A stretch of DNA of 64,000 bases. Origin: Enchytraeus crypticus. Lineage: Eukaryota > Annelida > Clitellata > Enchytraeida > Enchytraeidae. The notes beneath the pieces were generated by a model. That model was not told where the DNA came from, did not search any database, and was given only the letters and a program-made list of their open reading frames with translations. Positions 1-64,000 of the stretch are shown piece by piece. How positions within the stretch are numbered: the first letter of the stretch is position 1; the number at the start of each line of letters is the position of its first letter. The DNA lies in assembly GCA_905160935.1 (NCBI GenBank), contig CAJHZI010000769.1, positions 343,501-407,500 on the forward strand, written 5' to 3'. A program made the position numbers and the translations under genes.

Positions 1-469
1 TTCCTCAGCTTCCTGTTTAGTGTCCTCTTCCGACACTGGCAAGCCTACGGTAGGTCTATGCTATAGCGGACCAGGTACGACACGGCATAACACGGGTGTC
101 GTTAAGTTGTCTAGAACTTCAAAACACATTGTATGTGTTCATTATAGAATTATTATTAACTTATATTCATGTTCCGTGCTAATGAGCGCAAGGTAAAATA
201 AATGAATAAATATTACAATTGAAACAGTTCAAATTGTTGTGTCCGGATTACAACAGAATAGATCAACCGTAAAATTGAATATACTGCAAGAGGCGACTAA
301 ACAAGAATTATAAAATGGAATTAGGGAATGGGAAATCACCTCAGCTATATTTTCATCATCTAAAGGGTACAAAAGGTTTGGTAGAGGATTTGACTTTGTG
401 ACTGATTCAATTTGCCAATCAATGGTTGTTCTTGTTTCTGATCGTGAAGCTGCCTTGAGTAGGAACATG
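1..469. other. Stretch with no recognised gene
   Basis: AT-rich sequence. The only open frames are short and have no recognisable motif or splice context. I see nothing else supportable here. Confidence 0.5.
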
Positions 470-680
470 TACCTTGGACCCGACACTAGGAAGAACACTA
501 GAGAAAGAAAGAGTTAGTTTTAGTTTAATAATAATAGTAATCATAATAACAGCAATTAGAGTGCTACATTCATCAATGACAACACCGAGCACTAATGAGA
601 CTAAACCAAGCCAGCGAGCAAAAAGAATGTCCAAAAACGGTTCAAATTCCAAAATCCAGAACATTAGTCCAATTTATTAC
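470..680. repeat. Dispersed repeat, family E
   Basis: An ATAATA-rich edge is followed by a conserved block (ATCAATGACAACA, CGAGCACTA, GCGAGCAAAAAGAA, AAATTCCAAAATC). The same block recurs near 32,050 and, inverted, near 35,650, 36,600 and 58,150. No coding potential is seen. It is probably a short non-autonomous element or a retroelement tail. Confidence 0.6.
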
Positions 681-730
681 TAATTTACGGCATTAACCAA
701 CTAAAAACATCGAAGTTTTATTATTACTCG

Positions 731-862
731 CTGGAGCGAGTGGCGATGTCGGTAAGATACTCGAAGCGGACCAGTATGTGCTGGGTTCAAATCCTGGGCT
801 CGCCCGTCACTGATAGCGCTTTCGAGTGAGGAAACTGCCCTTAACCCGTACCTTTTTATACG
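731..862 (+). mobile_element. tRNA-derived SINE, family A
   Basis: First of about 20 copies. It has a Pol III A-box-like segment (TGGCGATGTCGGTAAG) and a B-box-like segment (GGTTCAAATCC) about 35 bases downstream, then a conserved body ending near GAGTGAGGAAACTG. The 3' part of this copy is diverged. Confidence 0.75.
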
Positions 863-1376
863 TACATTCATTAATACATTAATTGAGAATTATTCCAAAG
901 AGTGAGAATTATAATTGAAGATTGCACACAAGTAGATCAAAACAAACAGAACGAAAAGATTGAATGTCAACAAACCCGCGAATAATGAGCCGCTGTAGAA
1001 ATACACAGAGAATATGGTGGCGGTCTAACATGAAAGAATCGTATCCATTGCGACAATGTATATAATAAATGCTAAAATAGATTTAATAACCGCGCAGAGC
1101 AATTCTGTATTGCAGCATAATGACAGCGAGTCGATGTAGCTTGTCTTTGTTCTTCATTCGCTTTATTTATGCCACGCAGTTTCTCTCTGATCATTTCCAT
1201 ACAGGAGAATTAATAAATGAAAATGACACCACTTTTTTCTACTCACATATTTTGTGTAATTTATAAACTGTAGCCGATGTAGCGTGTACTGAGTTGTCAA
1301 ACATAACGTTTACTCTAAAGCGTCGATAGATAGCAACTTAATTTCCATTAATTATTTAAATATAGTATTTAATGTA
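863..1376. other. Stretch with no recognised gene
   Basis: AT-rich sequence without a long frame, RNA gene or clear repeat. Confidence 0.5.
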
Positions 1377-1512
1377 AAGCTAAGGTAAAGCTAAGGTTAA
1401 CGTCAGTTTCCCCATTCGAAAGCGATGTCAGTGACGGGCGAGCCCAGGATCTGAACTCACACATACTGATCCACGGTCGAATATCTTACCGACTTCGCCA
1501 TTGGCTCCAGCC
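1377..1512 (-). mobile_element. SINE family A
   Basis: Near full-length inverted copy. The plus strand reads AAGCGATGTCAGTGACGGG, then the complement of the B box, then GGCTCCAGCC at the end. Confidence 0.75.
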
Positions 1513-1589
1513 AATGTTCTTAACTTTAAGTTATATTTTTAACATCCCTTTCTTAGCATCACATTAAGTTATCGAATTAAAATGAACGT

Positions 1590-1720
1590 CTGTTTCTCTG
1601 CAACAAGTGTAGGCCTACCGCTATACGGAAGGTCCGTCGAGTTTCGAACTCGTAGACTTTTGTCGTCTTAAAACAAGCGCGCTAACAATACACCTGTCAC
1701 ACCACTTCTACCTCTTCAGT
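1590..1720 (-). mobile_element. tRNA-like SINE or tRNA pseudogene
   Basis: On the minus strand an A-box-like TGTATTGTTAGCGCGC is followed by a textbook B box (GAGTTCGAAACTC). A proper acceptor stem and cloverleaf could not be completed by eye, so a functional tRNA gene is not claimed. Confidence 0.4.
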
Positions 1721-2055
1721 GCACTGTCAAGTGGCAAGTTCAAGATACATATTCATCCTCAAAGTCTGTTTTCTCGCTCCATAAGAGCACTCCTTAGATC
1801 AACAAGTTAAACCCTTCAAAAAGTCCATGCCTTATCCTTACCTTATGCAGCCCATAGCTTGGGAAAGTGTGGCGTCTGAGGTGGTTTCCCGTTGCCTTCT
1901 TCAGTTAGATGGATTAATACCATTTTATCCTGGGTGAGATGGGTCCCCTCTTGGCATCCTCAGCTCCTGCCTTAGTCGCCTCTTAAGTACACGCAGCAGA
2001 TTGTTTGCGGTTGCCCTGCAGTGGTCCATCCACACCCGAGCACAACACGGGTATC
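1720..2055 (-). repeat. Dispersed repeat, family H
   Basis: Shares long blocks with 47,835-48,215 in the opposite orientation, for example TCTGTTTTCTCGCTCCATAA, AGAGCACTCCTTAGATCAAC and GTTTGCGGTTGCCC. More diverged relatives may lie near 10,990 and 51,420. Non-coding. Confidence 0.65.
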
Positions 2056-2263
2056 ACACTACTTATCTGACTGATATTTACTAATATTTGCTAATATCTG
2101 CTAATATTCCTAGGAATAGTCTACCGCCTCATGGAGAACCAGATACTCCTACAACACATCTGGCATATCGGCGAAGTTGAAAGGAATAATAAGTCTGCTG
2201 GAATACTGGTCAGAACGAGGGTCATGTTATCCAACCTTGCCACTAGATAGTATATACTAGATA

Positions 2264-2291
2264 GGAGCAGATAGTAGATACTATCTGCTCC
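2264..2291. repeat. Short fold-back palindrome
   Basis: Arms GGAGCAGATAGTA and TACTATCTGCTCC are perfect 13-bp inverted repeats separated by two bases. It abuts the hAT remnant. Confidence 0.85.
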
Positions 2292-2405
2292 TGCCGCAGA
2301 GGCCTCAGTAGAGCGAGTGTTTTCATTGGCTGGGTTATTGAGCACGGGCAGAAGAAATAGACTATGCAAAAACTTGCATAATAGAGTGCTTTTAAAACTA
2401 AATCA
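2281..2405 (+). pseudogene. hAT-family transposase C-terminal remnant
   Basis: The frame starting at 2,281 reads LSAPAAEASVERVFSLAG and continues LLSTGRRNRL...NRVLLKLN. This matches the conserved C-terminal dimerisation segment of hAT transposases (pattern P-x-x-E-x-x-V-E-R-x-F-S-x-A-G). Only this tail is visible. The catalytic DDE part, terminal inverted repeats and target-site duplication were not found, so it is a dead fragment. The family assignment rests on this motif alone. Confidence 0.7.
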
Positions 2406-3774
2406 CAAATTTACAGTTTTACAGATTATAAGTTTGAAGCATTTTTGATAGCACGTGTGTTAAGACTTACTGTGTACAATATAAAATCGCCCTTTGTTGA
2501 TAATTGGCAGTGATTTTATATGTTACTTAATGTAAATTGTCACAGTTTTCAAGATTCATGGGTTTGGGATTAAACTTTGATAAACTTTGTTGAACTCTGA
2601 TGAACTTTTTTGTTTAAACTTAACGTTCAAATAGTTTCCTTTTACCCCTAAAATCGGCCGATATTATTTAAAAAGTGACATCTGTTAATTATTCAATGCA
2701 AATAACGCAATTAACTATGGGATCAAAGTATAAAATGCAGTGATTTACTGCACATTAAATTCTCAATTAATCCGATTATCTTGAATGCAGATGAACTCAA
2801 TTAACTAAACTAGTTAACTACATATAGCCTAAAATAAACGTTTATGTTTACTAATAAACTATACTTATAACTAATGCAGTGATATATTTACTGATAGACT
2901 ATTTCTGTAACTAATGTACTGATATATTTACTGAAATACCATAACGTTGCGACACTGCGCTCTATCACTGCGCTCTGACTGGCACACAGCCGCTATCGCC
3001 TCACTGGGCTATGGAGTCTACCAGGGCTCCTGGGCTCACGCCGTGGCCTAGTGACTGAAGACCTTGTTCTGTGTGGTCCCCTCACACCCTTCTTTACCTC
3101 TCCGTCGTCGGCTATAACAGGCCTCCGGATGCGCTGATAGTCTAATTGTGTAATTGTCAAGTAATCATTTGTGAAGTTAATTAATGGTAATGAACAATAT
3201 TAAATAATTTTCATTTGTAACAGTAATGTGAATAACAATAGCATTAACAAGAAGAATAATTTTCTTTAAACAACCTAACATAGAATTAACATGAATAAAA
3301 AAAACTAACAAGAACATTAGTAGGTGTAGGCCTAAGTAAAAAATGTGAACTCTGTCCAGGAGCAGTGGTGCAAAAGCCTTGGCTGGGAGGGGCTTAAGCC
3401 CCCCACCTACCGCCAAAATAAGGTCACTTTTACAATTCGTTCAGAACCGCTTATAGTTACTTCAGAGATGAAAAATTTAACCTACTTTTTTCCAAAACAA
3501 ACGTAGGATTTTAGGCATTTTAGCTTTTCCCCTGACTTTAGTGCTGTATAAGTGGGGGGGGGGGTAAGATACGGGGATACACTCACTCTGTGAGCCGAGC
3601 GCAGTAGTGAAAATAATTGAGCCCCCCCCCCCCCCCCCCCCCCCACAGCATTTTTCTGGTTGCTTCACATGTACCGAAGAAGGCGGGGCGTAAGCAAAAA
3701 AAGTGTAAACTCTCAAAAAAATTTCGGGGCCCCACTTAAAAAATTCCTGTCCCTGTCTGTCTCTGTCTCTGTCT
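2406..3774. other. AT-rich stretch with no recognised gene
   Basis: Contains a possible SINE head near 3,045-3,085 (GTGGCCTAGTGACTG), a G run near 3,555 and a C homopolymer of more than 20 bases near 3,625. Small frames here are homopolymer driven and were not accepted as genes. Confidence 0.5.
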
Positions 3775-3775
3775 T

Positions 3776-3814
<39 letters not shown>

Positions 3815-3955
3815 ATGTGTCAGTATGTCTATGTGACAGTATGTCTATATGTCAGTATGTCTATATGTCAGTATGTCTATGTGTCAGTCAGTATGTCTAT
3901 GTGTCAGTATGTCTATGTGTCAGTATGTCTGTGTCAGTATGTCTATATCATTGTC
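3775..3955 (+). repeat. (CT)n microsatellite followed by a 16-bp minisatellite
   Basis: A CT run leads into repeats of ATGTCTATGTGTCAGT with small variants. The two overlapping open frames here simply read the repeat. Confidence 0.85.
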
Positions 3956-4154
3956 GTCCTCTTTTGTTTACTTTTAATTACAATCTATTCAAACAGTCTC
4001 AATGAAGATTTAATGCTAGTCGCAGAGCTGTGTTTAGTTGTAAATCCTCTTTTGTTGCTTCAGTACGTGGAACGTTAATCAGACAAGCGTGTAACAATTT
4101 AAACCATGAGACTTTTGTGCAATGCTTGAATTTAACAAAATATATAAGTTTTCA

Positions 4155-4580
4155 CTAATCAATCAGTCTGATATCTAATCAATCAGTCTGATTTCTAATC
4201 AATCAGTCTGATATCTAATCAATCAGTCTGATATCTAATCAATCAATCTGATATCTAATCAATCAGTCTGATATCTAATCAATCAGTCTGATATCTAATC
4301 AATCAATCAATTTGACATCTAATCGATCAATCAGTGCGATATAATAATAGTAATAATAAAGGTTTAACGTCCGTTTCCTCATCCAGGGATGATGTCAGGG
4401 ACATCATATATATAATCAATCCGTCTGATATCAAATCAATCAATCAGTCTGATATCTAATCAATCAATCAGTCTGATACCTAATCAGTCAAACAGTCTGA
4501 TATAAAATCAATCTATCAGTCTGATATCTAATCAATCAATCAGTCTGATATCCAATCAATCAATCAATCTGATATTAATA
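4155..4580 (+). repeat. 20-bp satellite (ATCAATCAGTCTGATATCTA)
   Basis: About 18 units of a 20-bp repeat with substitutions and variable TCAA expansions, split near 4,340-4,410 by a family D element. The flanking sequence up to about 5,000 remains rich in isolated ATCAATCA. Confidence 0.85.
4340..4410 (+). repeat. Family D element fragment inside the 20-bp satellite
   Basis: (ATA)n, then GGTTTAACGTCCG, TTTCCTCATCCAGGGATGAT and GTCAGGGAC, as in copies near 13,150, 21,850, 40,480, 50,740 and 61,880. Satellite continues on both sides, which looks like an insertion. Confidence 0.6.
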
Positions 4581-4599
4581 ACTTACTCAATGATTTACC

Positions 4600-5880
4600 A
4601 TGTCATGCATTCCATTTTGTAATAAATCAAATATTAATCAGTCAATAACCAAACGATGACTTATCTCTAACAAATGTTTTATTTCTGCATTCAGTACCGA
4701 GATGAATATTCGGTAGCGAATAGAACTTGTGATCGGTTGTTTATCAGATCGGTGTGCTAATAAATCAGTCATTGAGCTCTGGCATTCAATCTACTTAGTC
4801 ATATAAAAATCAATCAATCCATCAATCAATCAATTATCAGTCCATAAATTGCAAATTAATAAATCTATTGTCAATCAATCATTCGATAAATCATTCAATT
4901 AATCAATAAATAAATCAGTCAATCAAAGTTGTCATTAGAGAAATTCTGGCATCCATTATTTAATCAATCCGATAATCAATCAGTCAAATCTTAAAACGAA
5001 TTAATCGATCGAATAGCCAATCAATCTGTTAAAAATACGATCAATAAATTTATAATTAAACAAGCAATTACACAATCAAATAAATAAAATCAAGAATAAT
5101 TACTGGAAGTTCTTGAACATAGGTTAGTGGTGTTACATGATTCAAGACGTTCGGCGAAGATATAGCATAAATATAGGCTCCATCCGCTTCATACACGTAT
5201 CATAAAAAAGTGAGCTATATAAGTCTATATGTTATTTTCTGTCATTATCATATCGCTTGTCAATTTATTTATTTCAATTAATTTATGTATATAAATTTAT
5301 TTTCGGATGCGAATTTGTTCTGCTCGTTTTAGAAATAGTCAATAAATTGTAAAATATTTACTTATGATTAATTTTAATTTGTTTCTTATTAAATCCATGC
5401 ATAAATTAATTATAAAAAAACTGTTTACATCACCCAGAACTTGAAGACCAGTATAATTACCCAAGTCAGAAATGGTAAGGAGTGAGATCTGCTGCTAACC
5501 ATAACTAAACTATCTCCAGGCTACTCTTATAATTATCTGAGGAGGAAACTTATCCGTTAGTTTACAATTGTTTCATAAGAATTGTAATTTCAAGAGCCAA
5601 GCTTAAACAGCATCAGTTTTAATAAATAACCATACGCATATCATTTAACGTCATTGTTCTAAAATTAAAGAATTACTGGTTTATGTTTGCGAAACAATTA
5701 ATTAATTAAATGTTTTAAAATTTGTACGCAAAGTTTTGACGATATTAGCAAGAATTACTTTAACAGAAGAAGCCTGTAAAAGCAATATGGTGGACAGTGT
5801 TAAAGAGAAATGATCACGCTGTCCTGTGTTTGATTGCCTGAAGTTTTGTCTAATAATTCTACTTCCGCTTTACAGAATCG
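4600..5880. other. Upstream region of NAA15, no gene recognised
   Basis: TCAA-rich and AT-rich DNA. Close to the gene, an ACTTCCG motif at about 5,860-5,870 resembles an ETS-family site, common in housekeeping promoters. CTTTACAG at 5,867-5,874 could equally be an acceptor for a 5' UTR intron. No TATA box was located with confidence. Confidence 0.35.
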
Positions 5881-5923
5881 ATCGATACTATTTTTCGTGG
5901 GGATATAGCTGCTCTGAGCAAAC

Positions 5924-8900
5924 ATGTCTGCTAATAATCATCTTCCACAGAAAGAGAATGCTTTATTTAAACGCATATTGGTAAGAGATAATTCGCTGTT
6001 TTCTTTAGGCCTAAATTGTTATCGTAATGTAGATTACTCGTTTACCTAAATAATTAAAGTTATAGGTATATTTAATTAGTCATTAGTTGCAGATCTTGAC
6101 TCCATTTTGCAGCCATGACTGCGTAAAATTTTCAGCGTAATCGATCTTGAGTTACAGTTATTTTAGCAATTTTAGCGAAGTCTTTCCAGCACTGTCTTCC
6201 ATCAATACCTTGTCCTTTAACCATCCCTGACCCCTGCAACCTTTCTTTCCCATCTCTACCTGCAAATCATTGCTGGTGACTGATACTGGTTGCACTAATA
6301 CGGTACTGATCTCTCTTAAAATCTGAAAAATTTGTGCAGTCACACTTCTGACTTTAGGAATGCTAAATTGTTAAAATTATTTTTTTTTCAGCTTATACTT
6401 TGATTACGGAGAATAACTATGAGGATGTTTAGCAACATTGCAATGAACATTGAGTATATAACTTTATCGATCTTTCCCTCTAATCATACTGTATTATACT
6501 GAAAGCTCAGATTACGTAACCTGTCTTAGTGGTTTCCTGGTTTTTTGAAGTCAAGAAAGCTAGTAAAGCTAATGTTAATATCAGTTTCCTCACTCGAAAG
6601 CGATGTCAGTGACGGGTGAGCCCAGGATTTGAACCCCGCACATACTGATCCGCGGTCGAATATCTTACCGACATCGCCACTGGCTCCAGCCAACTAAGAT
6701 TGAAGTTTATGTTCGAGGGTTTTTCAGTATTCAGATTTAGTCTCAGTTCCGCAGTATTGGGTTAATCTACAGATACAGATTTATCTTAGTATTGGAGAAA
6801 ACAAACTTTAAATACGAAATATTATGATTGGCCTGTATATTGTAAGCTGTTGGTGTTGTGCGTAGAAATGCTATGAACAGAAGCAGTACAAGAATGGGCT
6901 CAAATTTGCCAAACAGATTTTATCAAATCCGAAGTTCTCAGAACATGGAGGTAAGAAATCTCATATTATAGTTGATGCAGTGCCCACTACTCTTTAGTTT
7001 CTATCCCGTGTTAGCAGTGAATATTGTATTCATGTCTTTATTCGTGTGTGGACATGTAGAGGAAAACGGAAGAGAGAGATGAGTGAAGGCGTTATATACA
7101 GTATATTCATTTGCTTATCCATCATAAACATACAGGATCAATATACATCACATGCACACATACACATACGATCATTTACAATCAAAGTACGTTATAAGAA
7201 ACTTAAATAGAGTTCCTGCTAATTCCAGCACTAGCATTAAAATATTGCTGTGCAGTGATGAACTTAGTAATTTAGATTGTAAAGATGATTTCTGTCTCAT
7301 CTAAGGTTGAGCCAATGATCTAAGTGTTGCGCATATTTATTTATTTTTATTTATTGCTTGATTTCAGGCGTAATAACCCATACATGAATCTTGCACATAC
7401 AACGATGCAACAAAAACCAGAAAAGCAAATAGGCTGTGCATAATCTGAGCTATAAGACAATTACTTGTATAGAATTAGGCATACAAAGCTATAATAAGCT
7501 CAGAACATCAAAACACTTAACTAGCATATTAGCAATTGATATCAATATCGATGTATTCAGAGACTCTAAAATTGTAAATAGTTAATGAAATTAATTATAA
7601 AATTATAAATTAACCTAACATATCAAATGTTTAAACTTAACAAGTAGCATAACAACAGGTAAAAATTAGCTCAGTAGCAGTTTTTTAGCTAATAACTTTT
7701 TAGCTACAGATAACTTAAGACATCGTCAGAGTTCCTGATCAGTGATAACAATAGCGTTATCAATATGAGAATTGCCCTTGATCTTGTTAAGCAATCAGTC
7801 AATCAATCAATAAGAATTTAATTTTCGATTCTTCGCAAACGGCAATGGCAGGGATGTCTCTTACAGACTCTACACAAACAGGCATCAAAGCACCACATGA
7901 TGACGTCTTAGTACACAGAGACCGCAAGAGAAATAGATATCAAAACAGATCACAATGATCACAGTTTATTGGTGAATTGTAAACTTCAGGTGTTGCACAG
8001 GCTGTAGTGCCCGAGTTAATTCGTACAAAATCTATAGGTTTAAGATACAGAGTTAGCTAGCAGTTATAAATTTATAGGGAGGAATATCTATAATAGTTTT
8101 ACCGTATTAAATTATCGTATTGAAAGTTGAATTTAGATTTGAAGTTAATTCTTTTCTGTTGAGTTGTCTGGGAAGTATGATAAACTTGTAGCAATGCTGT
8201 GTGCTTGTGTTGTTGACAGAGACGCTGGCGATGAAGGGTTTGACGTTAAGCTGTCTGGGTAGGAAGGAAGAGGCGTACGAGTTTGTGCGGAGAGGATTAA
8301 AGAACAATCTTACGAGCCATGTCTGTATCCTTTAACTACAGCGAGAGCTCGCGACAGTGCGAGGGCTGTGCCGCTCAGTGATAGGGTGTATAGACTGAGG
8401 CAGGGTTCAGTTATATGTAGTCAAATACTTTCATTTTGTGCCAAAACACTATCAAAAGTAGTAGGAGTTAATCTCTTTAGTAGTAGGAGTTAATGTGACC
8501 ATTTTAATTAAGTTGGAATATTTGTGTAATTTCCATTGAGCTGTAATTTCCTTTGTCAAAAAGACTAAGACAGCCTTTAAGTCACAGTTAAATTAATTTT
8601 AGAGTCAGAACCAAGCTCAGTGGCAGTTTTCTGCCTCTAGCTCAGTGGCAGTTTTCTGCCTCTAGCTCAGTGGCAGTTTTCTGCCTCTAGCTCAGTGGCA
8701 GTTTCTGCCTCTAGCTCAGAGGTAGTTTTCTGCCTGTAGCTCAGTGGCAGTTTTCTGCCTCTAGCTCAGTAAAATAGAAATAGCACGATTCTAAGATTAA
8801 ATTAATAAAGAGAAATTACATTGTGAAATGGAACTTGGACATTCAGAAATGCTTTAGATTAATTGAAATGTTTCGAGTAACTTAAGTTTGTTAGAGCTCT

Positions 8901-9635
8901 AAACGCGTCCATTTAAGTTGAAAGGGAATTAATCGAATATCTCTAGGTGTAGGGTTGCTAATTCGAAATTAAATGTTAGTAGTAGTTTAAAAACTTTTAA
9001 TAATATACTGCGTAATTGCTATAGAATATATGCGATGCTTTTGGGTAAACAGGATTGTTTTCTCAGGGAATGACACCCTTGCCCAATAAATGTTAGTCGA
9101 AGCTGAAGAAGGCATAGGAGGCCCATCTCTTCCAAATCTTCAAGAATAATGGTATATCATGTTAGATGATTTAAAGATTCACTCTTATGCAGACATGAAG
9201 AGAAAACGGAAGACAGAGAAGTGTGGAGACGTTATACACTGTGTACCTGCCAGTGGGCTGTGCACTAAGAGAGAGATATGCAGTAAGAGAGAGATATGCG
9301 ATGCTATGTAGATATGTGAGTGCAATTGAAGCTGAGATTTCTTTAACGAGTATACTTGCAGGCTGGCACGCCTATGGTTTACTACAGCGGGCTGATAGGA
9401 AATATGACGAGGCCATCAAGTGCTATCGCAATGCACTCAAGTGGGACAAGGTTATTATCTCATCTTAAACTCTAATTAACTATTAATCGTTTGATATGTC
9501 TTTGAACATTGATATTTAAATTATTAATTATTTTAATATTTTATCTTTTAATTACTTTGTAGGAATAGTAATAGTTTGAGCATTTGATCATTTTGCTGCA
9601 TCATTACGTATTAAAAAAAGATTGTATCGGTGTGT

Positions 9636-9687
<52 letters not shown>

Positions 9688-12600
9688 GAAAATCTACAGA
9701 TACTGAGGGACCTGTCTATGTATGTGTGTAGGTGTGTGTGTGTAGGATAATCTACAGATACTGAGGGACCTGTCTATGTATGTGTGTATGTACGTGTGTG
9801 TGTGTGTGTGTGTAGGATAATCTACAGATACTGAGGACCTGTCTATGTATGTGTGTGTGTATGTGTGTGTAGGATAATCTACAGATACTGAGGGACCTGT
9901 CGCTACTACAGGTTCAAATGAGAGATCTAGAGGGCTATAGGGTATGATCTACGAATCAGTTGTAGAGTCAATCAATCAATCAATAGATTAATCAATAAAC
10001 CCAGCCAGTTGGCTGTAATGTCTGTTATTCAATTAATCTTTTGCTATATCAATCTTGTGCTCTTGTATTCCTGCTCTATATCCTATTGTTTTTTATTGTA
10101 TTGGAGCCAGTGGCGATGTCTGTAAGATATTCTACTTTGGATCGATATTTGCGGGGTTCAAATCCTGGGCTCGCCTGTCACTGACATCGCTTTTGAGTGA
10201 GGAAGCTGACGTTAGCATTAACTTTACCAGCTCTTTTGTTGATGTCGTTGGAGGAAATTCTTTGCATATAACACAAGATGTTGATTAGGGATTCTGAATT
10301 ACTGGTTTAAAGTGAGTAGCGATCAAAAATAGGTTTACTTTGTTTGTATTATGTTGATTAAAAAGTTAGATACAAAATGTAGACACAGTTAACATCGCAG
10401 TCAAGTTAATAAAATAAAAAAAATTATATATTTCAGTAGAATTGTTTTAAATAAATTTGAGCATGCAAATTCACATTTTAAAATTTGCTCGATTGATTTA
10501 TTAATATCTTGAAAATGTTGTTCAGGATTAATTGTTGTTGTTGTTACAGGATTGATTGTTGTTGTCATTATTAAAGGATTGTTGTTGTTGTTGTTGTTAC
10601 AGGACACGAGGTATCAGTTGTTGATACTGCGTCCTGCACAGAGAGCTTCGTGGATTGGCTACGCTATGGCCTATCATCTGCTCAGCGACCACGAGATGGC
10701 TCTGAACATTCTAGAAGAGTTCAGAAAGACTCAGTCGCAAGAAGTAAATATGTCAAGTGTATCTGTGTGTGTAATAAAAGCCAATGTTAACGTCAGTTTC
10801 CTCACTCAAAAGCGATGTCAGTGACGGGCGAGCCCAGGATTTGAACCCCGCACATACAGATCCGTGGTCGAGTACCTTACCGACATCGCCACTGGCTCCA
10901 GCCTGTGCTATCAAGAATCTCATGTTTGCGGTCTATTATCTGATTCTCTCTTTCTCTCTCTCTCTCTCCCTATTGCTCTGCCTAGTAGCTGGTTCCAGGT
11001 ATATATTCTTACTCGCAGTCTGCCTTCACATTCCACAAATTCAGTCTGCATTCTGCATTCCATCGATCTGCAAGTTAATCCTTTCAAAAAGGTTGTGCTT
11101 TATCCGCATGGCATCTAATTTGCAAGTATGGTAGACTACGAAAGTTACAGGGTTTCTATGAAAATCTAGTAGAAATATTTTTAACTGGACTTAATGTGCA
11201 GGTGTAGTTTGAATCGTTGTGAGTTATTTACAGCTACTGTCAAGGGCTGCAAATACCCGTTAATGACTGTATTGAGTAGACACTCAATACAGTCATTAGC
11301 ACTCCAGTCATACACTGGCTGGAGCCAGTGGCGAAGTCGGTAAGACACTCGACCGCAGATCAGTATGTGCGGGGTTCAAATCCTGGGCTCGACCGTCACT
11401 GACATCGCTTTCAAGTGAAGAAACTAACGTTAACATTAGCTTTACCAGCTTTATCACTCAAAATTTGATGATGATACTTATCTCATAGTACTATACTACA
11501 ATCATCTCATCTTTATTTAACAGAAGAAGAACTAATGAACTTAGAAAGCTGGGCTACTGTATAAAATCTACAGCTAAACTGAAGTAAATCTAAAGAAATT
11601 ATCTTTAAGGCACCTAGCTTGAAGCAGCGCTACTCAGTTTAAGTGCCGTACTTAGATGGAATAGAACGAGTCTCAAATGCTTGAGAGTCTCAATTTTGTG
11701 TAATTTACTTTTCCTCTTCCGTTCACATATCGAATCTCATATCCCCATGCTCGTGCAGTGATATATAACATATGGTGGTCTATGACAGAGATAATAGTAA
11801 AGCTGTTAAAGCTAAGGTTAACGTTGGTTTCCTCACTCGAAAGCAATGTCAGTGACGGGCGAGCCCAAGATTTGAACCCAGCACATACTGATCCGCGGTC
11901 GAGTGTCTAACCGACTTCGCAGTGGCTCCATGGAAAGAGGTGGAGAAGATCTATTCGTATCCCGACCCTGGTTGAACTGGGATTCAAGGGAAGAGGATAT
12001 GATGATGATAATAATGATTGATTTTAATTGGACTGTTGTTGTTGTTGTTGTACTGACAGATCTAGTCACATGACTATGAGTACAGTGAGATGCTCTTGTA
12101 TCAGAACTCTGTACTGTTGTTGTTGTTGTATTGACAGATCAAGTCTTATGACTATGAGTACAGTGAGATGCTCTTGTATCAGAACTCTGTACTGTTGTTG
12201 TTGTTGTATTGACAGATCAAGTCTTATGACTATGAGTACAGTGAGATGCTGCTCTATCAGAACTCTGTACTGTTGTTATTGTTGTATTGACAGATCAAGT
12301 CTTATGACTATGAGTACAGTGAGATGCTCTTGTATCAGAACTCTGTACTGTTGTTGTTGTTGTATTGACAGATCAAGTCTTATGACTATGAGTACAGTGA
12401 GATGCTGCTCTATCAGAACTCTGTACTGTTGTTGTTGTTGTATTGACAGATCAAGTCTTATGACTATGAGTACAGTGAGATGCTGCTCTATCAGAACTCT
12501 GTACTGTTGGACGCGGGTAAGAATGAGGAAGCTTTAAAACATCTCGAGCAGTATGAACAGCAGACTGTTGATAAACTGGCCGTCCAGGAGACGAGAGGTG

Positions 12601-13833
12601 GGCGAGAATATTTTTTATCTTTTTATTATCATACGTGTCCCCGTGTTGTGTCCCTGGGTTGTTTGAAGAATTGACCAAGCGGTGACTGCACGTGTTTGTA
12701 GAAGACGACTAAAGCACTAAGATCCATACCAATGTCAGAAATGGCATTCGGTAGGTGAGTGCCTAGACTCCAGAAATTGCTACAAAAACTTAAATGAATG
12801 GAAAAGTCTCAAATAGGGGATTGACTGATGATATGATGTTGGACAGAGAGGATTTGAGACAATCTGTTTGTATCCCAACCCTAGTTAAACTGGGATTCAA
12901 GGGAAGATGATGATGATGTTTTATCATACGTGTAGCATAAAATATAGACATTTACCATGAACAGGTGCCGTGCATGAACAGAGATTGGGGTCTACAGTGG
13001 GTGCTTATGCCACTTGTGGGCCTCTATCTCTGTTTATTAGATGTATGAATAGAAGTAGCTAAGAAGTACCAGACCATTTTTTGATCACTCGTTTGCTTTC
13101 GTTTAGGACCTTCTCCTCAGCTCATTTCAGATTGGTCTGGGTGAATTGATCTGTAGTGCTGTGTGCTGCGGGGACGTCCCTGACGTCATACTTATATGAG
13201 GAAACGGACGTTAAATCTTTATTATTATTATTATTATTATTAAGAGAATATATATGTGGACGTTAAATAGGACGTTAAACCTTTATTATTATTATTATTA
13301 TTATTAAGAGAATAGATATATCAAGTTTTGCATTCAATGCTGTCACTTCTACAAGTTACTAGAAGCGAGAGAGCCCAGTTTAACGTCTGTTGCTATGCAC
13401 AAATGACTGCACGAGGCGACACAGCTGTGTGCTGAACTCATGTTGCTTGTCAGTCAATCTTGCTGCCTCCTCAGCCACCAGTCAGCTGTACAGCATTTAC
13501 TTGTTGTAGCGACTAGTTTAGTATTTGTAATTCTTTGTGTTTGTTGTATGCAACCATGCTGTCTTGAAAAATTGTATTGAATGTATTGTATTGTGCTGTA
13601 CTGAAAGTTGTATTGAACGTATTGTATTGTATTGTAGGTAAGCTGTATCTACGGCTGGAAAGACTGAGTGAGGCAGAGAGTGTGTATAGGAAGCTGATTG
13701 ATCGTAACCCTGAGAACTGCTCATACTACACGGGTCTAGAGAATAGTGTTAAACCTGGTAAGTGTGCACATACACATGTACGCACACACATGTACACACA
13801 CATACACACACCTACACTGACACACAAACATGT

Positions 13834-13864
<31 letters not shown>

Positions 13865-16800
13865 TATACTCATGTGCACACACACACACGTAACCCTGAG
13901 AACTGTTCATACTACATGGGCCTAGAGAATAGTGTTAAACCTGGTAAGTGTGCACATGCACACACGTGTACACACACATACACACACACAATCATGTACG
14001 CATACATATATACACACATAGTGGACCTGATGGAATCCTTGTGGCTTGTGCTTTAATGCATTATTAATTAATTGATTGTTTAATTAGTTGTTTAATTTAT
14101 AGATTTGCAGTTGCAATGGCAGAGAGATTAAAACTCTTTGAAGGCATTATGCAGCTTTATTTATTAGTTGTTTTATTGATTGATTTCCTCGTGTTGTGTC
14201 GTTCGAAATGCTGAAGAATAGACTTTCTATGGACTGCACGTGTCGTAAATGGTGACACAGCGCTAAGTTCAAGACCAACGTTAGAAAGGGCTTTCGGTTG
14301 GTGGGGCCTAGGCTCCAGATATTGCTGCAAAAATTTTCCAATTCCAACCCTATATATACTGAGATTCCAGTGAAGATGAAGATGATTACGATAATGTTTG
14401 ATTGATTTGTAGGTACTGTGGCAGAGAGAGTAAAGCTGTACGAAGACATTATACAGCTGTATCCCAGAGCGCTGGCTCCCAAGCGTCTAATGCTTCAGTT
14501 CATCACTGGTATGTCCTGATGATACCTGTCCTAAATTCTGTCTGTTAATTCTGCATGTAAGGCTTCTGAATTCTCTAGGGGCTGTTAGTGACAGCTTAAA
14601 GATTAGAGCAAATTGTAATGCGATATTTGATGCTTTTGTTGACTTCTGCATGTGTTATGTTGTGCTATGTGTGTACAGGTGATGTGTTATGTGTGTTATG
14701 ATGTGTGATGATGTGTAATGAAGTGTTATGATGTGTGTACAGGTGATGTGTTATGATGTGTGATGATGTGTCTACAGATGATGTGTGATGATGTGTCTAC
14801 AGATGATGTGTGATTATGTGTCTACAGATGATGTGTGATGATGTGTCTACAGATGATGTGTGATGATGTGTCTACAGATGATGTGTGATGATGTGTCTAC
14901 AGATGATGTGTTATGATGTGTCTACAGATGATGTGTGATGATGTGTCTACAGATGATGTGTTATGATGTGTCTACAGATGATGTGTTATGATGTGTCTAC
15001 AGATGATGATGTGTCTACAGATGATGTGTTATGATGTGTCTACAGGTGATGTGTTATGATGTGTCTACAGATGATGTGTTATGATGTGTCTACAGATGAT
15101 GCGTGATGATGTGTCTACAGGTGATGTGTTATGATGTGTCTACAGGTGATGTGTCATGATGTGTCTACAGATGATGTGTTATGATGTGTCTACAGATGAT
15201 GTGTGATGATGTGTCTACAGATGATGTGTTATGATGTGTGTGCAGGTGATGTGTTATGATGTGTGTGCAGGTGATGTGTTATGATATGTTATGATGTGTG
15301 ATGATGTGTCTACAGATGATGTATGAGGATGTGTGTACAGGTGATGTGTTAAGATGTATTATGTGCGTACAGATGATGTGTTTCGTGTGGAGGTGGACAA
15401 GTTCTTGGTGAATTCTCTGAGGAAGGGAGTACCCCCTCTCTTCCACAACCTACGTGCAGTCTATGAGGACAAGAGCAAGGTCTCTCAACACAACATGACG
15501 TTATTAACTGAATAGTTTAGACATCATGTAGAAATTAAATATATCTTTGGTGTCAATAACTAGCAGACAATAATAGCAAATAAATGACAGAATGTGAGAG
15601 TAATTTTAAGGAGCAAATTCTTTCTTGAAAGTTTGCGAATATTTCCTCAGTTGCCTCTCTAGAGCTAGTTGACTCTGTAATCTATTTAACACCAATGACG
15701 ACTGGACAGGTTCAGTCGATATTGGCATCTGGCCGGCCATAGCAAGGGTATAGCCTCAGCATTGTGCTGTATTCAGGTGAATAAGTGATAGACTACAGAT
15801 CTATAGGTGCCAGGTTCTAGGCTCATCTCGCCTGTCTATAGCGCTATGGTGATGCTACAACATTAAACTTGGATTGCTGACTGGTCAATGCTGCTTGTCA
15901 TACTCTGCCAGCAAGTTCTGCTAAAGTATAAATTTCTAGGGAACCTCTATCTCTCTAGTGTTTTGTTAAGTTGCAGGCCCATACTCTTATATCTACTAAC
16001 TGTCTGCTTTTAGGCTCCATTAAGAGCGATGGGTCGATCAATAAGTTATAGTCTTCACAAAAGGCTGGATCGTATGCACAGTTTGAATTCGAGTATCTTA
16101 CCGACTTCGCCATGGCTGGAGACAGTGGCGAAGTCAGTAAGATACTCGACCGCGGATCTGTGTGTGCGGGGTTCAAATCCTGGGCTCGCCCGTCACTGAC
16201 ATCGCTTTCGAATGCGGAAACTGACGTTAATATTAGCTGTACCAGATTTTACACCCCAAGTAAACTGTAGTTGGAGAATAAAACTTCTGAGAAGTCATTT
16301 TTCTTGAATTATAGGCTACATTAACCAAGTTTGCATTCCACAGTTGTTGCTTAGTCTCTTATGACACATGTAGTTTGTGTTTGGTGGCACGGATGCAGCA
16401 TGGTAAAATTTTACTTGATCTCTTTAGGGGTCATGTGAATTTATTGCTATACTTCAATTGCTGTGTTGTTGTTGTTGTAGGTTAAGATATTAGAAGAGTT
16501 AACGCTGACTTATGTTAAGAATCTTGAAGCTTCTGGAACATTCTCATCTCCAGCAGGTATTGTTGAAGCTGTCTCCTTATGTCTCTCTGTGTATGTATGT
16601 ATATATGTGTATATGTGTGTGTACGTTAGTATATGCTTGGCTGTATGTACAGTGTATATGTAGATTTTTTCAATTGGTCATGTGTAAGTGAATGTATGTG
16701 TGTGTGTGATTGTTTAATTAAATTTAAATTAAAGCTGATAAAGCTAAGGTTAGCATCAGTTTCCTCATTCAAAAGCGATGTCAGTGACGGGTGAGCCCAG

Positions 16801-18038
16801 GATTTGAACCCCGCATCATCTGATCCGCGGTCGAGTATCTTACAGAGATTATTACTGTGAGTGGTTAGCATTTGCGGGAATTTCTGTTATCAATTAAATG
16901 CAGCCTAAGTTCGCTTATTTATTTATATTTTGTTTTAAATATTTTACTCCGACCCTGGCTAAACAGATTTAAGGGAAGATGATGATGATGATGATTATAT
17001 ACTTATTTATATATTGGGCATATATTTAGCACATTTATAACTTCTAGAGACTGTTGTTTTCTCTCAGAGACAAGCCTAGCCAGGCTGTCTCTGAGAGTGA
17101 CCTGTTTATCATTTGAATATTATATAATGACTGCTATGAAACTTATATCTTGAACTTTATGGTTATATTGAACTTTCTATTTGCTGTTTGTTCCATGTAT
17201 GTTTCTACGTTTTCTGCGGTATGTCAGATTTCATGCAATAACGAATATATAACTAAATTAGCTTAGCAGCTTCTGCTTATTGTTTATGTAAGACTTGTAT
17301 GATAGTGTATGAACTAGGAAAAGAGAGAGAGATGTGTTTATTAAATCAAAGAGAAATCACTTCATACGTGTAATTCTATCAAAATTAAACAATAGAATGA
17401 AAATGACTAACTGAACAGCATCACAATAAAAATAAGAAAATATATATATACTCACTGATAGAGATTTTCAATGCACTGTGTGCGCTTGTGTGTTTGTGTT
17501 TTGTCATTTTTCATACCCTATAATAAATAACATGCATAATAGTGAAATGATCAACTATGTTGATATCTATCACTTTTAATACCACATGTTAAATCCGTTA
17601 GGCAATTTAGTCCATTTTCCGTGTAACCAGTCCAGTGAATGTCCGAGATTTTACTCTCAGATCAGCGCAGCTGGGATTCGAACCCACGAGGGTTTGATTC
17701 ACCTCAGGGTCTGTCATTTAAAACTTCATGACGTTATATACACCCTTAACCATTGCGCTATTGAGACATTCCTAGTTATATGTTCGTGCATTATATCCAT
17801 ATTTGTAAGGATATTACTAGTCGCTTTAGTTAATAGAGACACGTAGGAAGGTAAGGATTTAGAGAGCTTCATGTACTGTGTGTGTATGCCCGCGAGTGTA
17901 TGTGCTTGTATCTGTGTTTATATGTATAAGTGTTTATATATGAATGTGTTGTGTATGTATATGAATATGTGTATTCTTGTAGGTGTATTTTTATGTAAGT
18001 ATGTGTTTATATGTATAGATATTCCATATGTACTGTAT

Positions 18039-18123
<85 letters not shown>

Positions 18124-20730
18124 TTATATATGCACGTGAGTACATGTAAACGTGTGTCAGTAGATAAGATGGAGAACGGTGAGAGGGACAAGGAGGTGGA
18201 TGGAGAGGTGGAGAGGGAGAGCCCCACGACATTGTTGTGGACGTACTACTACCTGGCTCAACACTTTGATGAGCTGAGAGACACCGAGCAGGCTCTGCTC
18301 TACATCAACAAAGCCATCGCTCACACCATGACTCTCATTGAGCTCTATGTTGTCAAGGCTCGCATCTACAAGGTTAGCCTTGAGCGTTGACTGAGTTTAA
18401 AAGTTCTCGTATCTAGTCAGTATAATCAAGTGTAATCAATCAATCAGTCAATAAGCATTTAGTGTCCGGTTCCTCCCCATAAGGCAATGTCATTGATGTC
18501 TCTTGCAGACTCTACACAAGCAGGCGCCAAAGCACCACACGATGATGACTGAGTGCACAGAGGGAACAAGAGAAAACGAGATCAAAACAGTGCAAGTCCA
18601 TGATCCAAGGCAAGCTGGTCAAAATTTAGACCTATGGCGGAACGAGATGGGTTTTTAGCTTGCCAAGGAAAGTACCAATACAATTACAAGATCGAAGATC
18701 TTGTGGCAGATAGTTCCATATTATGTTCCATATGGGCTGATTGCTATATCAACTCTAAATGTTGTGTGTAGCACGCAGGTAATATAGAAGAGGCAGTCAA
18801 ATGTTTAGATGAAGCTCAGTCATTGGACACGGCTGATCGCTACATCAACTCTAAGTGTGCTAAGTACATGCTGAGAGCTAACATGATCACTGAGGCTGAA
18901 CAGATGTGTGCCAAGTTCACCAGGGTACGTACTTTGTATCCAGATTATACGTAGTGAAATTTACCAGAACTGCTACCATCTTTCGTCATTCAATCATTAG
19001 CCCGACTTAGGTATCAGGAACAAGGGAAAAAAGCCAAGGGCTTATTTCAATCCCCAATCATACATGATTACAACATTCAGCTTATTTTTAAAACAAACTC
19101 ACCGACACCGCATTCACAACCTCCTCACTCAAAGAAATACCGGGTACATCTGGCTGGAGCCAGTAGCGATGTTGGTAAGGTATTCGACAGCGGATCAATA
19201 TGTGCGGGGTTCAAATCCTGGGCTCGCCCGTCACTGACATCGCTTTCGAGTGAGGAAACTAACGTTAACATTAGCTTTACCAGCTTTATCTATTTCGTTG
19301 CTATACTGGGAATACTTTCAGTATATAAATGTAGCACAGTGGCTGACTGGGTAAAACCAGCAGCACAATCAGTGGTTATCTCTGGGTCCAGGGCTCTAAT
19401 TCTGTGCCTGCCTTGTCTCTGATATGCTTTAAAGCAGGTAACTATAACGGTAGCTTTATGCTAGGGTATGTGCTCATCGGTACGCGTGTGTGCGAGCATG
19501 TGTGTAGGAAGGTGTAAGTGCTGTAGATGACTTACATGAGATATAATGTGTTTGTAGGAAGGTGTAAGTGCTGTAGATAACTTACATGAGATGCAGTGCA
19601 TGTGGTTTGAGACGGAATGCTCGACTGCCTATCAAAGACTTGCACGATACGGTGAGGCTCTGAAGAAATGTCACGAGATTGACCGGGTATGTTCTCTCTC
19701 TCTCTCTATCTCTGTCTCTTTCTCTCTCTCTGTCTCTCTTTCTCTCTATCTTTCTCTCTCTCTCGCTCTCTCTCTCTATATATCCCTCTTTCTCTCTCTT
19801 TCTCTCTCTTTCTCTCTATCTTATATTTCCCTCTTTTTTATTCCGCCTTTCAGCTGGTGATATAAATTTCCTAGTTACAAATACCCAGCTGGTATTATTG
19901 TGGTGGTGTTCTTGTGGTCTCTGTGTACTCAGTCGTCATCGTGTGCTGCCAAAGCACCATGCGATGACGACTGAGTACACAGAGACCACAAGAGAAAGCG
20001 AGATCAAAGTAGTGCGAGTCCAAGATCCAAGGTAAGCGGATCAAATTTAGACCTACAGTATAGCAGAAAGAGATGGGTATTTAGCTAGCCAAGGAAAGTA
20101 CTAATACAATTACAAGATCGAAGATCTTGTGGCAGAGTATTGTCAGAGTATTGTATTATCCTTATTGTCAGAGGAGAAAACATGAAGGAGCGTCTGCCCA
20201 TGGCAGATTTAATGTTTGGTACAGTGAAAAGGTTTTTACTAGAGGAACGAAGACTACGAGAAAGTTGATAGATGGATAAAAGATCAGATAGATAGGATGG
20301 TTTACCATAATTTAAACTTTTGAAGGTCAAGGAAAAAATCTTTCATTTTATTCGTTGATAGAACCCTCAATTGTCACCTGTTTGTGTAGAGTCCACAAGA
20401 GACGTCCCTGACATGGCCTTATGGCGAGGAACCGAACGTTAAATTCTTATTGATTGACTATTAATAGTATTATAATATTTTTTATAAAATAAATTTGTTG
20501 TCCTTGACCGATTGAGGATTGATTGATTGATTGATTGGTTGACTGCAGCACTTTACAGAGATAATAGAGGATCAGTTTGACTTCCACACGTATTGATTGA
20601 TTGATTGATTGATTGACTACAGCACTTTACAGAGATCATAGAGGACAAGTTTGATTTCCACACGTGTTGATTGATTGATTGATTGCAGCACTTTACAGAG
20701 ATGATAGAGGACAAGTTTGACTTCCATACG

Positions 20731-20764
<34 letters not shown>

Positions 20765-21007
20765 CTGCAGCACTTTACAGAGATCATAGAGGATCAGTTT
20801 GACTTCCACACGTACTGATTGATTGATTGACTGCAGCACTTTACAGAGAGGACCAGTTTAATTTTCACAGGTGTTGATTGATTGATTGATTGACTGCAGC
20901 ACTTTACAGAGATAATAGAGGACTAGTTTGACTTCCACACGTGTTGATTGATTGATTGACTGCAGCATTTTACAGAGATCATAGAGGACCAGTTTGACTT
21001 CCACACG

Positions 21008-21049
<42 letters not shown>

Positions 21050-21292
21050 CTGCAGCACTTTACAGAGATCATAGAGGATCAGTTTGACTTCCACACGTAC
21101 TGATTGATTGATTGACTGCAGCACTTTACAGAGAGGACCAGTTTAATTTTCACAGGTGTTGATTGATTGATTGATTGACTGCAGCACTTTACAGAGATAA
21201 TAGAGGACTAGTTTGACTTCCACACGTGTTGATTGATTGATTGACTGCAGCATTTTACAGAGATCATAGAGGACCAGTTTGACTTCCACACG

Positions 21293-21326
<34 letters not shown>

Positions 21327-24300
21327 CTGCAGCACTTTACAGAGATCATAGAGGATCAGTTTGACTTACACACGTATTGATTGATTGACTGCAGCACTTT
21401 ACAGAGATCATAGAGGACCAGTTTAACTTCTGCACGTATTAATTGATTGATTGATTGATTGATTGACTGCAGCACTTTACAGAGATCCTAGAGGAGCAGT
21501 TTGACTTCCACATGTACTGATTGATTGATTGATTGATTGACTGCAGCACTTTACAGAGATCATAGAGGACCAGTTTGACTTCCACACGTACTGCATGCGT
21601 AAGATGACGCTGAGGTCGTACATGGATTTACTACGTCTGGAGGATGTGCTGCGCAGTCACCCGTTCTACTTCAACGCCGCTCGCACTGCTATACAGGTTC
21701 TGACTGACACGATGAAATAAGGCTTAGTGCCACTGTTAACTTTTGTCTCATCTCTCTAAAGTGCTATTTTTAATCACCGGACTGGCTTTCGTTTAAGACC
21801 TTACTGCTCAGCACATTTCTTTTGCAGATTGATTCGAGTGAATTGATTTGTAGTGATGTGTGCTGTGGGCACGTCCCTAACGTCATCCCTGGATGAGGAG
21901 TGGAAATAACATTAAACCATTTATTATTATTGTTGACATAGAAGCCCAGGATTTGAACCCATGGACACTGATCCGCAGTCAGATATCTTAACGACATCAG
22001 CATTGGCTGCAGCCAGTGGTGTCATGTACTGACATGCTGCTTCCTACTCTATTCTCCGTGGAATTGCTCTAATTTAATTTAATTAAATCTTAAATATATC
22101 ATGCATTAACGTCTGCCTTTCACATCTCTCTCTTTGTGCACTGCTTACTGGCAGGTCCATGGAATATAACATAAGCCCCCATTCACGTTTGTTTTTCCTT
22201 CTCATGCTTGCATATGAGTGGATCTTTAAATCATCTGTACCATTCCTTTTGATATACCAGCATTCTTGGAGGATTCTGCTTATGATGAGGTGGACTCTAT
22301 GCCTTCCTCTGCTTCGACAAAATTTACTTGGCAGGGGCGTCATTCCCTTAGAAAACAACCCTGTTTACCCAACCTTTCATATCTATATCATCTATAATCA
22401 CTAAACTACTTTAACATAATTGCTGTGTTGTACTGCGATACAAGCATGTGACGATCTCTCTATACGTCCTGCCTAATGGCAGGACCAAGGCTTGTATCTC
22501 CTCAACGCAATGCTTTCCTAACGTTGTAAGAAAAGGTTAAATTAAAGAGCTTAGTCATCTGAACTCAATGGTCTTTAGAATAACTCGAGATGTTTCTATG
22601 TGCAGATATACCTACGCCTTCATGACAACCCATCATCTGCCGCTGAATCATCTAACGACTCTAATCAAGGTAAAATCGTGGCTCTGCTGCTGTTAGTCTT
22701 ACTTTTTTTTAGAGCTACTTGGCTAGTATTTTATTTATTATATTTCTTTGTCAGATTTGCTTTCGGAATATTCAGTGTTGACCTAAAATTTCTATCAGAT
22801 GTTTATCTGATGAAATTCTGAGTGCCACGGAGTACATATGTTTAGGTGTGTGTAAGCTTGTATATCTCTGTCTAAATGTACTTGTATATACTTATGTACT
22901 TTTATGTACTTATTATTATTATTATTATTATTATTGTTGTTATTATATGGACGAGTATAGATGGTGTGTCTTTTAACTAGTATACACTTTCAATGTGTGC
23001 TTATATATAGAAAAGTACGAGTACTCGAGTACTTGAGGGTCTGTGTGTCACTGGCATTCATTGGATATGAAAAACTGGTTTGAAACTGGACTATGTGTTG
23101 ATGTGTGCTCATGTGTGTGTATGTGTAGATGTATGTATGCTCATGTGTTTGTGTATGTGTAGATGTATGCATGCTGCTCATGTGTGTATTTGTAGATGTA
23201 TGTGTGCTTATGTGCGTGATATGTGTAGATGGATGTGTGCTCATGTGCTTATTTGTAGATGTATGTGTGCTCAAGTGTGTATTTGTAGGTGTATGTGTGC
23301 TCATGTGCGTGATATGTGTAGATGTATTTGTACACACGTCTGTATGTATATGTAGATGTATGTGTGCTCGTGTGTGTGTATGTGTAGATGTATATGTGCT
23401 CATGTGTATTTGTAGGTGTATGTGTGCTCGTGTGTGTTTATGTGTAGATGTATGTGTGCTCATGTGTGTGTATGTTTGTAGATGTATGTGGGCTCATGTG
23501 TGTGTGTACATGTAGATGTATGTGTGCTCATATGTATGTGTAGATGTATATGTGATCATGTGTGTGTGTGTGTATAGAGAACCTTACCCCGGCAGAGTTA
23601 AAGAAGTTGAAGAACAAGATGCGAAAAAAGAACGTTCAGGAAGCGATGAAGAAGGAAAAGCAGAAACAAGAAGAGCAGCGACAGCCACAGAACAAGAACA
23701 AGAATCAAGATGCTGACCTTGAGGGGCCTAAAGAAGAAGAGCTGCTCCCTGAAAAACTTGTCAAGGTCTTCTTCTCTATAGTTTATGCCACTCTTCATAG
23801 AATTATATTTTTGCTTAATAGTTGGAGCAGTTATAGAAAGCCTCTTGGCACACTGGGTAGAGAGCTCACCTCTTGAATGAGAGGTCGTGAGTTCGAGACT
23901 ACTTAGCGACGTGGGTTTTTCTCTTCTAAGGGGCAAATAAAAGCTAGTCGTGTACGCTTGGTGATGTCAGGCCGATGGATAGCCGACCTTAAGGTTCCAT
24001 TTCCAATCTAGTCCCCTCCGTGTCGACCCTGAATAAGGATTAACGACACACTAGTTATTAATACACTAGTAATATTTATTAACAACACTCAAGTTCTTTT
24101 TTATGTGGGGCGGGTAAAAGTTGCTAAATTCAAAATGGAATATGTTGATGGCAATGCTTTGAAACGTGCAGAAATGCAATAAGAGATGCTTTAAAACTCG
24201 CCTGCTGCAAATTATAAACTAGGAGTGTGAGCATGCCATTGTTTTCAGTAGGTTTGAAATTGTATGTTTAGTATAAAGATAATGAAAGCTACGAGTGAGG

Positions 24301-24699
24301 AAGTTGTGAATGCGGTGTCGGTGAAAAGTTTTAAAACCAAGCTGGATGTTGTAGTCATGTATGATTGGGGATTGAAATAAGGCCTTTGCTTTCTTCCCTT
24401 GTTCCTGCTACCTAAGTTTGAAAAAGGATTAGAATAACGAAAGATAGTAGAAGTTCTAGTAAATTCTGGTAAATAATGGATGTATGTAGTATTCATCTCT
24501 GTATATTGATCAGGTAGAAGAAACCTGTAGAAGATGATGAAGATGATGTGTATTGTATTCTTGCAGGTAGAACAACCTCTAGAAGAAGCTGTCAGGTTCT
24601 TGAAGCCTCTCCAGTCACTAGCAGCCAATAGACTTGAGACACATCTAATGTCATTTAGGATCTACTCTAGAAAAGGTCTGTCCTCTTTTTTATCACAAT

Positions 24700-24748
<49 letters not shown>

Positions 24749-27700
24749 CTTTGACTTTTTCTCTGTTTCTTAAACTTGCATTGATTTAAACCTGTTGATA
24801 TAAACTTGTTCTTGTTTTACACTTGTTGTTGTTGTTTTTACTGTTGTTGTTATAAACTTGTTCTTGTCTTACTTGTTCCTGCTATTGTTTTACAAATGTT
24901 GTTGTTTTAAGCTTGTTGTTGCCCTCTCTCATTGCCGCAGGATGAAATGATTTGATTTTTAGTTATGTAATCTATGTATTTACATTGATGTGATATCCGT
25001 AGGGCAGTGATTTGCTAAAGTCTTTGAAGAGTGGCTATGCTTGTGTGCACGTGTGTGTGTGTGTATATATGTGTCTATGTATGTGTGTGTATGTGTAGGT
25101 AAAGCACTGCTAATGCTGCAGTCTTTGAAGAGAGGTTTTGCTCTGGAGCCAGACAATCCACAGCTGCATGAGTGCAGAGTTGCCTTCCTCAAGTTCTGTG
25201 AGTAAACCACTATATGTAGCTCTCTTGTAGATACAGTGTAGGATTTGTAAACCTTTATATGTGGCTCTCTTATAGATACAGTGTAGGAGTCTATTGTAAA
25301 AACTGAGAAACATTGTTAAATCTTAGTTAAATATTGTTGCTAATATTTATGTACTGCGAAGAATTTGACTATTTTATGAATCTGATTGTTTGATTAGAGT
25401 TGTTTGAATGATGCATTCAATCATTTGTTGAGTCGTTAACTTATTCAATGGGATTGATTGATGATGGACGGATTGATTGATAGATTGAATCTGCTGCTAA
25501 TTCTTTGATGGAATGATTAATTGATTGATTGATTGATTGATTGATTGATGCAGTGAAGGAACATAGATCAGAACTCTCGGAGGTGGTACAGAAGGTGATT
25601 GATAGTAACCTTTCTGCACTCTACCCTGAGTCGGTGCTTGAACCCAAAGCACTTAACGACCTCTATCTCTCCAAGCACTCTAGAAAATCTCTACTTCATC
25701 TTCTCTCTGGTGCGTCTGCTCAGCATACAATTTGATAGCAATCTCTACTTTTTGTATTGTTAATCGAGTGTGTTTATTCTAAAAATCTAGCCTTAATTAG
25801 GTTTAGCAACTGTGGATTACTTGAGGCTGTTTAGTCACATTTAGATTTTGTAGAAGTTTTTTTAATGGCTTGGGGATTTCATAAATATGAGAATTACTAG
25901 TGGCTTTAGTCAGTGGCGAAGTCGGTAAGATACTCGATCGCGGATCAGATGGTGCGGGGTTCAAATCCTGGGCTCGAGTGAGGAAACTGACATTAACCTT
26001 AGCTTTACCAGTTTTAGTAAGCTCTTCGTTTAACACAGTCTTACTATGAATCTCTGCCTGTCTGTTAAATCAGCTTAGATGTTACGAGATACGCATTCCT
26101 CTCTTGTTCCTCTTAGGTCGGTATCATTTACTGCAATACTTGCTAGATAATACTTAGCTCTCTCTTAGTGTACTGCCTATTAGCAGGTCCATGGCATGTA
26201 ACTCCTCCACATATTTCTATCCTCTGCCTCTATCTTCATATCAACATACGAAGTAGTTATCAAGGCATCCAACATCCCAAATCTCGGTCTTTCTCGAACC
26301 TTTTTTCTTCCATTCATCCTTCAATTGCATCTTTTAGCAAGCCTTTCCCTCTCAGTACATGGCCCATCCAGATCTTTTATTTCTTATGATATCAATCAAT
26401 TGTCGCTGTATGTCAACCATATATAGCACTTTTTCTTTATACAATTTGTCAGTCCATTTGATCTTCTCTGTTCTTCTTCATATCCGCAATTCTAATGCTT
26501 CCAGTTTCCTCGTATCCTCATTTCTTAACGTCCATGTTCACAACCATACAGTAGCATGGTCCACACTGAAGTCATAACAATTTTTATCTTCGTGGCTTTC
26601 TTCAAACCTTTCTTAGTAATTTTTCCTCTTACTGCAGGCCTCTTTTGCTTGAGCAATTCTACTTTTTTTCTGTTCAAATTTCAATCTTCTGTTTATGTGT
26701 GTTCTAAATTTCTGAAACCCATTCAAATTTCATACCATCTATTTCAACTCTTCCTCGTTCTTATACACCCTCATTACTTTGGTTTTCTTTATATTTTATT
26801 ATTTATATATATTTTATATATTCATTCCCTATTTTAATGCAGTAATGTTCAGGCCATCCACAATTTTCTGTAAACCCACTTCGCTACTAACAATCATACC
26901 TTGATCAGTGGCAAATCTTGCATCTTTCATAAGTTTGCCTCCAATTTTTATTCCTTTTTCGATGTTACCATCATGATATCACTGCTTCCATCATTACTAT
27001 CATTATTTTTTAATAATAAAGAATTAAAACGGGTCTATCAAGACCAACCATTAATTTTGTCTGAACAGTCTATGAAGAATACCTAACAAAAAATAATGCA
27101 GCATTTAAATTTAGATTGAATATCATCATCATCAGTTCCTTGCGTTCTGTACAGAACATAGGGCTGCAACATTCCTCCATTCGTTTCTATCATCAGCAAT
27201 CTTCACAGCGTCTTCCCATGACATGTTTAATGCTCTCAAATCCTTGTTGATGGTACTTAGCCAAGTACTTCTAGGTCTTCCTCTTTTCCTTTTTCCATGA
27301 ATGTTATGCATCATTATTATAATCAGACAATAATGATACGTAGCATGTAAATGTCGCTAGATGTCTAAGTGTACATGTGGTGTGTGTGCAGGAATGAGGG
27401 CTAAGTACAGCCTGGATTCATCGGCTCAGAGTGAATGTATCAAGCTGATCACCTCTCTCTCTGCTGAACCCAAGTCCTACAGTCTGACGGTACGTACCAC
27501 ACACAGCTCAGTGAGGTCTACTCTACCTCTCTCTCTCTCTCTCTCTTAGTGCACTGCCTACTGGCAGGTCCATGGAATATAACGCCTCCACTCTTCTCTG
27601 TCTTCCGCTTTCCTCTTCATTTCCACATATGAGTTGTTCTTTAAATCATCTAACATACCTAGTTTCGGCCTGCCTCTGTCTCTTTTTCCTTCCATTCTAC

Positions 27701-28654
27701 CTTCTATGACCTCTTTTAATAGACCTTCCCCCCTTAGAAAGTGTCCTCTCCAACTCTTCTTCCTATTTGTTAATCAATCAATCAATAAAAATTTAACACC
27801 CGGTTCCTCGCCATTAGGCAATGTCAGGGACGTCAATGCATTAATCAGCTGTCTATCTGAACCAACTCTCTCCAGGACTTCCTCATTTGTAGCCTTTTGA
27901 GTCTGTCTAATCCTCTCCATTCTTCTCCAAATCCACATTTCCAATGCATCCAGTTTCTAAATATCTTTTGATAAAGGTCTACTCAAATATTACGTTGAGC
28001 ATTCTCTAGTCGCAGTCTTTTTACTAATTCAGTCACTTAGATGTACATTCGTGTATCCGGCCCTCTATCATGGTTAATCCTATGCACGTATGATATGATT
28101 GTTTATTCAATTTATTGATGGTTTGATTGACTGATTGGTTCATTGATTTAATATCAATGAACCAATAGATTGATTGTCTTAATGATTGATTGATTGACAG
28201 CTTGATTGACTGCTTGATAAGAGACTGATTGATTGATTGATCAGTTGATAGACTGATTGATTGATTGATTGATCAATTGATAGACTGATTGATTGATTGA
28301 TTGATCAATTAATAGACTGATTGATTGCTGCAGGAGTGCACTAAGATGCTGGAAGCTCTAAGGGTCCGATGCACTGGGTGCCTGTGAAGCCTCTGTGATA
28401 GATTGATTGACTGATTGATTGATTGATTGCTGCAGGAGTGCACTGAGGTGCTGGAAGCTCTAAGGTCTGGTTCACTGGGTGCCTGTGAAGCCTCTGTGAT
28501 AGAAGACTATAGGAGTCGCTGTCATCAACTCTTTCCCTATGCAACCGCCTTCGTGTCCAAGCTGACAAACGGCACCGCGGGCAAGTCGCTGGATGAGGAG
28601 CATGCTGGGAAGAGTGAGGAGTGCTGCAAAGAGATCAGTGATGGGACATCGTAA
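5924..28654 (+). CDS. NAA15: NAA15, NatA N-terminal acetyltransferase auxiliary subunit, 22 coding exons
   Basis: Large TPR-type scaffold that anchors the catalytic subunit NAA10 to the ribosome for co-translational N-terminal acetylation. Exons: 5924-5980, 6866-6950, 8220-8324, 9362-9450, 9873-9941, 10603-10743, 12450-12597, 13638-13757, 14413-14508, 15373-15479, 16481-16556, 18161-18372, 18772-18924, 19558-19686, 21547-21696, 22606-22669, 23578-23765, 24567-24675, 25099-25197, 25554-25709, 27392-27489, 28436-28654. They total 2,670 nt (889 residues) with matching phases and GT-AG borders throughout. Diagnostic segments, in order: [99 protein letters not shown], and a Lys-rich charged segment in exon 17 before [11 protein letters not shown]. 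The ATG at 5924 begins [12 protein letters not shown], as expected of the family. Length is close to the usual ~866. Many acceptors are preceded by copied exon starts (see arrays). Exon choices rest on family similarity, not transcripts. Confidence 0.95.
6561..6692 (-). mobile_element. SINE family A
   Basis: Full-length inverted copy in NAA15 intron 1, from TAGTAAAGCT to GGCTCCAGCC. Confidence 0.75.
7790..7965 (+). repeat. Dispersed repeat, family C
   Basis: A TCAATCAATCAATAA edge, then a body with GACTCTACACAAACAGGC and AAAGCACCACATGATGACG. It matches copies near 18,440, 19,930, 53,430 and 61,540. In NAA15 intron 2. The family ends in an ATTG/TCAA tetranucleotide tail. Confidence 0.65.
8595..8772 (+). 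repeat. 25-bp minisatellite in NAA15 intron 3
   Basis: Seven units of about 25 bp built on CTAGCTCAGTGGCAGTTTTC plus TGCCT. Unlike other arrays in this gene it is not at an exon edge and contains no recognisable exon sequence. Confidence 0.85.
9055..9270 (-). repeat. LINE-tail repeat, family F
   Basis: Relative of the blocks at 22,075-22,400, 41,625-41,870 and 59,030-59,290 (plus strand AGTCGAAGCTGAAGAAGGCA, CCTGCCAGTGGGC). It ends in a GAGAGA run about 90 bp before exon 4. Probably a decayed non-LTR retrotransposon 3' end. Confidence 0.55.
9625..9900 (+). repeat. Exon-edge array at NAA15 exon 5 (three decoys plus the real start)
   Basis: After a (GT)n tract, units of GTGTAG plus the first ~27 bases of exon 5 (AATCTACAGATACTGAGG) recur. 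Exon-like starts are at 9,688, 9,746 and 9,816, and the real one at 9,873. The decoys break off after GACCTGTC into TATGTATGTGTG, while the real copy continues CGCTACTACAG. The decoy at 9,816 has lost one G. None of the decoys has its own exon 3' part. Confidence 0.9.
10101..10232 (+). mobile_element. SINE family A
   Basis: In NAA15 intron 5. A and B boxes are recognisable but the segment between them is more diverged (TATTCTACTTTGGATCGATA). Confidence 0.7.
10511..10602 (+). repeat. (GTT)n tract with repeated acceptors before NAA15 exon 6
   Basis: Three AG-GATT motifs (TTCAGGATT, TTACAGGATT, AAAGGATT) separated by GTT repeats precede the real acceptor TTGTTACAG at 10,602. Only two or three exon bases are shared, so this is a weak member of the exon-edge class. 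Confidence 0.5.
10774..10902 (-). mobile_element. SINE family A
   Basis: Inverted copy beginning only about 30 bp after the exon 6 donor of NAA15. Confidence 0.75.
11261..11298. repeat. Short fold-back palindrome
   Basis: Perfect 17-bp arms (TAATGACTGTATTGAGT and ACTCAATACAGTCATTA) around a 4-base loop, about 20 bp upstream of a family A SINE. Confidence 0.9.
11317..11450 (+). mobile_element. SINE family A
   Basis: Full-length copy from CTGGAGCCAGTGG to CTTTACCAGCT, in NAA15 intron 6. Confidence 0.8.
11801..11931 (-). mobile_element. SINE family A
   Basis: Inverted copy in NAA15 intron 6, facing the copy at 11,317, with CAGTGGCTCC at its end. Confidence 0.75.
12039..12506 (+). repeat. Exon-edge array at NAA15 exon 7, exact 78-bp period
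   Basis: Six units of (TTG)n-TATTGACAG followed by the first 57 bases of exon 7. Exon-like starts at 12,060, 12,138, 12,216, 12,294, 12,372 and the real 12,450 are each exactly 78 bp apart. In exon 7 frame each decoy encodes [16 protein letters not shown] and then runs through TTG codons into TAT-TGA, so reading through a decoy would stop. The last unit differs after CTG, continuing into the rest of the exon. The units are near-identical apart from TTG/CTC swaps and a diverged first unit. Confidence 0.95.
13085..13320 (-). repeat. Family D element with (TTA)n tail
   Basis: Contains GGACCTTCTCCTCAGC, GGTGAATTGATCTGTAGTG, GGACGTCCCTGACGTCAT and GAAACGGACGTTAAA, then (TTA)n. The 3' tail (GGACGTTAAA plus TTA run) is itself duplicated at 13,255-13,310. 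In NAA15 intron 7. Confidence 0.65.
13703..13956 (+). repeat. Duplicated 3' end and donor of NAA15 exon 8 (186-bp spacing)
   Basis: The last 55 bases of exon 8 with the donor CTGGTAAGTG occur twice. They start at 13,703 and 13,889, and the donors follow 13,757 and 13,943. An (AC)n-rich spacer separates them. The 186-bp offset is a multiple of three and the interval has no stop, so use of the second donor would add 62 residues: a His/Thr-rich stretch, then a repeat of [17 protein letters not shown]. Family similarity favours the first donor. Confidence 0.9.
14101..14160 (+). repeat. Diverged decoy copy of NAA15 exon 9 start
   Basis: After ATTTGCAG the sequence reads in exon phase as [17 protein letters not shown], matching [16 protein letters not shown] at the start of real exon 9 (14,413). 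Unlike the young arrays it differs at many positions, implying an older duplication. It lacks a matching 3' half and donor. Confidence 0.75.
14670..15372 (+). repeat. Exon-edge array at NAA15 exon 10 (about 25 acceptor copies)
   Basis: Units of about 25 bp (TCTACAGATGATGTGT then GATGATGTG) repeat for some 700 bp. The AG is each time followed by ATGATGTGT, the first nine bases of exon 10, whose real acceptor GTACAG ends at 15,372. About 20 units have TCTACAG and five have TGTACAG or TGTGCAG. Only a minimal exon tip is copied. Confidence 0.9.
16090..16158. repeat. Fold-back made from a SINE family A head
   Basis: Arms of 23 bp (plus strand 16,090-16,112 and 16,136-16,158) are inverted with one mismatch and a 23-base loop. 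The left arm is an inverted piece of the A-box region of the adjacent SINE. Confidence 0.85.
16116..16245 (+). mobile_element. SINE family A
   Basis: Copy in NAA15 intron 10, sharing its head with the fold-back at 16,090. Confidence 0.75.
16733..16845 (-). mobile_element. SINE family A, 5'-truncated
   Basis: Inverted copy in NAA15 intron 11. Similarity ends after GAGTATCTTAC, so the head is missing. Confidence 0.7.
17515..17790 (-). mobile_element. tRNA-derived SINE, family B
   Basis: On the minus strand, CTCAATAGCGCAATGG is an A-box region and GGGTTCGAATCCC a strong B box, followed by AGCTGCGCTGATCTGAGAGT. Copies lie at 32,383, 52,766 (plus) and 58,705 (minus). Distinct from family A in body and tail. 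Confidence 0.75.
18040..18118 (+). repeat. (TA)n-(TG)n compound microsatellite before NAA15 exon 12
   Basis: About 50 bases of TA then about 28 of TG, ending some 40 bp before the exon 12 acceptor. This intron end has no exon-derived copies. Confidence 0.9.
18436..18640 (+). repeat. Dispersed repeat, family C
   Basis: TCAATCAATCAGTCAATAA edge, GTGTCCGGTTCCTC, GACTCTACACAAGCAGGC, CACACGATGATGACTGAG. One of the most complete members; in NAA15 intron 12. Confidence 0.7.
18736..18766 (+). repeat. Fragment of NAA15 exon 13 copied just upstream of exon 13
   Basis: GGCTGATTGCTATATCAACT plus CTAAATG closely resembles GGCTGATCGCTACATCAACT plus CTAAGTG inside exon 13 (about 18,830), only six bases before the real acceptor. 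It is an internal exon piece, without an acceptor of its own. Confidence 0.7.
19000..19150 (-). pseudogene. Non-LTR retrotransposon 3'-end remnant
   Basis: Inverted relative of 24,260-24,440. On the minus strand it carries the GAGGTTGTGAATGCGGTGTC and ATGATTGGGGATTGAAATAA blocks. The LINE assignment is through that copy. Confidence 0.5.
19152..19292 (+). mobile_element. SINE family A
   Basis: Full-length copy in NAA15 intron 13, joined directly to the LINE remnant at its 5' side. Confidence 0.8.
19500..19590 (+). repeat. Duplicated acceptor and start of NAA15 exon 14 (50-bp unit)
   Basis: TGTAG plus GAAGGTGTAAGTGCTGTAGA and ACTTACATGAGAT occur twice, with exon-like starts at 19,508 (decoy) and 19,558 (real). 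The decoy runs into ATA-TAA, a stop in frame, within four bases of the breakpoint. Confidence 0.9.
19905..20165 (+). repeat. Family C element with a 31-bp perfect fold-back
   Basis: Arms at 19,911-19,941 and 19,962-19,992 are perfect inverted repeats of 31 bp around a 20-base loop that itself pairs (GTGCT with AGCAC). The arm is family C sequence (GTGTACTCAGTCGTCATCG). A separate family C end (GAGGAACCGAACGTTAAATT, then CTTATTGATTGA) lies at 20,385-20,460. Confidence 0.8.
20530..21590 (+). repeat. Exon-edge array at NAA15 exon 15 (14 decoys plus the real start)
   Basis: Units of (TGAT)n-TGACTGCAG plus the first ~44 bases of exon 15 repeat for 1 kb. Exon-like starts: 20549, 20633, 20689, 20771, 20837, 20900, 20966, 21056, 21122, 21185, 21251, 21333, 21395, 21473, then the real 21547. 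Starts 20771-20966 are repeated at 21056-21251 with a constant 285-bp offset. That includes the shared deletion in the 20837/21122 units, so a four-unit block was duplicated. Each decoy would read [14 protein letters not shown], then Y, then stop (TAT-TGA). Confidence 0.95.
21780..21930 (-). repeat. Family D element
   Basis: CGTTTAAGACCTTACTGCTC, GTGAATTGATTTGTAGTGAT, GGGCACGTCCCTAACGTCAT, (TTA)n. In NAA15 intron 15. Confidence 0.65.
21940..22015 (-). mobile_element. SINE family A, truncated
   Basis: Only the B-box-to-head half is present (GCCCAGGATTTGAACCC to CATTGGCTGCAGCC), abutting the (TTA)n tail of the family D copy. Confidence 0.65.
22075..22400 (+). repeat. LINE-tail repeat, family F
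   Basis: TGCACTGCTTACTGGCAGGT, CCATGGAATATAAC, GCCTTCCTCTGCTTCGACAA, GGCAGGGGCGTCATTCCC. In NAA15 intron 15. The block around CTGGCAGGTCCATGG also precedes the LINE reverse-transcriptase remnants at 26.2 and 27.5 kb. Confidence 0.6.
23080..23570 (+). repeat. TG-rich minisatellite directly before NAA15 exon 17
   Basis: Irregular units of about 40 bp (GTGTAGATGTATGTGTGCTC, ATGTGTGTGTAT) run up to the acceptor TGTATAG at 23,577. Each unit contains a GTGTAG resembling an acceptor, but no exon 17 sequence is copied. The overlapping Cys/Val/Met-rich frames are repeat artefacts. Confidence 0.8.
23825..24060 (+). mobile_element. tRNA-like SINE, single copy seen
   Basis: A-box-like CTTGGCACACTGGGTAGAG, anticodon-arm-like CTCTTGAATGAGAGG and B-box-like GAGTTCGAGAC are spaced as in a tRNA. 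A GC-richer body ends near GATTAACGACACACTAG. In NAA15 intron 17. No second copy of this type was noticed. Confidence 0.5.
24260..24440 (+). pseudogene. Non-LTR retrotransposon 3'-end remnant
   Basis: In frame it reads [20 protein letters not shown]. This resembles the C-terminus of CR1/L2-type LINE ORF2 proteins (V-V-x-A-x-S-x-x-S-F-K-x-x-L-D), followed by TGA or TAA after a short tail. The inverted relative is at 19,000. Family is uncertain. Confidence 0.55.
24511..24540 (+). repeat. Diverged decoy of NAA15 exon 18 start
   Basis: CAGGTAGAAGAAACCTGTAG then AAGATG lies about 50 bp before the real CAGGTAGAACAACCTCTAG then AAGAAG (exon 18 starts at 24,567). Similarity covers about 26 bases including the AG. 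Confidence 0.65.
24705..24750 (+). repeat. (CT)n microsatellite after NAA15 exon 18
   Basis: Pure CT tract about 30 bp downstream of the exon 18 donor. (CT)n also follows exon 14 at 19,690. Confidence 0.85.
24995..25045 (+). repeat. Diverged decoy of NAA15 exon 19 start
   Basis: CCGTAG followed by GGCAGTGATTTGCTAAAGTC and TTTGAAGAGTGGCTATGCT matches the real exon 19 start (25,099), with its CAGTCTTTGAAGAGAGGTTT and TGCTCTG. The copy then passes into a (GT)n tract that leads to the real acceptor. Confidence 0.75.
25901..26013 (+). mobile_element. SINE family A with internal deletion
   Basis: Lacks the CCCGTCACTGACATCGCTTT segment: GGGCTCGAGTGAGG joins directly. In NAA15 intron 20. Confidence 0.75.
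26155..26760 (-). pseudogene. Decayed LINE ORF2 (reverse transcriptase C-terminal part)
   Basis: On the minus strand, pieces read as [16 protein letters not shown] and [14 protein letters not shown]. This is the pattern of the region after the reverse-transcriptase domain in common non-LTR retrotransposons (R-K-L-E-A-x-x-x-W-x-x-R, then N-E-E-V-L). Many stops and frame changes mean it is dead. Lies in NAA15 intron 20, antisense to the gene. Confidence 0.65.
27132..27314 (-). pseudogene. LINE ORF2 C-terminal tail remnant
   Basis: An open frame of 60 codons contains [33 protein letters not shown] and EWR. This is the widespread G-R-P-x-x-T-W ... W-E-D-A ... D-R-x-x-W-R tail of non-LTR retrotransposon polyproteins. 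No reverse transcriptase domain is attached. In NAA15 intron 20. Confidence 0.75.
27535..27990 (-). pseudogene. Decayed LINE ORF2 fragment
   Basis: Minus-strand reading gives segments such as [12 protein letters not shown] and [10 protein letters not shown], typical of the post-RT region. An inserted family C piece (27,775-27,835) interrupts it. It begins 40 bp after the exon 21 donor of NAA15 and shares the CTGGCAGGTCCATGG block with family F. Confidence 0.7.
28130..28500 (+). repeat. (GATT)n array and duplicated start of NAA15 exon 22 (102-bp unit)
   Basis: GATTGATT repeats with GATCAATTGATAGACTG units lead to TTGCTGCAG plus GAGTGCACTAAGATGCTGGA at 28,334 (decoy), then again to the real exon 22 at 28,436. 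The decoy copies about 70 bases, down to GCCTCTGTGATAGA, and has an indel after CTAAGG that shifts its frame into a stop. Confidence 0.9.
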
Positions 28655-28699
28655 CGCTGTGGACGCTAACGACTTAGGCTGTGAAACGTGTGAGCACAT

Positions 28700-29180
28700 G
28701 TGATGTGTCATGTTAAATATGTGATACATCACGTTAAATACGTGATGTGTCACGTTAAATATGTGATGTGTCACGTTAAATATAAATGTGCTTGTGTCAC
28801 ATTATACATATGTGTGGTCACAATATGCTTGTCACGTTACACGTATGTGTGGTCACAATGTGCTTGTGTCACGTTACACGTATGTGTGGTCAGAATGTGC
28901 TTGTGTCACGTTACACATATGTGTGGTCACAATGTGCTTGTGTCACGTTACACGTATGTGTCGTCACAATGTACTTGTGTCACGTTACGCGTATGTGTGG
29001 TCACAATGTGCTTGTGTCACGTTACACGTATGTGTGGTTATAATGTGCTTGTGTCACGTTCCACGTATGTATGGTCACAATGTGCTTGTGTCACGTTACA
29101 CGTATGTGTGGTTACAATGTGCTTGTCACGTTATACGTATGTGTGGCCACAATGTGCGTGTATGTGATAAATGCATGCAC
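28700..29180 (+). repeat. 37-bp minisatellite just after the NAA15 stop
   Basis: About ten units of CTTGTGTCACGTTACACGTA plus TGTGTGGTCACAATGTG start about 100 bp after the stop, preceded by shorter CACGTTAAATATGTGATGTG units. It may lie in the 3' UTR; no AATAAA was seen close by. The overlapping Cys/His/Val-rich frames are artefacts. Confidence 0.85.
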
Positions 29181-30582
29181 AGGTGTGTCCTCCAACACGT
29201 GTATGTCACACATAGTCACGAGGGTGATACGTTATACATGTTTATATGTGGATTGTGCATTTGTGATAAATACTTGCACATAGTTGTACCTATACGTGCA
29301 AGTGCACACATGTGTGCTTGTTCAAATTGTTAGATGTACACATACATGTGTATGACACATAACTGTGTGTATTGACTTCTGTACATACTGTCAGGTGTAC
29401 ACCTGTGTATGTGTGCGTAGAGAGACTGGGCTATTGTATTGGTTAGACTGATAGACATTATAGAGTCGTCTCTCACTCTGTCAGTGTGCCTGCTCTTGTT
29501 GATATTGCTGATTAATATATATATATATATAGAGAGAGAAATACCGAGAGAGAGGGGGGGGGAGGGAGAATATAAATCGTCATAATTTGATTGTACTGGT
29601 GGCTGAGATGGCAGCACAATTGCTTCTTAAGCTAGTCGCCACGGAGTTTAGACCAGACAATCTCTTAGTGCTCTCTTGTGTAGTAGCACAGACGCAGCTG
29701 TATGGTTTCTATTGCTGTGTGTATCAATGATGAAGTTTTACTTAGTGAGAGGTCTGAGCGATGCTGTATCGTGCTCGATGTTTTCATGGATGATGGAAGG
29801 AATCTGTTGTTGTTGTTATCCTACTGTGTGATGTCTCTGCCATACAGTTGTGTCGGATGGAGACAAGCAGCATAAGATGATCTGTAGGTCAAATGACAGT
29901 ATTGTGATACTTGAGTTACTTCACGGTGGTTGATGTGTCGTCTGATCATCACTGGTTTAACGTCAGTCTTGTAGTCGTGCAGCATTAAAGCTTGGGACTC
30001 GAGTCACGCCTCCTGAGTAAGAGTAAGGGATTTTTGTTGTCTGATATAAGAGCGCATGCTGTGGATAATGATACGGTATGTACGTTAGTAGACTCTGATA
30101 CTTGATTTCACATCCTGTTGACACAATATGATTTAAATTTGGTTGATTGATTAATTGATTGATCGGCGCCGAGTGATTGATAGGATGATTGATTTAGGTG
30201 TGTTATACGACACAGTTCTCCTAATAACCCGTCTATGCATGAAGCTCTTAGCTACACTAGCCACACAGTTTCACTGAGTGACAGCTGAACGATTGATTTT
30301 GTTATTGATGTCTGCGCATGTCTATTTGCTGTGTTTTGTAGTTTTGTTACTTATAGTTTTTTTTAATGAACTGTGTTTAACGTTAATGTATCTACTTGTT
30401 CTAAGCGTGACTCTGCGTGGCGTGACGGTTAGGAGTCTAGGTTGTGGATCAGCTTCAAATGTCGCACCCTGATATAGCTGTAGTGGCGGAGGTCAATGAA
30501 TAGTATTCCTCAAATCTTCTTCCGTCTCTAGTGAATATTTTATCAAGCGATGAATCCACTGCTATCTATGTTTGAATGAATT
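29181..30582. other. Intergenic stretch downstream of NAA15
   Basis: Short (TA)n near 29,515 and a G-rich run near 29,555. Possible decayed tRNA-like SINEs near 29,600 and 30,400 were not strong enough to call. No gene seen. Confidence 0.4.
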
Positions 30583-30880
30583 TGGACGGCGGGATTAGCG
30601 CACTTGGTTTAGTTGCGCGTCAATTATCGAAGTTAAGCTGCATCGACCTCGGTTAGTACTTTGTGGATGACCACCTTGGAAGACCGAGTGTTTGTAAAAG
30701 CTTAGGAAGGAAAAAAATCCCATGGTGATGGAAGTTATTCTTAAATCCGCGCCGGCTGCAATTAATGCGCCATCAAAAGGCAACGATTACCAATAACCAT
30801 GGAGAGGAAGGAGGAAATGGGTCTTAAACAAGCATCTGTGCTTCCTGACCCAGTGTGCCGTTATGTTATGTATGTAATTT
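30583..30880 (+). mobile_element. 5S-rRNA-like SINE (or 5S pseudogene with a tail)
   Basis: Bases 30,630-30,705 read like the second half of a 5S rRNA gene: CGAAGTTAAGC, then GGTTAGTACTT, then a diverged GGATGACCACCTTGGAA and ACCGAGTGTT. These correspond to the loop B to loop D segment and internal control region of animal 5S. The first ~45 bases are more diverged, and a non-5S body follows (GCGCCATCAAAAGGCAACG). That structure fits a 5S-derived SINE rather than a functional gene. Confidence 0.65.
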
Positions 30881-31407
30881 CATTGCTTACTGCAATTGTT
30901 TCGTATCGTTGTATATGAATGGGAGGAATGCAGCGAGAACAAGCTGCGTATAATTTATAGCAAGTTTAACCCACTCCTGACATACATCAATGGACGCTAT
31001 GATCAATGGACACTATGATTTCATAGTAGCTGTACCTTCTGCACGCTCCTGTATGTTTTTGTTTGACGTTGTAAACGCGCTGTGTATGTTACGATGTATA
31101 CGATAGTATATTGATGCGAGTGCATGGTTTGTACTACATATACGTAACGTTGGTTTAGTATCTGTAAGTTTTTGATTACCTGATGACATTGTAGCGTGTG
31201 CTTGTTGACTTTACCGTTACAGTACTTACCGATATAGCATATAGAGTAACTACTTGTTGAATTGAAATAAAATGTCAAGTACTTGTTGCCGTAATTTTGG
31301 CCTACTTGTTTACCTGAACAGTAAGTATTTATTGCAATACTTATTTACCGGAACAGCAAGTATTTATTTACTAGGATATTCTGCGCCCTGGGGGAAACAT
31401 TTAGTTA

Positions 31408-31543
31408 GTAAAGCTGATAAAGGTAATGTTAACGTCAGTTTCCTTACTCGAAAGCGATGTTAGTGACGGACGAGCCCAGGATTTGAACTCCGCACACACT
31501 GATCCGCAGTCGAATATCTTACCGGCATCGCCACTGGCTCCAG
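31408..31543 (-). mobile_element. SINE family A
   Basis: Full-length inverted intergenic copy from AAAGCTGATAAAGG to GGCTCCAGTC. Confidence 0.75.
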
Positions 31544-31799
31544 TCAACGTTGTCGTTGATAAGTTGTTGTGTATTTGAGAGCCGAGGACATTGAGAGCTG
31601 CACACTGCTGTAGGTATCATGACTATGTGTAACATAAGTGACGATCAGTTAATAGAACTGTTGACTCTCAAATGTACGGGACCCCTCGTTGATTTGACAA
31701 CAGAGATGTGTCTCTGTATTGAATCATTATTATGATTTTGTTTAATATATCAGATGATGCCATTGTTGTTGTTGCTGTCCTCTTTCACTGGCTCAAGGT

Positions 31800-32000
31800 A
31801 TTGGTTGTAACTCCAGAAAATAAAGGAAATTAAGAGAATAGGTTAGACGCTGGTCTCCTCTACTCGTGTACACTTGATGGAAAAGGTGGGTCTTCAACAG
31901 CTGATAGGAAAGCAAAAGCTGATGTGATTCAAGCGAAGACTTTGAAGGATTGGATGGCAGAGAATTCCAGATCTGCGGAAATTGGTACTAGCTAATCATT
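31800..32000 (+). repeat. Possible retroelement-tail repeat
   Basis: The pattern AAAAGGTGGGTCTTCAACAG ... TTGGATGGCAGAGAATTCCA resembles the non-coding tail sequence next to family C at 20,070-20,340 in layout. Alignment by eye is weak. Confidence 0.3.
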
Positions 32001-32049
32001 AGCATGCTGGAAAGAGCAATAGCTTTTGATGCAATGATGCACGTTGAAT

Positions 32050-32165
32050 TGGTGATAATAATAATAACAGTTACCGTCATCAATGACAACATCGAGCACT
32101 ATTGAGCAAAATCAAGCCGTCGAGCAAAAAGAAGGTTCAAAAACGGCACAAATTCCAAAATCTAG
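32050..32165. repeat. Dispersed repeat, family E
   Basis: ATCAATGACAACATCGAGC, GTCGAGCAAAAAGAAGG, AAATTCCAAAATC; same orientation as the copy at 470. Confidence 0.65.
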
Positions 32166-32382
32166 TAAATCAGTTCAAAGAAATTGAGGTTTAGGCGCTC
32201 GTCGCATTTCAGGTACACTGGATGGACTCGAGATTGCCACCTGCTATTTAGCAAAAGTCGCTTAATAGCACTTTGGATATAACTTAGTTCCGATTTTTAT
32301 AGAGTAATTTAATTTTTATGTGTAATTGAGGTTACTTATGTCAAGAAGGATCTTTCATTAATCAGTATTTAAAATGTCTTAA

Positions 32383-32590
32383 TAGTGTAGGGGGTAACGT
32401 CATGAAGTTTTAAATGACAGATCCTGCGGTGAATTAAACTCTCGTGGGTTCAAATCTCAGCCTAGCTGATCTGAGAGTAAAATCTCGGGCATTCACTGGA
32501 TTAGTTATACGGAAAGTGGACAAGATTGCCTAACGGAATTAACGTGATATTTAAAGTGATAGATATCAACGTAGTTGATCATTTCACTAT
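32383..32590 (+). mobile_element. SINE family B
   Basis: CTTAATAGTGTAGGGGGTAA (A-box region), GTGGGTTCAAATCTC (B box), then GCTGATCTGAGAGTAAAATC; ends near AGTTGATCATTTCAC. Confidence 0.75.
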
Positions 32591-34199
32591 ACACTGTAAT
32601 GCCTGTTTACTTTGTTTATTTGTCAGGAGTTTGAGCGACCTATTTTGTGCAATTTTTCTGATCAGGTCACACTTTTGTTGTAAAATGTGCTGCTGATTGT
32701 ATTAAATGACGGCATTATTCGATACTATTACCCTTAAGCTCGTAACCCATCCAATTTAGAATCTTACTCGATTCTCACCAGTACAGCTAACGGTAATCCT
32801 AGGATACACCTAAATATGAATTTTTTCAATAGTGTAAGATTGAAAAATTTAAACTTGCAAACTACTAATAAAAGCAGATTAGTACAGGTCGATGTTTAAT
32901 GTCTTTTGGAATGTTTACCTTTTTATGTTTACTAAACTATTTCTTTTCATTATATCTCGTCGCTTTACACAACATAATCTAATTTTACATCTAAATCAGC
33001 CAACCTATTTCAACCTAATCTCAAACCTAATTCCTTCATTCACTACTCGAATAGTATTAAATGACTCTACTGTGATTTATTGATGCCATAAATGATTACG
33101 ACCAGGAGAAATGTGTAGTGATTTAATGTCTTACATCATTTCCCTAAATCTTAGCGCTGATTGCACGTGGGTTAAAGGTTGTGATGGGTGTGTACGTTCA
33201 TAAAGTAACTTAACCATTTATTAACTGTTAAGTTGTTAACCGTTTCTTAAAAATAGGTGGCAAGTTAATCATTAGTTAAACAGTACGTAACAAAGTTATT
33301 GATTAGATGTATAGATGGTAGCAACTTAACTGTTATACACAAGGTGAGTAAAATTGATCTTTCCCGTTTAAATTAATTAAAGTTTAAACATTTTGCTTTG
33401 CTTAAAATGAGTCATTCTTGCGTATATATATATGAGTATCTATGCATTTAAGTAATTGTACTACTGTTAAAATGTGGATATTGATGTTGAAAGCTCAATG
33501 GATATAATATTATCAATTCAGTGTCGCTTAACACGCATTATAAATTTATTATGGACATTAACATGATTAAGATCAGATTGTGAGGTAAAATGATCTATCA
33601 AGCAGTATCATAACTGATAGCTAATAGTCTGCAGCCCCCCCCCCCCCCCCCCTTCAGCTGTCTACCCATGAGGCATCATCAATTATTCATTTCTGATATA
33701 CATTATTAACTATGGAATGCTTGAGCAGTTTTCAACTTTAACCCCTCTCCCAACCCCTCTTGCCCTCTAGTTGCCAGGTTTGTTCCCCCACTTGTGTGGC
33801 TCCTGTGTGTATGGTACCCCCTTGAGTTTGATTTTCAGGTACCCTGGAGGATTTTGTGACACAAACCGCTTCATAGCCTATATGGCGATGACGCCACTGA
33901 TTTAGCTATTCTTTTGCAACCAAGATGATATTTCAGCTCTGGACTATAAGATCTATATATCGTATTGCTGTGCATGTTAAAGATTTTACCATCTCACTGA
34001 CTTGCTTGGGGTTTGAACCAATGGCAGCTCACTGTCTTCAGAATTAGTCAGTAATGTAATGAATAAGAATATGACAGAATAATAATAATAATAATAAGAT
34101 GATGATAAGATAATGATAAGCGCTTGTCTCCGCGGCAGAAGCCGCTTGGACAAGCGCTTTACAGGTCTCGATCCTTCCATGCTCTCCTCAATGCACTGA
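32591..34199. other. Intergenic stretch, no gene recognised
   Basis: AT-rich with a C homopolymer of about 18 bases at 33,635. A (TAA)n patch lies near 34,080. GCGCTTGTCTCCGCGGCAG and GAAGCCGCTTGGACAAGCGC near 34,120-34,160 form a GC-rich stem-like inverted repeat (GCGCTTGTC with GACAAGCGC). Confidence 0.45.
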
Positions 34200-35045
34200 T
34201 GTAGAGGTAGCCAGAGTGCAAGGCATTTGGTCTGCTCTATCCTTATCGGAAGCGCCTATTGGAATGGTGTCTAAGTCCATGAAGGCTTGGGACTCCAAAA
34301 TCTCTGGCATTGCGCACTCGGAACTCCTCGCAAAGGCGTTAATTCCACAAGAAGAGGCCCGGCTGCTTGCTGTTTCTACTCTTCATAGTGGTGACTGGTT
34401 GAAAGCCTTGCCTTTATCTTCTTGTGGCCTCCGCTTGGATGACGAGGCAGTGAGAGTTGCTGTTGGTCTTCAGCTGGGCTCTACTCTTTGTGAGCCACAC
34501 AACTGTGTCTGCGGAGCATCAGTCAATGCTCTGGGCACTCACGGCCTTTCGTGCATGTGGAGCGCTGGCAGAATCGGCGGACACCAGTATCTGAATGATC
34601 TGGTATGGCATGCTCGAACTCGCGCATATATTCCGGCCATAAAAGAGCCCCAGGGATTGAGCCGCTTGGATGGGAAGTGACCGGACGGTGTATCTCAAAT
34701 TCCTTGGGCAGAAGGCAAGTGCTTCAGCTGGGATGTCACTGTGACAGACACATTCTCAGCAAGCAATCTCAGCCTTTCATGCTCTGCTGCTGGCTCAGCT
34801 GCTGAAGCTGCTGCCAATAGGAAGACACTTAAATATGCCGCAGTCTCTAGCAGCTACATCTTCCTGCCAATTGCTTTTGAGACATTGGGCCCCATCAGCT
34901 CTGCGGCGTCGGACTTCATTAACGAAAATAGGCAGGAGAACCCATGCCATTTCAGGTGACCTACGGGAAAAAGCCTTTCTATGGCAGCGCCTATCTATAG
35001 CACTCCAGCGTTTTAATGCTGTATGCATTTGTGGCGAGAGAGAGA
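34200..35045 (+). pseudogene. Broken non-LTR retroelement ORF C-terminal region
   Basis: An open frame (34,216-34,680) holds LALPLSSCGLRLDDEAVRVA-like sequence (here KALPLSSCGLRLDD), a His/Cys region CEPHNCVCGA, GTHGLSC and HQYLNDLVWHARTRAYIPA. After one stop it continues PDGVSQIPW, WDVTVTDTFSASNLSLS, and SYIFLPIAFETLGPISSAA. A one-base shift near 34,925 precedes a last piece with LQRFNAVC. This order is the C-terminus of a common animal retroelement polyprotein (after the reverse transcriptase). The stop lies where the family usually has Arg, consistent with CGA to TGA decay. Confidence 0.7.
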
Positions 35046-35229
35046 GAGAGAAATATGTTTTATTATTACACGAAGTTTCACAAAATTCACAGAGTAATCA
35101 CATCAGTGAACGGTTGACAAAAAAAAAAATTAAATAAGCGTTATCAGAACCTTAATCATAGGTGCAATACATCCTGTAAGTGCAAAATAAAACAACAACA
35201 AAAAAATTTGCATAAGAAATAAGTAAATA

Positions 35230-35395
35230 AGAAATAAGAAATGGCGCATTGGCGAATGTGGCCTCCCAGAGCGTAGAGGAACTATTTTAAATATTTTTCA
35301 TCTTTTTTTAAATTAAGTAAAGTCTCTCTTTTATCTTATATTTTAGCCCAGGGCCTTATACAGCCCAGGGCAATTAAAAAAATAATAATAATACT
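35230..35395 (+). repeat. Dispersed repeat, family G
   Basis: Shares AATGNGGCNTCCCAGAGNGT, AGAGGAA.TATTTTAA, CTTTTATCTTAT and AGCCC.GTGC with 50,545-50,700. A looser relative is at 61,140. All three end in (ATA)n. Confidence 0.6.
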
Positions 35396-35624
35396 GGAAT
35401 ATAACTGAAGGTAAGGACTTATTTGTATCTTCTATCTATTGTTACATCAGTTATAGTAAATATGTTTAAATAAGCAGATATGTCTAAATGTTAAACCTAC
35501 TCCACATTTTAAGTGTGACTACCTCTCACAGGTGTACTTTACAGTCGGTAAATTACTTAATGTCAAATATAGCAAGAATTATTACTATATATAAATGATA
35601 AAAATGTATGTATATCATCATATC

Positions 35625-35775
35625 TGGAACAGAGTTTAATTTTGCACCATTTGATGAACCTTTTGATTTGTAGCTCATCGGTTTGGCTTTGGCTTCATAG
35701 TGTTCAGTGTTATCACGGATGATAAGACCCCTCTGATTATATATATAGTTACTCTGAATTAGCAGTTCTAATAAA
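35625..35775. repeat. Dispersed repeat, family E (inverted)
   Basis: TTTTGCACCATTTGATGAAC, TAGCTCATCGGTTTGGCTTT, TAGTGTTCAGTGTTATCAC. Ends about 70 bp before the transporter start codon, so it forms part of its immediate upstream sequence. Confidence 0.55.
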
Positions 35776-35844
35776 TAATTTAAAATCCTGACGTACTTAT
35801 TTTTGCTGTTTGTTGTATCTGTCAGACAACATCAAGCACTAATC

Positions 35845-38800
35845 ATGTCTGAGGGTAACGAGAGCTTTGGAGTGATCGACTACATAATATTTTCTCTCGT
35901 CCTCCTCACGAGTTTGGCTATCGGCATCTACCATGCCGTCAGCGGAGGAAAGCAACGGACAACGAAAGAGTACCTGATGGCTAACCGCCGGCTCTCTACT
36001 CTACCAGTGGCTCTGTCGATCCTCGTGTCGTTTGTCAGTGGTATCCTAGTCCTAGGTGAGTTGTTGATCTACTCTACGTAGATCACTAGCAGAAGTTTTT
36101 ATTCGACGAGTATAGCAAGACGTAGAAGCGTTGTGGTTTGAAAAACATTTGTTAATCAGCTTGTTGTCTTTAGGTATTTGCATTATGAAACGTTGATAGA
36201 AACTTTTACTTTTTTGTACTATTTCTGAAATGTGCGCTCTTTGCGTCACATCTGTTGATGGGAAGGATTTTATTGTGTGCCTCTCCAACGTATCATAGTT
36301 TATTCTCGTAAACCACTAACATTTTCAGGCCTATACGGTTAGGGTTAGGAATAAACGCGCAATGAATAAACAGATGTATCTGGAAAACAATGTCAAGCAC
36401 TAAGTGCTACTCTTTGGGCAAGTTTAGAGCTTGGCTTGGTCTTCATAGTGCTAAATATTGTGCTGGATGTACAACAGAATTCTGAAAATGTTAAGAGTTT
36501 TGTTGTGATAAGAATGCCATCTTAGACGCACACATTCGTACAGAGCTGATGATCTGTTAGACTACCATAGTGCTTTATATTACTTTGGACTGAATTTCTG
36601 GATTTTGGAATTTGCACCATTTTTGGACCTTCTTTTTTTGCTCGCCGGCTTGATTTTGTCTCAACAGTGTTCGATGTTGTCATTGATGACTGTAGCACTC
36701 TAATTGTTGTTATTGTTATTATTATTATTATTACATTGTTGTTGTAAAATGTTCATAGTTGTTTATATTGCCATACTGCTGTAGTAGGATATTCATAATG
36801 CTTGATGTTGTCATGTTATATAGGCCCGTCTGCAGAGATGTACTCGTGCAACACACATCCTATGATAAAGAGTGGTGGTCTATTGCCTCTAATGTTCTTA
36901 GTGCCTATTCTTGATTATTTATTTTATTTTTATTTATTTATGTATTTTATTTATTTTTTAATTCTTGATTTAGTGCATATTCTTGATTAATAGTGCTTGA
37001 TGTTGTCATGTTACAGGCACTCGGCTGATGATGAGGCTAGTGCCTCTAATTCTTAGTGCTCGATGTTGTCTTGTTACAGGCACACCCGCAGAGATGTACA
37101 CGCGCGGTACACAGCTGATGATGCGGCTGGTCGGCTACTGTCTCGCTTGTTTTCTCTCCAGTCGTCTTCTTGTTCCGCTCTTCTTCTCTCTCCGCGTCAC
37201 GAGCTCGTTCGAGTACCTAGAGCGTCGCTACCAGTCCCAGGCCGTCAAGCTCATAGGCACCGTAGGCATGCTCGTAGGCAACGTCTTCTACATGGGTCTA
37301 GTCGTCTTCACGCCGGCCGTGGCTCTTGAGGCGGTGACAGGTTTTCCGCTGTGGGCTTCTATAGGAGCCACAGCGGTAGTGGCAACACTGTATACAGCAG
37401 TGGGTGGACTGAAGGCGGTGATATGGACAGATGTATTCCAGGCAGGGGTGATTGTAGTGGGGATGATTGCTATTGTGGGCGTGGGCATGTATAAAGTGGG
37501 CGGCCCTGTCAGAGTGTGGGAGCTGAACGATCGATACGATAGGATCGTGTTCTTCGACTTCAACCCGGACCCAACAGTGAGACTCTCGTTCTGGTCTGCT
37601 GTGTTCGGTGGGCTGTTTTCTACACTGACAATATTTGGCGTGGGACAGACCAGTGTACAGAGATACTGCGCCCTGCCCACTCTGGCACAGGCTCAAAACT
37701 CTGTCTACCTCAACATTCCATTCCTCATCGTCGTGAACGCTCTAGCGGCGAGCGTGGGGCTCGTAATGTTTGCATACTACGCTGATCTCGGGTGTGACCC
37801 GCTCTCTGACGGAGAGATCAGGAACTCCAATCAGCTACTGCCGTTCTTCGTTATCAAAGTCCTGAGGGACGCTCCTGGTGTCCCTGGAGCCTTCCTAGCC
37901 GTTCTGTTCAGCGGAGCGCTCAGTTCTATGTCCAGTTCTCTCAACTCTGCCGCTGCTGTCACGTGGCAGGATATCCTACGATATCTCTTCAGAGGTCGCG
38001 AGGTCAAGGAATCTCTGAAGGTTCTTATTTCTAAGCTCACAGTTCTTGTCTACGGCACTCTCACGATATTTGTAGCTCTGTGCACTAAGTACCTGGGAAT
38101 GCATGTCCTTCAGGCTTCTATGAGCTTCACTGGAGCCACAATGGGTCCAACCCTGGGCATGTTTCTGCTCGGTGCTCTGAGCAGGAGGGCCAATGCTAAG
38201 GGAGCCGTGGTCGGGTGTGTCGTATCGGCCGTGTTCTCTATGTGGCTGGCAATAGGTACCTTCATCGTGTGGCCTCATAGACAGACACTCCCCGCCCCCA
38301 CACATAACTGCTCTAGTCGTCTAAACTCTTCTCTCATCAGCGCTACAACAGAGAGCACTACATTGGCCAGTCCAGAGTCAAAGGGTCTGAACAAGTTGTA
38401 CGAGATATCGTTCCTGTGGTACAGTTTCATCGGCTGCTCCATCACAATGATCGTTGGCTACGTCGTCAGTCTGGCCACGAGGTCTCCCTCTGATCCCAAA
38501 CCCGACGATGATCTCATCATATCTCTGCGACAACAGCTCTGTTGTTGTTGCTTTCCCGCAGGGTTCAAGGCGTATCAGCACGGAATGAACACTATAGTGC
38601 CAGAGAGCAAGGATGATCAGAGCAGTGCTCCTCTTGCTGTAGACACGACTCACTGCAAGCTGCTGAGTGTTAGTACAGTGAATGAGGGTAAATCAGCGAG
38701 TGAAACATTGAGTCATGATAAATCATTGAGTGATGGTAAATCATTGAGTGATGAAAAATTATTTAGTGATGGTAAATCGTTGAGTGGTAGTAAAGCATCA

Positions 38801-39058
38801 AGTGATAGTAAATCTTCGAGTAAATCATTGATTAGTGGTAAATCATTGAGTGATGGTAAATCATTGAGTGATGGTAAATCATCAAGTGATGGTAAATCAT
38901 TGAGTGATGGTAAATCATCAAGTGATGGTAAATCATTGAGTGATGGTAAATCATCAAGTGATGGTAAATCTTTGAGTAAATCATTGAATAATGGTAAATC
39001 AGAGATTGGTGGTAAATCATCGAGTGAGGTAAGAGAGATACTAACAGAAAAACTATAA
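35845..39058 (+). CDS. SLC5-family sodium/solute symporter (SLC5A6/A8/A12-like), two coding exons
   Basis: Exons 35845-36055 and 37080-39058 join in phase to 729 residues. The family couples Na+ import to uptake of small carboxylates or vitamins at the plasma membrane; the substrate cannot be read from sequence. Seen: N-terminal DYIIFSLVLLTSLAIGIYHA and QRTTKEYLMANRRL (TM1 region), GTPAEMYTRGTQ, SSFEYLERRY, TAVGGLKAVIWTDVFQ, then SGALSSMSSSLNSAA near residues 347-361, the Ser-rich TM8 segment that forms the Na2 site in this fold. A Cys cluster (QLCCCCF) and a Ser/Asp/Gly/Lys repeat tail (about 608-718) follow. The family is usually ~600-640 residues; the excess is the tail. The start is the first ATG (MSEGNES); CTGTCAG just upstream could be an acceptor of a 5' UTR intron. 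Almost all of the protein in one exon is unusual for animals. Confidence 0.9.
36585..36740. repeat. Dispersed repeat, family E (inverted), in the transporter intron
   Basis: GGATTTTGGAATTTGCACCA, TTTGCTCGCCGGCTTGATTT, GTGTTCGATGTTGTCATTGA, then (TTA)n. A shorter related piece is near 36,400-36,470. Confidence 0.6.
36795..37130 (+). repeat. Exon-edge copies before SLC5 exon 2 (two decoys plus the real start)
   Basis: GCTTGATGTTGTCATGTTA followed by an AG and exon-2-like sequence occurs three times, with exon-like starts at 36,824, 37,017 and the real 37,080. The first decoy reads in phase GPSAEMYSCNTHPMIK, against GTPAEMYTRGTQLMMR in the real exon. The second reads GTRLMMRLV, missing the middle, then runs on as CTCTAATTCTTAGTGCTCGA into the next unit. 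CTCTAATNTTCTTAGTGC also ends the first unit, so the copied block includes intron sequence. Confidence 0.85.
38690..39020 (+). repeat. In-frame 18-bp minisatellite coding the SLC5 tail
   Basis: About 18 units of the form (A/T)(C)(A/G)AGTGATGGTAAATCA encode S-L-S-D-G-K or S-S-S-D-G-K. Units at the start and end are diverged (HDK, GSK, NNGK, IGGK), while those in the centre are near-identical, the usual pattern of central homogenisation. Length is always a multiple of three. The tail is predicted cytoplasmic, hydrophilic and disordered, with many Ser that could be phosphorylated. Confidence 0.9.
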
Positions 39059-39432
39059 CACTGTGATACGCTTAAATGTTGTTGTTATATGATTTCTCAT
39101 ATGATTGATCTTTATTGTCATATATTTGCTTTGATATTGTTTTTGGTGAGTGGTAAAACTAAGGCAAGTTCTTCACCACAGAAGTCATAATCACTTTAAG
39201 TAATTGAATTATTTGTTGCAGATAGCAAATTGTGATAGCTCAAATTCTGAATACTATGATCATCGTCACAATTTACATTTCTTTTACTTTTTAACCAAGG
39301 AGTTACCTTCCAAATCGGTGTAAAAATTGATTGGTTAGTCCACTAGTTTATGAACAGTTACGATAGTGTGGGTCCATCAGCTATCGTTTCTATTGTGGTT
39401 TTTTACTAGGTACTGATTTTTTATGTAATGGG

Positions 39433-39475
<43 letters not shown>

Positions 39476-39880
39476 CCTCAGAAAATTAACTGAAGCCATC
39501 TCGTGATTCGAGTTAGTCGTTGATTAATGCATAATGTTGTTTGTATACTTTCATTCCTCGTTAGTGTCTGCTCATTCAGGTATATTCTACGCAAAGAATA
39601 CAAATTATTTAAGTTATTGTTTGTACGTCAGTCTGGCCCTATGAAGTATACTAATGCAAGAATCCCTCTCTATCTTTCTCTATTGCACCTCAGTTAGGAT
39701 TCCATTAGTGCTACGGTAGTAAATATAACGTAGCATTAAGGAGTTCTTAACTGATATTTAATGGGATATTTATTAAGACTGTAGTTATGATTATGTCCCC
39801 CTCTTCGTGATTGATGTTTATTTTAGTCTCCTTACTTACATTCTTAATCAAGCATCCTGTGCTTTTTGACCCAGTTGAGT
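39059..39880. other. 3' flank of the transporter
   Basis: AT-rich. A (TA)n tract at about 39,435-39,470. No clear AATAAA signal within the first few hundred bases. Confidence 0.4.
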
Positions 39881-39881
39881 G

Positions 39882-40012
39882 GAGCCAGTGGCAATGTTGG
39901 GAACATATCCTAATATCAGATGTGGATGTATGGGTTCAAATTCTGGGCTCACCCGCTACTGTAGTATCGCTTTCGAGAAATGAAGCTGACGTTAAAATTA
40001 TCTTTACAGCTT
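39882..40012 (+). mobile_element. SINE family A, diverged
   Basis: GGAGCCAGTGGCAATGTTGG, GGGTTCAAATTCTGGGCTC and GCTGACGTTAAAATTATC preserve the family layout. Confidence 0.7.
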
Positions 40013-40429
40013 TTACTGTATGCTATTCTGTTATGATATACTTAATGAAATGAAAGAGCTAGGATTAGGTTAATAAAATACACTGTAGTGATGAACTGCA
40101 ATCTATATCTCCGCCAAAGGTCATATCGAAGATGTAACAAGTATATTTAATATAATGTAAAGTGTTTTTTATAAGCCGGTGTACATATAATCAAACGTGT
40201 TTGAATCTATTCCAGATGTAGAAGTTCTCTACTTTTTAGTCTTGTGTATTGTTTTGCGTATCTGTTCTCGTGCGTTATGTGTTATTTCTACTGGTAAATT
40301 TAAGTAGCTTAATTTCGTAGCCTTATTCATTCTGTAGTACTCTCTATCAGTGCAAATCTTATGCCTGCTCAAAAACATTGCGTTAATGAATAAATAATGA
40401 TATTGCTAGTAATACCTAATGGTAATAAT

Positions 40430-40530
40430 TAATTAAAAAATAATAATATACATGTATTAGATTTAACATTCATTTTTCATCCAGGGATGATGTAAGGGAC
40501 GTCCCCGCCGTACATATCACTACATAAAAA
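40430..40530 (+). repeat. Family D element fragment
   Basis: AATAATA, then TTTTTCATCCAGGGATGATG, AGGGACGTCCCCGCC, ATCACTACA; truncated by the inverted repeat that follows. Confidence 0.55.
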
Positions 40531-40544
40531 ATAATGATAGAGTA

Positions 40545-40950
40545 GAGAAAAAATTTCATAACATTACATACATAATACATATCATTACATACATAATACA
40601 TATCATTACATACATAATACATATCATTACATAGCGTAGCATGTACTCACAGTGCCTGCCTCACAGTGCCTATCTTACAGTGCATCAAAACAGTGCACTG
40701 TGAGACAGCACTGTGATGCAGGCATTGTGGGACTACACTGTTTTGAGGCACTGTGAGGCAGGCACTCTGAGTACTATATAATATGCTATGATATGTATTA
40801 TGTATGTAATGTTATGTATGTAATGTTATGTATTATATATGTAATGCTATGTATTATGTATGTAATGCTATATATTATATATGTAGTGCTGTGTATTTTA
40901 TATGTAATGCTATGTATTATGTATGTAATGCTGTGCATTATGTATGTGAA
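40545..40950. repeat. Large imperfect inverted repeat, about 0.4 kb
   Basis: Left half: TACATAATACATATCATTACA repeats (given here only as a 20-21 base unit), then GTACTCACAGTGCCTGCCTC. Right half: GAGGCAGGCACTCTGAGTAC, then ATGTATTATGTATGTAATG repeats. The halves are reverse complements with scattered differences around a centre near 40,715. Further CACTGTG/CACAGTG dyads lie inside. It could be a fold-back element or MITE; target-site duplications were not resolved. Confidence 0.75.
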
Positions 40951-41479
40951 CGCTTAGTTAAAAGTTTGAGTCGTTTGTATAGCTGTGATCACACGAGCAT
41001 AGACAAGCATCTGATGTCTCCTGACTCAGTCAATATGTCATTTGAATGGGTTAGAGTTGCTCGTACATGTAAATATTGTTTTATAATTTGATATATTTTC
41101 TCGTCCAGTGAATAACTTTGTTGTGTATAGTTTGTTAGAGTAGCTGGTTGAACAGAAATCTCTTGTTTTTGTCTCAAGATGTTGACAAGACCAACAGCAA
41201 TACTGCATAATAGATGACTAAGATATGTTTAAGGAAGGTTCTGGTACACTACCTCAGATACCATATTTTTCCTTGCTACACTAAGGGGTGGTGAAGGCAT
41301 CAGTGCTATTGGATTAATGCAATTGCAGTTCAACAGGAATGTGTATCTTGGACCTGATGTCTGTATATTGCACTTTAAATTAAGACAGCATAACGATTAT
41401 ATAGGCTTCAAGAGATGCCTTATAGTTGATGTAGTTATCGTTTTATTGTTGCCATGGCGATAAGATTAGTAATCATCTT

Positions 41480-41612
41480 GGCTGGAGCCAGTGGCGATGT
41501 CGGTAAGATACTCGACCTCGTATCAGTATGTGCAGGGTTCAAATCCGGGGCTCTCCCGTCACTGACATCGCTTTCGAGTGAGGAAACTGATGTTAACCTT
41601 AGCTTTACCAGC
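41480..41612 (+). mobile_element. SINE family A
   Basis: Full-length copy ending CTTTACCAGCTT. The next bases, GTTAACCTTAGCT, repeat part of its tail. Confidence 0.8.
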
Positions 41613-41624
41613 TTGTTAACCTTA

Positions 41625-41870
41625 GCTCTCTCTCTCTCAGTGCATTGCCTACTGGCAGGTCCATGGTATATAACGCCTCCACTCTTCTCTGTCTTCCGCC
41701 TTCCTCTTCATTTCCACATATGAGTGGGTCTTTAAAATCATCTAACATACCTATTCTCGGCCTGCCCCTGCCCCTTTTCCTTCCATTCTACCTTCTATGA
41801 CCTCCTTTAATAGACCTTCCCATATTAAAGGAGGTCATAGAAGGTAGAATACCTTAGCTTTACCAGTTTT
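41625..41870 (+). repeat. Family F element ending in a 28-bp perfect fold-back
   Basis: CAGTGCATTGCCTACTGGCA and CATATGAGTGGGTC identify the family. Bases 41,785-41,812 and 41,823-41,850 are perfect inverted repeats (arm starts ATTCTACCTTCTATGACC) around a 10-base loop. After the fold-back the sequence resumes with CCTTAGCTTTACCAG, a SINE A tail. Confidence 0.8.
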
Positions 41871-42084
41871 ACGTCACTTAATAGTTCGTGAAACAATAAA
41901 TCATGTACATTCAGTCTCCCCCCAAGCATGAGAGAGTAGATGCTTGGATATACAGGACTAACACACGCAAGACTAACCAACGAAGTGATAAATATCATCA
42001 TGGATGACCATTCAATACCTATGTATGTTGCTTATTAAGTACTTTTTATGACAACGCATAAGTTTCGATTCCAAATTAGACTGA

Positions 42085-42205
42085 GGCATTAGCATGTTGG
42101 TAAGTTGTTTGACTGTTAATCAACCGGTACAGGATATAAATCCTTTGTCCATTGCTCAACCGTCGCTGATGTGCTTTTAACATGAACTGACGTTAAACTT
42201 GGCTT
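42085..42205 (+). mobile_element. Highly diverged SINE family A relative
   Basis: ATTAGCATGTTGGTAAG, TATAAATCC, ACCGTCGCTGATGTGC and GAACTGACGTTAAACTTGGC keep the order and spacing of family A. Probably an old copy or sister subfamily. Confidence 0.5.
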
Positions 42206-43982
42206 TAGATCCTCAAGTTAAGTTCTAATATCACTTCTGTGGACAGAAATGATTTGTAACTAATTTGACGTTTTATTGCTTAAATCTATTTGCACTTTTG
42301 TAGGATGTAATGTTTGGAAATAAAATAAAGGCGTTTTGTAGTTGTCGTATATTCAACCCTCTTCAGCACTTAAAACACCTTCTGAGGTTGTTTCCATTGC
42401 CTTCCTCAAAGACTGGCTGCCTTACTTGGTTCTTACAGTACAGGTAAATTTCAATTGAACCAATTCTAATCAATTTTAGCTGTGAGGTTAAACATTCAAC
42501 TGTTAAGTGTTAAACATAGCAAATAGGTATGACTGCGAATCACTTTAAAAATTGCAGAAAACTTAATGTTTGCCCATCCAGACCATTGCTTCACGTGGGT
42601 AGCTAGAACAAATCAGAGTGGTCACTGTCTGCTATTAATTTATGCAATAAACACGTTAATCAACAGTGCTTCTCGAAACCATTTGTTTCGGGAAGCAAAA
42701 AAATGACATTTAGTTAAGCCAATAGTGATCTGTATTCCCAGAAAGTTTCAGGTTTCCACCAGTACTGTACTCTCAAAGAATTGCGTATTCAGGACTTCCA
42801 GCTCTTACAAGTTCCAATTAAATACCTTAAAATGCTGGTTGTTGTCAGGGACTACATTACTATGCACGCTATTAACATTTTCAAGAACACTACATCGCCG
42901 ACAAATATTTACCTGTAAAAACCACAAAAATCTGATTTTATTTCCACTTACATGACAAGCATAAATTAAAATTTCTGCCTAATTTAAATCAGCAATTACA
43001 CCAAAAGCTACCTGCAACTTATTTCATTAAATGATAGTAGAACTAAAGCATTGTACTTCAGACAAGAATAGCAGAGCATTGAAGCTGCCGCACAGTGGAT
43101 GAATGTAGACTCAGCTTTGGTACACATGTCTACAGTATTTACTTATAAATGAAAAGCAACAATGTCAAAGCAATCGAATAAAACCCTAATGTCACTGATT
43201 TCAATTAAAGTGGAGAATACAAAACTTCTGTGACAAGAACTTAACTAGGATGTCTGAGAGAAGTGAGGCAGTGTGTGCCTAGAACACCGTGCCGCACTAA
43301 ATTAAGGTTAAAAGATATTGGTGCAGAGAATTGTTAGTTCCGCTCATCATAATAAAACACTCGTTACGACAGCGATCTGTTAACTACAAACATATATCAA
43401 GAATGTGTACTACGCATTTTAATACAGACACACACAATGTATAGAAACACACGGCCCCACAGAGTTCAATATTTATACTAGCAAATAACTGTTCTTATAT
43501 ACACACCTATCTCACACTACCCCTCTCTCATCCAACGCGCAATCAACGACTGCAATGTTTCCACCACAAGAATTTTGCAGCAGAACTCATAGCAGCAGAT
43601 GATCACTACCAACAATAGCCTCGCCATAGCTACCCACACATCTCGACATGGACCACACGACGTAGAATGCTCACAGAGGCTCTAGTCCTGTCAGGATTTC
43701 GTTCTGTAATTAACAGTGTAGTCCTCAAACAGCACAGCAGTGACTGATCACCTCACGCAATCCATCAGGTGGAGCAAATCTCTCAACGGAAAACAACTGA
43801 ACCTTGTTAATTATACGCCATGCACCACGTCAATCTACTGTATCTTCATACTAGCTAGCTCTTCATGCATACACACAGTCATCTCGTAGTCCTCTCTACG
43901 CTCACAAAACTCCTCTACTGTGTAAGGTATCCAACACTTAGATGAAATCCTCTTCTCTCAGTCTCCGCTTCCTGTCCAGTGT
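42206..43982. other. Region downstream of SUMO (minus), probably including its 3' UTR
   Basis: AT-rich and unusually free of repeats. No coding frame of note. A TTTATT (minus-strand AATAAA) occurs near 42,934, but whether it is the SUMO poly(A) signal cannot be told. Confidence 0.35.
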
Positions 43983-46743
43983 TTACGAGGAGTGGCTGAC
44001 TCCGCCCGTCTGCTGCTGGAACACGTCTATAGAGTCTCCGTCCTCCATGTCCAGCTGTCAATCAAACAATCATCTTCATCAATAAATTAATTAATTAAAT
44101 CTAACTTTAGTTTAAACAGCTGCTTGTTACATAGCCGTAAAGTTGACGTTGTTAAAGACAGTTTCATCTCTCAAAAGAATTATCAGTAATGGACGAGCCC
44201 AGGATCCGCAGTCGAATATCTTACCCACATACCGCTGGTTTCAGCCAAAATTTATATCAAAGCGCCGAGGACAGCAGCACAACAACAAATACAACAAGCA
44301 GCACCAACCTCACATAACAAGTTTAGCAAAGAATGTCAGTGAGTAAAAATATCACATCTGATCACAATCAAAATGAATAGAAAATCAAAACAAACATTGA
44401 ATGATCATATAGAGGAAAACAGACGTCAGAGAAAATATATCGTCATTTCAGTGAATGATGCTTAAAGCCATTTAACCAGAACAAAATCCAGTCATACATA
44501 ATCAGTTACACCTGTCAGCCATACGTAACCAGACAGACATGGCACAGACTACAAATGCTTACAAATTCTTGACTTAAGCGAGTTGTTAACAATGACGGAA
44601 TGTTTTTAGTGTCACAGAACAGAAGTAAAATAACAAAACTACGGACCTACTGATAGTAAGTTGTAACAATCACATATTGGAATTTATGCAAAGAAAGCAC
44701 CTAACAGAAGAACAGACTAAAACCTGTCAATCAATAATCACAAACCTGTGTGGGCGTGTCCGTCTCGTTGATAGGCTGTCCATCAAATCTGAACCTCATT
44801 GATCCCATCTTAACTCCCTACACACATAATACGACACGTTAATTCACCACAACTAATCCATCTCAACTCCCTACACACATAATATAACACGTTAATTCAC
44901 CAATACTAATCCTTCTAACTACCTACACACATAATATAACACGTTAATTCACCACTACCAATCCTTCTAACTCCCTACACACATAATATGACACGTTAAT
45001 TCACCACAACTAATCCATCTCAACTCCCTACACACATAATATAACACGTTAATTCACCAATACTAATCCTTCTAACTACCTACACACAATATAACACGTT
45101 AATTCACCACTACCAATCCTTCTAACTACCTACACACATAATATAACACGTTAATTCACCACTACTAATCCTTCTAACTACCTACACACATAATATAACA
45201 CGTTAATGCACTACTACTAATCCACCCTAACTCCCTACATATATAATAAGACACATACGTTAATTCTACTAATCCATCTTAACATGTATGCATATGCGAC
45301 AGTGGATGTATGAGTGTGTGACAGTGGATGTATGAGTGTGTGTGTTAGAGTGGATGTGTGTGTTAGAGTGGATGTATGTGTGTGTGTGTTAGAGTGGATG
45401 TATGTGTGTGTGACAGTGTATGTATATGTGTGTGACAGTGGATGTATGAGTGTGTGACAGTGGATGTATGTATGTGTGACAGTGTTTGTTTGTATGTGTG
45501 TGTGACAGTGGATGTATGTGCGCGTGAGGGTGGATGTATGTGTGTGACAGTGGATGTGTTCCTCACAGTTCTCTCGCAGTAAGCGGACATGAGTTTTCTC
45601 AGTGGAGTCATTTTCTTGATCTTAAAGTGGACCACGCTGCCATCCTGTCCCGTCACCTTCAAGTTAATGTGCTCGTCACTCTATCATCAATCAATCAAGC
45701 AATCAATCAATACCTTCAAGTTAATGTGCTCGTCACTCTATCATCAATCAATCAAGCAATCAATCAATACCTTCAAGTTAATGTGCTCGTCACTCTATCA
45801 TCAATCAATCAAGCAATCAATCAATACCTTCAAGTTAATGTGCTCGTCACTCTATCATCAATCAATCAAGCAATCAATCAATACCTTCAAGTTAATGTGC
45901 TCGCTCGCAATCAATCAATACCTTCAAGTTAATGTGCTCGTCACTCTAATCAATCAATACCTTCAAGTTAATGTGCTCGTCACTCTATCATCAATCAATC
46001 AACTAAAAATAGTATACATCAATCACACAATCCACACTTTAAACTTAGAGCTGAAAAGCTGATAAAGCTAAGGTTAACATCAGTTTCCTCACTCGAAAGC
46101 GATGTCAGTGCGACAGGCGAGCCCAGGATTTGAATCCTGAACATACTGATCCGCAGTCGAGTGTCTTACCGACTTCGCTACTGGCTTCAGCCTTAACAAA
46201 CGAGCATTCAGTCTTCATATAGATGTTGTCACCCGTCACAATCCCTAAATGCATTTTGTTATAATATGCATAAATTAACTAAAAGAAAGTCTTTAACAGG
46301 AGAGTCTTTAATCATGATAATCGATCGAAAATCCAACACGTGAGGGTTGAAGGTATCTCCGAATCCGGCGTTTAAAATTCATCTTACCGGCTAACGAATT
46401 ATTGAAATTACAAATTCATACAACGATAATATATAAACGAAAAATCTACTTACAGCAGCGTCAGTCCCATTTCATTAAATCCCACTAAACTATAACACAC
46501 TCAACATTATTGTTTTTACACTAAAATTTCATAAATTTCATTGTATGCACTTTTACCGCCTAATAAATATTGCGAGGCCGCCATGACAGTAGCAAAACAC
46601 GACATTTTTTAATTACAAAAGATATTACGTCCATCTCTGACTAAATCGCGAAAAAAATGAGTATAAATATAGGTAGGTGTAAAGTTAGGCTGAAGAAAGT
46701 AGAAATTAGGCAGAAAAGTTCAAACCTTTTTCTCGTCAGCCAT
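43983..46743 (-). CDS. SUMO: SUMO (small ubiquitin-like modifier, SUMO2/3-like), four exons
   Basis: Minus-strand exons 46743-46726, 45680-45567, 44817-44746 and 44054-43983 join in phase 0 throughout to 91 residues. The precursor is cut by a SENP protease after the diglycine and then conjugated to lysines by E1/UBC9. Seen: [76 protein letters not shown], then a five-residue tail VSHSS. The beta-grasp core is closest to SUMO2/3 ([20 protein letters not shown]). The N-terminal arm is short and has no psi-K-x-E site, which SUMO2/3 use for chain formation. Exons 2 and 3 are each preceded in the direction of transcription by arrays of copied exon starts. The exon 1 donor (GTTTGA) is weak. Confidence 0.95.
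44150..44236 (-). mobile_element. SINE family A, internally deleted
   Basis: CAGTTTCATCTCTCAAAAGA, GGACGAGCCCAGGATCCGCAG (B box removed), GAATATCTTACC; in SUMO intron 3. Confidence 0.55.
44818..45290 (-). repeat. Exon-edge array at SUMO exon 3 (eight decoys)
   Basis: On the minus strand, units of about 52-53 bp carry ATTATGTGTGTAG followed by GGAGTTGAGATGGATTAG or GTAGTTAGAAGGATTAG, against GGAGTTAAGATGGGATCA in the real exon (starts 44,817). Acceptor-like sites fall near 44871, 44923, 44975, 45028, 45080, 45130, 45182 and 45235. A three-unit block of about 157 bp is itself repeated. The array lies in SUMO intron 2. Confidence 0.85.
45295..45560 (+). repeat. TG-rich minisatellite at the 5' end of SUMO intron 2
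   Basis: Units of about 26-30 bp (GTGTGACAGTGGATGTATG) run right up to the exon 2 donor (GTGAGG on minus at 45,566). They do not contain exon 2 sequence, but share GTGTGTTCC/GGATGT-like ends with the donor flank. Confidence 0.8.
45657..46000 (-). repeat. Exon-edge array at SUMO exon 2 (six decoys, exact 57-bp period)
   Basis: On the minus strand each unit is GATGATAG plus 24 exon bases coding SDEHINLK, then GTATTGATTGATTGCTTGAT and more (GATT)n. Exon-like starts: 45984, 45945, 45908 (truncated), 45851, 45794, 45737 and the real 45680. The last four steps are exactly 57 bp. In the intact decoys the 24 exon bases are bounded by AG and by AAG-GTATTG, so each looks like a 24-nt in-frame microexon. 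Confidence 0.95.
46055..46192 (-). mobile_element. SINE family A
   Basis: Same transcriptional orientation as SUMO, in its intron 1, about 70 bp upstream of the exon-edge array. Confidence 0.75.
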
Positions 46744-46839
46744 TTTGATCTTTTTCACGACTTTACTAAACACTGGGCGCAACAAAGAATCACGGACTTA
46801 TGAAAATAAGACTAGGCTAGTAAAGCTGTTGACGCACAG

Positions 46840-46995
46840 GGCAGCCAATCGGATTAGTGAAAATCTAAATGAGATATCTCATTGCACACAAAGCAACGAA
46901 TCACAGCTGCATTACAAATGTATAGGCATATAATTGGCTAGTTAAATACAATTATTGTAGTCTGATTCAGTGCCCCAAGGGGGGCGGGGACGTAG
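46840..46995 (-). promoter_or_regulatory. Probable SUMO promoter region
   Basis: Within 250 bp upstream of the SUMO ATG there are two CCAAT-type motifs (GCCAATCGG at about 46,846, and ATTGGCT near 46,934 in the other orientation) and a GC box (GGGGGCGGGG at about 46,980). CCAAT plus GC boxes without TATA are usual for constitutive genes. The start site itself is not visible. Confidence 0.4.
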
Positions 46996-47237
46996 GGAAA
47001 GTTCTGTTGCATCGTCCATGACACTATTGCGCACTATTAACAGCAAATCCAACCGATTAGAATACTTTACAAGATCAATTAATCAAACCTTATAAAGCAA
47101 ATACTCGGAAACACGTCTAAAAGGGTTACCAAAGTTAAACTTAAAGGTAGCGAATGAACAGTTTAGACTAAAGCCTAGGTCTATTCCGTATCCCCCGATC
47201 CTAATTAAACTGGGATTTAGCGGAAGAAGATGATGAT

Positions 47238-47292
47238 GATTGTGAGCCTATGTATAGATAGGCTCATAATCATGATATACAGTATATCATAA
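47238..47292. repeat. Two adjacent short fold-backs
   Basis: GATTGTGAGCCTAT pairs with ATAGGCTCATAATC (13 of 14, 6-base loop). Immediately after, ATGATATAC and GTATATCAT pair across one or two bases. Confidence 0.8.
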
Positions 47293-47299
47293 TGTTCTA

Positions 47300-47834
47300 T
47301 TTTTTTATTATTTTATGTTCTTTCAAAATACGTCAAAAATTACGTTAACTTTCCCCAGGGATAGACTCCCATTCTGTTTGTAGATGGTACGATGATGGCC
47401 CCATACAAATCCCATGCAGCTAAGTATGAAGGTTCTCTGAAGTCCACCAAAACGAACAATTGAGTCCCAGTTTATGGTCGGATCTTATCCGGAGGGAAAG
47501 CTGGTACACGTGCTTTCAATACGACCAATTTATTGAATTCTCAGTCAACCCTCAATCAAATCAAAACGTTTCATTATTGCAAAAGTTCAAATAATCCAAA
47601 ATTATGACACTGATATTTGGTCATATCATACAATAAAAGAATTACTAGAAGCTGCGTGTCCTATCCAAAGATCTTTAAAATAAAATAAAAATAAATAATT
47701 AAAATTGTTTTTCTTTATTCTATGGTCCTATCTCTTCCACCGTAAAGAATGGCAGTAAAAACTCAATGTTTACAATGGTTGAGATTGCCCTTGACGCTGC
47801 TACTGTTTTTAATTATTTATTCTATTGATTACAA
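47300..47834. other. Intergenic stretch, no gene recognised
   Basis: AT-rich. The small frame from 47,749 runs into the family H repeat and was not accepted as a gene. Confidence 0.4.
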
Positions 47835-48215
47835 CCCCGTGTTGTGCTCGGGTGTGGTTGGACCACTGCAGAATTGGGCAACCGCAAACAATCTGCCGCG
47901 TGTATGTAAGAGGCGACTAAAGGCAGGAGCTGAGGTTGGCAAGATGGGACCCACCCCACCATGAAATAATTTCCCCAGGATTAAATGGTAATTATAATCG
48001 ACCTAACTGAGGAGGGCAAAGGGAAACCTCCTCGGAAGCCATATTTTTCCCAACCTATAGGCTACATAAGGTATGGATAAGGCATAGACTTTGTGAAGGG
48101 ATTAACTTGTTGATCTAAGGAGTGCTCTTATGGAGCGAGAAAACAGATTTTGAGTGTGAATATGTACCTTGAACCTGCCACTTGGCAGTGCACTGAAGAA
48201 GATGGATTACAATAA
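47835..48215 (+). repeat. Dispersed repeat, family H
   Basis: Opposite-orientation partner of 1,720-2,055: GTTGTGCTCGGGTGTGG, GGGCAACCGCAAACAATCTG, TTGATCTAAGGAGTGCTCTT, ATGGAGCGAGAAAACAGA. Longer and better preserved than the first copy. Confidence 0.7.
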
Positions 48216-48319
48216 TAGGCCTACGTAATTATCATTATTATTAATATTGATTTATTATATTAGATTTATTAGCATCTCACTATAAAATTTTTTTTATAGC
48301 GTACACACACGTAGGCATA

Positions 48320-48368
<49 letters not shown>

Positions 48369-48490
48369 ACATACTCATATGTATCTATGTATATGTATGC
48401 ATATAGGCCTATGTATGTATGTATGTATGCATGTATGTATGCATGTATGTATGTATGTATGTATGTATGTATGTATGCATGTATGTATGC

Positions 48491-48534
<44 letters not shown>

Positions 48535-48758
48535 TATAGTATTATATATATACATATACATAAATAAAAAAAGAAATAAAAAAAGAAAAATATATATATA
48601 TATATATATATAATATCTAGGCCCTTCTTCTTTTTCTCTAAGTGCCGTGCCTGTTCCAAGCCTGGGCGGTCATGGTCATTTTCTTTATGGTCATACCTAG
48701 GCCCATTTAGGCCTAACTGCAAAATTTTATGTAGGCTACAGATAAATATAGTCCTAGT

Positions 48759-48814
<56 letters not shown>

Positions 48815-48820
48815 ACCATA
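48320..48820 (+). repeat. Cluster of microsatellites: (CA)n, (TGTA)n, (TA)n
   Basis: (CA)n at 48,326-48,360, (ATGT)n at 48,411-48,492, (AT)n at 48,493-48,532, a second (TA)n at 48,590-48,610 and a long one at 48,757-48,815. The Tyr/Ile and Met/Tyr/Val/Cys frames here are artefacts. Confidence 0.9.
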
Positions 48821-48824
48821 TCAT

Positions 48825-49299
48825 CCATATGAATTATTGCATAAAATGTTATCCAAAATGTGCGCCAGTAACGCTTGCACACTAGCGTTTTGCACCAGTA
48901 GGTGCTTTCAGGCAGGCTGTTGTAACTACCTTACGATTAGATATTGATTGCCAGTAGTTATAGTGGATGTGGTCTAACCGTAGATACGTTTGTTTGATTG
49001 AAATCCTAACTCTATTTTGCCAACTTGGCTTTCATTGATTTTTGTTTTAATCAACTAATAAGTGTAGGTACTGAAAGACAAGGATAACTGCCATGCTTGC
49101 TTCAGTAGGCCCCTAATCCTACTTCGGTTGATCTAATTTTCGTTGTCGAGAATATCTTTAATAATTAAAAGTAAGTAAAGACACGTGACCAATTACCGTC
49201 GTTGCCACTCTTTAGAATTTGTTTTTCATTGCAATACACATGTAGACAAATATCATGGTAACTCATTTTACCCCACTAGCTCATTTTACCCCCCGTTCC
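48825..49299. other. Stretch with no recognised gene
   Basis: No repeat, RNA gene or coding frame recognised. Confidence 0.4.
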
Positions 49300-49747
49300 C
49301 CTACTAGTCTATGTTCCCCTCCTAGTCTATGTTCCCCTACTAGTCTATGTTCCCCCACTGGTCGATGCAGCCCTACTAGTCTATGTAGCCCTACTAGTCG
49401 ATGTAGCCCTACTAGTCTATGTAGCCCTACTAGTCTATGTAGCCCTACTAGTCGATGTAGCCCTACTAGTCGATGTAGCCCTACTAGTCGATGTAGCCCA
49501 ACTAGTCGATGTAGCCCTACTAGTCGATGTAGCCCTACTAGTCCATGTAGCCCTACTAGTCGATGTCGATGTAGCCCTACTAGTCGATGTAGCCCAGCTA
49601 GTCGATGTAGCCCAACTAGTCGATGTAGCCCTACTAGTCGATGTAGCCCTACTAGTCGATGTAGCCCTACTAGTCGATGTAGCCCTACTAGTCGATGTAG
49701 CCCTACTAGTCGATGTAGCCCTACTAGTCGATGCAGCCCTACTAGTT
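49300..49747 (+). repeat. 18-bp minisatellite (GATGTAGCCCTACTAGTC)
   Basis: About 25 units, each with an ACTAGT hexamer. Because 18 is a multiple of three the plus strand stays open for 164 codons as a Ser-Pro-Thr-Ser-Arg-Cys repeat. Upstream units (CTATGTTCCCCTACTAGT) are diverged. No splice or start context supports a gene. Confidence 0.9.
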
Positions 49748-49914
49748 AGCCTACTCTTCGGTTGGCTTCAAAATGTTTCATTTTAGTTACAAACTAATCG
49801 GATTGTAAATGTTTGATACTTGAATCTGAGATTACATAGTATAGTCAAAATGTTCAAGATATTAAGACGTTATTTACTAGTAGCACTCTAATCGAAAAGT
49901 TATAATTTGATTCA

Positions 49915-50375
49915 CACCCGTCTTCCGTCTGATATGACTCCGCCCATTCCTATTCTGGCTCGGATAAGACTCCGCCCATTCCTATTCTGGCTCTGATATG
50001 ACTCCGCCCATTCCTATTCTGGCTCGGATAAGACTCCGCCCATTCCTATTCTGGCTCTGATATGACTCCGCCCATTCCTATTCTGGCTCTGATATGACTC
50101 CGCCCATTCCTATTCTGGCTCGGATAAGACTCCGCCCATTCCTATTCTGGCTCTGATATGACTCCGCCCATTCCTATTCTGGCTCGGATAAGACTCCGCC
50201 CATTCCTATTCTGGATCTGATATGACTCCGCCCATTCCTATTCTGGATCTGATATGACTCCGCCCATTCCTATTCTGGCTCTGATATGACTCCGCCCATT
50301 CCTATTCTGGATCTGATATGACTCCGCCCATTCCTATTCTGGCTCGGATAAGACTCCGCCCATTCCTATTCTGTC
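49915..50375 (+). repeat. 32-bp satellite with two alternating unit types
   Basis: About 14 units of GACTCCGCCCATTCCTATTC plus TGGCT, joined by CTGATAT or CGGATAA. The two joiner types alternate in the first half, and an ATCTGATAT variant appears in the second, suggesting 64-bp dimers. Each unit contains CCGCCC. Confidence 0.9.
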
Positions 50376-50429
50376 CCATAAAACTCTACCTATTCATATC
50401 TACTACGTACTAAGCTTATAATAGTACTG

Positions 50430-50700
50430 TTAAAATATAAATAGTAATAATAATAATAATAATGATTAATAATAATAATAATTATTAAATTATTAATTAT
50501 TAAATTTAATAATGATTATTAATAATAATAACTAATGATTCAATGCAGTCTGTTTCAGTGGCACTTTGGCTAATGCGGCTTCCCAGAGTGTAGAGGAATT
50601 ATTTTAATCGCTTCTTTTTTAAACTTTTAATTAAATAAAGCCTCTTTTATCTTATTTTTTAGCCCAGTGCCCTTTACAGCCCCGTGCATTAAAAAATAAT
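50430..50700 (+). repeat. (ATA)n patch and family G element
   Basis: Family G body at 50,545-50,700: AGTGTAGAGGAATTATTTTA, CTCTTTTATCTTA, TTTTAGCCCAGTGCCC, (ATA)n tail. Confidence 0.6.
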
Positions 50701-50845
50701 AATAATTATTATAAATAAAATTAAGGTTCAGCGTCCGTTTTATCATTCAAGGATGCTGTCAGGGATAGATTAGCCTAATTTACCCAAACCCATCTGCAAA
50801 CCGAATGAGTTGATGTTAAGTAAGGTCCTAAACGATGATGATTAA
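50700..50845 (+). repeat. Family D element
   Basis: AAGGTTCAGCGTCCG, TTATCATTCAAGGATGCTGT, AATTTACCCAAACC, AAGTAAGGTCCTAAACGATG; follows the family G tail directly. Confidence 0.6.
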
Positions 50846-51005
50846 AATGAACGGAGCGGAATGTCATTTGGGCACATTTGTAGGATACATGTATTTTACA
50901 ACATAGGTTCTACAGTAGCTTACATGCAATTGACTTTAACTGACTCTTGAAGGTGATAATACAAGAAACCTAGTGCACACTGATAGAGCTTTTTCATTAT
51001 TTCGT

Positions 51006-51140
51006 AGTAAAGCTGGTAAAGCTAAGGTTAACGTCGGTTTCCTCACTCGAAAACGATGTTAGTGAAGGGATAGCCCAGAATTTGAACCCTGCACATACTG
51101 ATCCGCGGTCGAGTATCTTACCGACACCACCACTGGCTCC
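51006..51140 (-). mobile_element. SINE family A
   Basis: Full-length inverted copy ending CCACTGGCTCC. Confidence 0.75.
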
Positions 51141-52005
51141 ATTATGTCGCACGGTATGTACTCTGCCACACAGCTACTGTTTTGAAGTAAAGCTATACAG
51201 TATACGATAAATATATCATTTTATTTTAGATATTTATGCAAATATTAAAGCTGAAAATTTGACCCTTGACCTCCAGTAAATCCTATAAATCTACCAAAAA
51301 CTAGGTCTTCATTAGTATTAGAACTAGTACACTGTAGAGCATATGCCGAATTAACAGATTTAACTTTTCTGTAATGACCCGGTCACTTAGCCATGGATCA
51401 ACCGTTAACTGCACGCGTCTTGAGAAGAGACTACGGACTGAGGAAGGCAACGGAAAACTACGTAAGAAATCCTGTTTTCTCAAATTATAGGCTATATTAA
51501 AGTAGTGAAAAGGCATTGCCTTTTGTGAGTTTGGTGATTGAGTTCTCTTTGTGGGACGTGAAAGCTGATTGTGAGTTGGAATACTTGAATGGAATTCCTG
51601 GCAGAACACCAGAGAGATATTTATTTATGCAACTTCTTTTAAGCGATAAATTTATCTAGCTAATGAGAGATTTCGTAAAGTGGAGGACATGAGTCTAGTA
51701 TCACGAGTTTATTGCTATGGCGACTTAGCGGGGAATCATACCGGCGACCAACAACTCTTCTGGTAAGCATGCTACTAACCCGGCCATCAGCCAAGTGACA
51801 GGTTTTAATCCCTAAATGGACAGTAACAGTCGCGCAACAATGGGAATGTGACTGATTTAATGCTAATATTTTTGCAGACTCTCGAGTACTATTATAACAA
51901 GAACACGTAAAGTTGATCAATTGAAAACAATAAAAGTAACTGGTGCGATTTTTCTTTTTCTTTATTATTCATAAGCTGTTCAAAAATACATAGTTTATTG
52001 TTACG
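51141..52005. other. Intergenic stretch, no gene recognised
   Basis: Contains a possible family H relative at about 51,410-51,605. Frames are short and unsupported. Confidence 0.4.
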
Positions 52006-52049
52006 TAATTATAGAAGCATCGACTGTGACGTCAGGAAGCACGAGTCTA

Positions 52050-52243
52050 TTGAGATGTTTAAGCACGAGTCTATTGAGATGTTGTAAGGCACGGGATGAA
52101 GAGCTGTAGTCAGATCTCTACTGTTGTAAGGCACGGGATGAAGAGCTGTAGTCAGATCTCTACTGTTGTAAGGCACGGGATGAAGAGCTGTAGTCAGATC
52201 TCTACTGTTGTAAGGCACGGGATGAAGAGCTGTAGTCAGATCA
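52050..52243 (-). repeat. 42-bp minisatellite next to the small basic exon
   Basis: Four units of TGTTGTAAGGCACGGGATGA plus AGAGCTGTAGTCAGATCTCTAC on the plus strand. On the minus strand each unit has CTACAG and TTACAACAG, which look like acceptors. It may be the 3' UTR, or an exon-edge array for a next exon of the minus-strand gene; I cannot decide. Confidence 0.7.
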
Positions 52244-52495
52244 CTATCGAGTGATCCAACACAGACAGTTGTTACTTATGGTGTCACCGCTTGTGACAGA
52301 TACTCGCCTGCTCTTGCCTTTCTTACCGCCCTTGGGCTTTCGCCCTCCCCTCTTTCTTTTCTTATGTCGCCGTTTCTTGCGCCTGAGTTTGGTCTCAACG
52401 GTCGAACTTTTCGACCTACTTCGGCTTCTGCTTCTACTGGCAGAGGTGGAGGCATGAGAAGCGCGGGACAGGCTCCGCTCAGTGTCCATGTTAAC
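52244..52495 (-). CDS. Possible exon of a small Arg/Ser/Lys-rich protein
   Basis: I do not recognise the gene. A minus-strand frame from ATG at 52,489 to TAG at 52,244 gives 81 residues: MDTERSLSRASHASTSA, an RS run (SRSRSRSRSKSS), then KLRRKKRRHKKRKRGGRK and PKGGKKGKSRR. An acceptor-like TTTAACAG lies just before the ATG, so a non-coding first exon would be upstream. Composition fits a nuclear RNA- or DNA-binding protein (RS-type splicing-related or sperm basic protein), but composition alone proves nothing. CGA-GTATCT inside the frame could be a donor, making the last 16 codons intronic. Unlike nearby repeat frames this one is not periodic. Confidence 0.4.
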   Translation of the reverse strand, partial: VNMDTERSLSRASHASTSASRSRSRSRSKSSTVETKLRRKKRRHKKRKRGGRKPKGGKKGKSRRVSVTSGDTISNNCLCWITR

Positions 52496-52765
52496 CTGTT
52501 AAACCAAGTGAGAAACGATTAGATTATTGTCTTTTATCTAATATGCCTCAATATTGTAGGCCTACAATCTCAATTGTTTATATCGAGAATATTTAATATG
52601 CAATAAGCAGCACCGCTGGGGTACGTGAAGGACTGCTGGGGTCAGTGAAGGACTGCTGGGTACGTGAAGGACTGCTGGGGTCAGTGAAGGACTGCTGGGG
52701 GTCCGGGCGCTCGGCAGAGACCATCAGTCAATTTATCCTGTCCTGTGACGAGCACGAAGCACAAT
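52496..52765. other. Upstream flank with a short 20-bp repeat
   Basis: GTGAAGGACTGCTGGGGTCA-type units, four copies at 52,620-52,700. No promoter motif identified. Confidence 0.5.
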
Positions 52766-52990
52766 GTCTAAATAGCTTAGGGGTAACGTCGTGAAGTTTT
52801 AAATGACAGATCCGGAGGTGACTTGAACCCTCGTGGATTCGAATCCCAGCCGCGCTGATCTGAGAGTAAAATCTCAGACATTTACTGGACTAGTTATCTA
52901 GAATATGAACTAAATGGCCTAACGGTTTAAACATGTGGCATTAAAAGTGATTGATATCATCATATCAGCATTGTTGATCACTTTACGATA
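52766..52990 (+). mobile_element. SINE family B
   Basis: CTAAATAGCTTAGGGGTAAC, GTGGATTCGAATCCCAGC (B box), GCGCTGATCTGAGAGTAAAA, ending TTGATCACTTTACG. Confidence 0.75.
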
Positions 52991-53424
52991 ATGCGTGATT
53001 TTTAAGATTGAAGCAATAGCATAAAACTTGAAAGCGAAATTAGGCCTATTTGAAGATTTACGGAAATCGTTTCCTAATCAATCTCTAAATGATATTCTAT
53101 CAATTAAAATTAAAAATAGAATTACGTAATTAATTAATTATAATGATAAACTTAATTACTTAATTAAGTTTATCAATTAATTGATAATCTAAAGCAATCA
53201 GGTAGGGCTTGCGCCAGGCAATCAGTCAATGAAATTTTAAGTACTCAGTTAAAAGTTCGGTTTAATTCACAAATAATCTAAGATTAGGCCTACTCTTTAT
53301 CCTGCACACTTTTATATCCTCACTTAAATTGTCTGAATAGAATTCACTTAAATTGTCGGAGAAGTAAACTATTAAAATATTGACAATTCCAAATGACGTT
53401 ATTGTTAGTGTGTCTTATGTCTTT

Positions 53425-53606
53425 GTTTTGACCCGCTTGCCCTGGATCTTGGACTTGCACTGTTTGATCTCGCTTTCTCTTGTGGTCTCTGTGTACTCAG
53501 TCGTCATCGTGCGATGCTTTGGCGTCTGCTTGTGTAGAGTCCCTGACATTGCCTTATAGCGAGGAACCGGACGTTAAATTCTTATTGATTGTTTGATTGA
53601 TTGATT
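53425..53606 (-). repeat. Dispersed repeat, family C
   Basis: CTTGGACTTGCACTGTTTGA, TGTGTACTCAGTCGTCATCG, GAGGAACCGGACGTTAAATT, then (ATTG)n tail. A useful reference copy for the family. Confidence 0.7.
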
Positions 53607-54029
53607 TTCTATCTAGTCCCTACAGAAAACTCAACGGATAGACTTGATTTAGTTTGCATCTTTAGATTTATTTAGTTTTTTCTATAGATTTAGTTTTAGT
53701 TTATTTTAAGATATTTATTTAAAGATAGATTTAGTTTATTTAAAGATAGATTTAGTTTATTTAAAGATAGATTTAGTTTGCAGCTTAACTGTTGTATCAC
53801 ATATAAATTCTATAGGCCTACTAAGTCTGAATTTCTATGCCAAATCTCAACTACTTAGAAAACAAAGTACAGAATATTTTAAAAGGTCGATTGAGTCATA
53901 CTATAATTATCAGCTGGCAGACGAGCTTTTCCAAAAAATGGTTTTAAAAAGTAGTAAAATTCACAGTAAGTCTAAAGTTTGACAAAATATTACCATGAAA
54001 TTAATCAATTGAACGTAATATTCGCATTT
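53607..54029. other. AT-rich stretch with a short GATAGATTTAGTTTATTTAA repeat
   Basis: Three to four units of the 20-bp motif at 53,720-53,780. Nothing else seen. Confidence 0.5.
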
Positions 54030-54465
54030 GTGATGTGGCTGGAGTCAGTGGTGATGTGGCTGGAGCCAGTAGTGATGTGGCTGAGCCAGTGCCGATGTGG
54101 CTGAGCCAGTGGTGATGTGGCTGGAGCCAGTAGTGATTTGGCTGGAACCAGTGGTGATGTGGCTAGAGCCAGTGGTGATGTGGCTGGAGCCAGTGGTGAT
54201 GTGGCTGGAGCCAGTGGTGATGTGGCTGGAGCCAGTGGCGATGTGGCTGGAGCCTGTGGCGATGTGGCTTGAGCCAGTGGCTGGAACCAGTGGTGAAGTG
54301 GCAGGAACCAGTGCAGATGTGGCTGTAGCCAGTGGCGATGACGGTAAGATATTCGACCGCGGATCAGTATGTGCGGGGTTCAAATCCTGGGCTCGCCCGT
54401 CAGTGACATTTCAGTGTCAGTCGCTTTCGAATGAGGAAACTGACGTAACACTAAAGCTTTTAGCT
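54030..54465 (+). mobile_element. SINE family A with its head amplified about 13-fold
   Basis: Bases 54,030-54,325 are about 13 tandem copies of the first 21 bases of the SINE (GTGGCTGGAGCCAGTGGTGA). They are followed by one complete body (A box, GGGGTTCAAATCCTGGGCTC, GAGGAAACTGACG). The region between A and B boxes occurs only once. ACATTTCAGTGTCAGTCGC near 54,407 is a further small duplication. Confidence 0.85.
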
Positions 54466-54859
54466 TATGTTAGCCTTAAAGATTTGAAGAAAAAATTGAA
54501 CGCTAATGACGTAGTATTATGTCGGCGTGTTATAAACTAAAATTAACTCAAAAGACAAGTTGCTCTTTATTTTACTCCTCTAGTAAAGACATTCTTTTTG
54601 TCTCCTCTGGAACAGATTTTTAAAAAGGCTACGGTCTTCACAGCTTCACAGTACATGCAGCTAAGGCATAAAGGCAGAGCCCTAAAGAAATTGATAGGAG
54701 AGCTTTCAGGCTACACAGATCTGTGTGGTGCTTAAGCCTCAACTGAAAAATAGGTAAGAAAAATAATTTGTATTCTCTGTAGAATTTAATACATAGTTGA
54801 GAGCTCAGATTTCGTGAGATATTAATTTGTAATAACAGTAATACTTTAATTAATTTAGT

Positions 54860-55200
54860 GCGGCGAGTTTTCTCAGTAATTCCAGAGATTATAGCACAAT
54901 ATAACACAAGAGTCTTTCGCACTTTATATAGAGATTTTTGCAATATTTCTAAAGATTTTTTCACTTTTTCCAGAGATTTCCGTACTTTTTCAAGAGATTT
55001 TCTCACTTTTTCCAGAGATTTTCGCACTTTTTCTAGAGATTTTCTCACTTTTTAAAAGATTTTCTCGCTTTTTCTCAAAATGTGCGTACTTTTACCAGAG
55101 ATTTTCTCAACTGTTTCAGAGATTTTCGCACCTTTTCCAGAGATTTGCGCACTTTTCCCCGAGCTTTTCGCACTTTTTCTAGAGATTTTCGTCAGCTATG
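54860..55200 (-). repeat. ~21-bp minisatellite of TTTTTCCAGAGATTTTCGCAC units
   Basis: About 14 imperfect units. On the minus strand it reads R-K-S-L-E-K-V in series, which looks like a heptad coiled coil, but the reading frame breaks as units diverge and no gene context is present. Confidence 0.8.
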
Positions 55201-55444
55201 TTTTCTGAGGAGTACAACGGGAAATACGAACTTGTATTCAGCTGTATGAGTGGAATGAGGAATCACGCCATCCTTGCAGTTAAATTTCTTATAAATTATT
55301 GCAGGCCTATCGGTTGCATGGTCTAGATCTTTTTTGCTCTTTTATTTCTAATTTGAAACCGGTTAAGCGATGATCGATTTGGTGCCAAATTTTCTGGTAA
55401 AAAATCAACCTAAAGATCGCGGTTTAGAATAATAATTTTTAGTA

Positions 55445-55512
55445 TAACGTCACTGATACCGCCTTATGGCGAGGAATCAGACGTTAAGCTCTTATTGATT
55501 GATTGAATGATA
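55445..55512 (-). repeat. Family C, 3' end only
   Basis: CGCCTTATGGCGAGGAATCA, GACGTTAAGCTCTTATTGAT, TGATTGA. Confidence 0.6.
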
Positions 55513-56340
55513 ATTATGGAACGGCAAAAAAGACAATAAACTTAGCTTTATATATCAACTTCTTTATTCGTCAACACTTGACAGGAAGAATAGTAACAGA
55601 ACAACATAAATATAAAAAGTAGGATAAAAAATAAACCACCACCAATTACACAGTTAGTTACAGTTAGCCTAATTGGATCAAATTACTCACTTCATACATT
55701 CTATTATTGAGCATAGGCCAACGTCTACTTCCTTATCCGTCATCATCGGATAGGAGGAAAATAGAAAACAAACAAAAAAATCCAGTAATACTAATAGTAA
55801 AACAAAAAGTCAACATTGCATATAAGAGTAGGCAAATAAACATATTGCAAAAATTAGCCTCACCGACTTGAAAAAGATTTATGTAAGAAGTGCATAGTTG
55901 GACAGTAAGCTATATTATTTTATAACATAATAGAGTAACTAAAGGCAAATTAAATGTCTTGCACAGGTTGTCAAAGTTAGCAATAATATACATAATATAC
56001 CTAATTGTAATATATTTTAGAACACCATTACTGGGTAACATGCAGTTCTTTCTTTAAAAGTTTATTTCTAACTTTACCCTAATATGCCTGAAATCTAATT
56101 TTCCTAGACCCGCCACAATAGTTTTAATAGACTCTCATCTATTATAATGAAAGATTGATCTAAAAGCATTATAGCTTGATAAAAACCATCCGCTGTCACC
56201 TAAAGCATCTACCCGAGTCTGGACTTGTTTCTCCTTTAATAATCTCAAAATTGATTAAATTATTTCACAAATAAACTCGAATAATAATTTATCTCTCCTC
56301 TTTTGCTGTTCCAAATCTCAAGGCATACGAGAGAGGAATA
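55513..56340. other. AT-rich stretch, no gene recognised
   Basis: No repeat family, RNA gene or convincing frame. Confidence 0.4.
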
Positions 56341-56354
56341 GGGGCGGATATATG

Positions 56355-56357
<3 letters not shown>

Positions 56358-56440
<83 letters not shown>

Positions 56441-56441
56441 G

Positions 56442-56476
<35 letters not shown>

Positions 56477-56721
56477 AAGGGAATATAGAAGAAGAGAATA
56501 TTTTCTTTCACTGTGGTTATATCGAGTGATTACAAATGCTGTGTGAAGCACTGAAGATTTGTATACGCTCAATCAGTACAAATACGTAGGCTATTATCTC
56601 GTATCTAACTCTCACTTTTATATAGGGTGGAGTACACGGGAGGACGCCTTAAGCTAACAGCAAATAGCGCAGTAATAATTATTATACGGTTTAAATAACC
56701 TATTAGAAGACCAATATCACG

Positions 56722-56800
<79 letters not shown>
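56358..56800 (+). repeat. (AC)n-(AT)n-(AG)n and (CT)n microsatellites
   Basis: (AC)n at 56,358-56,421 passes into (AT)n and (GA)n to 56,475. A pure (CT)n of about 70 bases lies at 56,726-56,795. Confidence 0.95.
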
Positions 56801-56804
<4 letters not shown>

Positions 56805-57016
56805 GGTTCTTGACAAAATAAATTAAGCAAATTATATAGCAAATGATCGCGTTTTCTGGAGAGACCATGAATCTATAAGAAGTTATAATTACATGGCAAT
56901 AATTTTATGTTTTCTCCTGACACATTCCTACACAGAGTATGTAATCAAGTTAGACCTACTAGTTACATAGTTAAATAGTCTAATCCATTTAGGAATAGGC
57001 CCATTTTATGCTATCG

Positions 57017-57142
57017 GCTGGAGCCAGTGGCGATGTCGGTAAGATACTCGACCGCGGATCAGTATGTGCGGGGTTCAAATCCTGGGCTCGCCCGTCACTG
57101 ACATCGCTTTTGAGTGAGGAAACTGACGCTAACTTTAGCCTT
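57017..57142 (+). mobile_element. SINE family A, near-consensus
   Basis: CGGCTGGAGCCAGTGGCGAT, GTCGGTAAGATACTCGACCG, GGGGTTCAAATCCTGGGCTC, CCGTCACTGACATCGC. Among the least diverged copies, so likely one of the youngest here. Confidence 0.85.
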
Positions 57143-58139
57143 TTTTATAGCTTGTTAGCTTTATCAATCGTGAAGACCTACCTTTATTAAACCGTGATAT
57201 ACAGCAGGTCAGGTAGTAAAGAATTAACAAATACGACAATTGAAGTGATTTCTGCTTGCTTTCTCACTTTGGGCGTTATTATGCATTCGGCCTCTATATA
57301 TCCAATTTTCGGATAAAGAAGAGAAGTACAATATTAAATTATTCCTATTTTAGCGGTTCAAGGCATATATTCATACTCATTGTAAGGTATCTCGCCTAAT
57401 AATGAGCACTGCATAACAACCATAAACTCATTTTTAAGATATAGTAAAATATCAACTTCAAATTATGTTTTAAGAAATAATTTGAACTGGGCTCTTATGT
57501 AAACAATTCACTATTGAATTTTAGTGCAATGTTTTTCTTTGGAAGTCACATAAAAACATTATTAAGACGAGCAGAAAAACCTTTGTTGAGAGAAAAAAAC
57601 CATTAGCACTGCCTGAACCCTGTAAACTTAAATCACGATCTTTCAGAAAAAAGACTGATGTTATTTATAGATATCAACGCTAGATCGTTTTATGTGTGTA
57701 ATATTTTGAGACAGGCACTAGCCAAACAATCTGTTGGGCACGCATGTACGCGTATGTTGGAGTTTTCGAATCTCAGTGTCCGTTTTTGCGTTTACTGTAT
57801 GTTATGTAATGATAGCTGCGGAATACGTGACCTAGTGAATTAACAATATCCATGTGCAATATACTGGAAAATTTGTCATATAAATTTCATATAAAAATTG
57901 GCCTATATCATTATTTTTGATATGCATAATTGCAATTTTGTTCCGTGAACTGCTTTTAATTGTTGCCTTTGTAGGCATGCCTTCGGCCTGTATGTCTAAT
58001 TTTCACGTCGTTATATGCATTTTGCATTATGTCATAGTCATTTTTCGTGAAATAATATCTATCTATCTAAAACTAACTTGTGAAATAGGTAAACAAGAAA
58101 AATATCCAATCTATTTTGATTTAGTTAGGTATGACTTAT
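57143..58139. other. AT-rich stretch, no gene recognised
   Basis: Frames of 60-74 codons lack motifs or splice signals in a useful arrangement. Confidence 0.4.
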
Positions 58140-58285
58140 GAGCCCTTCCTCGGACTGACTTTCAGGATTTTGGCTTGCACCTTTTTGAACCCCACATTCT
58201 GCTCATCGGATGGAATTTGGTACCATAGCGCTCAATACTGTCATGGACAACAGTAGCACTCTAATTGTGCTGTTGTTGTTGTTGA
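58140..58285. repeat. Dispersed repeat, family E (inverted)
   Basis: AGGATTTTGGCTTGCACCTT, TTCTGCTCATCGGATGGAAT, CAATACTGTCATGGACAACA, then (GTT)n. Confidence 0.6.
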
Positions 58286-58344
58286 GCCATTTATTTGTGC
58301 AAATCACTCAACATTTTGTGCACATTATTATTTTTGACTCAGTT

Positions 58345-58445
58345 TGATATTCATTCCATGAAGTTATCTGAAGACAGAGAAGAGTGGAGGCGTTATATAT
58401 CATGGACCTGCCAGTAGGCAGTGAATTAAGAGAGAGAGAGAGAGA
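58345..58445 (-). repeat. Family F fragment
   Basis: GAAGACAGAGAAGAGTGGAG, CATGGACCTGCCAGTAGGCA, (AG)n; orientation as at 9,055. Confidence 0.55.
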
Positions 58446-58704
58446 AAGTTAGCTATTGCCATGATAATGCTTAGCTAACTGACCTGATTGCGATTAAATG
58501 TTCCACTGCTGAACAGTAGGTTCAAGGTTTAAATTCATGCAGAGCTTGCCCTCATTTGCAATCTTTTGAGACAAAACAGACGCTAAAGTTGCCTGTATCC
58601 TTGAATTAACACTAAAGTTGGGCTTTTTAAAACTTCCAAATGTGCGAATTATGTTTTTTTCATTTTATAAACAAACCAGTGGCAGTGTATAGGTCTCAGT
58701 AAAT

Positions 58705-58950
58705 ATTAGCATGCATTATAGTGAAATGACCAACTATTGTGACATCTATCACCAATATTACATGTGTAAATCGGGGGGCTATTTAGTCGATTTTCCGTAT
58801 AACCAGTCCAGTGAATGTTCGAGATTTTACTTTCAGATCAGCCCGGCTGGGAATCGAACCCACGAAGATTCAATTCCCCTCAGAATATGTCATTTAAGAC
58901 TTCATGACGTTACCTGACGCCTCTAACCACTACGCAATTGAGACATTATT
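58705..58950 (-). mobile_element. SINE family B
   Basis: Inverted copy: TATAACCAGTCCAGTGAATG, CTGGGAATCGAACCCACGA (complement of the B box), GACTTCATGACGTTACC, ACGCAATTGAGACATT. Confidence 0.75.
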
Positions 58951-59029
58951 AGCGCAGACAACAACAATATCAACAACAATATCAACAACCATAGGCCTAT
59001 ACGTGTAAATTCGATAAATTGCATGCTGG

Positions 59030-59290
59030 CTTAATATCTCTTAGTGCAATGCCTATTGGCAGGTTCATGGTATATTACGCCTCCACTATTCTCTAACTTC
59101 AGTTTTTCTCTTCACGTCCACATACGAGTGGATCTTTAGATCATCTATAACATTCCTTGTGATAAACCATTAATCTTGGGGGATTCAGCTTATGACGAGG
59201 TGTGCCCCCTATGCCTTCCTCAGCTTCGACTAACATTTACAGGGCAGGGGCATCATTCCCTGAGAAAACAGTCCTGTTTACCCATATCAA
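59030..59290 (+). repeat. LINE-tail repeat, family F
   Basis: TTAGTGCAATGCCTATTGGC, ACGAGTGGATCTTTAGATCA, ATGCCTTCCTCAGCTTCGAC, GGCATCATTCCCTGAG. Best match to the copy at 22,075. Confidence 0.6.
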
Positions 59291-59619
59291 CAACATAAAT
59301 TTTATTCGACCGGATTCTCTCGAATTGATTTCCGCTCTTCAATGTGAAGATATCAATCTTTACGCACCTGTGTCGAACAAAGATCATCTCTCTAATTATT
59401 GGAGAATTATGGGAGAGATGGAAAGCGTCCACTGTCATTGTTTACTTATCGACTGAAAAATTTCCGCTTGTCACGCCATGAATGGTTTCACGTGATGGGT
59501 AATGATGCAGACTATCAAGATTCTCAACTTAGGCTGAGTGAAAATGTTGCAGGTGATTTTGATTTATCTTGAGAAGCAGGAGCTTGACTGTGCTTCATTG
59601 CAGTGTAGAAGAGTAGTGC

Positions 59620-60350
59620 GTACACCGTACTGTACTGTACTGTAGAGTACTTAACTGTACTATACTGTAGAGTACTTAACTGTACTGTACTGTACTGTAG
59701 AGTACTTAATTGTACTATACTGTAGAGTACTTAACTGTACTGTACTGTACTGTAGAGTACTTAACTGTACTATACTGTACTGTACTGTAGAGTACTTGAC
59801 TGTACTGTACTGTACTGTAGAGTACTTAACTGTACTGTACTGTACTGTAGAGTACTTAACTGTACTGTATTGTACTGTACTGTAGAGTACTTAACTGTAC
59901 TGTACTGTACTGCAATGTATACTTTAGTGTATTGTACTGTACTATACTGTACTGAAGTGTAGAATACTGTACTCTACTGTACTGTACTGTACTGCATTGT
60001 ACTGAACTATACTGTAGTGTAGTGTTTACTGTACGGTACTATGCAGTACTGTATTGTACAATACTGCATAGTACTGTAAGTACTGTATTGTACAATACTG
60101 TACTCTACTGTATTGTATCGTACTGTACTGTACCATACTGTAGTGTATTGTACTGTACGGTACTATACTGTACTGTAATGTACAATACTGTACTCCACTG
60201 TACTGTACCGTACTGTACTATAGGCCTACTGTACTGTACTGTATGTTACCATACTCTACTCAACTCTACTGTCCTTTACTGTACTGTATTATAGTGCATT
60301 GCACTCTACGGTACTATTCTGTACTGTTATGTACTGTGCTCAATTGTACA
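59620..60350 (+). repeat. (TACTG)n-rich satellite with a TAGAGTACTTAACTG higher-order unit
   Basis: TACTGTACTGTAGAGTACTT plus AACTG units for about 300 bp, then degenerate TACTGTACT-type repeats to about 60,340. The overlapping Tyr/Cys/Thr/Val frame is an artefact. Confidence 0.9.
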
Positions 60351-61130
60351 AGTATTTATCAATCTGTTTCAGTTATATCGTGTTGTGCTGTTTGCATCCT
60401 GCATTGTTCAGTTTATTTATGTTTATTTTGTTCACATACCACACAGCACAACAGTCAACATATTTCGAATAACATAAAGGTACTTAAGTAAAACGCAAAG
60501 ACAGGCACACTAATACATGCAAAACCAGGCCATCAACGAGGGAGCATAACACCCTATCTAGTTGACCATCTGGATACCAATCACCTTGTTAACAATCGTT
60601 CTATATGTTTAAAGCAATTTTAAATTAAAATAAAAGAGTGACAGTGTCGAATCAAAGAAAATTTAAATACAACAAAGCTTAAGTTGAATGAGAAATAAAC
60701 AATTTTATTATTGTGATCAATTTTCTAATAAGTACTATTTATATTTTCTAGAAAAGGTTGGCAGCAGTTTTATGTTGCGTAATATGGGTGGAATTTGACT
60801 TTGATATTTTTGACGGTTGATATTTTACGTATTAGACATGAATTTGTAGATTTACAGCGTCGTAAGCCTGCTGTTAATCACGACATTCTGGTAGGAGGGT
60901 AGACGCAAAGATTGTCGATTGTAAATCATAAAAGCTGACCACTCAATACTCACGCCTTAATGCTTAGTAACTTAGCAGAGGAAAGCAGAATATCCTATAG
61001 TGCAATATCAGCTCATGATTACAATTGAACTATTCCTGTAAAGTAGTCTCGAAGACCGAATTCGGCCATGACACAAGTTTTCGTTGTTAATAATAATAAT
61101 AATAATAATAAGCTTTAATAATAGGCTTTC
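60351..61130. other. AT-rich stretch, no gene recognised
   Basis: (TAA)n near 61,090. Nothing else supportable. Confidence 0.4.
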
Positions 61131-61139
61131 CATGACTTT

Positions 61140-61310
61140 GCAAAGATTTAATGCAGTCTGCTTCAACAATTCTTTTAAGCCGATTGATGACCTCGAGTAG
61201 CCGGGCGGCGATTCAGCACGTATTGCTCGAATTGTTTTTATCAAACCCCAGGCTCTTTACACCGGGGTAAATAAAAAAATAAATAAAAAATAATAATAAT
61301 AATAATAAAG
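61140..61310 (+). repeat. Family G-like element
   Basis: ATTTAATGCAGTCTGCTTCA, AATTGTTTTTATCAAACCCC, GGCTCTTTACACCGGGGTAA, (ATA)n tail. Diverged from the other two members. Confidence 0.5.
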
Positions 61311-61529
61311 AACTTCAGTATGAGTAAGTAACAAAGAACTATTTAGTAAACCAGTGGAAATGTTGGTAAACTAGTACAACTGTTTGTATAATTGATGGGT
61401 CGTTAGTAAACTATTAATGATGTTAGTAAACTAGTAGGGCTGTTAGTAGACTAGTAATCCAATGGATCGTGTCGTTGTATTGCTACTTTCCTGGGCAAGC
61501 TAAAACTCATCTCTTTCCACCATAGGTCA

Positions 61530-61725
61530 AAATTTTGACCCGTTTGCCTTGGATCTTGGACTTGCACTGTTTCGATCTCGCTTTCTCTTGGGTCTGTTTG
61601 TACTCAGTCGTCATCGTGTGGTGCTTTAGCGCCTGTTTGTGCGTAGTCTGCAAGAGACGTCCCTGACATTGCCTTATGGCGAGGAACCGGACGTTAAATT
61701 CTTATTGATTAATTGATTGAGAAGT
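61530..61725 (-). repeat. Dispersed repeat, family C
   Basis: TTTTGACCCGTTTGCCTTGG, TACTCAGTCGTCATCGTGTG, GGCGAGGAACCGGACGTTAA, ending TTGATTAATTGATTGA. Confidence 0.7.
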
Positions 61726-61844
61726 TCTATTTTACTACATACTAAGGATTTGGACAGAATGTTTCTCTTGAAATCAAGTCACACGCAGGACAATCAAAAC
61801 AGGATTGAATCAAAGCTGCGTGATATATTAATAATAATAATAAT

Positions 61845-61980
61845 AATAAAGGTTTAACGCCCTTTTCCTCATCCAGGGATGATGTCAAGGACGTACCCAC
61901 AGCACACATCACTACAGATCAATTCACCCAGACCAATCGGCAACAGAAATGTGCTGAGGAGAAGCAAGGTCCTAAACGAA
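61845..61980 (+). repeat. Family D element
   Basis: (ATA)n, AAAGGTTTAACGCCC, TTTCCTCATCCAGGGATGAT, TCACTACAGATCAATTCACC, AGCAAGGTCCTAAACG. Its end is fused to the 9-bp satellite. Confidence 0.65.
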
Positions 61981-61984
61981 AGAC

Positions 61985-62510
61985 CTAATAAACATAATAG
62001 ATATAATAAACATAATAAACATAATAAACATAATAAACATAATAAATATAATAAACATAATAAACATAATAAACATAATAAACATAATAAACATAATAAA
62101 CATAATAAACATAATAAACATAATAAACATAGTAAATATAATAAACATAATAAAAAAAATAAACATAATAAACATAATAAACATAATAAACATAATAAAC
62201 ATAATAAACATAATAGACATAATAAACATAATAAACATAATAAAAATAATAAACATAATAAACATAATAAACATAATAAACATAATAAACATAATAGACA
62301 TAATAAACATAATAAACATAATAAACATAATAAACATAATAAACATAATAAACATAATAAACATAGTAGACATAATAAACATAATAAACATAATAAACAT
62401 AATAAACATAATAAACATAATAAACATAATAAACATAATAAACATAATAGACATAATAAACATAATAAACATAATAAACATAATAAACATAATAAACATA
62501 TTAAACGATT
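61985..62510 (+). repeat. 9-bp satellite (AATAAACAT)n
   Basis: About 58 units with rare TAGACAT, AAATAT and AAAAAT variants. Nine is a multiple of three, so both strands stay open: (Asn-Lys-His)n on plus, (Phe-Ile-Met)n on minus. No gene. Confidence 0.95.
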
Positions 62511-62639
62511 ATCTGATGTCCGGTAAGACTCAATAGCTCAGGGTTAAGACAGGTTGGATGGCGACATTAAATTTTGTTCTAATTGATATAAGTTGCAGTG
62601 CAGTGTAGGGGACTGAGCTATGTGCGTTGCGTTGATATA

Positions 62640-64000
62640 AAGTAAACAAACAGCTGTGATATAAAGTAAAACTAACAGCTGTTGATAAAAAGTAAAACAA
62701 ACAGCTGTTGATATAAAGTAAAACAAACAGCTGTTGTATAAAGTAAAACAAACAGCTGTGATATAAAGTAAAACAAACAGCTGTTGATATAAAGTTAAAA
62801 CAAACTAAAGTAAAACAAACCAGCTGTTATATAAATAAAAAAAAAACAGCTGTTGATATAAAAAACAAACAGCTGTTGTATAAAGTAAACAAACAGCTGA
62901 TATAAAGTAAAACAAACAGCTGTTGATATAAAGTAAAACAAACAGCTCAAACAGCGGTTGATATAAGTAAAACAAAAGCAAAACAAACAGCTGTTGATAT
63001 AAAGTAAAACAAACAGCAGCTGTTGATATAAAGTAAAACAAACAGCTGTTGATATAAAGTAAAACAAACAGCTGTTGATATAAAGTAAAACAAACAGCTG
63101 TTGATATAAAGTAAAACAAACAGCTGTTGATATAAAGTAAAACAAACAGCTGTTGATATAAAGTAAAACAAACAGCTGTTTGATATAAAGTAAAACAAAC
63201 AGCTGTTGATATAAAGTAAAACAAACAGCTGTTGATATAAAGTAAAACAAACAGCTGTTGATATAAAGTAAAACAAACAGCTGTTGATATAAAGTAAAAC
63301 AAACAGCTGTTGATATAAAGTAAAACAAACAGCTGTTGATATAAAGTAAAACAAACAGCTGTTGATATAAAGTAAAACAAACAGCTGTTGATATAAAGTA
63401 AAACAAACAGCTGTTGATATAAAGTAAAACAAACAGCTGTTGATATAAAGTAAAACAAACAGCTGTTGATATAAAGTAAAACAAACAGCTGTTGATATAA
63501 AGTAAAACAAACAGCTGTTGATATAAAGTAAAACAAACAGCTGTTGATATAAAGTAAAACAAACAGCTGTTGATATAAAGTAAAACAAACAGCTGTTGAT
63601 ATAAAGTAAAACAAACAGCTGTTGATATAAAGTAAAACAAACAGCTGTTGATATAAAGTAAAACAAACAGCTGTTGATATAAAGTAAAACAAACAGCTGT
63701 TTGATATAAAGTAAAACAAACAGCTGTTGATATAAAGTAAAACAAACAGCTGTTGATATAAAGTAAAACAAACAGCTGTTGATATAAAGTAAAACAAACA
63801 GCTGTTGATATAAAGTAAAACAAACAGCTGTTGATATAAAGTAAAACAAACAGCTGTTGATATAAAGTAAAACAAACAGTAAAACAAACAGCTGTTGATA
63901 TAAAGTAAAACAAACAGCAAACAGCTGTTGATATAAAGTAAAAGCAAACAGCTGTTGATATAAAGTGTTGATATAAAGCAGATGTTGATATAAAGTAAAC
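62640..64000 (+). repeat. 26-bp satellite running off the window end
   Basis: About 50 units of TGATATAAAGTAAAACAAAC plus AGCTGT. Units at the left edge are diverged, with indels; those at 63,000-63,840 are nearly identical; disorder returns after 63,860. The unit holds the perfect palindrome AACAGCTGTT with a CAGCTG E-box. All three minus frames stay open for up to 380 codons because the repeat has no stops in any phase. Confidence 0.95.

Follow-up and report, generated by a model that had tools for sequence, protein, structure and literature searches.

Mirage-type minisatellites at intron-exon boundaries of the annelid Enchytraeus crypticus appear abundant and biased toward splice acceptors

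The window, i.e., the whole stretch of 64,000 nucleotides of Enchytraeus crypticus DNA that was analysed, harbored the genes NAA15, SLC5 and SUMO (Table 1), which together comprised 25 acceptors and 25 donors. Exons 4-22 of NAA15 shared 51-64% identity with the first ten relatives among the 120 listed. Amphioxus was rejected as the host: none of the names in this list was Branchiostoma (many entries carried no name), the first named relative was a mollusc, and COX1 had 95% identity to Enchytraeidae, Mesenchytraeus and an entry labelled Lumbriculus. Comparison of NAA15 with five homologues revealed that the array-bearing junctions carried no insertion of more than two residues, and none of repeat size, and that the copy in frame with the conserved NAA15 protein was the last one. 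From this protein homology, we infer that the last acceptor is probably the one used.

Table 1. Genes, arrays and single boundary copies in the window (positions counted from its first base).
Feature	Position	Strand	Details
NAA15 (NatA auxiliary subunit) gene	5924..28654	+	22 exons, 888-aa product; PF12569 matches
NAA15 exon 5 array	9661..9941	+	3 copies, unit ~57-70 bp; continues into exon (9873-9941); TRF; z 22.4
NAA15 exon 7 array	12037..12597	+	5 copies, unit 78 bp; continues into exon (12450-12597); TRF; z 43.9
NAA15 exon 8 end and donor, donor-side copy	13889..13943	+	boundary-spanning; real exon end 13757; z 35.6
NAA15 exon 9 start, diverged copy	14117..14160	+	real start 14413; z 12.5
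NAA15 exon 10 array	14753..15479	+	unit 25 bp, exonic part ~9 bases; exon 15373-15479; TRF
NAA15 exon 14 copy	19508..19686	+	single copy 19508-19542, 50 bp before exon (19558-19686); z 19.4
NAA15 exon 15 array	20527..21696	+	14 copies by local alignment; continues into exon (21547-21696); TRF; z 36.9
NAA15 exon 18 start, weak diverged copy	24514..24534	+	real start 24567; spanning score 32; z 3.5
NAA15 exon 19 bases 16-44, diverged copy	25013..25041	+	real start 25099; z 8.3
NAA15 exon 22 copy	28334..28654	+	single copy 28334-28394, 102 bp before exon (28436-28654); z 35.3
SLC5-type sodium:solute symporter gene	35845..39058	+	2 exons, 35845-36055 and 37080-39058; PF00474 (Pfam SSF) 1.8e-36
SLC5 exon 2 acceptor and start, diverged copies	36832..37079	+	boundary-spanning, before real exon; z 7.3
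SUMO gene	43983..46743	-	4 exons; based on translation
SUMO exon 3 array	44811..45248	-	unit 52 bp; continues into exon (44746-44817); TRF
SUMO exon 2 array	45655..45999	-	6 copies, unit 57 bp; continues into exon (start 45680); TRF

The clear arrays in the window had units of 25-102 bp, with the longest array extending over ~1 kb. In NAA15, the unit consisted of a GT-rich intron tail, AG and the first ~29 exon bases at exon 5, of a (TTG)n tail, ACAG and at least the first 60 exon bases at exon 7, and of a (TTGA)n tail, CTGCAG and the first ~47 exon bases at exon 15, where higher-order repeats were also present. The single copies contained the acceptor with the first 35 exon bases (exon 14) and the acceptor with the exon start, spanning the boundary (exon 22). 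In SUMO, the exon 2 unit comprised the tail, AG and the first 26 exon bases, and the exon 3 unit comprised GTGTGTAG and 13 exon bases. An earlier note on this DNA had also listed diverged copies before NAA15 exons 9, 18 and 19; all three were present, but the exon 19 copy fell short of the boundary and was absent from the list of the spanning test.

Two tests were applied to acceptors and donors. The exon-only test compared the first 60 exon bases with up to 2 kb of the preceding intron (cut at z = 5, with 40 dinucleotide shuffles each) and its mirror image was used for donors, whereas the boundary-spanning test demanded at least 6 intronic and at least 8 exonic bases with a score of at least 30. 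In the window, the exon-only test gave z > 5 at 9/25 acceptors (NAA15 exons 5, 7, 9, 14, 15, 19 and 22, SLC5 exon 2, and SUMO exon 2) versus 1/25 donors (NAA15 exon 8 alone; Fisher, 0.011), with the NAA15 exon 18 acceptor and exon 3 donor (z 3.2) being borderline. This test missed the arrays of NAA15 exon 10 (z 0.3) and SUMO exon 3 (z 1.4), for which the spanning test detected at least six copies (it stops at six) and three copies, respectively. The spanning test was positive at 12/25 acceptors (NAA15 exons 5, 7, 8, 9, 10, 14, 15, 18 and 22, SLC5 exon 2, and SUMO exons 2 and 3) versus 1/25 donors, in agreement with the previous estimate of about 12 of 25 internal coding acceptors; the scores of NAA15 exons 8, 9 and 18 (30, 30 and 32) were at or barely above the cut. 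The bias toward acceptors described for the window was thereby borne out, but the earlier note had overlooked one plain copy on the donor side, at NAA15 exon 8.

The sample was widened to 18 further regions of the same genome on other contigs, with CCT, adaptin and myosin genes. In these regions, the exon-only test was positive at 26/135 acceptors versus 4/136 donors and the spanning test at 32/135 versus 7/136. Together with the window, the counts reached 44/160 versus 8/161 for the spanning test and 35/160 versus 5/161 for the exon-only test (Fisher, 1.5e-7). Roughly one in four of the coding acceptors sampled had spanning copies in the preceding intron, and donors carried such copies five to seven times less often. 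Matches occurred in 15 of the 21 units tested (the 18 fetched regions and the three window genes). The nearest copy lay 36-147 bp away in 33 of the 35 exon-head positives and 214 and 302 bp away in the other two. The sampled introns had a median of 733 bases, and the identity of copies ranged from 74% (old) to 100% (recent).

Several controls were consistent with this result. With one shuffle per site, window included, spanning matches in shuffled sequence amounted to 0/160 for acceptors and 0/161 for donors. Exon heads searched against the downstream intron gave 0/118 in the first 16 regions and 0/22 in the window, and exon tails searched against the upstream intron gave 0/117 and 1/22, respectively, the single match being NAA15 exon 5, because this exon has only 69 bases and its tail contains the copied head. 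Homology-anchored exons alone yielded 20/86 acceptors versus 2/87 donors; a prediction lacking such an anchor entered the counts only with a score of 4 or more and a length of 50 bases or more. For homology-anchored exons plus the window genes, the counts were 15/54 versus 1/56 in plus-strand genes and 14/57 versus 2/56 in minus-strand genes, confirming that the bias follows transcription rather than the chromosome strand, as the earlier note had stated.

Some predictions were removed by hand before counting, and not blindly, i.e., 13 in one round and 7 in a later round. Among the 13, five resembled copies of the next exon's start (two in L045, two in L048 and one in L053), four consisted of a recurring stretch of 21 bases (L047), one fell where L051 and L052 overlap, and three were apparently spurious; among the 7, two lay at exon-head copies (L059), and the rest had a low score or little length. 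If kept, a few of these pieces would have been taken for exons and the others would have shortened introns. A recount of the other regions with none removed gave 27/137 versus 6/140 (exon-only) and 33/137 versus 9/140 (spanning), and hand removal therefore changed the counts little.

According to the earlier note, no described feature class had this form. That view had to be abandoned, as the mirages of amphioxus (Branchiostoma), i.e., minisatellites spanning intron-exon boundaries in Adh3, the globins BflGb6 and BflGb9, troponin C and PGBD5, match it exactly as they are described in PMC3087553 and PMC3902484. These accounts report mirages in a handful of genes, with units of 10-160 bp, at both boundaries, and without disturbance of splicing. 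As in BflGb6, the annelid unit joins the 3' end of the intron to the 5' part of the exon, with the real exon outside the copies, and many copies retain splice signals. The units found here span the boundary and are of minisatellite size, and the annelid arrays are, judged by their sequence, probably mirage-type minisatellites. Unlike the amphioxus cases, they occur in another phylum and precede roughly one in four sampled acceptors, and an acceptor-to-donor ratio was measured (44:8), whereas the cited amphioxus accounts note only both boundaries. The abundance in an annelid and the strong acceptor bias (about five- to sevenfold) thus appear to be new.

Related events are documented elsewhere. 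In human segmental-duplication genes, minisatellites at boundaries also change gene structure, modifying exons or creating introns in recent paralogues, with the retained form often supported by transcripts, as described in PMC2812944; the annelid copies, in contrast, appear purely intronic and lie in conserved genes. Intron sliding and gain in Drosophila likewise involve a tandem duplication beside splice sites, one copy of which then becomes intronic, but in the cases given in PMC2891723 a proto-splice site inside an exon was duplicated to form a new intron, whereas existing acceptors were duplicated in the annelid.

The distribution of repeats along introns bears on the origin of the arrays. 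After masking of microsatellites, intron segments 0-160 bases from acceptors had a copy in the same intron in 23-26% of cases, compared with 9-14% at matching distances from donors and 15% deep in introns; the excess near acceptors over donors had p values of 0.004-0.07 over five segments. The final ~250 bases of introns contained sequence repeated within the intron about twice as often as the stretch near donors did, and from 300 bases inwards the acceptor and donor sides were alike (16 and 14/114; 13 and 13/94). Exon heads had copies in 30/135 cases and tails in 3/135, compared with 85/799 and 99/780 for intron interior windows. Relative to copies within introns, donor-crossing ones were three to five times less frequent. 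Exact matches of at least 20 bases were found for 17/135 heads, 3/135 tails, and 54/805 and 56/789 interior windows, a roughly twofold excess of heads over the interior (p 0.022, for windows that are non-independent), and for 21/118 near-acceptor versus 10/118 near-donor intron segments (p 0.053). For exact matches of at least 28 bases, the head excess was gone (6/135 versus 46/805 and 38/789 in the interior), heads being limited by the short exonic part. Part of the head excess could arise because exon-intron pairs, with one conserved member, decay more slowly. Microsatellites were present in the last 60 intron bases of 47/135 introns and the first 60 of 16/135, and in 17/30 introns with head copies versus 30/105 without (p 0.008), a link that arrays could exaggerate by amplifying their own tail; intron length did not differ with head copies (p 0.25). 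Among 28 junctions examined for microhomology, most could not be scored, being multi-copy or too degraded, and it was clear in few arrays, e.g., a 7-base match (ACTGTTG) seen by eye at the NAA15 exon 7 array, making systematic microhomology at array junctions suggestive.

Taken together, we consider it probable that the arrays are mirage minisatellites seeded by microsatellites or microhomology and tolerated by exon definition, with donor-crossing ones being rarer. A duplication would have its left end in the T/G-rich, often microsatellite-like intron tail and its right end ~9-60 bases inside the next exon; it may have been seeded by short matches between the intron repeat tract and the exon, through slippage or microhomology repair, and the array would then have expanded as a minisatellite. 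Under exon definition, as described in PMC9225289, splicing selects whichever acceptor lies nearest to the donor of the exon, and the gene could keep working because the upstream copies would become intron. Donor-crossing duplications may arise more rarely, be lost more readily, or both; exon definition, being symmetric, does not by itself predict a depletion at donors. For the acceptor bias, a mixture of the repeat excess at intron 3' ends and the loss of donor-crossing copies is favoured.

Survivorship only, i.e., duplications arising evenly along genes, tolerated at acceptors and removed in exons and at donors, is an unlikely account of the bias as a whole. The rarity of copies at exon tails relative to the intron interior fits selection against donor-crossing copies, which is likely part of the explanation, and the excess of near-acceptor over deep-interior intron was modest and marginal (28/122 versus 58/384; p 0.053). 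Nevertheless, survivorship cannot lift the rate above that of the intron interior, which exon heads exceed, and intron 30-210 bases before acceptors was richer in repeats than at equal distances after donors (p 0.004-0.03). A 3' bias among young intronic duplications away from boundaries, corrected for lifetime, was also partly seen, and survivorship alone does not predict a 3'-end repeat excess over both donors and deep interiors. Survivorship, one of two causes suggested previously, is likely one part of the favoured mixture, whereas the other, duplication linked to the 3' splice site, was not demonstrated.

Such a process, coupled to the 3' splice site itself, to splicing or to transcription (e.g., through R-loops or pausing of the polymerase where introns end), would be in line with the climb of repeated-sequence frequency toward the acceptor and with the equal acceptor bias in plus- and minus-strand genes, yet it seems highly improbable, since the enrichment co-occurs with microsatellites, which provide a simpler, DNA-level seed within intron tails. 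It is likewise quite doubtful that duplication directed to 3' splice sites by transcription or splicing, beyond microsatellites, continually adds tandem acceptors ahead of roughly one in four coding exons, with only the last in use; if this were true, the genome would amount to a natural collection of acceptors repeated in nearly identical form.

The copies themselves were also examined as splice sites. AG was kept in 101/127 copies, 50/127 matched the real acceptor at all of 12 bases, and 56/127 scored at least as high as the real site; therefore, site strength alone can hardly decide acceptor choice. The retained AG, the 12-base identity and an in-frame stop in 123/127 copies if used would suit arrays kept by selection as spare acceptors, for stronger 3' splice-site recruitment or for regulation by unproductive splicing. 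However, copies decay to 74% identity, and the background stop rate of introns at similar nearest-copy distances was 2415/2835 (85%), rendering stop enrichment uninformative as a sign of function, and a beneficial role is very unlikely. An assembly artefact, with repeats collapsed or falsely expanded, is scarcely credible: such arrays are hard to assemble, but copies differ (74-100% identical), some arrays have higher-order repeats, matches recur in most units across contigs, the longest window array spans ~1 kb, and the published assembly combined PacBio and Illumina reads, according to PMC8460440.

The occurrence at about a quarter of sampled acceptors and the measured acceptor-donor asymmetry would make mirages a system, and, if the sample is representative, one with very many natural tests of spliceosome choice among near-identical tandem acceptors. 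The arrays may supply substrate for unproductive splicing and for the sliding or gain of introns, and they offer a setting in which to study the clustering of tandem duplications toward the 3' ends of introns. In a genome search with 76 candidates, 40 of which were scored, the exonic part of the NAA15 exon 15 array matched nothing beyond its own intron and the exon, and the query had one full-length place in the assembly; mobile introner-like elements were rejected for this array, the one tested.

In the window, exon-head copies (first 60 exon bases matched in the preceding intron) scored z > 5 against dinucleotide shuffles at 9/25 acceptors, whereas exon-tail copies, the mirror test, did so at 1/25 donors. 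Boundary-crossing copies (≥6 intronic and ≥8 exonic bases, score ≥30) occurred at 12/25 acceptors and 1/25 donors, with three of the twelve acceptors (exons 8, 9, and 18) barely over the threshold. The count equals the approximately 12/25 acceptors claimed in the earlier note, but the list differs, with exon 8 included and exon 19 excluded, and a donor-side copy at NAA15 exon 8 had been overlooked there. The NAA15 gene, assembled from sequence, comprised 22 exons with a product of 888 residues sharing 58-61% identity with five homologues; alignment with these revealed no insertion of more than 2 residues at any array-bearing junction. An insertion of 12-14 residues was located close to the beginning of exon 12, an exon without an array, and other gaps lay near exon 3, exon 17, and the ends. 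The SLC5 gene had two exons and an SSF domain, and the SUMO gene had four exons. Elsewhere in the genome, COX1 on contig C802 had an uninterrupted frame under the invertebrate mitochondrial code and showed 95% identity to Enchytraeidae, Mesenchytraeus, and an entry labelled Lumbriculus, in keeping with Enchytraeus crypticus, a clitellate annelid, as the host.

Outside the window, 18 regions (~160 kb, only two of them myosin regions) were sampled using homology anchors from family searches for CCT chaperonins, adaptins, and myosins. Exons around the anchors were placed by a small phase-aware gene finder whose training set was the three genes of the window and which was then refined with anchored exons. 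When it was run anchor-free under a laxer exon penalty, 16/24 NAA15 and SLC5 exons were reproduced exactly among 52 predictions; with anchors, all anchors of the first 16 regions were covered. Two CCT-like single-frame loci on different contigs (L027 on C259 and L028 on C400) had identical match scores and could be retrocopies, haplotigs, or a duplicated stretch.

Across the 18 regions, exon-head copies were detected at 26/135 acceptors compared with exon-tail copies at 4/136 donors (Fisher, P = 1.2e-5), and spanning copies at 32/135 and 7/136, respectively. When no predictions were dropped by hand, the corresponding values were 27/137 versus 6/140 and, for spanning copies, 33/137 versus 9/140; restriction to anchored exons gave 20/86 acceptors and 2/87 donors. 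For anchored exons together with window genes, plus- and minus-strand genes were alike in copy counts, and bootstrapping by region placed acceptors at 18-33% and donors at 0-6%. As controls, heads had no match in the downstream intron (0/118 in the first 16 regions, 0/22 in the window), and tails matched the upstream intron in 0/117 and 1/22 cases, respectively, the single match arising because NAA15 exon 5 is 69 bases long and its tail overlaps its head.

Head copies numbered 127 in total (alignment score ≥24), distributed over 35 acceptors, and showed 74-100% identity (median 94), reaching ≥95% in 57 copies. The AG was retained in 101/127, the last 12 intron bases were the same as at the real acceptor in 50/127, and 56/127 scored at least as high as the real acceptor on a weight matrix trained on real sites. 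If spliced and read through to the real exon, 123/127 copies would meet an in-frame stop, which is weak evidence of anything since 2415/2835 positions at similar distances in other introns would as well. When the genome was searched with a 254-base query from the start of NAA15 exon 15 (40/76 candidates scored), the exonic part matched nothing but the real exon and 12 sites within the intron preceding it; the other 39 listed matches involved the intronic end only, a dispersed repeat.

Sixty-base intron segments, with microsatellites masked, were scored for a copy in the same intron (122 introns).

Introns with a copy of a segment, by distance from the splice site
Distance (bases)	From acceptor	From donor	P
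0	29/122	17/122	0.07
30	32/122	15/122	0.009
60	28/122	11/122	0.005
100	30/122	16/122	0.03
150	27/122	10/122	0.004
200	21/121	10/121	
300	16/114	14/114	
400	13/94	13/94	

Repeated sequence at the intron 3' end was thus about twofold above the 5' end and, though not firmly, 1.5 to 2.5 times above the intron interior (deep-intron segments, 58/384; segment 60-120 bases before acceptors versus deep intron, P = 0.053). Per intron, copies were found for heads in 30/135 and tails in 3/135, with interior segments at 85/799 and 99/780, head and interior rates being compared with caution as decay is slower for exon-intron pairs than for intron-intron pairs. Exact matches of ≥20 bases numbered 17 for heads and 3 for tails (of 135), with 54/805 and 56/789 for interior segments, and the head excess was gone at ≥28, a length at which the shortness of the exonic part becomes limiting. 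Donor-crossing copies were three to five times below the intron level.

Microsatellites (period up to 6) occurred in the last 60 bases of 47/135 introns and the first 60 bases of 16/135, and in the last 60 bases of 17/30 introns with head copies versus 30/105 without (P = 0.008). At several array junctions, exon bases ran directly into TTG-, TTGA-, or TG-rich sequence, and at NAA15 exon 7 ACTGTTG was common to the exon and the original tail. The duplications may be seeded by the intron tail, via slippage or microhomology repair, which the junctions and tail microsatellites favour without proving. Intron tails were rich in T and G, not in T and C (T 0.40, G 0.23, C 0.11 over the last 60 bases; 119 sampled introns >300 bases), a composition that seems atypical of 3' splice sites.

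For long introns, preferential pairing of splice sites closest across the exon is described in PMC9225289; sampled introns had a median length of 733 bases (5th percentile, 353). Under such pairing the last copy would act as the exon. The rule is symmetric, and therefore the donor scarcity must stem from fewer seeds there, selection, or both.

The annelid arrays are the same kind of object as amphioxus mirages, for which PMC3087553 and PMC3902484 allow duplication at both boundaries and propose a contribution to intron gain. Among the matches listed (titles and abstract starts, some from searches with other aims), neither mirage-type arrays in an annelid nor a measurement of acceptor bias was reported.

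Several other repeats were observed. The intron tail before NAA15 exon 13 may be all that survives of an old array. The repeated piece in L047, which lies ahead of a CCT exon, did not match the start of that exon in the exon-head and spanning tests. The dispersed element, seen by eye in both orientations, looks like a tRNA-derived SINE.

Location of the window and of additional repeats
Feature	Location	Observation
Window	C671 (contig):343501-407500	Genome of 524,188,772 bp, 802 contigs
Dispersed element	Window 10800-10905, 11317-11450, 11815-11935, 16115-16240, 19150-19290	tRNA-like GGTTCAAATCC box
Intron tail before NAA15 exon 13	Window 18733-18771 vs 18772-18924	Similar to inner exon 13 part (GGCTGATTGCTATATCAACTCTAA)
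Duplicated 45-bp unit	Window 25202-25288	Starts 5 bases into intron after NAA15 exon 19; adjoins donor, without exon sequence
21-base open piece	L047 5607-5974 (reverse complement coordinates)	≥4 repeats, ahead of CCT exon
Right-end arrays	Window 61986-63966	Filled by 9-bp array (TAATAAACA)n and long 26-bp array
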